Below, one piece after another: positions 1-43,742 of a DNA stretch of 43,742 nucleotides. Under the pieces are notes generated by a model. That model was not told the origin of the DNA. It searched no databases and saw nothing but the letters and a program-made list of their open reading frames with translations. The stretch is taken from contig JAJPZH010000286.1 of the NCBI GenBank assembly GCA_021204515.1, forward strand, positions 1 to 43,742, written 5' to 3'. Within the stretch, counting starts at the first letter, position 1. Every line of letters begins with the position of its first letter. Both the position numbers and the translations under genes were made by a program. This stretch comes from Alistipes sp. GTDB taxonomy: Bacteria > Bacteroidota > Bacteroidia > Bacteroidales > Rikenellaceae.

Positions 1-388
1 GCAAGAGACTCCGGCACGCAAACCCCGACGCACGCAAACGGCCGACGCCGGCGGACAGGAATACGCCCCGGCCCCGAAAAAAGCCAGCCGCAGGGAGAAA
101 CCGGCCGCTCCGGCACAAACCGCCCCGGCCGCCGGCGACGAATCCGCCGCACCGCGACGCAAACTGAAAACCAAGACCCAACCCGAACCCGGAACGGAAA
201 TCCCCGATTTCAGCAAAATGTCGAACGAAGGTTTCGACTGGTCGGCATTCATGAAATTCGACGACGGCGCCGCATGGGGCCGCGACGAGAACGGCAAAGG
301 CAAGGGCGCCAAAAGCGTCCGCAAGACACCCAAGCGGACCGTCACGGCCGCCCAGCGGATCGCCGCCAAAGGCAAGAAACGCAAATAA
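1..388 (+). CDS. C-terminal tail of an unidentified protein (5' end outside window)
   Basis: An open frame enters from the left edge (codons in phase with position 2) and ends at TAA 386-388. The visible 128 residues are low complexity, rich in Lys, Arg, Pro and Ala (for example KPRRTQTADAGG and PRRKLKTKTQ). They end in a short more ordered stretch (DWSAFMKFDDGAAWGR) and a basic terminus KGKKRK. Such disordered basic tails follow the catalytic core of several Bacteroidetes RNA-binding enzymes, including DEAD-box helicases and pseudouridine synthases, but no domain is visible and I cannot name it. It is GC-rich like the right flank and unlike the island that follows. A perfect hairpin 9 bases downstream closes the gene. 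Confidence 0.6.
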   Translation, partial: QETPARKPRRTQTADAGGQEYAPAPKKASRREKPAAPAQTAPAAGDESAAPRRKLKTKTQPEPGTEIPDFSKMSNEGFDWSAFMKFDDGAAWGRDENGKGKGAKSVRKTPKRTVTAAQRIAAKGKKRK

Positions 389-396
389 CCGCAATC

Positions 397-425
397 GAAC
401 AAGCCCCGGAATCCGGGGCTTGTTC
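397..425 (+). terminator. perfect 13-bp hairpin after the first gene
   Basis: Positions 397-409 (GAACAAGCCCCGG) pair perfectly with 413-425 around a 3-base loop, 8 bases after the stop codon. There is no clear T run, so it may be an inefficient terminator or a 3' stabilising hairpin. Confidence 0.7.
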
Positions 426-464
426 ATATTCCGGACTTCTCCCCGAATTGAAACATCAACGAAA

Positions 465-501
465 AAAGAAGAGTGCAACAATCTATATTGCGCTCTTCTT
501 T
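465..501 (-). terminator. hairpin that probably was the original terminator of tRNA-Ser
   Basis: Positions 465-478 (AAAGAAGAGTGCAA) pair with 488-501 with one G-T wobble. Read on the minus strand the stem is followed by a T-rich run (461-467). It directly abuts the left 17-bp repeat. In an uninterrupted chromosome it would lie immediately 3' of tRNA-Ser(UGA), now 34.5 kb away. I infer it is the ancestral tRNA terminator displaced by island insertion. Confidence 0.65.
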
Positions 502-515
502 GGCGGAAAGAGAGG
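499..515 (+). repeat. left attachment site (attL) of the island, 17-bp direct repeat
   Basis: TTTGGCGGAAAGAGAGG at 499-515 is identical, in the same orientation, to 35038-35054, where it forms the last 15 bases of tRNA-Ser(UGA) including the encoded CCA plus two bases beyond. Identity stops on both sides. A tRNA 3'-end fragment far from its tRNA, with an integrase gene beside the intact tRNA, is the usual footprint of tyrosine-recombinase integration. Confidence 0.8.
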
Positions 516-1262
516 AACTTTCGTTCGACAGAGAACAGGCCACCGTTACCGTTGTGCCGACAGAATATCTCGCGCTGGCAGCATCCTCATGGGATGTTAT
601 TACCGATGACGCATGGATCACCGTGTCGAAGAACGGCAATGATTCTTTTGCCGCAACTGTTTCCAAAAATACGACTGGCTCTTTGCGCACCGGCACGATC
701 AATTTGAAATCGGCCGACGATCAGGTACTATTTTCGTTCCTTGTCAGCCAGAAAATTTACAGTTACGAATTTTTCCTCGGAACTTGGACGATGAATTATG
801 GCTCTGGCCAGACTGTTCAGGTGACATTGGCGCAAGCCCCTGAAAATACATCAGGTTATCTCATGACGGGATTGAGGTAGGGTATATATCGGATATGAAG
901 ATCGGGACGAAACCGCTGTTCTTTCTATAACATGTCCGCAATTTATCGGAACTGTCAATTATACGACTTCCAGCAGTAGGGGAACAGCAAATCTACATCT
1001 TCTTCCAACGACGACCTCGGCAACCAGCTTCAACACTTCGGAAGGAATCGGCTGTGATTGCGTTTACAATCCGGATGAAACAGCCCAGACATTGATTTCA
1101 CAGGCGAATGCGGCATTAGTGACATGCTCAAACTCCGCCTTTCAAACAACCTATTACAAGATGCGAAAAATTTTCGGGATGGGTAAATCACATTTGCCGG
1201 CCGACTTTGCCAACAATAAAAAAACTTTAATTAATTTGGTTTTTTTTCGGAGAATGATTTAA
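503..1262 (+). pseudogene. frameshifted, 5'-truncated BACON-domain protein
   Basis: From about 512 the frame encodes a BACON module (LSFDREQATVTVVPTEYLAL, then a WDVITDDAWITVSK core). It continues to 880 and stops at TAG. Homologous-looking coding continues in two other frames: DGIEVGYIS in the frame of 865, then from about 894 a long stretch including YEDRDETAVLSITCP, FIGTVNYTTSSSRGT and GIGCDCVYNPDETAQ, ending at TAA 1260-1262. So at least two frameshifts split the gene. No signal peptide or start exists upstream: the coding starts inside the attachment repeat and the preceding bases belong to the tRNA terminator hairpin. BACON domains typically sit in Bacteroidetes surface lipoproteins that bind glycans or mucin. 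Function here is lost. Confidence 0.7.
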
Positions 1263-1267
1263 TTTTG
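1235..1267 (+). promoter_or_regulatory. predicted Bacteroidetes promoter for the phosphoesterase-SusCD operon
   Basis: TTTG at 1235-1238, a 21-base spacer and TAATTTTG at 1260-1267 fit the Bacteroidetes -33/-7 consensus TTTG-N19-21-TAnnTTTG. It would leave a leader of about 235 bases before the ATG at 1509. The stretch 1268-1508 has no other gene. It overlaps the end of the BACON pseudogene, so the pairing could be fortuitous. Confidence 0.45.
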
Positions 1268-1508
1268 AAACACAGACGAAATACAATCGAAACAAAGACA
1301 CACTAATTTCGAAACGTTTTTAATGAGAAACGAGATGAACCGGATTAGATACTAATATAAATTATAAATCGGAAAACAAGTCGGACGACAAGGGCGTAGT
1401 TGCAAATACGCAGCGAATTCCGCAGTTATCCTACTGCACAGACCCAAACATCCGACGGAAATAACGATTCCATCTGACACGGTATATCGACAAAAACAAG
1501 GTTTCAAA

Positions 1509-3482
1509 ATGAAAAATGTTAAAAACTACTTATTGATCGTGCTCGCAGTTGTTCTGCAATTGTACGCATGCGGTAACGGAAACGACGATCCGACCCCGAC
1601 CGATAGCTTCGACGTACAGTTCGTACTTCCCTCATCGATCGACGTTTCCGAAGGCGGCGAATACACCTTTTCCGTAATAGGGGGGGGGCCGCCGCTAACT
1701 ACTGACCAATTCATCCTCGAGTCGGCCGCCGGCATCTCCTACGTCTGCAAGATCGTCGACTCCTCGGCGGAGAGTTTTACCGTCCGCCTTGCCAGCGAGT
1801 GTGTAACCGGCTACTACAATGTCTTCATCAAACGAGACACTCGCAAAAAATCATTCGGAAAACTTTATATCAACATCGTCGACGAGTTACCCGACTTCAC
1901 TCCCGACGAAAATACCACGGTTTACGGCATCGTCGCTACGGATGAAGGCGGCGTGGCCGGCGTCGTCGTATCCGACGGCGAAGATGTGACCGTAACCGAC
2001 GAACGCGGCATCTATCAGCTCAAATCGAAAAAGAAATGGGGCTACGTTTTCATTTCGGTTCCGAGCGGCTACGAGGTTCCCTCGGCAGGAGTTCTTCCCC
2101 TGTTCCACGACGATCTGAAAAGCGACGCCGGAACCATTGAACGGGTGGATTTCGCGCTCGAAAAGCTGACCGGCAGCCAAGAGACCTACAAGGTCTTCAT
2201 GCTCGGCGACATGCACTTGGCCAACCGCACGGGAGACCTCTCGCAGTTCCGCAACTTCACCTCCGACCTGACCGACTATATGTCCGTTCACTCCGGAGAA
2301 TTGATGTACGCTATCGCCCTCGGCGATATGACGTGGGATCTTTATTGGTATTCAAGGAATTTCTCGTTCCCCGAATACCTGAAAAATGTCAACGAGCAGA
2401 TCAAGGGCCTGCAAATCTTCCACACCATGGGTAACCATGATAACGATTACAAGACCACGTCGGATTTTGCTGCTGCGCTTCCTTATGTCAATAATATCGC
2501 ACCAACCTATTATTCTTTCAACATCGGCAAAGTCCACTATATCGTACTGGACGACATCGATTGCAGCAACTACGACGGAACCGATTCGCGGGACTACGAA
2601 AAACGCATCTCGGACGAACAGTTGAGCTGGTTGCAGAAAGACCTCGCCTATGTGGACAAGGCAACGCCTCTCGTCGTTGCAACGCATGCACAACTCTTCT
2701 ATCCCCTGACAACTAACATATTTAAGATCGATCACGATACGGCCAACACCCAACGGTTGTTCGACATCCTGAACGGTTACAAGGTGCACTTTGTCACAGG
2801 CCACACACACATGATGTTCAACGTCACGCCTGAGGACGCCGCTTCGCTCTCGGGCAACCGCGATTTCTACGAGCACAACTCCGGTTCGATCTGCGGCTCA
2901 TGGTGGTGGTCGGGTTACCTCACTCCGGGTATCAACCTCGGGCAAGACGGTACGCCGGGCGGATATGCTGTTTGGGATATCACCGGTACTGAGTTCAAAT
3001 ATTTCTATAAGGCTACCGGCTATCCCGAGGATTACCAGTTCCGCAGCTACGATTTGAACGAAGTGGCGTTCTCGACCGCCGACATCCCCGATTGTCCCGC
3101 TTCTGTCCGGAGCGAATTCCAGAAATACATCGAGGCTTATCCGGAAAGCAACAAAAACGAGGTGCTGATCAACATCTGGAACTGGAACCGAAACTGGACA
3201 TTGACCGTCATCGACGAGAACGGCAAGGAACTCGAATGGAAGCATACGAACGCCTACGACCCGCTCCATATCGCCGCCCTCACGGTACCTCGGTTCAACG
3301 ATTCGGGACTTAGCTCGGCGCCCAGCTTTATCACCATTAGTTTCTCCCATTTCTTCATGGTGACAGCCGACAACGCAGATGCGGACCTCACGATCACCGT
3401 CAGGGACGAATTCGGACACGAGTGGACCGAAAACATGCAACGTCCGAAAGTATTTTCGACCGATGCCTACAAGAACAAATGA
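1509..3482 (+). CDS. calcineurin-like metallophosphoesterase lipoprotein
   Basis: This 657-residue protein probably hydrolyses phosphate mono- or diesters at the cell surface or in the periplasm. The signal peptide ends in a lipobox-like LYAC with Cys21. An N-terminal beta-rich region (about 40-225) holds a MetallophosN-like segment around VYGIVATDEGGVAGVVVSDG. The catalytic metallophosphatase domain covers about 228-440 with all canonical metal ligands: GDMH (D234, H236), GD (D273), GNHD (N309, H310), H393 and GHTH (H432, H434). A C-terminal domain (about 480-657) matches the MetallophosC type. This three-part layout is common in Bacteroidetes. It is first in an operon, with susC starting 54 bases downstream. 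A run of nine G (1680-1688) lies early in the coding region. The substrate is unknown. Confidence 0.88.
   Translation: MKNVKNYLLIVLAVVLQLYACGNGNDDPTPTDSFDVQFVLPSSIDVSEGGEYTFSVIGGGPPLTTDQFILESAAGISYVCKIVDSSAESFTVRLASECVTGYYNVFIKRDTRKKSFGKLYINIVDELPDFTPDENTTVYGIVATDEGGVAGVVVSDGEDVTVTDERGIYQLKSKKKWGYVFISVPSGYEVPSAGVLPLFHDDLKSDAGTIERVDFALEKLTGSQETYKVFMLGDMHLANRTGDLSQFRNFTSDLTDYMSVHSGELMYAIALGDMTWDLYWYSRNFSFPEYLKNVNEQIKGLQIFHTMGNHDNDYKTTSDFAAALPYVNNIAPTYYSFNIGKVHYIVLDDIDCSNYDGTDSRDYEKRISDEQLSWLQKDLAYVDKATPLVVATHAQLFYPLTTNIFKIDHDTANTQRLFDILNGYKVHFVTGHTHMMFNVTPEDAASLSGNRDFYEHNSGSICGSWWWSGYLTPGINLGQDGTPGGYAVWDITGTEFKYFYKATGYPEDYQFRSYDLNEVAFSTADIPDCPASVRSEFQKYIEAYPESNKNEVLINIWNWNRNWTLTVIDENGKELEWKHTNAYDPLHIAALTVPRFNDSGLSSAPSFITISFSHFFMVTADNADADLTITVRDEFGHEWTENMQRPKVFSTDAYKNK
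1680..1688 (+). repeat. nine-base G homopolymer inside coding sequence
   Basis: Nine consecutive G at codons 58-60 of the phosphoesterase (SVIGGGPPLT). With nine G the frame is open to the end, and a one-base change would truncate the protein. Poly-G tracts of this length are known slippage sites. Confidence 0.8.
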
Positions 3483-3536
3483 TCTGTTGTCAGCAGATCA
3501 TTCCATATCCCTTTACTAACCACAAACACTAATCTT

Positions 3537-6500
3537 ATGAGAGTATTCAGACCATTGGTTCTGTCTCTGTTACTGATCGTCTGGGGTGGAATTTTCACCC
3601 TAGCCGCCCAGAACAGGACGGTATCCGGAAAAGTCCTCGACGCCAAGCAGCAGCCCCTAGTGGGCGTTGCCGTGTTGGTCGAAGGTACGACCAAGGGTGT
3701 CACGACTGCCGAAAACGGCAGTTTTACAGTTGAAGTCGCGCAAGGAGAGGTCGTGCTGAACGTTTCCTGCCTAGGTTACATTTCCCAAAAGGCGACAGTC
3801 CCCGCCAGTCAGGAGAACATCACCGTCTATTTGCAGGAAGATGCCATCATGCTCGACGAAGCGGTCGTCATCGGTTACGGCACGCAAAAGCGCGTCAACC
3901 TGACCGGTGCCATAGCCACCGTGGGCAGCAAGGACCTCGAGAACCGCGTTGCCCATTCACTGACCAACATGCTGCAGGGTTCGGTGGCGGGTCTCAACAT
4001 CACGACCTCGTCGGGTAAGCCCGGCAGCTCGCCTGAGATCAACGTGCGTGGCGTAACATCGATCAACGGTGCCGACCCGCTCGTGCTGATCGACGGAGCC
4101 GTTGGCGACCTGAACCGTGTCAACCCCAACGACGTGGAGTCGATCTCCGTCATCAAGGATGCCTCGGCCGCTGCCGTCTACGGTGCGCGCGCCGCCTTCG
4201 GCGTTATCCTCGTCACCACCAAGTCCAGCTCGGCCAAGGACGGCAAGGCGACGGTCCGTTACAGCGGCCGCTTCGGATGGGAGGAGCCTACGACATCGAC
4301 CGATTACGAGAACCGCGGCTATTGGTCGGTCTACACGGTCAACAAATTTTGGCAGGCCGACTCGGGCACGAACTACGTCGACTACACCGATTACGACATG
4401 CAGCAACTCCTAGCCCGCGTGAACGACAAGACGGAACATCCCGACCGCCCGTGGGTCGTCGAGGAGGTGCGCAACGGCAAGAAACAGTGGGTCTACTATG
4501 GAAATTACGACTGGTGGGACATGCTCTACCGCCAGAAGCGTCCGGTCCAGCAACACAGCATCTCACTGAGCGGCGGAACGAAGGACATCAAATACATGGT
4601 TTCTGGCGCCTATGACCGTCAAGAGGGCATCCAGCGGGCACATCCCGACGTGTACAACAAATACAACCTGCGTTCGAAAATCGACTTCCAGATCAACCGC
4701 TGGGCGACGCTGTCCAACAATACGTCGTTCTTCAGTTCGAAATACACCTCGCTGGGCGACGGAAGTGTCGACAACACCATCGCCTACAGCGCCCGTCACG
4801 CTCTGGCCTGCTTCCCGATGAAGAATCCCGACGGATCGTGGCTTTACGGCACTCCGTATCTGAACTACAAAGTGGCCAACGGCCGCCATATTATACTCAA
4901 CGAGGGTACGCATCGCAACGTGGATCGCGGGAGCGATTTTTCGAATACTACGCGTCTGGTGATCTCGCCGTTCAAAACGCTGGACATCACCGGAGACTTC
5001 ACCTACCGCCTGTATCAGGAGCGCAACACGAGCCGCAGTTCCGAAATGTACTACCGCGAATACCCCGATGGAGAGTTGCTCTCCTATGCCACCGGAGCCG
5101 GCGAGAATCAACTCGATGAGGAGGTCAAGACCTACAACTATTACTCGACCAACGTCTATGCCAATTACGACGAAACGTTCGGAAATGCTCACCACCTGTC
5201 TGGAACCTTCGGATTCAATTACGAAAAATGGGCCAGCAAGAACGTATCGGCTTGGGGACGCAATCTTTCATCGATCGATTTGGACGACCTGAATCTCGTG
5301 GGCCAAAACGATATGGGCGAAACATTGACCGGTGTCGGTGGCGGCCAAAACGATTACGCACTGGCAGGTTTCTTCGGCCGTATCAACTACGACTACAAAG
5401 GTCGTTATCTGGCTGAAGTCAGCGCCCGTTACGACGGAACCTCGCGCTTCGCCGAAGGACACCGCTGGGGCTGGTTCCCGTCGGCTTCGGTCGGCTGGCG
5501 CATTTCGGAAGAACCGTTCTTCGAACCCGCCCGCAAGGTCGTCGACAACCTGAAACTGCGCGCCTCGTTCGGCAGTCTGGGCAATCAAAACGTATCTTCC
5601 TACTATACTTATATGCGATTGGTTTCGATCAACGATTTCGCTGGCTATACTTTCGGTGAAGGCAGCTCGATGGGCAAGTACTCCTCGCTGGGGGCACCCG
5701 TGGCTTCCGATATGACGTGGGAAACCGCCCAGCAGTGGGACCTCGGACTGGATGTAGCCATGTTCGACAACCGGCTCAACCTGACCGCGGACGTCTACAT
5801 CCGTGACACGAAAGACATGCTGACCGAAGGTATCGCACTTCCTGCCGTTTACGGTGCCGCCTCTCCCGAAATGAACGCCGCCGACCTGCGGACGAAAGGT
5901 TATGAACTTACCATCAACTGGCGCGACCAGTTCCAATTGGCCGGGAAACCGTTCAGTTACAGTCTCGGATTCAACCTAAGCGATTATAAGAGTACGATCA
6001 CCAAGTATAACAACCCGAATAAATCCTTGGCTATGGATTATTACGTCGGTATGGAAATCGGCGAGATATGGGGTTTCGTCACTGACGGATTCTTCAAGAC
6101 CACCGAAGAGGCGCAGGCTTATGCCAAAGAGGTAGATCTGAGCTACGTCAGCTCGCGGCTGACCGGCGGCTGGCAGGCCGGCGACCTCAAGTTCGTCGAC
6201 CTCGACGGCGACGGTGTCTGGGGCATTGGCAACAATACGGTGGACAATCCCGGAGACCGCAAGATTCTGGGCAATTCACTGCCTACGCTCTCCTATGGTA
6301 TCAACGCCAGCGTACAATGGTACGGATTCGACGTTTCTGTCTTTTTCCAAGGAACCGGTAACCACTATTGGTATCCTACCGGACAGACGATGCCTTTTTG
6401 GGGATGCTACTCCTATCCCTATTTGAGTTTCCTGCCGAAGGACTTCATCGGCAAGGTGTGGGCCGAGGACAATACCGACTCCTACTTCCCGCGGGCCCGC

Positions 6501-6806
6501 GCCTACTCCGCGACGGGAGGTTATTTGTCGGTGGTAAATGACCGCTACCTGCAAAACATCCGCTACCTGCGTCTGAAGAACCTCACTGTCGGTTACACGA
6601 TTCCACCGACCCTCACGAAAAAGGCCGGTATCGACCAAGTCCGCATTTATTTCTCCGGAGAGAACCTCTGCTACTGGTCACCGCTCAAGAAAAACTCCAA
6701 ATACATCGATCCCGAAGCAGCCCTGAATCGGAGTTCTGATGTCAACAACAACGCTTACTACCCGTGGGCCAGAACGTTCATGTTCGGTATCGACCTCACT
6801 TTCTAA
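3537..6806 (+). CDS. SusC-type TonB-dependent outer-membrane transporter
   Basis: A 1089-residue SusC/RagA transporter of normal length. Signal peptide about 1-24 (MRVFRPLVLSLLLIVWGG...AQ), CarboxypepD-like/DUF4480 domain about 27-112 (VSGKVLDAKQQPLVGVAVLV), a TonB-box-type segment (LDEAVVIGYGTQKR), plug domain about 115-230 with NPNDVESISVIKDASAAAVY, then a 22-strand barrel ending in the aromatic FMFGIDLTF. It imports ligand across the outer membrane using TonB-ExbBD energy and forms a lidded complex with the SusD encoded 18 bases downstream. It lies 54 bases after the phosphoesterase gene, so the four genes 1509-10166 should be one transcript. No extra sensing STN domain is visible. Confidence 0.95.
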   Translation: MRVFRPLVLSLLLIVWGGIFTLAAQNRTVSGKVLDAKQQPLVGVAVLVEGTTKGVTTAENGSFTVEVAQGEVVLNVSCLGYISQKATVPASQENITVYLQEDAIMLDEAVVIGYGTQKRVNLTGAIATVGSKDLENRVAHSLTNMLQGSVAGLNITTSSGKPGSSPEINVRGVTSINGADPLVLIDGAVGDLNRVNPNDVESISVIKDASAAAVYGARAAFGVILVTTKSSSAKDGKATVRYSGRFGWEEPTTSTDYENRGYWSVYTVNKFWQADSGTNYVDYTDYDMQQLLARVNDKTEHPDRPWVVEEVRNGKKQWVYYGNYDWWDMLYRQKRPVQQHSISLSGGTKDIKYMVSGAYDRQEGIQRAHPDVYNKYNLRSKIDFQINRWATLSNNTSFFSSKYTSLGDGSVDNTIAYSARHALACFPMKNPDGSWLYGTPYLNYKVANGRHIILNEGTHRNVDRGSDFSNTTRLVISPFKTLDITGDFTYRLYQERNTSRSSEMYYREYPDGELLSYATGAGENQLDEEVKTYNYYSTNVYANYDETFGNAHHLSGTFGFNYEKWASKNVSAWGRNLSSIDLDDLNLVGQNDMGETLTGVGGGQNDYALAGFFGRINYDYKGRYLAEVSARYDGTSRFAEGHRWGWFPSASVGWRISEEPFFEPARKVVDNLKLRASFGSLGNQNVSSYYTYMRLVSINDFAGYTFGEGSSMGKYSSLGAPVASDMTWETAQQWDLGLDVAMFDNRLNLTADVYIRDTKDMLTEGIALPAVYGAASPEMNAADLRTKGYELTINWRDQFQLAGKPFSYSLGFNLSDYKSTITKYNNPNKSLAMDYYVGMEIGEIWGFVTDGFFKTTEEAQAYAKEVDLSYVSSRLTGGWQAGDLKFVDLDGDGVWGIGNNTVDNPGDRKILGNSLPTLSYGINASVQWYGFDVSVFFQGTGNHYWYPTGQTMPFWGCYSYPYLSFLPKDFIGKVWAEDNTDSYFPRARAYSATGGYLSVVNDRYLQNIRYLRLKNLTVGYTIPPTLTKKAGIDQVRIYFSGENLCYWSPLKKNSKYIDPEAALNRSSDVNNNAYYPWARTFMFGIDLTF

Positions 6807-6824
6807 TACTATAAGTTACGACCT

Positions 6825-8618
6825 ATGAAACGATTTATCATATTAACCGTTGTACTGACCGCAGGGTTAACGGGTTGCGACGACCTGCTCGATACGAAAC
6901 CCTTGAGCCAGATTTCACAGACGGATTATTTCAAGAACGAAACCGATCTTCAGTTGTTCAGCAACCCGTTCTACAACAACCTGCTGGACAAGAATCCCTA
7001 CGATGATCAGAGCGATCTGATCGTCTGCCAGACCCTTTCCGACGAAATGCTGGGCGGCAACAAGCGCACCGTTCCCGCATCCGGCGGCGGCTGGACATGG
7101 ACCGACCTGCGCCGTATGAACACGCTGCTGGAATATTCCAGCCAATGTCCGGATGAAGATGTTGTCACCAAATACAACGCTCTGACACGCTTTTTCCGCG
7201 CCTTCTTTTATTTCGAGAAGGTCAAGCGATTCGGGGATGTGCCTTGGTATGATGTACAACTCGGATCGGCCGACGAAGCGCTCTACAAACCACGCGACTC
7301 CCGCGAACTGATCATGACCAAGATGATCGAGGATGTGGATTTCGCCATTAATGAACTGACCTCGGACGTGAGTACCTACCGCGTCAACCGCTGGGCGGCG
7401 CTGGCCCTGAAAGCACAGTTCTGCCTCTACGAAGGTACCTACCGAAAATATCACAATGTCAATCTGGAAGGTCACGACTACGCTTATTATCTGGATCTGG
7501 CGGCAAAAGCCGCTAAGGAGTTGATAGACGACGGTCCCTACAAACTTTATAAGACCGGAAATCCGGAAAAGGACTATCTGACCCTTTTCGCCCAAGAGAA
7601 CGCCAGTCAAGACGAGTACATCCTTGCCATCAAGTTCGATTACGGGCTCGGCATTTACCATAACGCCACGGCATTCACATTGGTGTCGACGCAAGGCCGT
7701 CCGGGCTATACCCGCAAATTTATCAACATGTATCTGATGAAGGACGGTACGGCATTCACCGACCGAACGGATGGATGGCAGGTCATGTCGTTCATCGACG
7801 AGGTGAAAGACCGCGATCCCCGTCTGGCGCAGTCGATTCGCACCCCGGGATATACGCGGATTGGGCAGACCGAAGTACTTGCCCCTGATCTCGGCACCTC
7901 GGTCACAGGCTATCAGCCGATCAAGTTCGTTCAGGACCCTACGGACTCAGGCGGTCAGGTCGACCGCAACGACCGTTCGACTTGCGACATCCCGGTCTAC
8001 CGCTATGCCGAAGTATTGTTGAACTACGCCGAAGCAAAGGCTGAACTCGGAACACTGACACAGGCTGATCTCGACATCTCCGTCAATGAGATCCGCGACC
8101 GTGTCGGCATGCCCGACCTCGACATGACGAAGGCCAATGCCAATCCCGACAGGTATCTATCCTCGGAAGAGTACGGGTTTACCAACGTAAATGACACGAA
8201 TAAAGGCGTTATCCTCGAAATCCGCCGCGAACGGGCAATCGAGTTGATGCAGGAGGGATTCCGTTTCGACGATCTGGTACGCTGGAAGGCCGGGTACTGT
8301 ATTGACCAGCCGATTACCGGTATGTATTTCAAGGGGGCGGATGAATATGACCTTTCCGGCGACGGTAAAACAGATTTGATCCTTTATGCGGAAGGTACTG
8401 CCAAACCCGATGCCGGCACAGGCGTAATGGTTTATCAGATCGGCGAAGGAATTACCTTGTCCGACGGCAATTGGGGATATCTGTCCTACCACAAGAACGT
8501 AGAGCGCACTAAGTTCAACGAGGAGCGCGACTACCTCTATCCTATTCCGACCGATGAACGTTCGCTCAACAAGAACCTGACACAAAATCCGGGATGGGTC
8601 GACGGTCTCGACTATTAG
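6825..8618 (+). CDS. SusD/RagB-type ligand-binding lipoprotein
   Basis: A 597-residue SusD homologue. Signal peptide with lipobox LTGC (Cys18) followed by DDLLDTKPLSQISQ, the usual start of mature SusD proteins. The alpha-helical TPR-like scaffold includes the conserved ALTRFFRAFFYFEKVKRFGD segment at about 125-145. The C-terminal region has the RRERAIELMQEGFRFDDLVR signature and a final YPIPTDERSLNKNLTQNPGW, typical of the family. It acts as the surface lid of the SusC channel. The gene starts 18 bases after susC and 24 bases before the BACON lipoprotein gene, consistent with tight co-transcription. The ligand is unknown. Confidence 0.94.
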   Translation: MKRFIILTVVLTAGLTGCDDLLDTKPLSQISQTDYFKNETDLQLFSNPFYNNLLDKNPYDDQSDLIVCQTLSDEMLGGNKRTVPASGGGWTWTDLRRMNTLLEYSSQCPDEDVVTKYNALTRFFRAFFYFEKVKRFGDVPWYDVQLGSADEALYKPRDSRELIMTKMIEDVDFAINELTSDVSTYRVNRWAALALKAQFCLYEGTYRKYHNVNLEGHDYAYYLDLAAKAAKELIDDGPYKLYKTGNPEKDYLTLFAQENASQDEYILAIKFDYGLGIYHNATAFTLVSTQGRPGYTRKFINMYLMKDGTAFTDRTDGWQVMSFIDEVKDRDPRLAQSIRTPGYTRIGQTEVLAPDLGTSVTGYQPIKFVQDPTDSGGQVDRNDRSTCDIPVYRYAEVLLNYAEAKAELGTLTQADLDISVNEIRDRVGMPDLDMTKANANPDRYLSSEEYGFTNVNDTNKGVILEIRRERAIELMQEGFRFDDLVRWKAGYCIDQPITGMYFKGADEYDLSGDGKTDLILYAEGTAKPDAGTGVMVYQIGEGITLSDGNWGYLSYHKNVERTKFNEERDYLYPIPTDERSLNKNLTQNPGWVDGLDY

Positions 8619-8642
8619 AAAAACAGCTAAAACGATACGACT

Positions 8643-10166
8643 ATGAAATGGATAAAACATATTACGACCCCGATGCTGGCGGCAGCGCTCCTCTGCGGGA
8701 TTCAGAGTTGCAACGACGACGATGAAAACCGGCTCTCGGAGGCCGTACTGGCGAGCGCCAGCACGCTGAGTTTCGAGGCGACCGGAAATTCGGAGCGGCT
8801 CATCACGGTTTATGCCGATGCCGACTGGACGGCGGCGGAGGTTCCCGAGTGGGTGACGGTCAGTCCGATGTCGGGCACTTGTACGACCGACGTGACGATT
8901 TCCGTACAGGATAATATGCGCGAAGGCGCAGAAGACCGTCCCCGCAAAGCGAATATCGTCTTCAAAGGCCGCACTTTAGCCAGCGAAGCCAAAGTGCTCG
9001 TTTCCCAAAATGGAAACAAATACCGCGACGTGAAAGACTATACGCCCGGCGATATCGCGGCGTTGGCCAACGACGAACCCGTACGTATCCCCGATGCCAT
9101 CGTCGTGGCCGTTACGACCCAAGGTTTTATTGTAGCCGACGAACAGCAGAGCAGCAATGTTTATGTTCTGAACAGTACTGCGGTGAACGTCGGGGACAAA
9201 GTCACGCTGCTTGGCATTAAGTCGACAGATACGCAGTCGTTCGCTATTGTAGAGAGCGATCAGGTACAGGTCATTTCGACCGGCGGAACGATTATCTATC
9301 CCGATCCGGAGGATATCACCGACAAAGTGGACGATTTTTCTTCCGACACGCGGAAATACATTTCGGTAACGGGAGCATTGAACGGCAGCAACATCACCGT
9401 CGAAGGCTCGCAGTACTCCGTGAACGTCGTCGATGCACCCGAAAGTCTGGGCCTTGCGGCACTGAACGGACACAAAGTGACCGTCAAGGGCTATTTTGCA
9501 GGAGTCGCGGCTCCTGTCGTCCGGATCATCGCCACCGAATTCCAAGACATGGGATTGCTGAAGACCATTTACTTCTCGGAAGATTTCGAGTGGCTCGACC
9601 CGTGGGCCGAAGCCGGAGATAACAATGGTAAACCGGCGGGCGACAGCGTCGGAGAAAATAACCTCGATGCATATTGTCCACAACTTCCAACGCCGAAAGT
9701 CGACGGAATCTCAGCTCTCGAGGCTCTCGAAACAAAGGGATACGAATTCCTGCGAGTCACGACCAGCACCGAAGGCGAATGCATTTATCTCCAACGCAAC
9801 TACATCAAGTTCGGGAAAACCTCATACCAAGCCGGTATCATTCTTCCGGCAATCGAGAATATCCCGTCCGAAGCCAAGCCCATCATGGCATTCGACTGGT
9901 GTCCGATGCGTCAAGGTTCCGGAGTGATCGATCCCGTCAACTTGATCGTCATCGTAACCAATGGAATCTCTGAAGTTGAATTCGAAGTTCCTGAATCGGG
10001 CTGGGAAGGGGGTCACAAACTCGAATGGATACATGCCGAGGTGGAACTTTCCGGAGTTACGATCACGAAGGATACCAAGATCACACTCCGCCAGACGCAG
10101 TGGCCCGCAGCTACAGCCAACCGCTGGTTCCTCGACAATATCGAAGTTTATTCGACCGACTTGTAA
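8643..10166 (+). CDS. BACON-domain surface lipoprotein with DUF5689-like and jelly-roll regions
   Basis: A 507-residue lipoprotein (lipobox IQSC, Cys23, followed by NDDDEN). Residues about 38-122 form a BACON domain (LSFEATGNSERLITVYADAD, then WTAAEVPEWVTVSPMSGTC). Residues about 130-290 contain an OB-like beta region around ITTQGFIVADEQQSSNVYVL and GDKVTLLGI, resembling DUF5689. The C-terminal part (about 300-507) looks like a beta-sandwich ending in RWFLDNIEVYSTDL. No catalytic motif is seen. Its place right after susD matches the SusE/SusF or surface glycan-binding protein position, so a ligand-binding role at the cell surface is inferred. A hairpin terminator follows 27 bases after the stop. 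Confidence 0.8.
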   Translation: MKWIKHITTPMLAAALLCGIQSCNDDDENRLSEAVLASASTLSFEATGNSERLITVYADADWTAAEVPEWVTVSPMSGTCTTDVTISVQDNMREGAEDRPRKANIVFKGRTLASEAKVLVSQNGNKYRDVKDYTPGDIAALANDEPVRIPDAIVVAVTTQGFIVADEQQSSNVYVLNSTAVNVGDKVTLLGIKSTDTQSFAIVESDQVQVISTGGTIIYPDPEDITDKVDDFSSDTRKYISVTGALNGSNITVEGSQYSVNVVDAPESLGLAALNGHKVTVKGYFAGVAAPVVRIIATEFQDMGLLKTIYFSEDFEWLDPWAEAGDNNGKPAGDSVGENNLDAYCPQLPTPKVDGISALEALETKGYEFLRVTTSTEGECIYLQRNYIKFGKTSYQAGIILPAIENIPSEAKPIMAFDWCPMRQGSGVIDPVNLIVIVTNGISEVEFEVPESGWEGGHKLEWIHAEVELSGVTITKDTKITLRQTQWPAATANRWFLDNIEVYSTDL

Positions 10167-10193
10167 TGCTCCATAAGAGCAACCAACTGCCCG

Positions 10194-10236
10194 AAGCGGC
10201 GGTCGCAGGCCTTATCGGTCTGCAACCGCCGCTTTT
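10194..10236 (+). terminator. terminator of the phosphoesterase-SusCD operon
   Basis: Positions 10194-10208 (AAGCGGCGGTCGCAG) pair with 10220-10234 with one wobble, followed by TT. It lies 27 bases after the last gene of the operon. Confidence 0.8.
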
Positions 10237-10260
10237 GATATATGATTGTAACTTAAATCC

Positions 10261-11112
10261 TTACCTGCGCCTTTTCTGTTTTCTCCGTCGCTGTATTCGG
10301 CGTTGTTGTTCTTCATAAGCCTGCATGTCGGCCAGATCCAATATTGTATCGACGATTCCCGAAATGGGATTTGCCGTATGACTCCGTTGTTCTCGTCGCT
10401 GTTCCGGATGTTGTTCTGCGACCTGCCGCATCCCTTTCGGCGCCGGATATAATTCGTTGAAAGCGTTCGCCGAGAACTCTTTCCCCAGCAGCGACCCGTT
10501 GGCTACGCTACCCGTGTTGTGGTCGATAAACGTTATGCCGTAAATTCTGCCTACCGGATTGATCCGGAAGATAGCATCTATATTGTCGGCCTTGAGCAGC
10601 CGCCGGAACTCGTCCCGTGTATTATGCGGCCTCATGGCATCCCGAACGCATTGCCGCAAGCGGTCGAGTGCACCTTCTTCTTTCAGTTGGCATTTCGATT
10701 TCTCGTAGTATTTCTGCAAAGCCCGATAACCTACGTCCCTGCCGATCTTACTCGACTTGAACGGCGTGCCGACACCATAACCGTCGTCGGTCATGGCGCC
10801 GTAGACGATGCCGGCATAACTTCGCCCGCTGACGGTTCCCGTCCGCTCCTCGATAGAAACGTTGAACCGCTCCAGCAGCGTGCGCAACTCCCCGTAGGAG
10901 GAGCATTTGTAATTGTGCAGGCACGAGCGCACGACGGACGATACCTGCTGCTTGACGTTCCCTGCGGGATAATTCACTTTCCGCAGGCCCTCCCTGCCGG
11001 TCTGTTCCTGCCTCTTGATACTCGGATGCAGATTATATTTCCGTTCTAAATCGCGTAATATCTCCATCGAACGTCTTGCCTCGAAATCATGCGGCAGTTT
11101 ACGTCCGTTCTC
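10261..11112 (-). pseudogene. C-terminal fragment of a MobB-type relaxase, fused to a transposase remnant
   Basis: On the minus strand, residues from NGRKLPHDFEARRSMEILRD onward resemble the C-terminal half of Bacteroidetes relaxase/mobilisation nucleases. Recognisable pieces are SSYGELRTLLERFNVSIEER, SYAGIVYGAMTDDG and RIYGITFIDHNTGSVANGS, ending in a basic RRRKQKRRR tail. Relaxases nick the transfer origin during conjugation. The N-terminal catalytic half, with its histidine cluster and tyrosine, is absent. In its place the same open frame (to 11190) begins with the IS3 transposase sequence VNGILKSEWIDEECFESFQ, the junction being near 11113-11118. The gene was therefore cut by IS insertion and/or deletion. 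It indicates that this region was once part of a mobilisable or conjugative element. Confidence 0.72.
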
Positions 11113-11115
11113 ATC

Positions 11116-11752
11116 GATACGCTCTTTTGCTGCCTGAAAACTTTCAAAACATTCCTCGTCGATCCATTCGCTTTTCAAAATACCGTTCACCCGTTCGGCA
11201 ACGGCATTCTCTGTCCGAGTGATGGATTAACCCTTGCCGTTTTTGCTGCGGAGTTTGGGCTATGGCCATCCTCAGTGCACGGAGCGCTCCGTCCCGTTCC
11301 AATGTCGTATTCAGATCATAGCCTACGATCCGTTTGGAATAGGCATCCGTTATCAGCGTCAGATATGCAAATCCCTCTTTCAAAGGAATGTATGTAATAT
11401 CTCCGACCCATAAACGATGCGGCCGCTCGAGGTCGAAACCTCGGATCAGATTCGGATATTTACGCATCCAATGCCGCGAACAGGTCGTAACGCTGTATTT
11501 CTTCCGACGTTTGACCAGAAGATTGTTTTCCGAAAGCAGCGTAAATAACCGATCCCGGCTGACCGGAAATCCGTCCTGTTACAGCAAATGCCACAGTTTA
11601 CGGCCGCCGAGCCGGGGCATCAGTTTCCGGTAGTAACCCACCCGCTCCAAAAGAAGGGTATCGGACAAGGCTCCTTCCCTATTACGCCGTAAATGTTTAT
11701 AATAGGCCTGACGGGTATAGCCGAACAACCCGCGCAGAAACGACAGGCTCAT
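11116..11752 (-). pseudogene. IS3-family transposase OrfB, broken
   Basis: It starts with ATG at 11752, overlapping the OrfA stop (ATGA). The N-terminal part reads MSLSFLRGLFGYTRQAYYKH, and an in-frame TAA follows after GRKLWHLL near 11580. Coding resumes through FDLERPHRLWVGDITYIPLK with the first catalytic Asp (GDITY) and reaches IHHSDR with the second Asp. About 20-25 residues expected between there and the third catalytic residue are missing near 11210, with a frame change to ENAVAERVNGILKSEW. The normal C-terminal RPHSSL region is replaced by relaxase sequence. Three independent lesions make it non-functional. The family is clear from the DDE motifs and the OrfA partner. Confidence 0.8.
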
Positions 11753-12141
11753 TGCTGTGTGTCTTTCTTTGAGACGTTGGACTGTCCGGCTGCGGATTTT
11801 TTTAGCAGGTCGATACCGTATTCTTCCTGAAGGATATCTCCCATGATCTCATAGCCTTCCAGACGCCGTCGGAGGGCTTTGTTCTCGGATAACAATTCAC
11901 TGGCTTCTTCACTCGTAATGCGGGACATGATCGGCAAAGGAGTAGGAGTACCTACAAAGCTACAACTATTTTTAGCTTTCCAGCGCTGACCTATCTTATG
12001 AATCGTAGCCATGGGAATACCATACTCTTCGGCCAGTTGGCGAGACGTCTTGACGCCGCTCAAATACTCCTGCAAAATCAAATTCCGCAACTGACGTGAT
12101 AAATAATGACGCGATAAGTCTGAATTCGTGTTTTTCTGCAT
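11749..12141 (-). CDS. IS3-family transposase OrfA (helix-turn-helix protein)
   Basis: A 130-residue OrfA from ATG 12141 (MQKNTNSDLSRHYL). It contains a helix-turn-helix (LSGVKTSRQLAEEYGIPMAT) that would bind the IS ends and a C-terminal leucine-rich coiled coil (ASELLSENKALRRRLEGYEI) used for OrfA/OrfAB multimerisation. A longer reading from 12240 would cross the terminal repeat and is unlikely to be the true start. It is intact, but its OrfB partner is broken, so it is probably an orphan. Confidence 0.75.
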   Translation of the reverse strand: MQKNTNSDLSRHYLSRQLRNLILQEYLSGVKTSRQLAEEYGIPMATIHKIGQRWKAKNSCSFVGTPTPLPIMSRITSEEASELLSENKALRRRLEGYEIMGDILQEEYGIDLLKKSAAGQSNVSKKDTQQ

Positions 12142-12166
12142 AGGGTTTACTATTTTTCTGTAAACC

Positions 12167-12200
12167 TTTTTCAGGACGGGACACCTTTCAGGACGGGACA
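12167..12200 (-). repeat. two tandem copies of the IS3 terminal sequence
   Basis: CTTTTTCAGGACGGGACA ends at 12183 and CCTTTCAGGACGGGACA follows directly at 12184-12200. Each is a near-identical copy of the IS end (TGTCCCGTCCTGAAA on the minus strand). The inner one adjoins OrfA. The outer one looks like a scar of a second, lost copy or a terminal duplication. Confidence 0.65.
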
Positions 12201-12310
12201 GGAACGCGAAGCGGACCGGGCTTAGATTCCCCGACGGCAACCGAAGAGGGAATTATACAATCTCTCTCTTTTTGTAAACAATAGTACTCCTTCTTCAAGA
12301 ATATTAAGGG

Positions 12311-12318
12311 TATCTTTG
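12311..12318 (+). promoter_or_regulatory. predicted -7 box for the sulfatase gene
   Basis: TATCTTTG at 12311-12318 matches TAnnTTTG exactly, 38 bases before the ATG at 12356. No good -33 TTTG is seen at the usual spacing, so the promoter may be activator-dependent, for example on the HTCS of this locus. Confidence 0.5.
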
Positions 12319-12355
12319 TTTTGGAAAACAACTTGAATCTTAAAGATACCGACCA

Positions 12356-14422
12356 ATGAAAACATTACCGAAACTCAACAGCGTCGGACTTGCAGTAGTG
12401 GCATTGTCCACAGGAGTCTATCATGCGCAGGCAAAACAACCGAATATCGTCGTGATCCTTGCCGATGACATGGGCTATTCTGACATCGGGTGTTACGGCG
12501 GTGAGATCGAAACCCCGAATATCGACCGCATGGCTCGTAACGGAATCCGTTACAAACAATTTTACAACTGCGCCCGCAGTTGCCCATCGCGGGCATCCCT
12601 GCTTACGGGACTCTATCCCCACCAGGCCGGTATGGGATGGATGGCGGCAGCGGATTTGCAGCTCCCCCCTTATCAGGGTTATCTCAACCGCAACTGCGTA
12701 ACGATTGCCGAGGTGTTGAAAAGCGCCGGTTACGAAACCTACATGAGCGGTAAATGGCATGTGAGCAGCGATCGCCAGAACGAGGGTAATGTCTGGGACA
12801 ACTGGCCCAACCAACGTGGTTTCGACGAATTTTATGGCATTGTAGACGGTGCAGCCAACTATTTCAAGACAATCGTCAACGTCAACAACGACCGTATGCC
12901 CTCGCCCGATGACGGGAGTTTCTATTTTACACACGCTATCTCCGATCATGCTGTGGATTTCATTGCCGAACATCCCTTTGCAGAAAAACCTCTTTTCCTT
13001 TACGTCGCCTATACGGCTCCGCATTGGCCGCTTCATGCATTGCAGCGGGATATAGACAAATATGTCGAACGGTATAAAGTCGGCTGGGATGTGCTGCGCC
13101 GCGAACGTTTCGAACGACAGAAGGCCATGGGGCTTTTCCCGTCGACAGCCGTTCTGTCGCCCCGAGATGAAAGGGTGCCGGCATGGGATTCTCTCTCTCC
13201 CGAGGAACAAAAGGAGTTCGTCATGCGTATGGCGATCTATGCAGCGCAGATTGACGCCATGGATCAGGGAATCGGACGAATCGTTACCGGCCTTGCAGAA
13301 CGCGGTGAGCTGGATAACACGCTGATTCTGTTTATGAGCGACAATGGAGCCTGCGCCGAATTCACAAGTCGCGGCAAGCGGATCGCTGTCGACGGCAAAG
13401 AGGATACCTACGAAAGCTACCGGATCAATTGGGCCAATCTCAGCAGCACGCCTTACCGTGAATATAAACACTATACGAATGAAGGCGGCATCGCCTCGCC
13501 GTTGGTCGTACATTATCCGAACGGGATCAACAAGGCTCTGAAAAATAAATTCGTGGACGAATACGGGCATTTCACCGATGTCATGGCTACCTGTGTAGAC
13601 CTATCGGGAGCTGCCTACCCGGAAATTTACAACGGTTACCAGATTACTCCGATGCAGGGGGTGAGCCTCGCACCCAATTTCCGGGGCGAACACACAAAGC
13701 GTACTGTGACTTATTGGGAGCATGAGGCTAACATCGGATTGAGGGACGGAAAATGGAAGATCGTAACCCGTACACACGAGGGAGAGGAATTCGATCCGCA
13801 TTCGGTAGAGTTATACGATATGGAAGCAGATCCTACGGAGATGAACAACCTAGCGGGCGACGATCCCGGACGTGTTGCCGAAATGTATGCCCGCTGGGAA
13901 GCATGGGCCCGGGAAACCGGGGTTTTCCCGCTCGATACGCGTATGTACGGAGTTCGACAACAGCAGTATCAGCGAGACCATATCAACGGGGAGTTCGACG
14001 AAAATTTCGGCGGCTGGAATGTGATTCGCAGTCCGAAGTCGGGCGTTGTATTCAGTATCAATACGGTAAATACTGTTTCGGGCGGCAAAACCGCACGTGT
14101 GGATATCGAAGGTATCGGCGGCAGGCCGTTGGACGCCCATCTGAAGTGGGTTTTCGTTACGGCGGCGGAAAACAACACGGCATCCGTATCATTCCAAGGG
14201 AGGTCATCGGCGCAAACCACTATTCTAGTGCGTCTAGAAGAGATCGGTAACAAAAACGGCCGAATATTTGAGAAACACGTTGTTCTTGGAAAAGGAATTT
14301 CCCAGCCTGTTTTCGACGGAATACCGCTGCCGGCCAAAGGACGGTATCAGCTGTTTTTACTGTTCGGCGGATCCGAAAAAAGCACCTGCTGGATTGACGA
14401 TGTCCGTCTGCGGGTGGACTGA
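12356..14422 (+). CDS. arylsulfatase (S1 type, Ser active site) with C-terminal CBM-like domain
   Basis: A 688-residue secreted sulfatase that should remove sulfate esters from a glycan. Signal peptide about 1-26. Catalytic domain about 28-535 with metal ligands in ILADDMGYSD and FMSDNGA, KWHV, and the active-site signature SCPSRASLLTG. The formylglycine position is Ser75 rather than Cys, so maturation needs an anSME-type radical SAM enzyme, not seen in the window. Residues about 545-688 add a beta-sandwich with FGGWNVIRSPKSG, TASVSFQGRSSAQ and CWIDDVRLRVD, which looks like a CBM4/9-type carbohydrate-binding module. It is on the opposite strand to the main catabolic operon and converges with the HTCS gene, sharing a terminator hairpin. 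It probably belongs to the same locus. Confidence 0.88.
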   Translation: MKTLPKLNSVGLAVVALSTGVYHAQAKQPNIVVILADDMGYSDIGCYGGEIETPNIDRMARNGIRYKQFYNCARSCPSRASLLTGLYPHQAGMGWMAAADLQLPPYQGYLNRNCVTIAEVLKSAGYETYMSGKWHVSSDRQNEGNVWDNWPNQRGFDEFYGIVDGAANYFKTIVNVNNDRMPSPDDGSFYFTHAISDHAVDFIAEHPFAEKPLFLYVAYTAPHWPLHALQRDIDKYVERYKVGWDVLRRERFERQKAMGLFPSTAVLSPRDERVPAWDSLSPEEQKEFVMRMAIYAAQIDAMDQGIGRIVTGLAERGELDNTLILFMSDNGACAEFTSRGKRIAVDGKEDTYESYRINWANLSSTPYREYKHYTNEGGIASPLVVHYPNGINKALKNKFVDEYGHFTDVMATCVDLSGAAYPEIYNGYQITPMQGVSLAPNFRGEHTKRTVTYWEHEANIGLRDGKWKIVTRTHEGEEFDPHSVELYDMEADPTEMNNLAGDDPGRVAEMYARWEAWARETGVFPLDTRMYGVRQQQYQRDHINGEFDENFGGWNVIRSPKSGVVFSINTVNTVSGGKTARVDIEGIGGRPLDAHLKWVFVTAAENNTASVSFQGRSSAQTTILVRLEEIGNKNGRIFEKHVVLGKGISQPVFDGIPLPAKGRYQLFLLFGGSEKSTCWIDDVRLRVD

Positions 14423-14442
14423 TCCAGAACTGCCGGGATGGA

Positions 14443-14473
14443 AAAGCGGGAAGTGTAGAACACCTCCCGCTTT
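14443..14473. terminator. shared terminator between sulfatase and HTCS genes
   Basis: Positions 14443-14455 (AAAGCGGGAAGTG) pair with 14461-14473 with one mismatch around a 5-base loop, with A and T tracts on the two sides. It lies between convergent genes and can serve both. Confidence 0.75.
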
Positions 14474-14477
14474 CGCG

Positions 14478-17400
14478 TTACTCCTGCTTCCGGACGCTCC
14501 GGAGGAACTCCGTGGGGGTTTGCCCGAACTGTTTCTTGAAACATTTGGAAAAATAGTTGGGGTCGGAGATTCCGACCGCAAATGACGTTTCGGAAACGTT
14601 CATCCCCGAAAGCAGTTTTTTGCGCGCCTCCTTCATCCGGATTGTACGGATGAACTCCGTAGCAGAAAGATCGGCAAGGTTTTTCAGTTTGATATGCAGA
14701 AAACTCCGGCTTATGGAAAGCGAATCAGTAATGTCCTTAATCGAGAACTTATCGTTATCCAAATTGCTCATGATCAGTTCAACGAGCCGCTCCATAAACT
14801 TTTCGTCGTGGGGATTTTTTGCCAAGCTCCGGACATCGGTCTGGGGATTGTGCTTGAAGCGCAACATATTGTTTTGTCGCGTGTTGAGCAGATTCCGCAC
14901 CTGCAATTCAAGACGAGTATTATTGAACGGCTTGGCAATATAGGCGTCCGCACCGGTTTCGAAACCCTCGATCTTGTCATTTTCCTGAGTCTTCGCCGTC
15001 AGCAATACAATAGGGATGTGGCTGGTCATCAAGTTCGATTTGAGCTGGCGTGTCATTTCGAAACCATCCATTTCCGGCATCATCACATCGCTGATGATCA
15101 GGTCCGGCAGCATTTGCATAGCCGTTTCATATCCCTCCTTGCCGTTCGAAGCCATTGAAATATCGAAATTTCGTTCGAAAATCTGCCGAACGAAATCCCG
15201 TAGTTCACGGTTGTCTTCGACGATCAAGATATGGAACCGCCTGCCCTCCTGTTCCTGAATTTCGATCCGGGCCTGCTGCAGGTATTCATTGTCTTCCTGA
15301 ATAAGTTTTTCCCGCAGTGCCGTTTCGGATTCAATCCGGATATTGCTGATCTGCTCTTGCGTGTAAGCCTCCCGACTGACATTGAGCCGGATGCGGAATA
15401 CACTTCCTTTCCCGACGGCGCTGCGTAACGTAATCGTACCATGATGCAGCAAAACAAGGCTTTTGGTAAGTGCGAGACCGATACCCGTTCCCGCCGTTTC
15501 CGATTTTGCCGAACTGTAATAGTTATTGAAAATTTTTTCTTGTTGTTCGGGAGGAATACCGACGCCGTTGTCTTTCACCGTAACAGTGAGTATATCCTGT
15601 CCGTCATCGTTTTTCAACAGCTCGGCCCTGACCCGGATCACTCCGCCCGGAGGAGTGAATTTGAAGGCATTGGAAAGTAGATTGTAGACAATACGTTCAA
15701 TATTGGAAACCGAGAACCATACGTCCTTATGTCTGTAATCGATATTCACAATGAAGTTGATACCATTGTCCGAGGCGAAGATGCGGAAAATATCGCAGAT
15801 GTTATCGATAAAGTTCAACACGTCGCCTTGTTGCACACAGACACGGGCATACCCCATCTCAATCTTACTGAGTAGCAATAGTTTATCTAACAAGCTACGC
15901 ATCCGCTGCGTGTTCTTCAGCACCACGCCGAGTTTTTCCCGCAACCGTTTGTCTGTGCTTTTCTCTTCGACGATCTTTTGCAGAGGACCGACGATCAGCG
16001 TCAGCGGAGTTTTCAGGTCGTGGGAAATGTTGGCGAAGAAGTGCATTTTTTGCAGACTCATCTCTTCGGCTTGCATCTTGGCCATTCGTTCGGTATTGAT
16101 CCGTTCGTTCATTTTTATCCGGGCGCGGATGATGGCGTAGGTCATACCGCCCCCCAGTAGAACGAGCAGAAAATAGACGGCATAGGCCCAACTGCTCAGA
16201 TAAAAAGGTGGCCTGATCTCGATATCGAGGTACCGAGCGCCCTCTTCATCCCATGTGCTGCCGTTATAGGAGGCTTTGATTCCCAACGTATATTTCCCGG
16301 GCCGGAGATTCGAGAAAAAAACCTGATGCTGATTCTCCACATCATGCCATTCGCTATCGGCTTCGGACATTTTAACAGCGTAGTGAATATTGGCTGCATG
16401 ACTGAAATTAACGGCCGTGTAGGTAAAACTGAATGAGGAGGCCTGCCGGTTGGTGAGCGTGACGGCAGAGCGGGATGAAACGGCGTTCCAGAGAGTTGCA
16501 TACTCCGGATTGGTCTGCGTCCGCTGTCCGTGGATGCGAAAATCGGTGATCTCGACATTAAGCGGGTCTCGGACCTCATAGAACGTGTGGGGGAAGAAAG
16601 AGATCATGCCGTTCGTCGTACCGAAAAACAACTCTCCGTTCGAGGCCATAAAAGCCGAATTGTAGTTGAAAGTATGGTCGGGAAGTCCGTCTGCAACAGT
16701 ATAGTTGATGAATTGCATGTTATCGGGATCGAAACAGCTCAAACCCGAACTGGTTCCCAACCACAGGTAGCCATAGTTGTCCTGCACGATGCTCTTTATC
16801 GAATTGGACGGCAATCCGTCCGCTGTCGTGTAGGTAACCGTTTCGCCGCTTTCATGGTCGAAGAACCTAAGTCCTCCGTTATTGGTTCCGGCCCACACGT
16901 TTCCAAGTTTGTCGACAAGCAGAGTTGTTACGAACATTTGGGAGGATGTCTGATTCGGAATCTCTTCAAGTTTATCGGTGTATTTGTCATAACGGAAAAT
17001 GCCGTTATTTCGAGTTCCTATCCACAATATACCGTTGTGGTCACAAGCCAAACAGTGAATGAAACGGGTGCTGATGAATTGTTTTCGGATATTTTCAATC
17101 CGGTTCCCACTGCCTTTCCGATTGACGAATAACCCGTCGGAGGTACCTATCCAAATATCGCCATCGCGGTCTTTCATAAAAGCGAAAATATCCGTAGCTT
17201 CGATTTCACCACGCTCACATTTCAAATAAACAGTCTGTTTTGTCCGTAAATCATACCGTGTAATTCCGCCGGAGAAACTACCGATCCACAAGTACCGATC
17301 ATCCTCTTTCAGCAGACAATGGACATTGTGATAGCTAACGGGAATAGCATCGGATCGATCGTCAAAATGCCGGAAATTTCGAGTGTGGCGATCAAAATAG

Positions 17401-18536
17401 TTCAGTCCCCCGCCTTCGGTCGCAATCCACAGCGAGTGATCGTCATTTTCAATGATTTCACGAACAGCTTTGCCACTCAGATGCTTGCGGGAATTTCCCA
17501 CCGGATAGACCGAGAAATTGGCCGTATGGATGTACATGACGTTTACTCCGCCGAAATAGGTCCCGACCCACATGTTTCCCGACCGGTCCTTGCAGATGGT
17601 ATAGACGGCATTGTCGTTCAGATTCGAAATATCCTCGATGTTGTGTGCGATGTGACGGCGGAATTTGAGTTCTGCGTCATAGATATCGATGCCGTTCTCG
17701 CCGCCGATCCATGCGTTACCTTGGTTGTCGAATTCGACAGTACGCAACACGTTGGTTCGTGATGCGGATGGAGCGAGCGAATGGGTCGATCCATCCTGCG
17801 GATCATAGACGAAAACACCGTATTGGCATATCCATATCCGAGAACGGCGGTCTTTGCGCACCGCATAGAACGAATTCCCGGCGACCTCCGCCACGTGGGG
17901 GCCCGTTACCGGAAGCGGAACCGGCTTACGTGTGCGGATGTCGAAACATCGAACCCCCGAATTGGTCCCCATCCAAAGGATACCATTGGCATCCTCACAC
18001 AAGGAATTGATCCGGATCGGGAAAGGAGGCGGCCCGAGCGGTTCGTTGATTATCCGGAATTCGTCATTTACAAGATCGTATTCATACAGACGCCCTGCCC
18101 TCGCTGTGATGACCGAACCATCGCTGAGTTGGGTAATGACATGGCATCCCGTGAAAGCCTTACCATTCAGCGTATAGGTCTTGAACCGATCCGAATCAGG
18201 GTCATAGCAGCAAACTCCACCTTCTGTACAGACCCATATCCGGGCCGACGCATCCTCGTACACATACCGGACGAAATCATGGACTAACGATGTAGAATCG
18301 CCTGCATTATTGAGATAACGGCGCATCGTATAGCCATCGTAGCAATTCAACCCTTCATGCGTAGCGATCCACATGAACCCCTTATGGTCCTGCATGATAT
18401 GGTTGATGCCACGGCTCGATAGTTTGGCATTGACAATACTGTTCTCAAAACGGATATTATCGAACTCCGAACCAATTGCCGGGAGAACTCCGCATAAAAG
18501 AAATGCAAAAATGGCTTTTCGGAAAAACTTGTTCAT
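14478..18536 (-). CDS. hybrid two-component system sensor/regulator (HTCS)
   Basis: A 1352-residue one-protein regulator that senses a glycan fragment in the periplasm and activates PUL transcription. Signal peptide about 1-22. About 13 Reg_prop blades with the repeated WIGT motif fill residues 40-690, consistent with two beta-propellers, followed by a Y_Y_Y domain (about 700-775) and a transmembrane helix about 782-803. The cytoplasmic part has HisKA with H839 in FFANISHDLKTP, HATPase motifs NLLSNAFKF, DNGVGIPPE and GTGIGLAL, a receiver with D1150 in IISDVMMPEMDG, and an AraC-type helix-turn-helix (about 1245-1350). All key residues are present. It lies 102 bases after the GH2 gene and is probably last in, or separately transcribed behind, the operon it controls. 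Confidence 0.95.
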   Translation of the reverse strand: MNKFFRKAIFAFLLCGVLPAIGSEFDNIRFENSIVNAKLSSRGINHIMQDHKGFMWIATHEGLNCYDGYTMRRYLNNAGDSTSLVHDFVRYVYEDASARIWVCTEGGVCCYDPDSDRFKTYTLNGKAFTGCHVITQLSDGSVITARAGRLYEYDLVNDEFRIINEPLGPPPFPIRINSLCEDANGILWMGTNSGVRCFDIRTRKPVPLPVTGPHVAEVAGNSFYAVRKDRRSRIWICQYGVFVYDPQDGSTHSLAPSASRTNVLRTVEFDNQGNAWIGGENGIDIYDAELKFRRHIAHNIEDISNLNDNAVYTICKDRSGNMWVGTYFGGVNVMYIHTANFSVYPVGNSRKHLSGKAVREIIENDDHSLWIATEGGGLNYFDRHTRNFRHFDDRSDAIPVSYHNVHCLLKEDDRYLWIGSFSGGITRYDLRTKQTVYLKCERGEIEATDIFAFMKDRDGDIWIGTSDGLFVNRKGSGNRIENIRKQFISTRFIHCLACDHNGILWIGTRNNGIFRYDKYTDKLEEIPNQTSSQMFVTTLLVDKLGNVWAGTNNGGLRFFDHESGETVTYTTADGLPSNSIKSIVQDNYGYLWLGTSSGLSCFDPDNMQFINYTVADGLPDHTFNYNSAFMASNGELFFGTTNGMISFFPHTFYEVRDPLNVEITDFRIHGQRTQTNPEYATLWNAVSSRSAVTLTNRQASSFSFTYTAVNFSHAANIHYAVKMSEADSEWHDVENQHQVFFSNLRPGKYTLGIKASYNGSTWDEEGARYLDIEIRPPFYLSSWAYAVYFLLVLLGGGMTYAIIRARIKMNERINTERMAKMQAEEMSLQKMHFFANISHDLKTPLTLIVGPLQKIVEEKSTDKRLREKLGVVLKNTQRMRSLLDKLLLLSKIEMGYARVCVQQGDVLNFIDNICDIFRIFASDNGINFIVNIDYRHKDVWFSVSNIERIVYNLLSNAFKFTPPGGVIRVRAELLKNDDGQDILTVTVKDNGVGIPPEQQEKIFNNYYSSAKSETAGTGIGLALTKSLVLLHHGTITLRSAVGKGSVFRIRLNVSREAYTQEQISNIRIESETALREKLIQEDNEYLQQARIEIQEQEGRRFHILIVEDNRELRDFVRQIFERNFDISMASNGKEGYETAMQMLPDLIISDVMMPEMDGFEMTRQLKSNLMTSHIPIVLLTAKTQENDKIEGFETGADAYIAKPFNNTRLELQVRNLLNTRQNNMLRFKHNPQTDVRSLAKNPHDEKFMERLVELIMSNLDNDKFSIKDITDSLSISRSFLHIKLKNLADLSATEFIRTIRMKEARKKLLSGMNVSETSFAVGISDPNYFSKCFKKQFGQTPTEFLRSVRKQE

Positions 18537-18638
18537 AGGCCGGTTATGGTTTGTAAATATAGTACAAAAACCCCAGAAAAAAGAAACTCCTTTCCAAGGT
18601 TTTTGTCAAATTCATTACATGACTTCAGCCGTCGTCCG

Positions 18639-20945
18639 TTATTCGATATTTACGATCCCCACGTCCGCAATGCAACTTTGAGATCGCTTTGGGCGATTCC
18701 CCCGCCACACATGGACGGCTATCGTGTTTCGGCCTTTGCGTAGCGTTTTCCGCACCTCTTCGGGTAGAGGAATCAAATCCGCATGGTAATAATGCACGGC
18801 GCGGTTCGAAAGATCCACAACTCGAACTCCGTTGATATATATTTCCATTTTCTCGTCGTAACGCGGCGTTATCCATGGCGATGCAGGAATCTCCCGAAGA
18901 TCGAATTCCCGCCACATCCAAAGGTTCGGGCCCTTCCATTCAGTATTTTTACGATGTGCGGCATCCTGCTTTTCGTAGACCGAATAGCTGAGCTGATTGT
19001 CGGGATGATTGTAACCGAACGGGGCCGGACCGGTCTGCCAATCGGCAGGAGGCGCTTCCCGGCGGAACCAGTCATCACCGGGGCGGGTCATCGTGTAGTA
19101 CCACTGCTGAGGAACGCGCTGCGAGTCCTCGACAACAGCCGTTACTTTCAGCGGCTCTTCGTACAGGCGTTTATGAAGTGCACGAAGTTCTTCGGCAGGG
19201 ATTTTTTCGATTTCCCGATCATAGGTCAGCATACCGTTCACCTCACCCTCGACATCAGTCGTCTGGGTATAGATGGCTGCACTTAGCCCTTGGCCGATTA
19301 GTACGCGAAGCTGGAATACGGCGTTTCGGTATGCTTCGGCGAATTTCTCCGGCTCTGTATAAGTCGCATACCCCCAGTTATTTATTGCGGGATTCCACAG
19401 ATGCCCTTCGACCGGAAGTCCGAGTCCTCCGAATTCCCCGATGGCAAACGCCCGGTGCGGACCGGGATTGGCCACACGTCCAGGACCGGGATAACGGTGT
19501 ACATCGTCAATATCACCATTACCCATATCGACCCATCCACTGACTTCGGCAAGCCGCGTTGGATCGTAACGCTTCACCCAGTCAATCAAGCGAGGCCCAC
19601 CGAACTGTCCCCAGCCTTCGTTAAACACGACCCAATTTACGATACACGGATAGTTGCGCAACTGATCTATGGTCTCCTGCAATTCCAGTTCGTACTGTGC
19701 CGCCGACCGAGCGTCCTTGTCGATACCGTCGGGATAATCTTTCAGATTGAAATTGTCTCCTGATACAGCGTCCTGCCATACGAGGATTCCGGATCGGTCA
19801 CAATGATAGTAGAACCGTTCCGACTCCACCTTGATATGTTTGCGAATGGTATTGAATCCGGCTTTTTTTGTAAAATCGATGTCCGAAATCAACGCCTCTT
19901 CGGTAGGAGCCGTCAGCAGGCCGTCGGGCCACCACCCCTGATCAAGAAATCCGTATTGAAACAGAGGCTGATCGTTGAGCAGTATCCGATTCTTACCTTC
20001 AGCATCTTTGCCTATTGAAACCTTGCGCATGCCGAAATAGGACTCCGCAATGTCGGTTACGCGGCCATTACGGACAACCTCCATTCTCAGCCCATAGAGA
20101 AACGGTGCATCCGGAGACCAGAGTTTAGGCGACGGCAGTTTGAGTTCGGCCTGTTCGCCACTTGCAACCGTCGTTTGCGCAACGCATTTTTTTTCATCGA
20201 ATGCGGAATAACGTATTTCGGCGTCCGGATCCGATGTCTCGGTGCGGATCAGGAACCGCTCGTTGTCGACATCCGGAATTCCGTGATGGCTGACGATGTG
20301 ACAATCATCGACCGGCTCGATCCAAACCGTTTTCCAGATACCCGATACGGGTGTGTACCAGATACCCTTCGGATCAAGCGTCTGTTTGCCTTTGGGTTGT
20401 TTTCCCTCGCTGCTCGGGTCGGTAACCTCCACGATTAGTTCCTGCGGTTTGCCGGAAGTCAGGAAATTGGTAATATCGAAGCTGAATGCGACGTTTCCTC
20501 CTTCATGCGTCCCGACCTTTTTCCCGTTCAACCGGATCGTCGAAATGTAATCGACGGCTCCGAAATGCAGCAGAACGCGCTTGTCTTTCCATGCAGCCGG
20601 AATTTCGAATATTCTTCGGTACCAAAGTTTTTCAGTGGGTAAGAAACTGCGCTTAACCCCCGAGAGAGCCGACTCAATGGCGAAAGGAACCAGAATTTTC
20701 CCATCATCGAATGCACTTGAGGTTTGTTCTACGGGAGTTACGGCGTAATCCCATAGACCGTTGAGGTTCATCCATGCAGAGCGTACCAATTGTGGCCGAG
20801 GGTATTCAGGCAACGGACACACAGGATTGACCTCAGCCGCCCACCGGGTCATGATATGCCCTTCGACCGGTTTCCATTGAGCATACCCCGGCAGAATATA
20901 GCATCCAACGGTGAAAATGGTTAAAAAGATACGGAATGATTTCAT
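18639..20945 (-). CDS. glycoside hydrolase family 2 enzyme, secreted
   Basis: A 768-residue GH2 enzyme with a signal peptide (MKSFRIFLTIFTVGCYILPGYAQ). The order is sugar-binding jelly roll (about 50-210), Ig-like domain (about 215-310), TIM barrel (about 315-600), then a C-terminal beta-sandwich ending in GRNTIAVHVWR. The acid/base is E443 in VVFNEGWGQF and the nucleophile is E504 in AIGEFGGLG. GH2 members hydrolyse beta-galactosides, beta-glucuronides, beta-mannosides or alpha-arabinopyranosides, and sequence reading alone does not settle the specificity. It overlaps no neighbour: the sulfatase gene ends 15 bases upstream, so the two are co-transcribed. A role in trimming non-reducing sugars exposed by desulfation fits the context. 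Confidence 0.9.
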   Translation of the reverse strand: MKSFRIFLTIFTVGCYILPGYAQWKPVEGHIMTRWAAEVNPVCPLPEYPRPQLVRSAWMNLNGLWDYAVTPVEQTSSAFDDGKILVPFAIESALSGVKRSFLPTEKLWYRRIFEIPAAWKDKRVLLHFGAVDYISTIRLNGKKVGTHEGGNVAFSFDITNFLTSGKPQELIVEVTDPSSEGKQPKGKQTLDPKGIWYTPVSGIWKTVWIEPVDDCHIVSHHGIPDVDNERFLIRTETSDPDAEIRYSAFDEKKCVAQTTVASGEQAELKLPSPKLWSPDAPFLYGLRMEVVRNGRVTDIAESYFGMRKVSIGKDAEGKNRILLNDQPLFQYGFLDQGWWPDGLLTAPTEEALISDIDFTKKAGFNTIRKHIKVESERFYYHCDRSGILVWQDAVSGDNFNLKDYPDGIDKDARSAAQYELELQETIDQLRNYPCIVNWVVFNEGWGQFGGPRLIDWVKRYDPTRLAEVSGWVDMGNGDIDDVHRYPGPGRVANPGPHRAFAIGEFGGLGLPVEGHLWNPAINNWGYATYTEPEKFAEAYRNAVFQLRVLIGQGLSAAIYTQTTDVEGEVNGMLTYDREIEKIPAEELRALHKRLYEEPLKVTAVVEDSQRVPQQWYYTMTRPGDDWFRREAPPADWQTGPAPFGYNHPDNQLSYSVYEKQDAAHRKNTEWKGPNLWMWREFDLREIPASPWITPRYDEKMEIYINGVRVVDLSNRAVHYYHADLIPLPEEVRKTLRKGRNTIAVHVWRGNRPKRSQSCIADVGIVNIE

Positions 20946-20960
20946 CTTTTATGCATGTCG

Positions 20961-22442
20961 TTAATGTTGTCCATTCTGATAAGAGGGATGATTCGGCAGA
21001 CGGAACGTCCGGCGAGGTGTTGGTAGCCCGGCTTCTTTACGTTTCTTATTATATATTTCCAACATTCTTGCTCCCCGGAAACGGGCCTGTCCATTGTCTG
21101 CAATATCGTCAGGCAGTTGCTTTGCCCAGTCGAGGTAGATGCCGAAAAGCTCCTTGTATTTTTCAGGGTATTTATCCTTAAGCCCTTCCTGCTCGCCGGG
21201 ATCTTTTTCCAGATCATAGAGATTCCATTCCTTCTGCTGGTGAGGATCGGAAACTAATTTCCAATTCCCTTGCCGGATTGCAAAATTATGACGGGCAGGA
21301 TCGGGACTAACACGCTTCGATGAGCACCAGAAAAGCACATCGTGGGGTGCGCGCTTGTTTTTCCCCGTAAGGTAAGGCATCAGATCGACACCGTGCATCT
21401 GCTTATGCGGCAGCGAAACCAGCGACATAATCGTTGGAGCGATGTCGATACTGATGACCGGCTGCTCGTAAACCTGCCCTGCCGGGATCGTACCGGGATA
21501 GCTGACGATGAATGGTACACGAATGCCGCCCTCGTAGAACGATCCCTTGTACCCGCGCAGAGGCCCGTTGTCCCCGTGCTGCTGGACACCGCCGTTGTCG
21601 CTCAAGTAAAAAATGATCGTGTTATCCCGAATTTTAAGCCGTTCGAGTACATCAACAATCTCACCCACCCCCTGATCGAGAGCCAAAGTCATGGCCCATA
21701 CAATTTCATCATGAGTCGGTTTATCCGGATTCTTGGCAACTTTGTCTACCAACTCTTTGGGAGCTTGCAAGGGCGAGTGAATCGCATTGTAAGGCACATA
21801 TAGGAAAAATGGCCTGTCTGCATTTTTCTCGATGAAATCGACGCTGCGTTTCGAGAACTCATAGGTAGCGTAATCCATCTCGATCGCAGGATCGAAATTC
21901 TCGAAGGTCATTTCGAAACCGTCCCACATACCGTCCCATTTATTACCGACCACAGGGTCCCAGTAATCATGCATACCGTCGATAAAGCCGAAAAACTCGT
22001 CGAAACCGCGATTGTTGGGATGGTTGCGGATATAATCGCCCAAATGCCACTTCCCGAATACGGCCGTCGCATAACCTTTCGGACGAAGATATTCACTCAA
22101 GATTTTCTCTTCGAGAGGGACGCCACCGACCGATGTCGCAGCAAGACCATAGTTGCCGAATGTCTGCTGGTATTTCCCGGTCATAAGTCCGGCCCGGGTC
22201 GGACTGGACAGATTGCCCGATGTGTAAGCCTGCATACATCTTACACCGCTTGCCGCCAAGGCGTCGATATTCGGCGTACTGATCGGTTTGTTGTGCGGAT
22301 AACAGTTTATACCGCCGTAACCCTGATCATCGACCAAAATCACGATAATGTTGGGCTGAGAAGGCCGGGCTGCCTGAACTCCGGCATTTGCTGCGGGTAA
22401 TGCAAGCAGCGACAATGGAATAAACTTATTGTTCATGGTCAA
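20961..22442 (-). CDS. sulfatase (S1 type, Ser active site)
   Basis: A 493-residue secreted sulfatase with a signal peptide about 1-24 (an internal Met3 is an alternative start). Metal ligands are in IVILVDDQGYGG (D38, D39) and YLSDNGG, with KWHLGD and HSPLQ also conserved. The active-site motif LSSPTRAGLMTG places Ser79 at the formylglycine position, again the Ser type that requires an anSME maturase. The C-terminal subdomain (FAIRQGNWKLVSDP, NLYDLEKDPGEQ) is typical of arylsulfatase A-like enzymes. It lies between GH43 and GH2 genes with 15-base gaps on both sides. It differs clearly from the 12356-14422 sulfatase, so the two probably remove sulfate from different positions or sugars. Confidence 0.92.
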   Translation of the reverse strand: MTMNNKFIPLSLLALPAANAGVQAARPSQPNIIVILVDDQGYGGINCYPHNKPISTPNIDALAASGVRCMQAYTSGNLSSPTRAGLMTGKYQQTFGNYGLAATSVGGVPLEEKILSEYLRPKGYATAVFGKWHLGDYIRNHPNNRGFDEFFGFIDGMHDYWDPVVGNKWDGMWDGFEMTFENFDPAIEMDYATYEFSKRSVDFIEKNADRPFFLYVPYNAIHSPLQAPKELVDKVAKNPDKPTHDEIVWAMTLALDQGVGEIVDVLERLKIRDNTIIFYLSDNGGVQQHGDNGPLRGYKGSFYEGGIRVPFIVSYPGTIPAGQVYEQPVISIDIAPTIMSLVSLPHKQMHGVDLMPYLTGKNKRAPHDVLFWCSSKRVSPDPARHNFAIRQGNWKLVSDPHQQKEWNLYDLEKDPGEQEGLKDKYPEKYKELFGIYLDWAKQLPDDIADNGQARFRGARMLEIYNKKRKEAGLPTPRRTFRLPNHPSYQNGQH

Positions 22443-22457
22443 ATACTTTTACGGTTA

Positions 22458-23537
22458 TCATTTGGTTCCCGAAGGTTTGGGCAATACGGCACTCTTCGAC
22501 AGTGGAGTTCCCAGAATCGGGAAATCCTTCCGGTCCCAGTCGATTTTCTGCGCCCGGGGCGAGCGCGTATCGCCCATACCCTTGGGATCGGTCTTCGTGT
22601 CGCGGGCATGGTAGAGGATATAATCCTCGCGGCCGTCGGGCGATTTGAAAAAGCTATTGTGCCCTGTTCCATAAACTCCGTTCTCGGGAGACTGTCGGAA
22701 AATCGGTTCGGGATACTTCACCCATGATGCCGGGTCGAGCAGGTCCGCGTTGCTTTTGGCGGTGAGCAGTCCGAGACAGTAGTAAGGCGTCCATACGCCA
22801 CTTGCCGAGTAGACGATATGAATGTATTTACCGTTAGGGCTTTTCAGCGGTTGAGGTCCTTCGTTCACATAGATGATGTGTCGTGGCTGCGAACCGTCTT
22901 CATTGATGTAATGGCGTTCCCATTCCAATTCAGGCTGGGAAATCAATATGCGCTCCGACGCAAGCGTCCACGGATTTGCCAGCCGAGCAATATAAATGCA
23001 CTGCGTTTCCGTATCGATACGTCGTGTCTGCCATCCCGACCAGACCATATACCATTCTCCGTCATGTTCAAATACCGAACCGTCGATGGCCCAGTTATTG
23101 TCGGGATCGGTGCTGATACGTCCTTTTAGAACAAACTCGCCATGAAAAGAATTTTCATTCGGGTTTTCCAGCACATAAAGCTGGTGATTATCCGTATTGC
23201 CGTCATCAGCGGCATAATAAACATACCATTTTCCGTCGATGTTGTGGATCTCGGGCGCCCATAGATGTTTCGAGTTCGAGGGATCGGTCGGAACCCAGAT
23301 TGTCTTTTTCGGGGCATTGCGCAGATCGGTGATATCATCGGCCATCCAAAGAACCAGGCTGTCCTTCATGGTATGCATGTAGTAGTATTTTCCCGCATGC
23401 CACAGTGCCCAAGGGTCGGGGCCCCGATCGAGTAACGGATTCGTGTAAGTTTCGGTCGTGCGGAGTTGTCGGCTGCATCCGGAGAAAAGGACTATTGCCA
23501 GCAGCAGAGAGCCGAAAAGGAATTTTACTGTTTTCAT
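22458..23537 (-). CDS. glycoside hydrolase family 43 lipoprotein
   Basis: A 359-residue five-bladed beta-propeller hydrolase with lipobox FSGC (Cys21), so membrane anchored. The three family acidic residues can be placed: D41 in DRGPDPWAL (base), D152 in WAIDGSVF (pKa modulator) and E226 in VNEGPQPL (acid). WAPEIHNIDGKWYVYYAAD and GTGHNSFFKSPDG are further GH43 landmarks. Family members release alpha-L-arabinofuranose, beta-xylose or galactofuranose-type sugars. The NEGPQ pattern recalls GH43 enzymes of arabinogalactan and similar loci, but this is only a lead. The gene is 19 bases downstream of the (alpha/alpha)6 gene and 15 bases upstream of the sulfatase gene. Confidence 0.9.
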   Translation of the reverse strand: MKTVKFLFGSLLLAIVLFSGCSRQLRTTETYTNPLLDRGPDPWALWHAGKYYYMHTMKDSLVLWMADDITDLRNAPKKTIWVPTDPSNSKHLWAPEIHNIDGKWYVYYAADDGNTDNHQLYVLENPNENSFHGEFVLKGRISTDPDNNWAIDGSVFEHDGEWYMVWSGWQTRRIDTETQCIYIARLANPWTLASERILISQPELEWERHYINEDGSQPRHIIYVNEGPQPLKSPNGKYIHIVYSASGVWTPYYCLGLLTAKSNADLLDPASWVKYPEPIFRQSPENGVYGTGHNSFFKSPDGREDYILYHARDTKTDPKGMGDTRSPRAQKIDWDRKDFPILGTPLSKSAVLPKPSGTK

Positions 23538-23556
23538 AAATATTTTTTACGGTTTG

Positions 23557-25803
23557 TTACTGTTTGGTCCCGAGGTCGGCGGACTGGACCGCTGCGTAGC
23601 GGACGTTCAGCCGCTGGAGTTCTTCTCGGGGCATTTTGTCGATTCGCTCGATATCGCACGAGCCGAAAGCGTCCTTGAACCGGGTCATCGGGTCGAGATG
23701 CGCCGCATAGTTCCAGTTAAGAGTCGTCAGCACACCCCGTCCCCGGCGGGGAACCGTGACCCGGAATGCTTCGAGCTGCAATCCGCGTGGCTGCCCCGGA
23801 TAAAGGCTGCCATCCCAATTCATGGTTTGTCGTGTATTATGTGCAGCGATACGGGCGACTTTAAGGTAATGTTCGTCCCCGGTAATCAGATAGAGCCGAT
23901 AGAAATTGAACGAGTTCCATGCAAATCCCAGATCAGCTGCCACTTGTCCGACAGCAATCAGGTGCTGGCCGACCATGCTTCGTTCTTTAGGAACTACGAC
24001 GGGAATATTACAATCTTCCTCCACCGGAATTTCGTGCATATAAACCCATGTTTCGGTGTAGGTTGCCGCCTGTTCCGCTGCTGCCAGCCATCGTCGGTCA
24101 CCTGTCAGGTCATAAAGCGATAGAAAGCCGTTCAACGCCATCTGTCCCGATTCGCTGTCGATCGTTTGCGGATTATCCGTCACACAGGCTACATATGCAT
24201 ATTCGTTGTGAATCCGCTCATAGCAAAATTCCCCGGCGCGCAAGGCTGCATCCCGGTATTTGGAGTCATTGGTCGCCAGGTAGAGATTAACAAGGTAACG
24301 AACAACACAAATAGTAAGGAACTTGTTTTCATTAGTCGCAGGATGGCGGCCATTGACGATCCGGGTGTGGTCGTAGGCGAAATACCAGCTTCCGTCGGGA
24401 TTCTGGTTGGCTGTCAGCCACTCCCCGAATTTCCGGCAAGCACCAATCCAGACAGGATTGTAAATGTTATTACGCCGGGCGAAACACCAAGCCTCGAGCA
24501 AACTCTCCATGCCGCCCGTTATCGTACGCAGCGTGGAGTGCTTGCGGAACCGTCCTACGGTCCCATCCTTTTTCGGATCGTACCAGCAGCGGGGATATCC
24601 TAATCCGGTCAGACTTTTACCGCTCCAAAAATCCAAAACATCCTTCCCTTTATTCAAGGTTTCCCTGTCGCCTTTCTCGACACCTTCCCGGTAGAGGTAG
24701 TAGCCCGTGGCAACCTGCATCCCCACGAATCCCATCTGATAGTCTATCCCCATCGGCCTGAAATCTTTCAGGCTGACCTGAAACGGGAAGCCCGGCTCGT
24801 CGTATATGCCGCCTGTGCGGACCGACGGGACATAGTAGCCAAGTAATGTTTCAATGAGCCCTTTGTAAACCTGCTCCGAATCAGTCTTGTGAATTTCAGG
24901 GTCGTAACATTCGAACGTCCGTTCCCAGTTCTGTTTCACTGCAGCCGCGTAATCCGGTGTGCGGGAAAAAGACAGTTCGAGCGTGTATGCATGACGGACG
25001 TTCGGATGAACCGGATGCGACCTTGCTCCGAATCCCCCGCGGCGCCCTTCCTCAGTTCCCGGATAGGCAAATAACATTTGTATTCGGTTATCTTGTTTCC
25101 TAATACCCAGCGATCCGAACTGATATCCCCTGTCAACGCGGGAACCGGTCCGATCGGCCATAACAGTTCGGGATTCCGGGGCTTTCTGGATGATCGAAAG
25201 CGTAAATCCGTCCTCCGGATTCCGGGACATCACGACGGGCAGGGGAAGGCGGTCATTGCGATAGAGGAAGCAGTCGTCGTTTTTTTGCGGAATATGCGGC
25301 GGAAGGTTTCCGGCCCGCGTAAAACTGGATTTATACCAGACAGCAGGGATGAAAAACTCATATTTGCCAAAATCGGACTTTCGGCCGACGACGAGTCCGA
25401 ACAACGAGTTGAACGAGTCATCCAAGGCTGATGCGTTTCCGATTTCGACCGTCCGTTGCAACTCGATACCGCTGTTCATGTGCAGACGATAAATATCCGT
25501 AACCATAAATCGGGAGCCGTTTGCAGAGATTGCTTCGCCCCGGCAACACAACGCCCCGTTTTCCTGCGTGCAGTCGGAATAGGCCGCCGAAACGACCTCC
25601 CCATCAACTACAAGAGTTATGGGCACTCTGTCGAAAAATTCGACCTTTTGTGTTCCCGAAATTATGTCAAGCCGGAACTTACGGCCCGTCGGGACAACCT
25701 CGACAGAAGTTTCGCCGGAAACGATCCGCAATGCGCATACTGCCCGGTCCGTTGCGGCGGACAGAGTCAGGAGGAAGAACAGAACGGCAAATCTTATTCT
25801 CAT
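23557..25803 (-). CDS. secreted protein of (alpha/alpha)6-barrel type, unclassified, possible glycosidase or lyase
   Basis: 748 residues from ATG 25803, chosen because the product then starts with a clean signal peptide (MRIRFAVLFFLLTLSA...CA) and because an upstream Met at 25839 falls inside a hairpin. Residues about 25-290 are beta-rich (super-sandwich like). Residues about 300-740 show helical-hairpin repeats of a six-hairpin barrel, for example GMESLLEAWCFARR, FGEWLTANQNPDGSWYFAYD, ALRAGEFCYERIHNEYAYV and SESGQMALNGFLSLYDLTGD. This two-domain layout resembles GH families such as GH154 or GH105/GH88-like enzymes and some polysaccharide lyases, but I cannot assign one. Its place ahead of GH43 in the operon suggests an enzymatic role on the same glycan. 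Confidence 0.75.
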   Translation of the reverse strand: MRIRFAVLFFLLTLSAATDRAVCALRIVSGETSVEVVPTGRKFRLDIISGTQKVEFFDRVPITLVVDGEVVSAAYSDCTQENGALCCRGEAISANGSRFMVTDIYRLHMNSGIELQRTVEIGNASALDDSFNSLFGLVVGRKSDFGKYEFFIPAVWYKSSFTRAGNLPPHIPQKNDDCFLYRNDRLPLPVVMSRNPEDGFTLSIIQKAPESRTVMADRTGSRVDRGYQFGSLGIRKQDNRIQMLFAYPGTEEGRRGGFGARSHPVHPNVRHAYTLELSFSRTPDYAAAVKQNWERTFECYDPEIHKTDSEQVYKGLIETLLGYYVPSVRTGGIYDEPGFPFQVSLKDFRPMGIDYQMGFVGMQVATGYYLYREGVEKGDRETLNKGKDVLDFWSGKSLTGLGYPRCWYDPKKDGTVGRFRKHSTLRTITGGMESLLEAWCFARRNNIYNPVWIGACRKFGEWLTANQNPDGSWYFAYDHTRIVNGRHPATNENKFLTICVVRYLVNLYLATNDSKYRDAALRAGEFCYERIHNEYAYVACVTDNPQTIDSESGQMALNGFLSLYDLTGDRRWLAAAEQAATYTETWVYMHEIPVEEDCNIPVVVPKERSMVGQHLIAVGQVAADLGFAWNSFNFYRLYLITGDEHYLKVARIAAHNTRQTMNWDGSLYPGQPRGLQLEAFRVTVPRRGRGVLTTLNWNYAAHLDPMTRFKDAFGSCDIERIDKMPREELQRLNVRYAAVQSADLGTKQ

Positions 25804-25838
25804 GAATGGATTTTCTTTGTTATAACCGATCGGTTCCA

Positions 25839-25870
25839 CCCCTGTCCGCTCTAATAAAAACGGACAGGGG
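25839..25870 (-). promoter_or_regulatory. intercistronic hairpin within the catabolic operon
   Basis: CCCCTGTCCG at 25839-25848 pairs perfectly with 25861-25870 around a 12-base loop, between the surface lipoprotein gene and the next gene. It could stabilise the upstream message, act as a partial terminator, or mark an RNA processing site, so that the first gene is expressed more strongly. Confidence 0.55.
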
Positions 25871-25880
25871 CGAACGGAAA

Positions 25881-28319
25881 CTATTCGGACAAGGACCTCA
25901 GTTTGGGATATTCGGTACCCATCTCCCAGACCGTATCGAAATCCCAGTTAGCGTTTGGTTCCGTGAATGTCGCCTGCTGTTTGAGACTCTCGGCAGGAAC
26001 ATTCTTGTACGCAAAGCGCGATCCAGCCGGAACTTCGTCGGAAATATACACATACTGGTTCTGCATCGTCGCTGTACCTTCAGGGGTAAAGCAGTCGCCG
26101 AAAACCACTTTGGTATTCTGTTGCTGAGCAGTGGCTACGAACTGAAAAAGGCCCGAAAAATATCTGGTTCCATTGGCATGCGTAGGTCCTGAAGTCGTCC
26201 CGGTATTGTAGCAGTTTTTCAACAGGATGGGAACGGCGACCGTAGCATTGTATGCGCCGCCGAAAATGCCTGCGCTGTTACAGTTACCGTTCGCATTCGT
26301 TCCTGTGGTCGAACAGTTGCCTCGGTTGTAGCAATCGGTAATCGTTGCCGTATAGGCCAGAGCTCCGTCCACCCTGCCCAAAATACCAGCTGCTGTTCCC
26401 TGTGCCGTGAGCGTGGCATTGTTGAAACAACGCTCTATTTCGGAATCGGCGTTGAACGTATAGCCCAGAATGCCGGCTGCCTGTCCGTTGGCCGACTGGC
26501 TCGTGATGTCCCCCTTATTACTACATTCACGAATGATTACGGCCCCGTTCCCGAGCACAGTGCGTTCTGCACGACCGGCGATACCGGCTGTATGGTGGTG
26601 GCCGAAGATAAGTCCGGTGTTGTGGCAGTTCCGGATGACGACCGGATCCGTATCGACCGACTGTACCAGCGCGACGATGCCGCCCACACCGTTCATGTAG
26701 GCAGTTCCGACAACTCCATTGACTTTGATGGTATTACTGCAATACTCGATGTCGCCCGAGGAATAACCCGCCAGTCCGGCCACATAACACAGCTGGTCGT
26801 TTTTGCCGAGCGAACTCTCCACCAGTCCGTTACCTGCGGTATGGCATGAGAGGATGAGTCCCTTGTTAGAACCAACTAACGCTGCTGCATAATAGTCTCC
26901 GACGACAGACGGGTTTTCCAAGCAAATATTACGCAGTATACCCATTTCGCCGACCTCGGCAAATAGTGCCACATTGCGCATGGTGCGTTGCTCAATCTGC
27001 AGGTTCAGGATTTTGTATTGCTCCGACGTGCGCCCCGTTTGGGGATCGTCGATGTTGCCTTTACCTGCATCATAGGTCCCCGTGAACTCTCCGCGGAAAT
27101 ATTGATTCTTGCTGGCGTCAGTCTCTATGCTTGTACTGACGGGCGTAAACGTATAACCCGCAAAGTCAATGTCGGCGGTCTGACGGAAATTTCCACTCAA
27201 GAAATTACGGATGTTCGATACATGCCGCGGCTTGGTAACAATGAAAGGATCGCTTTCGGTACCTTCACCGCTCTCTGCGTCAAAGAAATTATGGTCGCTA
27301 ACGATATTGCTGAAAAGCTCCAGCGGTTCGGTTTCGCCATCCTTAAAGTCGAGATACGCTTCCAACTGACAGAAGACCTTACCCACATAGCCATAAGTGT
27401 CGATCCATTTCACTGCAGCAAGGTTGTAGGACATCTCCTGATTGGGCGACTGTTGGATCTCGATAACGTCGATCTGTTCCGCAGTCTCGGCTTCGCCTTT
27501 ACGCAGAATAAGCCGATATCCGTCCGCACCGACAATCGTCGGCCATGAAAGTTTGAACTCTTCGTCGTTATGCAGTGTGATGACGGGTGTGGCGAGTGTC
27601 TCGCGTTGCTCGATATCGAGCGGAAAGACCGTACCGCTCGTCGTGGAAGTAAAGTTAAAACTTCCATGCCGCACGTCGCCTGTTTTATTAATATCAGCCT
27701 TAATATAATAGGTGACGGTGCCTTCGCCCACTTCGGGATTCGCCCCCTCGTATTGATCGTCAAGTTCGAGCCATTCCGCTTGCTGCTGGGTTAGTTTGTC
27801 GGTAAGTGTGGCGTCGAACGCTTTGACGTTAGTCGTCAACACGAGTTTCTGGGTTCCCGCGCCAACGCCATAGACCAGCTTCTCGGTATCGAATCTGACA
27901 TACGGTTCAGCGGCCTGCTGTGTAACGTCGATGTCAAAGGCCTCCTGCCATCCCTCTACCGTAAACCGCAGAATACCGCTGCGAGGCGTATCGTAGGGAT
28001 TCGTACTGATACGGAGGGAGATCAGTGTGTACCGGCTACCATCCGTAGGAGTAGCGGACATCCATGTCTCATCCAAAGATGCCCCGGGCTGCACTTCGAG
28101 CGTCCACTTTTCATCTTCCTGCACCCGGACCTGGACTTCCGCCTCCTGACTGGGTAACGAAAGTCCCTCGGCAATGAGTTCTTCAATGGTCTTATAAAGT
28201 TTGATTATTTCGGGATCGCCTTTCGGATAAACGATCTCGTTGTCATTACAGCCTCCCGATAATAATAGGAGAGGGCTGCCGATGAGCGTCATCAGCACCC
28301 TGAAAATTGAGCTTTTCAT
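25881..28319 (-). CDS. BACON/GLUG-repeat surface lipoprotein
   Basis: An 812-residue lipoprotein (lipobox SGGC, Cys24). Two BACON-like modules cover about 50-135 (EDEKWTLEVQPGAS, ILRFTVEGWQEAFDIDVTQQ) and 137-240 (SFNFTSTTSGTVFPLDIEQR). An FN3-like module spans about 245-350 (FKLSWPTIVGADGYRLILRK). From about 360 to the end come repeats of the GLUG type (AALVGSNKGLILSCHT, VAGLAGYSSGDIEYCSN, AGIAGRAERTVLG, AAGILGYTFNADSEIERCFN), which would form a beta-helix. No catalytic residues are evident. It is first in the catabolic operon and divergent from susC, matching a surface glycan-binding protein, with adhesion as an alternative. An intercistronic hairpin follows it. Confidence 0.82.
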   Translation of the reverse strand: MKSSIFRVLMTLIGSPLLLLSGGCNDNEIVYPKGDPEIIKLYKTIEELIAEGLSLPSQEAEVQVRVQEDEKWTLEVQPGASLDETWMSATPTDGSRYTLISLRISTNPYDTPRSGILRFTVEGWQEAFDIDVTQQAAEPYVRFDTEKLVYGVGAGTQKLVLTTNVKAFDATLTDKLTQQQAEWLELDDQYEGANPEVGEGTVTYYIKADINKTGDVRHGSFNFTSTTSGTVFPLDIEQRETLATPVITLHNDEEFKLSWPTIVGADGYRLILRKGEAETAEQIDVIEIQQSPNQEMSYNLAAVKWIDTYGYVGKVFCQLEAYLDFKDGETEPLELFSNIVSDHNFFDAESGEGTESDPFIVTKPRHVSNIRNFLSGNFRQTADIDFAGYTFTPVSTSIETDASKNQYFRGEFTGTYDAGKGNIDDPQTGRTSEQYKILNLQIEQRTMRNVALFAEVGEMGILRNICLENPSVVGDYYAAALVGSNKGLILSCHTAGNGLVESSLGKNDQLCYVAGLAGYSSGDIEYCSNTIKVNGVVGTAYMNGVGGIVALVQSVDTDPVVIRNCHNTGLIFGHHHTAGIAGRAERTVLGNGAVIIRECSNKGDITSQSANGQAAGILGYTFNADSEIERCFNNATLTAQGTAAGILGRVDGALAYTATITDCYNRGNCSTTGTNANGNCNSAGIFGGAYNATVAVPILLKNCYNTGTTSGPTHANGTRYFSGLFQFVATAQQQNTKVVFGDCFTPEGTATMQNQYVYISDEVPAGSRFAYKNVPAESLKQQATFTEPNANWDFDTVWEMGTEYPKLRSLSE

Positions 28320-28634
28320 AGCTGTCGTAAAGTCGTTTTTCGGTTCATATTGTGATACAACTTACGCTTCGCCAAAAGTTCCCATATGCATCACATAACA
28401 AAGATAGCAATTCTCGTTATGACGAATGAGAAATTTTGTTTCCGGAACAGGTAAAATCGTTTACACACAGCGCAAAACAGACCGAAAACTCCGACATATG
28501 CGGTTTTCCGTGTGCGATTTTACGACAATTGAAAACAATTTTCCTGTTCGAAACGCTATTTTCTTCTATATTTGTGACAAGAAGGCTTCGCCAAACCTCC
28601 GTATGCTCTGATTCCAGAGTGATTATTAACCTAA
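28320..28634. promoter_or_regulatory. divergent promoter region of the sulfatase/GH locus
   Basis: 315 bases without a gene between the two divergent transcription units. On the minus strand CAAAGATA at 28399-28406 reads TATCTTTG, a perfect -7 box for the catabolic operon. On the plus strand TATATTTG at 28567-28574 is a -7 box for susC. Neither has a convincing -33 TTTG at normal spacing, which fits promoters that depend on an activator such as the HTCS. No operator repeat could be assigned by eye. Confidence 0.5.
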
Positions 28635-31600
28635 ATGCAAACTATGAAACCAAATTCTACGCTGTATATGACTTTGAAGTTCGCGGCCTCGCTGGTCATC
28701 GTTCTTCTCAGCGTATCTATGCCGGCTGCAGCCCAAAACACGCGCATAATTCAAGGTATGGTGCTGGATGAAAAGGGCGCTCCGATTCTCGGGGCTACGG
28801 TTGCAGTTTCCGGGACGACACAAGGTACATCCACAAATGTGGACGGCCGTTTCGAGTTGAAAATTCCCCAACATACGAAATTCCTGAACGTTTCTTTCGT
28901 GGGGTATGCTTCCAAACGGATCGAGATAGGTTCGGCGAAACAACTTAAGATCACACTCGAACCTGACGCAAAACAGATAGAGGATGTCGTGGTTATTGGC
29001 TACGGAGCCGTGCGCAAAAGCGACCTGACAGGCGCCGTAAGCGTTTTGGATGTAAAAGATAAGACTGAAACCCTGCCCTTTACTTCTATCGACCAATTCA
29101 TGCAAGGTCGTATCGCCGGCGTCAATATCAGCCAGAACAGTGGCGCCCCTGGTGATGGCATGCGCATCCAAATTCGGGGTATTTCCACACTCTCTGGTGA
29201 TACGCAGCCTCTTTATGTCGTGGACGGATTCCCGATCGAAGGTGCATCGGCACGCAGTTCGGGTTCGATCGCCGAACTCAGTTCCCAGCCGGGAATGAAT
29301 CCGCTGGCCTCGATCAACCCCAACGACATTGAATCGATTCAGGTACTGAAAGACGCCTCGGCGACAGCCATCTACGGTTCACGTGCGACAAACGGTGTAG
29401 TGCTAATCACCACCAAACAGGGACGGGAAGGTTCCGTGAGAATCAATTACAATTTCCGAGGGGATGTTTCTGTTGTATCGAAAAAATATGATTTGCTGAA
29501 CGGATATGAGTATGCACTTTATCAGAATGCCCTTGATCGTGTTTGGGACGGTTTGGACATGTATGGAAATCCCAATCCGACAGAACGGGTAGAACGGCAC
29601 TCCCCGGAAGCACTCGAACGTTATAAAACGATCGGAACGGATTGGCAGGACCTGATGTATGAAACGGCATTCTCTCAAGATCATAACATTTCGTTCACTG
29701 GAGGCAACAAAACATCGCAGTTCAGTATCAGCGGCGGCTATACCGACCAGAAAGGCATTATTATGAATACGGGGTTGGAACGTTACACCTTCCGTATGAA
29801 TTATCTTTACAACATCAACTCCCGGTTAAAATTGACCGCCAATGCCAATTATACGAATCTGAAACAGTCGCAGACCTCTCATTCGCAGAATGGTAGCGAA
29901 GTACAGATGATCCGTCGTATTTTAACCATGCGTCCTAACTTAACTCCGTTTGATGTCGTTTATGAAGAAGATACATTCGAAGGAATCGTTGTGGACAATC
30001 CCTATACGATGGCTACAAAATTAAAGGACGATTTTCTCGAGCAGACATTACAAGCCAACCTTGCTTTGAACTACAATATCGGCAAAGGTTTCGGAGCCAA
30101 GGTAGCCGGTAGCTTAGTATCCGTATTCGGGCAGCGCAAGACCTACTATCCTTATGATACGTCCGCCGGTGAAACATACAACGGTATGGCTTTTCGAGGC
30201 GACAACAAACGATTGAATTACACTTTTGAAGCGCAGCTCAATTATAACCGAACCTTTAATAAAGCCCATCGGCTGAATGGCGTCCTCGTATGGGAGTATT
30301 CTTCCCGGCAGACGGATAATTTGCAGATTCAGGCCGGAGACTTCCCTGATGACAACCTGTCGTATAATAACATCGGTCAGGGACTCACCACTACGAACAA
30401 AAATAGCAATATCATGAATATCCTGCTATCGTCATTCGTTGCACGATTCAACTACAGCTACAAAGACCGTTATATTTTCACCGTTACGGGCCGCTATGAC
30501 GGATCATCTCTGCTGTCGGAAGGCAACCAATGGAAGTTCTTTCCGTCTGCGGCCGTAGCATGGAATATCGATCAGGAACAGTTTTTAAAGAGTGCCGATT
30601 TCATCTCAAAATTGCGTATCCGCGGCAGCTTCGGTATGACCGGCAATCAGAATATCGCTTACGGCGCGCCCCGAATGATTATGAACCAAGTACGTACGGC
30701 TAATAACGGTTCCTCCCCGACACACGGTTACGTACCCGGAAATCCTGAAAACCCCGATCTCGGTTGGGAGAACACCAAAGCATACAATCTCGGTCTGGAG
30801 ATGGGCTTTGTCAAAAACCGCTATCGCTTAAACATAGATATTTATAAACGTGTCACTTCTGACCTGTTGTTCAATTTTCCGCTGCCTCCTTCGTCGGGTC
30901 ATGGAAGCATTCCCGTGAATATGGGACAGATCTCGAACAAGGGTATCGAAATCGAGGTCGGAGCCGATATCATTTCCCGACGCAAGTTCAGCTGGAGTGT
31001 CGGAGCCAACTGGTATATGAACCGGAATATGGTCGATGATATCAGGAATAACGTAATCGAAGGCGTAACTTATCTGTCGGGCGGTTCTGCGCTGGGCCAG
31101 AGTATCCATCGTACGATGGCAGGTTATCCGATCGGCAGCTTCTACGGTTATGTGACGAACGGCATTTACCAGACGCCCGAGGAAGCCGCCAAAGCACCGG
31201 CCGATACGCCTGCCGCCGTTCCCGGCTCGATCCGTTATCTGGATATCAGCGGCCCAGACGGATTGCCCGACGGCAAAATCGATTCGAACGACCGCACGAT
31301 ATTGGGTTCCTCTCAACCCGATTTCAACTACGGAATCTCAACCGACTTGAAATGAAAAAATTTGTCACTAAGCATCCTCATTAACGGCAGCGTAGGCGGC
31401 AAAATCGCGAACCTGAACCGTTATCTATTGGATGCGTTCGATGACAAACAGACCAATGTACGTCGTGAGGCATGGGAAGGACGTTGGCAAGGTCCCGGAA
31501 CAAGTAATTTTTATCCGGCACTTAACGGAGCTTACAAAGACGCATTTTTTCAATCCCGCTTCTCGACCATGTTCCTCGAAGATGCAACGTATATCCGTCT

Positions 31601-31820
31601 GAAAAATGTTACACTGAGCTATGCATTTGCACTGAAGAAGATCCCTTGGATCAAACGCATCTCTGTATTCGTAACAGGAACCAACCTGCTGACATTCACC
31701 GATTATTCGGGTTACGATCCCGAAGTGAGCATTTCACGCAGCGCACTCAGTCCCAATGTGGATTACGCGGCCTATCCCTCCGTCCGCACCGTTTCATTCG
31801 GTGTCAATCTGGAATTCTAA
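28635..31820 (+). pseudogene. SusC-type TonB-dependent transporter interrupted by one in-frame TGA
   Basis: The full reading frame would give a 1061-residue SusC: signal peptide (about 1-33), CarboxypepD-like domain (IIQGMVLDEKGAPILGATVA), TonB-box-type IEDVVVIGYGAVRKS, plug with NPNDIESIQVLKDASATAIYGS, and a barrel ending RTVSFGVNLEF. At codon 907 (31353-31355) a TGA interrupts GISTDLK-stop-KNLSLSILING, where homologues typically have Trp (TGG). Before and after, the frame is the same, so a single G to A change explains it. Truncation would remove the last 155 residues, including several strands and the C-terminal targeting signal. A Met at 28644 is an alternative start. susD follows 12 bases after the final stop. 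A sequencing error is possible. Confidence 0.88.
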
Positions 31821-31832
31821 CCGTTAAGCAGT

Positions 31833-33539
31833 ATGATTATGAAAAAACAAATATCTAAATTGTTTGTTGCAGCCGGCATCGTCGCCATGGCAACATCGTG
31901 TATCGACGACGATATGATTGATCGGGTCGATTTCCGGAATTATTATAAGACCGAGACCGATGCACAAACTGCCATTAATGGCGTATACAGCACACTTTAT
32001 TCATTCGATTACCACAAATGGAGCTGGGTCATTGCACATCCTTGTTTCGAGGATTGCATGTATGCTACGGGTGGTGCGGCCAATCAGCTATCCATGAATG
32101 CTATCGGAGGAAATACAAGTGACCTGACCAATCCTTGGACGGCTCTGTATGGTGCTATCAATGCAGCGAATGCCGTAATCCGCTATGTGCCGGAGATTGA
32201 GTTCAAGAATGAGAATGACCGTAACCGGATTATTGCAGAAGCCCATTTCCTGCGTGGATTCTATTATTATGACTTGGTGCGACTATATGCGGGTAAAAGC
32301 GGTATTCCTCTTCATACGGAACCCGTAGAAGATATGTCGAATGTTTATCATCAAGATACGGCGGCCAAACATGTCTACAACTTGATTATCGACGATTTCA
32401 AATATGCCGCGGGGAAAAATCCCGACGGATCGTTGCGACTTCCTCTCTACAAAAACCTGCAGGCCGAGGCGGGACGGGTTACAAACGGCGCAGCATACGC
32501 TTATTTGGCCGACGTGCACAATACACTTGGAGAGTGGGACCTTGCCGTGAAATATGCCGATACCGTAATTCGTTCCAACCAGTATAAACTGATTCAAAAT
32601 TATGCGGACCTTTGGGATATCAACCTTGAGGCCGCTGCCAATGATGAGAAAATATTCTATGTCCCGTTTTATCAGGATAAGGAAGCAGCGCAAAGGACTT
32701 CATTGGGGACGGCTGTCACATTTCTTTACAACCCATCGGGGGTGAATCTCGACGGTACGGCGCTGAGCGGCAATCCTCAGATGAAGGGTCAGGGATTCAA
32801 TCGTGTTCAGAAATGGTTCATACGTTTTTTCCACGACGATATGGAAAATTTAGGTTACAGCGATGGCACGAAGTCGAACGCAGATGCCGATTTGATTTAC
32901 AAGGATTACCGAATCGAAACAACTTGGTGGCGTAACTTTAAGTCCCGTAATAATACGACCGGGGTTTTAGGAGACAAGTCAGCTTATCCTGCAAGCGGAG
33001 GAGCACATGACGATTGGGGTTACATCCGTAAATACATTGATCCGAACGGTGTCAATAACTGGACGAACGGTAACGATTATGTCCGCATGCGTTTTGCAGA
33101 TATGTACCTGATACAGGCCGAAGCCTATAACGAATTGGGCGAATATGAAAAAGCATGTGAGGCAATAGATAAAATCCGCGAACGGGCACGCCATGCTGAC
33201 GGACAAGAACGCCAATGGCCAAAATTCCTCAGTCAAACACGGGAAGACAATATTGGGCGCACATTATCGAAAGATGAATTCCGCTGGCTTGTTTTCATGG
33301 AACGTGGATTGGAATTCGCCGGAGAAAATCGCCGTTTCTTCGATCTGAAAAGGATGCGCAAGGATGATAATACCATGATGTATGACTATATGATGAATAC
33401 CTATATCCCTAATATGGCAGCTAAATATCCGGCATTCGTGAATTCCACGACAGTACTTGCAGAACGCAAGAAATGGTGGCCCAAGCCCTTTACTGAAGTT
33501 GATAGAAATCCCGGAGTCCAGCAAAATCCAGGATATTAA
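31833..33539 (+). CDS. SusD/RagB-type ligand-binding lipoprotein
   Basis: A 568-residue SusD homologue with lipobox ATSC (Cys23; Met at 31839 is an alternative start). Family landmarks include TETDAQTAINGVYSTLYSFD, AEAHFLRGFYYYDLVRLYAG (about 130-150), MRFADMYLIQAEAYNELGEY and the C-terminal RWLVFMERGLEFAGENRRFF. The extreme C-terminus WWPKPFTEVDRNPGVQQNPG is also typical. It would form the surface lid over the product of the preceding susC gene. Because that gene carries a nonsense codon, this intact SusD may lack its channel unless the stop is suppressed or an artefact. It differs substantially from the other SusD of the window, so the ligands should differ. Confidence 0.94.
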   Translation: MIMKKQISKLFVAAGIVAMATSCIDDDMIDRVDFRNYYKTETDAQTAINGVYSTLYSFDYHKWSWVIAHPCFEDCMYATGGAANQLSMNAIGGNTSDLTNPWTALYGAINAANAVIRYVPEIEFKNENDRNRIIAEAHFLRGFYYYDLVRLYAGKSGIPLHTEPVEDMSNVYHQDTAAKHVYNLIIDDFKYAAGKNPDGSLRLPLYKNLQAEAGRVTNGAAYAYLADVHNTLGEWDLAVKYADTVIRSNQYKLIQNYADLWDINLEAAANDEKIFYVPFYQDKEAAQRTSLGTAVTFLYNPSGVNLDGTALSGNPQMKGQGFNRVQKWFIRFFHDDMENLGYSDGTKSNADADLIYKDYRIETTWWRNFKSRNNTTGVLGDKSAYPASGGAHDDWGYIRKYIDPNGVNNWTNGNDYVRMRFADMYLIQAEAYNELGEYEKACEAIDKIRERARHADGQERQWPKFLSQTREDNIGRTLSKDEFRWLVFMERGLEFAGENRRFFDLKRMRKDDNTMMYDYMMNTYIPNMAAKYPAFVNSTTVLAERKKWWPKPFTEVDRNPGVQQNPGY

Positions 33540-33571
33540 TTATCACATGTTATAAAAAGGCTGAATTTAAA

Positions 33572-33611
33572 CTGCACCCTAAAAGTTAAACACAAAACTT
33601 TTAGGGTGCAG
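33572..33611 (+). terminator. perfect 16-bp hairpin after susD
   Basis: CTGCACCCTAAAAGTT at 33572-33587 pairs perfectly with 33596-33611 around an 8-base loop, 32 bases after the susD stop. It can terminate the susCD transcript. The unusual length and perfection also resemble abutted inverted ends of an IS, so this alternative is kept open. Nothing recognisable lies from 33612 to 33675. Confidence 0.6.
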
Positions 33612-33675
33612 ACTTTATGAATTGGTTTGAATAGATATCGGATATATAGCGTCTGATCGCCGCGCAGCGAGAACG

Positions 33676-34801
33676 TCAGCTCCCGGAATGCATTTCGGGG
33701 AAACGCAGGTCCGGGCACCATGAAGCGTCCGCAGGCCGTCGAGTCTGAAACGTCGAAAGGAGTTTGCGAATGCCGCATACATCGGCCAACTCCTTCAAAT
33801 AAACATTCATCTTTTGATTACTGCACACAGGCAATAATACACCATGCATTTGACAATAGTTATTGTCGCGGTAACGGGATAAAATCTCCTGCGCTGCATC
33901 TATTATCGGGATATTACACATACTTCCGGTTTTCTAGCGCGGCTTACGAATCCAATTCACACCATTTATGTCTACCGCAATATGTTCCGGCCGAAGTTGT
34001 TTCACCTCTGAAAATGCTAGTCCTGTCAGGCAACAAAACGCGAAAACGTCCCGTATCTGCGACAATCGGGGAATGTCGATCTGCTTATCAAGCAGTTTTT
34101 TTTCAGCTCGGACTTATCAAGAAAATCACGTTCCACCTGCTCTTTATGAAATTGAATTCCAAGATAGGGATCTGTCTTCAACCACCCTTTCGTCATGGCG
34201 ATACGGGTTATCTTTTTCAGATTCTTGAGATATTGAATCGTCGTATTATGGCTGCATTTCCGCTCGGTCTTCAAAAAGAACTCGTAATCTTCGATGAACT
34301 GACGGGACATTTCATCCAAATAAATATCCTCCCGATGATAGGTACATTGCAGAAACTGTATGATCAATTTACGGCAGGTTTCATAACGTACCACCGTTGC
34401 AGGAGCAATGTCTATCCTCGATAGTTTTTTTCTGTTTTTCATTATGTTCTACAAATACCTCACAGTGTATGACGTTCGGGAGTGTTTTTCCCCAAGTAGC
34501 GATCAAGAATAGCATGAGCGGATAACTCCAAACCTTCCAATTCGATATCACGCTGAATACGAAAAATATTAGCGGAAATAGCATCCAGATAGAGGTTCAG
34601 GTCTTTTCCTCCACGTCCGTTTTCAACGGCTTTACCTTTAGCCTGATTCCATAGTCGAGGAGAAATGAAGCGTTTAACAGAAGCATCGGCACGTTGACCA
34701 TTCACTGTGATACGCATAAAAATCGGAGCTTCGCCCGCTTTGTTCAGCTTGGTTCTGCGGATATAAAACAGCAGACCGAAAGTAGTCCTTTCCATAGACA
34801 C
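33676..34801 (-). pseudogene. tyrosine recombinase (integrase) of the island, multiply broken
   Basis: On the minus strand ATG 34801 opens the arm-binding N-domain (TTFGLLFYIRRTKLNKAGEA, RFISPRLWNQAKGKAVENGR) until a frameshift near 34460. A core-binding domain follows (PATVVRYETCRKLIIQFLQC, FIEDYEFFLKTERKCSHNT) after another shift in an A run near 34425. A third shift lies in an eight-A run near 34105. The catalytic domain then reads QIRDVFAFCCLTGLAFSEVK, hits a TAG after IRKPR near 33945, and resumes KTGSMCNIPIIDAAQEIL to about 33720. The HxxR and Tyr motifs of the C-terminus are not recognisable. Gene position beside tRNA-Ser identifies it as the enzyme that integrated the island. Confidence 0.85.
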
Positions 34802-34814
34802 TAATTTAAGGTTA

Positions 34815-34846
34815 CAAAATTAACTTTCTAAGTGTCTTTTGTCAAG
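34815..34846 (-). promoter_or_regulatory. possible promoter of the integrase gene
   Basis: On the minus strand TAATTTTG (34822 to 34815) fits TAnnTTTG, with CTTG (34846 to 34843) 20 bases upstream as a weak -33 element. Transcription would start only a few bases before the ATG at 34801. Confidence 0.35.
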
Positions 34847-34893
34847 AAGTAAAACACTGCAATTATATGTAAATCAAGAAAATTACAGCCAAA

Positions 34894-34930
34894 TCGGTGT
34901 ACTTTTTTTAGCCATATTTAGGTACACCGA
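34894..34930. repeat. 9-bp inverted repeat between integrase and attachment site
   Basis: TCGGTGTAC at 34894-34902 is complementary to 34922-34930 with a 19-base spacer. Its place between int and attR is where integrase arm sites or excisionase sites usually lie. A folded RNA is another option. Confidence 0.35.
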
Positions 34931-34986
34931 ATAGGCCACAAGTAATATGCCTAAAATTGCATTTTTTTGTATCCGGCCAAAAACAA

Positions 34987-35018
34987 AATACGCTGTAAAT
35001 TTATATTTACAGCGTATT
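34987..35018 (-). terminator. hairpin at the right island end, now downstream of tRNA-Ser
   Basis: AATACGCTGTAAAT at 34987-35000 pairs perfectly with 35005-35018 around TTAT. It sits 22 bases beyond the tRNA 3' end on the minus strand and would replace the ancestral terminator now stranded at 465-501. Confidence 0.65.
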
Positions 35019-35037
35019 GCATTTTTACTCGTAGTCT

Positions 35038-35054
35038 TTTGGCGGAAAGAGAGG
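35038..35054 (-). repeat. right attachment site (attR) overlapping tRNA-Ser
   Basis: The 17 bases TTTGGCGGAAAGAGAGG are identical to 499-515 in the same orientation. Fifteen of them are the tRNA 3' end (T-arm edge, acceptor strand and CCA), the usual core site for tRNA-targeting integrases. Confidence 0.8.
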
Positions 35055-35127
35055 GATTCGAACCCCCGGAGCCTTGCAGCTCAACGGTTTTCAAGACCGC
35101 CGCAATCGACCACTCTGCCATCTTTCC
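35040..35127 (-). tRNA. tRNA-Ser(UGA)
   Basis: On the minus strand acceptor GGAAAGA (35127 to 35121) pairs with TCTTTCC. The D-arm reads GGCAGAGTGGTCGA. The anticodon loop CTTGAAA gives anticodon TGA. A long variable arm, as in class II tRNA, and the T-loop GGTTCGAATCC follow. The discriminator G is followed by an encoded CCA (35042 to 35040). The gene is intact although it is the island insertion site. Confidence 0.95.
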
Positions 35128-35132
35128 GGGGA

Positions 35133-35164
35133 CAAAAGTAACACGGATTTTCCATTCTGCCAAA
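35133..35164 (-). promoter_or_regulatory. promoter of tRNA-Ser
   Basis: On the minus strand TTTG (35164 to 35161), a 20-base spacer and TACTTTTG (35140 to 35133) match the Bacteroidetes consensus. The start would fall at about the first base of the tRNA. Confidence 0.7.
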
Positions 35165-35222
35165 TCTTTATCCCGTTTATTCCCGGCACAGGGCGGCAAT
35201 GTTCCGATTCCGCACTATAATT

Positions 35223-35252
35223 TTTGACTTTTAGGAAAATTGCATATCTTTG
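35223..35252 (+). promoter_or_regulatory. promoter of the HU gene
   Basis: TTTG at 35223-35226, an 18-base spacer and TATCTTTG at 35245-35252 match the Bacteroidetes consensus, about 40 bases before the ATG at 35296. Confidence 0.7.
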
Positions 35253-35295
35253 CCAATAGGTTAGGAAGAGACGCAACTTTTCACACTAAAATAAT

Positions 35296-35556
35296 ATGAA
35301 CAAAGCGCAGTTGGTCGAGGCTATCGCTCTCGATGCGAACATTTCGAAAATCGACGCGCGCAAAGCTGTCGATGCCATTATCCGGGTGACCGTACAGTCG
35401 CTCCGCGAGGGAGAACGCCTTACCCTCACGGGCTTGGGTACGTTCAGCGTGCAGCAGAAAGCCGCGCGCATAGGCCGCAATCCCCGCACGGGTGCAGCTG
35501 TAAAGATTCCGCCCCGCAAGGCCGTCAAATTCCGTCCGACGATCGAGCTTGAATAG
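35296..35556 (+). CDS. HU/IHF-family DNA-binding protein
   Basis: An 86-residue histone-like protein that bends and compacts DNA. It starts MNKAQLVEAIALDANISKID, the helical dimerisation half of HU, and includes the beta-arm region with RIGRNPRTGAAVKIPPRKAV, where the invariant RNP (R-N-P) tip intercalates DNA, ending VKFRPTIELE. Length and motifs match the family. A good promoter precedes it, and the aminotransferase gene starts 31 bases after its stop, so the two are probably co-transcribed. HU/IHF proteins also assist tyrosine recombinases at attachment sites, though its closeness to attR may be coincidental. Confidence 0.95.
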   Translation: MNKAQLVEAIALDANISKIDARKAVDAIIRVTVQSLREGERLTLTGLGTFSVQQKAARIGRNPRTGAAVKIPPRKAVKFRPTIELE

Positions 35557-35587
35557 TCTCCTGCGTCATTCAAAAACCTTTTCACGC

Positions 35588-36784
35588 ATGCCCGAAATCT
35601 CACAACGCGCCGAGCTGATGCCGGCATCTCCGATACGCAAACTCGTTCCGCTGGCGGAAGCCGCCCGGGCGCGGGGAATCCGAATTTACCACCTCAATAT
35701 CGGTCAGCCCGATTTGCCGTCGCCCCAGACGGGACTCGCAGCGTTGAAGAAGATCGACCGCAAAGTACTCGAATACAGCCCCAGCGACGGTTACCGGTCG
35801 CTCCGCGAAAAGCTGGCGGGCTACTACCAGCAATACCAGATCAAACTTTCGCCCGAAGAGATCATCGTCACCACGGGAGGTTCCGAAGCGGTGCTGTTCG
35901 CCTTCATGTCGTGCCTGAACCCCGGCGACGAGATCATCGTGCCCGAACCGGCCTATGCCAACTACATGGCTTTCGCCATCTCGGCGGGCGCCGTGATCCG
36001 TCCGGTCGTCTCGTCGATCGAACAAGGCTTTGCGCTGCCCGACGTCGCGGAGTTCGAAAAACTGATCAACGAGCGCACGCGCGGCATCCTGATCTGCAAC
36101 CCCAACAACCCCACGGGTTACCTCTACACCCGCAAAGAGATGGAGCGCATCCGCGATCTGGTGAAGAAATACGATCTGTTCCTCTTCTCCGACGAGGTTT
36201 ACCGCGAATTCATCTATACCGGCTCTCCCTATATCTCGGCCTGCCACCTCGAAGGCGTCGAACAGAACGTCGTGCTGATCGACTCGGTGTCGAAACGCTA
36301 CTCCGAATGCGGTATCCGCATCGGCGCGCTCATCACCAAGAACAAAAAACTGCGCGACGCAGTGATGAAATTTTGTCAGGCGCGACTCTCGCCGCCGCTG
36401 ATCGGCCAGATTGTCGCCGAAGCCTCGATCGACGCTCCGCGCTCCTACAGCACCGAAGTCTACGAAGAGTATATCGAACGCCGCAAATGCCTGATCGACG
36501 GACTCAACCGTATTCCGGGCGTCTACTCGCCGATTCCGATGGGGGCCTTCTACACCGTGGCGCGGCTCCCGGTCGAGGACAGCGACGACTTCTGCGCATG
36601 GTGTCTTTCGGATTTCGAATACGAAGGAGAAACCGTCATGCTCGCCCCGGCTTCGGGCTTCTACTCCGACCCGACCCGCGGCCGCAACGAGGTCCGCATC
36701 GCTTATGTTCTCAAGAAAGAGGACCTCGAACGGTCGCTGCTCATTCTGGGCAAGGCGCTCGAAGCGTATAACAACCGGAAATAA
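35588..36784 (+). CDS. PLP-dependent aminotransferase, class I/II
   Basis: A 398-residue fold-type I aminotransferase from ATG 35588. An upstream TTG overlapping the HU gene is less likely. Landmarks: HLNIGQPDLPSP at the N-terminus, YSPSDGYRSLREKLA, TTGGSEAVLFAF (phosphate-cup region), ICNPNNPTGYLYT, FSDEVYREF with the Asp that contacts the PLP ring nitrogen, and DSVSKRYSECGIRIG containing the PLP-binding Lys and phosphate-binding Arg. The C-terminal RNEVRIAYV carries the substrate-carboxylate Arg. It is close to aspartate/aromatic aminotransferases. The exact amino donor is not clear, and a role in amino-acid metabolism is inferred. A strong terminator follows. Confidence 0.92.
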   Translation: MPEISQRAELMPASPIRKLVPLAEAARARGIRIYHLNIGQPDLPSPQTGLAALKKIDRKVLEYSPSDGYRSLREKLAGYYQQYQIKLSPEEIIVTTGGSEAVLFAFMSCLNPGDEIIVPEPAYANYMAFAISAGAVIRPVVSSIEQGFALPDVAEFEKLINERTRGILICNPNNPTGYLYTRKEMERIRDLVKKYDLFLFSDEVYREFIYTGSPYISACHLEGVEQNVVLIDSVSKRYSECGIRIGALITKNKKLRDAVMKFCQARLSPPLIGQIVAEASIDAPRSYSTEVYEEYIERRKCLIDGLNRIPGVYSPIPMGAFYTVARLPVEDSDDFCAWCLSDFEYEGETVMLAPASGFYSDPTRGRNEVRIAYVLKKEDLERSLLILGKALEAYNNRK

Positions 36785-36807
36785 TCCGGCATGGAACGAA
36801 GACTCAG

Positions 36808-36836
36808 GTGCGGCATGAGACATGCCGCACTTTTTT
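36808..36836 (+). terminator. intrinsic terminator after the aminotransferase
   Basis: GTGCGGCATG at 36808-36817 pairs perfectly with 36821-36830 around AGA and is followed by six T (36831-36836). Confidence 0.92.
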
Positions 36837-36913
36837 CATGCGGCAGCCCTGCCCGTCCTTTCGGCCAATCCTATACCATTCAGGTCAATTTTCAGGAAAT
36901 TTAGGCCAAAAAG

Positions 36914-36945
36914 TTTGGGCGGCGGGAATAGTTTTTATACTTTTG
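36914..36945 (+). promoter_or_regulatory. promoter of the FadL-like gene
   Basis: TTTG at 36914-36917, a 20-base spacer and TACTTTTG at 36938-36945 match the consensus, about 45 bases before the leader reaches ATG 36999. Confidence 0.7.
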
Positions 36946-36998
36946 CCTCGATTTTTCGCACTCCGCAGTGCGGACAGTATAAACCAAACCAATACGTT

Positions 36999-38465
36999 AT
37001 GAAAAAAATTTTCCTACTTCTGGCCGCCGCTGCCGTCGCCTCCGGAGCATACGCCGAAGGATATCAGGTGAACAACCTCTCCTCGAAGCAGAACGGTATG
37101 GGCCATGTGGGTACAGCCATGAAACTCAACTCCGAATCGATCTGGTTCAACCCCGCCGCCGCTTCGTTTCAGGACTCCGAGTTCGACATTTCGGTCGGCA
37201 TCACGGGTATCGCTTCGAAGGCTACCTATACGTCGCTCCCCGACTATACGGGCAAGACCAAGCCGCTGCACTACACCTCGGACAACAGCATAGCCACTCC
37301 GCTTTACGCCTATTTCAACTACAAACCCCTCGACTGGATGTCGGTCGGTCTGGCCTTCAACACGCCGTTCGGCTCCTCGATGGACTGGGGCAACAACTGG
37401 CCGGGAGCGCAGCTCGTGCAGTCGATCAATCTCAAGGCATACAACGTCCAGCCGACCGTCTCGTTCAAACTCTGCGAGCACCTCTCCGTCGGCGGCGGTC
37501 TGATGATGACATGGGGTAAATTCGACCTCTCGCGTTCGCTGCTGCCTATCGGTGCGGACAACGCGCAGAACAATGCGCTCATGGGCGCATTGCAAATGCT
37601 CAATCCGCAAATGCCCAACCTCTTCGAAATGGCCGGGGACAAAAATCTGATGTCGCTGGGCCTCGAAGGCAAAGCCAAGATGGCCGTCGGCGTCAACCTC
37701 GGCATGATGTGAGACATCAACGAACAGTGGTCGCTGGGCTTCACCTACCGTTCGAAACTCAAAATGAAGGTCAATTCGGGTTCGATCGACCTGCGTATGA
37801 TCGACAACGCCCAGATCGCTCAGGCAATCGGCCAGCTCCTGCCCCAATTGGGTCTCGACCCCGCCAAACTCACGTCGGCCGTCGTGAAGACCGAACTGCC
37901 CCTGCCGGCGTCGCTGACGTGGGGCGTCAGCTTCCGCCCCGTTCCGAAGTGGGAATTCGCCGTCGATCTGCAATATGTGCTCTGGAGCGCCTACGACCAG
38001 CTCGACGTCCGGATTCTCGACCCCGACAGCAATACGCCCGTGCTGAACATTCCGGTCAGCGACAAGAAATACTCCAATACGCTGGCGTTCCGCTTCGGCG
38101 GCCAGTACCACGCTCTCGACTGGCTGACGGCCCGCATGGGTATGTACGTGGACGAAAGCCCCGTGCGCAGCGACTACCTCAATCCCGAAACCCCGTCGAT
38201 GACCAAGCTCGCCTATACGGCCGGCGTCACCTTCCGCCCGATCAAATGGATGAACATCGACATCGCCTACGGCTATGTCAATTCGGCCGATCCGGAGCGC
38301 ACGGGTTCCTATCCCTACACCAATTCGGTACTGGGCATCGTGAACGAAAAACTGACGGCGGCAGGCATTCCCGAAAGCCAGCTCACCAGCCCGATCGCCG
38401 ATTTTTCGGGTAATTACACCGCCCGCGCCCACACGTTCTCGATCGGCGTAGGTTTCAGTTTCTAA
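36999..38465 (+). pseudogene. OmpP1/FadL-family outer-membrane transporter interrupted by one in-frame TGA
   Basis: The full frame would encode 488 residues: signal peptide MKKIFLLLAAAAVASGAYA, then mature EGYQVNNLSSKQNGMGHVGT with the N-terminal plug feature of FadL proteins, NPAAASF, NTPFGSSMDWG, and a beta-barrel ending FSIGVGFSF. FadL-type channels carry hydrophobic compounds across the outer membrane. At codon 238 (37710-37712) a TGA sits in NLGMM-stop-DINEQWSLGFTYRSK. The frame is unchanged on both sides and Trp (TGG) is the likely ancestral codon. Truncation would leave half a barrel, not expected to insert. Promoter and terminator are both intact, suggesting a recent mutation or a sequence error. 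Confidence 0.88.
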
Positions 38466-38481
38466 AAACGGGAAAAATTAT

Positions 38482-38489
38482 TATCTTTG
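38482..38489 (+). promoter_or_regulatory. predicted -7 box ahead of tRNA-Arg
   Basis: TATCTTTG matches the -7 consensus. Transcription would start inside the hairpin that directly follows, so it may be fortuitous or belong to a short transcript. Confidence 0.4.
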
Positions 38490-38523
38490 CGGTGCGCTTC
38501 GAAAGAAGTGCACCGTATTTTTT
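38490..38523 (+). terminator. terminator of the FadL-like gene
   Basis: CGGTGCGCTTC at 38490-38500 pairs with 38505-38515 (one wobble) around GAAA, followed by TATTTTTT. It lies 24 bases after the stop codon and just before tRNA-Arg. Confidence 0.8.
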
Positions 38524-38526
38524 CAG

Positions 38527-38598
38527 GGTCTCATAGTTCAAGGGATAGAACGAGGGTTTCCTAAACCCTAGATTCGCGTTCGAGTCGCGGTGAGACTA
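38527..38598 (+). tRNA. tRNA-Arg(CCU)
   Basis: Acceptor GGTCTCA (38527-38533) pairs with TGAGACT (38591-38597, terminal G-T pair). D-arm TAGTTCAAGGGATAGAAC, anticodon stem AGGGT/ACCCT with loop TTCCTAA giving anticodon CCT, and T-loop GTTCGAGTC. CCA is not encoded, unlike tRNA-Ser in this window. Confidence 0.93.
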
Positions 38599-38600
38599 CA

Positions 38601-38630
38601 AGGAGAGAAACCGAGGTTTCTCTCCTGTTT
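38601..38630 (+). terminator. terminator of tRNA-Arg
   Basis: AGGAGAGAAACC at 38601-38612 is complementary to 38615-38626 with a tight loop, followed by GTTTTAT. Confidence 0.75.
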
Positions 38631-38702
38631 TATAAACTGCCGGGCATACCGCCGATTCTGCTAAATCGCCCTTCGAAAAAGAAAACTTCCAGACATTTAC
38701 AT

Positions 38703-38710
38703 TATCTTTG
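38703..38710 (+). promoter_or_regulatory. predicted -7 box for the serine dehydratase gene
   Basis: TATCTTTG matches the consensus about 107 bases before the ATG at 38817. No clear -33 TTTG is visible. Confidence 0.5.
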
Positions 38711-38816
38711 CTGTGGATAAACCTCCGCTTAGACAGGCGGCGTCCCGGCACACGGTTCGAATAAATTCGTCTCTGCGCCCGGCCTGCATTGTCTTTGCCC
38801 CGTAAACAACGATACG

Positions 38817-40022
38817 ATGGAATCACTCAAAGAGTTGTACAAAATAGGCAACGGCCCGTCGAGCAGCCACACGATGGGTCCCAAGAAAGCCGCCGAACGT
38901 TTCGCCGAACGCTGCCACGATGCGGACGCCTACCGCGTGACGCTGTACGGATCGTTGGCCGCCACCGGCAAGGGCCACCTTACCGACGTCGCGATCCTCT
39001 CGGTGCTGGAGTCGATCGCACCGACCGAAATCGTCTGGAAACCGGAGATCGTACCGGCCTTCCACCCCAACGGCATGCTGTTCGAAGGGCTGAAAGCGGG
39101 CAATGTCGCAGACAGCTGGACTATCTACAGCATCGGCGGAGGTGCACTGGCAAACGAGACGTCGCGTCTCGAAACACCGCACAGCATCTACCCGCTGACC
39201 ACCGTCAGCGAAATCAAGGAGTGGTGCAGCCGCGAGGGCAAGACCTACTGGGAATATGTAACCGACTGCGAAGGTCCCGAGATATGGGATTACCTCGACG
39301 AGATATGGACCGTCATGTGCGAGACGATTCAGCGCGGCCTGAACAACGACGGCGTACTGCCCGGAGGACTCAAGGTCGCCCGCAAAGCCAGCACCTACTG
39401 GGTCAAATCGAAGAGCTACACCGATTCGCTGAAATCCCGCGCCCAGATTTACGCCTATGCGCTGGCGACCTCGGAGGAGAACGCTTCCGGCGGCACCGTC
39501 GTAACCGCTCCGACGTGCGGCTCGTGCGGCGTCGTCCCGGCGGTGCTCTACCATCTGGCCAATTCGCGCAACTTCCTGCGCGTCCGCATCCTGCGAGCGC
39601 TGGCCACGGCGGGGCTCTTCGGCAACGTCGCCAAGACCAACGCTTCGATTTCGGGTGCCGAAGTCGGCTGTCAGGGCGAGGTCGGCGTGGCATGCGCCAT
39701 GGCTGCCGCTGCAGCCTGCCAGTTGTTCGGCGGCACGCCTGCGCAGATCGAATACGCCGCAGAAATGGGGCTCGAACACCATCTGGGATTGACCTGCGAC
39801 CCCGTCTGCGGGCTGGTGCAGGTCCCCTGCATCGAACGCAACGCGATCGCCGCAGCTCGGGCCTTCGACGCCAATGCCTACGCCACGCTCTCCGACGGTT
39901 CGCATATGGTAAGTTTCGACAAGGTCGTGGAGGTGATGAACGAAACCGGCCACAACCTGCCGAGCCTCTACCGCGAAACATCGACCGGAGGACTCGCCAA
40001 ACGTTATAACAGCAAGAAATAA
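38817..40022 (+). CDS. sdaA: L-serine ammonia-lyase (iron-sulfur L-serine dehydratase)
   Basis: A 401-residue single-chain L-serine dehydratase, which converts L-serine to pyruvate and ammonia using a 4Fe-4S cluster in the cytoplasm. The N-terminal beta-type domain begins SLKELYKIGNGPSSSHTMGP, the substrate-binding signature, followed by LYGSLAATGKGHLTD. The alpha-type domain carries TAPTCGSCGVVPAVLYH, SGAEVGCQGEVGVACAMAA and GLTCDPVCGLVQVPCIERN, whose cysteines are the likely cluster ligands, and SDGSHMVSFDKVVEVM. Length fits the fused alpha-beta form common in Bacteroidetes. It converges with rpoC and shares a bidirectional terminator with it. Confidence 0.95.
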   Translation: MESLKELYKIGNGPSSSHTMGPKKAAERFAERCHDADAYRVTLYGSLAATGKGHLTDVAILSVLESIAPTEIVWKPEIVPAFHPNGMLFEGLKAGNVADSWTIYSIGGGALANETSRLETPHSIYPLTTVSEIKEWCSREGKTYWEYVTDCEGPEIWDYLDEIWTVMCETIQRGLNNDGVLPGGLKVARKASTYWVKSKSYTDSLKSRAQIYAYALATSEENASGGTVVTAPTCGSCGVVPAVLYHLANSRNFLRVRILRALATAGLFGNVAKTNASISGAEVGCQGEVGVACAMAAAAACQLFGGTPAQIEYAAEMGLEHHLGLTCDPVCGLVQVPCIERNAIAAARAFDANAYATLSDGSHMVSFDKVVEVMNETGHNLPSLYRETSTGGLAKRYNSKK

Positions 40023-40038
40023 TCCGGACAAGATAAAA

Positions 40039-40070
40039 AAAGAAGCCGTTCCTTTTGGAACGGCTTCTTT
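40039..40070. terminator. bidirectional terminator between sdaA and rpoC
   Basis: AAAGAAGCCGTTCC at 40039-40052 pairs perfectly with 40057-40070 around TTTT, flanked by A and T tracts, so it works for both convergent genes. Confidence 0.93.
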
Positions 40071-40095
40071 CGAATCGAATTATGTAACTTCGGAT

Positions 40096-43742
<3,647 letters not shown>

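Follow-up and report, generated by a model that had tools for sequence, protein, structure and literature searches.

The 43,742-nt window analysed here, which is the whole stretch of DNA under study and derives from a relative of Alistipes, contains a foreign 34.5-kb island (499..35054) seated in the 3' end of a tRNA-Ser(UGA) gene and carrying two gene sets for nutrient uptake across the outer membrane. Insertion of islands at tRNA genes is a known route of gene gain in bacteria, and a tRNA-Ser island with Sus-type cargo is of a kind already known, but the edges are unusually clear here. The published work found by our literature search, which covered few subscription papers, does not name this island. 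It very probably entered by means of a tyrosine integrase acting at tRNA-Ser(UGA), an event that would have displaced the terminator of the tRNA gene and put a hairpin of the element behind it. The island was probably once a mobilizable element, and it can no longer move autonomously.

Attachment repeat and integrase pseudogene

The two ends of the island are marked by a perfect 17-bp direct repeat, as the original prediction had it, with all 17 positions identical between attL (499..515) and attR (35038..35054). As is typical of tRNA islands, one copy lies in a tRNA 3' end, that of the tRNA-Ser(UGA) called on the minus strand at 35040..35127. Allowing up to three mismatches, the window contains two sites of the repeat against 0.15 expected. 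The 14-bp core GGCGGAAAGAGAGG has two copies in its own genome (3,539,295 bases in 295 contigs), both in this window, whereas a reversed-pattern control of the 14-mer gave none in that genome and one across all 180 genomes. Copies at places without an element, which would speak against an island, are thus not seen in these 3.54 Mb.

A tyrosine-integrase pseudogene (33739..34795, minus strand) was recognized within the tRNA-side end by Pfam and by alignment to a relative, as originally proposed. It retains an Arm domain (34460-34801) and a SAM-like domain (34026-34442). Compared with an intact 405-residue relative, the gene is broken into three frames with an in-frame stop, and the match ends at residue 352, indicating that the C-terminal catalytic end is missing. 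The integrase start lies 245 bp from the tRNA. Of 21 fetched loci with relatives of this integrase, 17 have it next to a tRNA 3' end, in three cases that of tRNA-Ser(UGA) (G049, G189, and G175). Among 77 testable named loci, 53 have the integrase beside a tRNA 3' end at a distance of 238–306 bp (median 252); the remaining 24 count against this habit, having no tRNA within 350 bp of the integrase. The family is found across Bacteroidota at several different tRNAs. Therefore, the island ends in an integrase of a tRNA-targeting family, though here as a pseudogene, and lacks the working integrase of an integrative mobilizable element.

Sibling elements

Like island ends were sought in other genomes, as had been suggested with the prediction, and four sibling left ends were found, each consisting of the core followed by an arm. 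Both ends are visible in a 10.3-kb sibling in G195, which has a 16-bp repeat at tRNA-Ser(GCT) and a likewise broken integrase frame, and in a second, 8.0-kb sibling at tRNA-Asp, whose repeat measures 22 bp. For several siblings, no repeat of 12 or more bases was found at the left end, and the same holds for P. vulgatus, P. sartorii, and Marinilabilia over the 39–59 kb searched. Comparison with the siblings also points to an inverted GGTGTAC...GTACACC repeat (34891..34941) as a possible integrase arm site, the right part of which recurs at the sibling left ends.

Displaced and replacement terminators

We infer that recombination by the tyrosine integrase between the attP of the element and the 3' end of tRNA-Ser(UGA) placed the island in the chromosome. 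A crossover within the 14–17-bp core would have left the tRNA whole, moved its own terminator to the far side of the island, and brought an element-borne hairpin directly behind the tRNA. The candidate for the displaced terminator is a T-run hairpin at 465..501 (minus strand), which folds with -18.6 kcal/mol (z -3.9). The layout of the sibling left ends agrees, as three of the four show a clear hairpin on the outer side of the core, no more than 60 nt away. A strong hairpin also stands within 60 nt behind tRNA-Ser(UGA) in eight of nine genus genomes, the one in G044 being weak. Among 34 tRNA-Ser(UGA) trailers, of which 30 come from the genus (including the present one of the window) and 4 from other families, 25 have the hairpin starting 4–22 nt past the called tRNA end. 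This usual gap had raised a doubt about 465-501, which we dropped because the hairpin starts 1 nt after the CCA in three trailers (L176, L183, and L184), and a near-zero spacing does occur. The reading of 465-501 as the tRNA's own terminator, pushed to the far end, is well supported.

The second hairpin (34979..35026, minus strand), identified by folding and family comparison, lies between the tRNA and the integrase, where the siblings have a covarying hairpin in common. It is probably a replacement terminator, which would end the tRNA transcript and shield the co-directional integrase gene. Hairpins of this type also stand behind Ser, Ala, Asp, His, Arg, and Glu tRNAs accompanied by this integrase but at only 1 of 50 tRNAs without it, mostly from one genus. 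The hairpin type therefore seems to be a property of the element and not of the tRNA, and we rejected 34979-35026 as the native terminator since hairpins of this type go with the integrase family at different tRNAs. We lean, by a modest degree, towards a general version of this arrangement, in which elements of the Bacteroidota-wide integrase family have, immediately within their tRNA-side end, a conserved and covarying hairpin; it would stand in for the displaced terminator and isolate the co-directional integrase gene from tRNA transcription.

Left flank and search for an empty site

The chromosomal left flank begins with the C-terminal tail of a DEAD-box helicase (2..388, plus strand), named by inspection and without a Pfam match, followed by a strong hairpin (397..425, -25.7 kcal/mol) that is probably the terminator of the helicase gene. 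The N-terminal part of this helicase probably ends contig G000:C256, beside FabI- and CydAB-like genes. C256 and C158 are unjoined in the assembly, and their putative link comes from the split helicase gene. In two of the nine genus stretches examined, G051 and G049, FabI and CydAB also flank tRNA-Ser(UGA), on the same side. However, the helicase orthologue lies elsewhere in G049, G051, and G054, which counts against the link. Gene order backs the left flank in part. Genes beyond tRNA-Ser(UGA) vary from genome to genome in the nine genus genomes viewed. No exact match to an empty junction was found in the genome contigs searched, and window positions 1-500 matched only the own genome and 24 bp in G019 among 41 genomes. 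The proposed state before insertion, tRNA-Ser followed by the 465-501 terminator, gains support from the fit of the hairpin, the siblings, the closely spaced trailers, and the gene order.

Cargo

The island opens with a BACON-domain gene remnant (516..1232, plus strand), whose 5' end is cut at the repeat and whose frame is broken near 880; a full-gene relative is present in G162:C2. Locus 1 follows on the plus strand with a calcineurin-like phosphoesterase (1509..3482), a SusC-type TonB receptor (3537..6806), a SusD-type protein (6825..8618), and a BACON-domain protein (8643..10166), which is the last gene of a conserved 8.6-kb block that 5 of 179 other genus genomes contain in full. In G172, we considered whether locus 1 lies within a sibling island and rejected this, as the locus lies beyond that sibling's attL, towards the chromosome. 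Next come, on the minus strand, a C-terminal fragment of a MobB relaxase (10261..11067; profile positions 139-419 of 420 in NF041325, 2.2e-75, 254 bits against a cut-off of 400) and insertion-sequence remnants (11144..12141) comprising an rve fragment (11144-11467) and an ORF (11749-12141) without a match in Pfam or NCBIfam.

The second part starts with a sulfatase (12356..14422, plus strand). On the minus strand, it continues with a hybrid two-component regulator (14478..18536), a GH2 enzyme (18639..20945), another sulfatase (20961..22442), a GH43 enzyme (22458..23537), a GH127/GH76-like protein with a weak Pfam match and none in NCBIfam (23557..25839), and a BACON-domain protein (25881..28319). 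A second SusC-type receptor (28635..31820) and SusD-type protein (31833..33539) lie on the plus strand. Pfam supports these assignments, with NCBIfam for GH2 and the second sulfatase. Both loci have the adjacent SusC and SusD genes of a Sus-type locus, but an in-frame TGA near 31353 breaks the second SusC in two (906 + 152 aa; the 152-aa part by itself has no Pfam match), and Pfam revealed no glycoside hydrolase in locus 1, leaving carbohydrate-active enzymes (GH2, GH43, and the sulfatases) to locus 2 only. The cargo, described beforehand as two complete Sus-type loci, is hence not that.

Among the 179 other genus genomes, none holds a near-full match to locus 2; the best covers 332 bp. Separately, a 120-bp piece (33638-33757) shows 97.5% identity to G158.

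Mosaic structure and alternative readings

The GC profile, which had been proposed as a check, lies lower inside the island (0.41–0.54) than in 39 baseline pieces (0.578 ± 0.044) and the right flank (0.57–0.59). It changes stepwise from 0.53–0.54 in locus 1 to 0.50–0.52 in the middle, 0.47 in locus 2, and 0.41 at the integrase end, so the host-unlike composition is clear for 12–35 kb and weak for the nearly host-like locus 1. With its relaxase fragment and insertion-sequence remnants, the island is a mosaic. The MobB fragment may stem from a separate event, given its distance of roughly 10 kb to attL and 23 kb to the integrase. At the left end, the arm site known from the siblings is missing and the island starts within the truncated BACON gene, which indicates that this border may be rearranged. 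Accordingly, of the prediction that nutrient genes were delivered as a tRNA island, integration at the tRNA-Ser 3' end is well supported, while delivery of both loci in one event is not supported by the mosaic with its relaxase fragment and abnormal left end.

Two variants of the integrase-mediated entry could account for this structure. At least two elements may have entered the same tRNA-Ser successively, with an internal att lost and the present borders stemming from different elements. We regard this as a serious possibility, at somewhat under an even chance. It would suit the core without a sibling arm, the GC steps, the separate occurrence of the locus 1 block, and the Mob and IS remnants between blocks, and G050 displays one such arrangement (an integrase of the same family, the core, an NBU2-like element, and then tRNA-Ser), but no third core copy exists in the window at up to three mismatches. 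A single normal integration followed by a deletion that took the left arm and fused the core to the BACON gene is a slightly less likely possibility: BACON homology starts right after the core in a gene lacking its 5' part, and the core end point is identical to that of the siblings, yet we know of no copy with an undeleted left end here.

An ordinary chromosomal stretch with a coincidental 17-bp repeat would be compatible with having no empty site in hand. This reading is already contradicted by the two-copy core and the tRNA habit of the integrase family; the fit of hairpin 465-501 and the foreign composition also oppose it, making it highly improbable.

Comparison with known elements

Entry at tRNA-Ser(UGA) resembles that of NBU2, a Bacteroides mobilizable element whose tyrosine integrase, used to drive Bacteroides vectors, likewise targets the 3' end of a tRNA-Ser gene. 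The island differs in its Sus-type cargo, fragmentary relaxase, and dead integrase. It also lacks the IntN2-type integrase of the NBU2 group: its family shares 24–33% identity with the integrase of an element that we presume, on the strength of its cargo, to be NBU2-like. In P. vulgatus ATCC 8482, which we take to be the same strain as DSM 1447, tRNA-Ser(UGA) (NC_009614.1:2710261-2710346) adjoins an integrase of the island's family. By position, this is the NBU2 attachment gene BVU_2094, which published work puts at nt 2,710,348 (PMC8816746). The docking gene is thus common to NBU2 and the island's integrase family.

NBU1-type integrative mobilizable elements are smaller than the island and are not known to carry Sus loci. 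According to a report on NBU1 and other such elements of Bacteroidota, they share with the island a tyrosine integrase at a tRNA 3' end and have a MobP-type relaxase, NBU1 using tRNA-Leu instead of tRNA-Ser(UGA) (PMC5704250). Sus-type nutrient loci as mobile cargo are shared with integrative conjugative elements of gut Bacteroides, which bear polysaccharide utilization loci for porphyran, agarose, and carrageenan (PMC8845570). Unlike those elements, the island gave no match to conjugation (type IV secretion) genes among the 20 ORFs scanned (Pfam, E 0.001), and is therefore at most mobilizable. The island probably began as an integrative mobilizable element, with later decay of its relaxase, integrase, and left arm.

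In this relative of Alistipes, a tRNA island holding nutrient-uptake genes can be read cleanly, and what appears to be the displaced terminator is still visible. If true, such a "terminator swap" could let elements occupy tRNA genes without disturbing them, and the family hairpin offers a testable account of how tRNA genes survive insertion.

Repeat-Bounded Island at tRNA-Ser(UGA)

The window covers the entire contig C158 (43,742 bases) of a draft genome of 3.54 Mb in 295 contigs. As the original prediction had stated, a 17-bp perfect direct repeat occupies positions 499-515 (attL) and 35038-35054 (attR), the latter copy lying at the 3′ end of a tRNA-Ser(UGA) identified with ARAGORN and Rfam on the reverse strand (35040-35127). 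No third site was found in the window with up to three mismatches allowed, where 0.15 would be expected by chance. The inner 14-mer of the repeat has two copies in the own genome, each of them inside the window, and is found at 17 places in 14 of the 180 genus genomes; the reversed 14-mer used as a control gave no copy in the own genome and one across all 180. Six of the 17 places were inspected for tRNAs, and all six have a tRNA-Ser nearby. The repeat-bounded island at tRNA-Ser is real and not a product of chance. One genome (G161) holds an additional tRNA-Ser 3′-end copy (L188:1501-1514), which lies some 0.2 kb away from the tRNA, has, by eye, its own hairpin, and is perhaps the scar left by a lost element.

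Integrase and Its Family

The predicted tyrosine-integrase pseudogene inside the tRNA-side end was confirmed. The Arm-DNA-bind_5 and SAM-like domains (Pfam) span 34026-34801, and, in a comparison with an intact 405-residue relative, the window gene runs through three frames with an in-frame stop. The alignment stops at residue 352 of that relative; the gene has thus lost its C-terminal catalytic end and is dead. A 120-bp piece at the break-off point of the gene (33638-33757) is 97.5% identical to a contig of another genome (G158:C4), far above the flank identities of at best 84%.

DNA matches to the integrase region, some of them merely short pieces, occur in 29 of the 180 genus genomes, the own genome included. 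Among 21 genus loci inspected for tRNAs (20 fetched integrase-match loci and L065), the match adjoins a tRNA 3′ end in 17, one of which lies in the own genome. The tRNAs are Ser-GCT (5), Ser-GGA (4), Ser-UGA (3), Ser-CGA (2), Ala (2), and Asp (1). The remaining four loci comprise one tandem (L094), the contig ends L104 and L110, and L112, where the 120-bp match is unrelated. Named genomes scanned with an alignment of seven sequences as the query gave 152 relatives, and the 80 best were retained. Among these, 77 have sufficient upstream sequence, and in 53 of the 77 the start of the integrase is 238-306 bp away from a tRNA 3′ end, with a median of 252; the distance in the window is 245 bp (34795 to 35040). 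Besides these 53, the 80 loci (528 kb in total) contain six further tRNAs. Near-identical right ends were found at two distinct serine tRNAs in G189 (L105 and L093, on C10 and C20); therefore, one integrase lineage is able to use several isoacceptors. Another integrase remnant of the family stands by a tRNA-Ser(GCT) in the own genome (L107:9337-9807, contig C154). A 68% identical integrase was found on a contig labeled Lachnospiraceae (L217), probably a mis-binned Bacteroidota contig.

Element Ends

Read by eye, the right ends of sibling elements follow the order of tRNA, hairpin, inverted GGTGTAC/GTACACC repeat, and integrase, and all of these parts are present at the right end of the window. 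The sibling left ends (G195, G172, G169, and G170) consist of the core, then a stretch of about 70 bp, and then the arm site ACACCGAATAGGCCACAA. The sibling left core ends 14 nt past its GGC/GGT start, and the left core of the window has the same end point. The left arm site was not found at the left end of the window, where a search with the arm sequence of the siblings hit the right end only. A BACON-domain gene here (516-1232) begins mid-gene at the core and has its frame broken near 880; G162 contains a complete relative. We read this abnormal left end as later damage or tandem accretion, either of which is possible.

The stem of the hairpin between tRNA and integrase (34979-35026) shows 96.3% paired cells across 44 aligned trailers, picked from integrase-side tRNAs and including two misfits (L221 and L292), with double changes at 11 of the 14 pairs. 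Sliding the pairs lowers the paired cells to 61.5% or less. The covariation score was reached by none of 500 shuffles and the count of 11 pairs by one, controls that lean in the hairpin's favor because the sequences share ancestry and their own alignment supplied the structure. In loci L001-L212 and the window, mostly from the genus, the motif stands by 12 of 15 tRNAs with an adjoining integrase start, by the single tRNA that has just the arm site, and by 1 of 50 that lack both. A previous, rougher tally was 31/38 versus 9/58, eight of the nine being repeat fetches of occupied places. The corresponding split among the named loci (19/23, 1/1, and 20/24) is uninformative because every one was fetched via its integrase. 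An Rfam scan of the window gave no family above the threshold at this hairpin. Its simplest role is that of a replacement terminator, and it may act in recombination.

Probable Displaced Terminator and Left Flank

The second hairpin (465-501) has a fold z-score of -3.9 with a T-run on the tRNA strand, and would directly abut the CCA if rejoined to the tRNA. Among 34 tRNA-Ser(UGA) trailers, a hairpin starts 4-22 nt past the called tRNA end in 25 and 1 nt past the CCA in three (L176, L183, and L184). A clear stem with a T-run lies within 60 nt outside the core in three of the four sibling left ends (G195, G172, and G170), with modest fold scores against simple shuffles (z of -2.5 for G195 and -1.7 for G172); the G170 stem resembles the right end of another element, and G169 has no stem within 60 nt and a weaker one further out. 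The prediction that 465-501 is the tRNA-Ser terminator displaced by the insertion is well supported, but the island-free junction that it implied was looked for and not found. Just past the terminator hairpin, G005 (L184), G146 (L183), and G066 (L176) carry an inverted tRNA-Ser(UGA) 3′-end copy, exact in G005, giving the layout tRNA-end/hairpin/tRNA-end.

Outside the island, a 128-residue tail (2-388) is interpreted as the C-terminal portion of a DEAD-box helicase. Contig C256 ends in a probable helicase N-part and bears genes that, on inspection, resemble FabI and CydAB. The tail has matches in five other genomes, and in the four inspected it is part of a helicase that shares 78-79% identity with the C256 part. 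The two pieces are likely one gene, a link short of proof because the genome has other helicase paralogues. FabI and CydAB lie on the same side of the same tRNA in two of nine genus stretches (G051 and G049, at 2.8 and 11.7 kb), and G043 has the helicase near CydAB. Contrary to full synteny, the helicase is located elsewhere in G049, G051, and G054.

Mosaic Cargo

Locus 1 (1509-10166) encodes a phosphoesterase, SusC, SusD, and a BACON protein; its 8.6-kb block is complete, with 71-75% identity, in 5 of the 179 other genomes of the genus, in one of which (G166) it lies about 1 kb from a tRNA-Ser. Locus 2 (12356-33539) encodes two sulfatases, a hybrid two-component regulator, GH2, GH43, a BACON protein, SusC, SusD, and, by a weak match, a GH127/GH76-like protein, and has no near-full match among the other genus genomes. 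An in-frame stop interrupts its SusC, and the cargo does not amount to the two complete Sus-type loci initially proposed. Between the loci lie a MobB relaxase fragment and IS remnants. A MobB relative (59% identity) adjoins an integrase of the window family in Alistipes sp. Marseille-P5061, and in P. sartorii and P. vulgatus the relatives (47%) are separated from integrases of this family by 20-30 kb; none was found in a Marinilabilia stretch or one further P5061 stretch. The GC content declines from 0.53-0.54 in locus 1 to 0.41 at the integrase end, compared with 0.578 ± 0.044 for the host, a baseline computed on 39 pieces of the 13 stretches, out of 20, that reach 5 kb. By tetranucleotide correlation, the part at 12.4-33.5 kb ranks at the 3rd-8th percentiles, locus 1 at the 10th and 33rd, and the right flank at the 23rd-26th. 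Overall, the island is a mosaic.

Relation to Known Elements

The reference element for integrase comparison, which we take to be NBU2-like from its cargo, has an integrase different from the window family (24-33% identity). Its ORFs, named partly by inspection, presumably encode an integrase and primase-like, mobilization-like, MFS-type, and nucleotidyltransferase-like proteins. NBU2-like elements occupy tRNA-Ser(UGA) in G044 (L070) and tRNA-Ser(CGA) in G050 (L094 with L114), where the element follows an integrase of the window family in a tandem arrangement.

NBU2 integrates at the 3′ end of tRNA-Ser (PMC5704250). It has two P. vulgatus sites, one being BVU_2094 at nt 2,710,348 (PMC8816746). 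The position of this site matches that of a tRNA-Ser(UGA) (2710261-2710346) which stands next to an integrase of the window family. Polysaccharide utilization loci (PULs) on conjugative elements are likewise already known (PMC8845570). Because NBU2 docks at tRNA-Ser and PULs ride conjugative elements, the island is of an already known kind.
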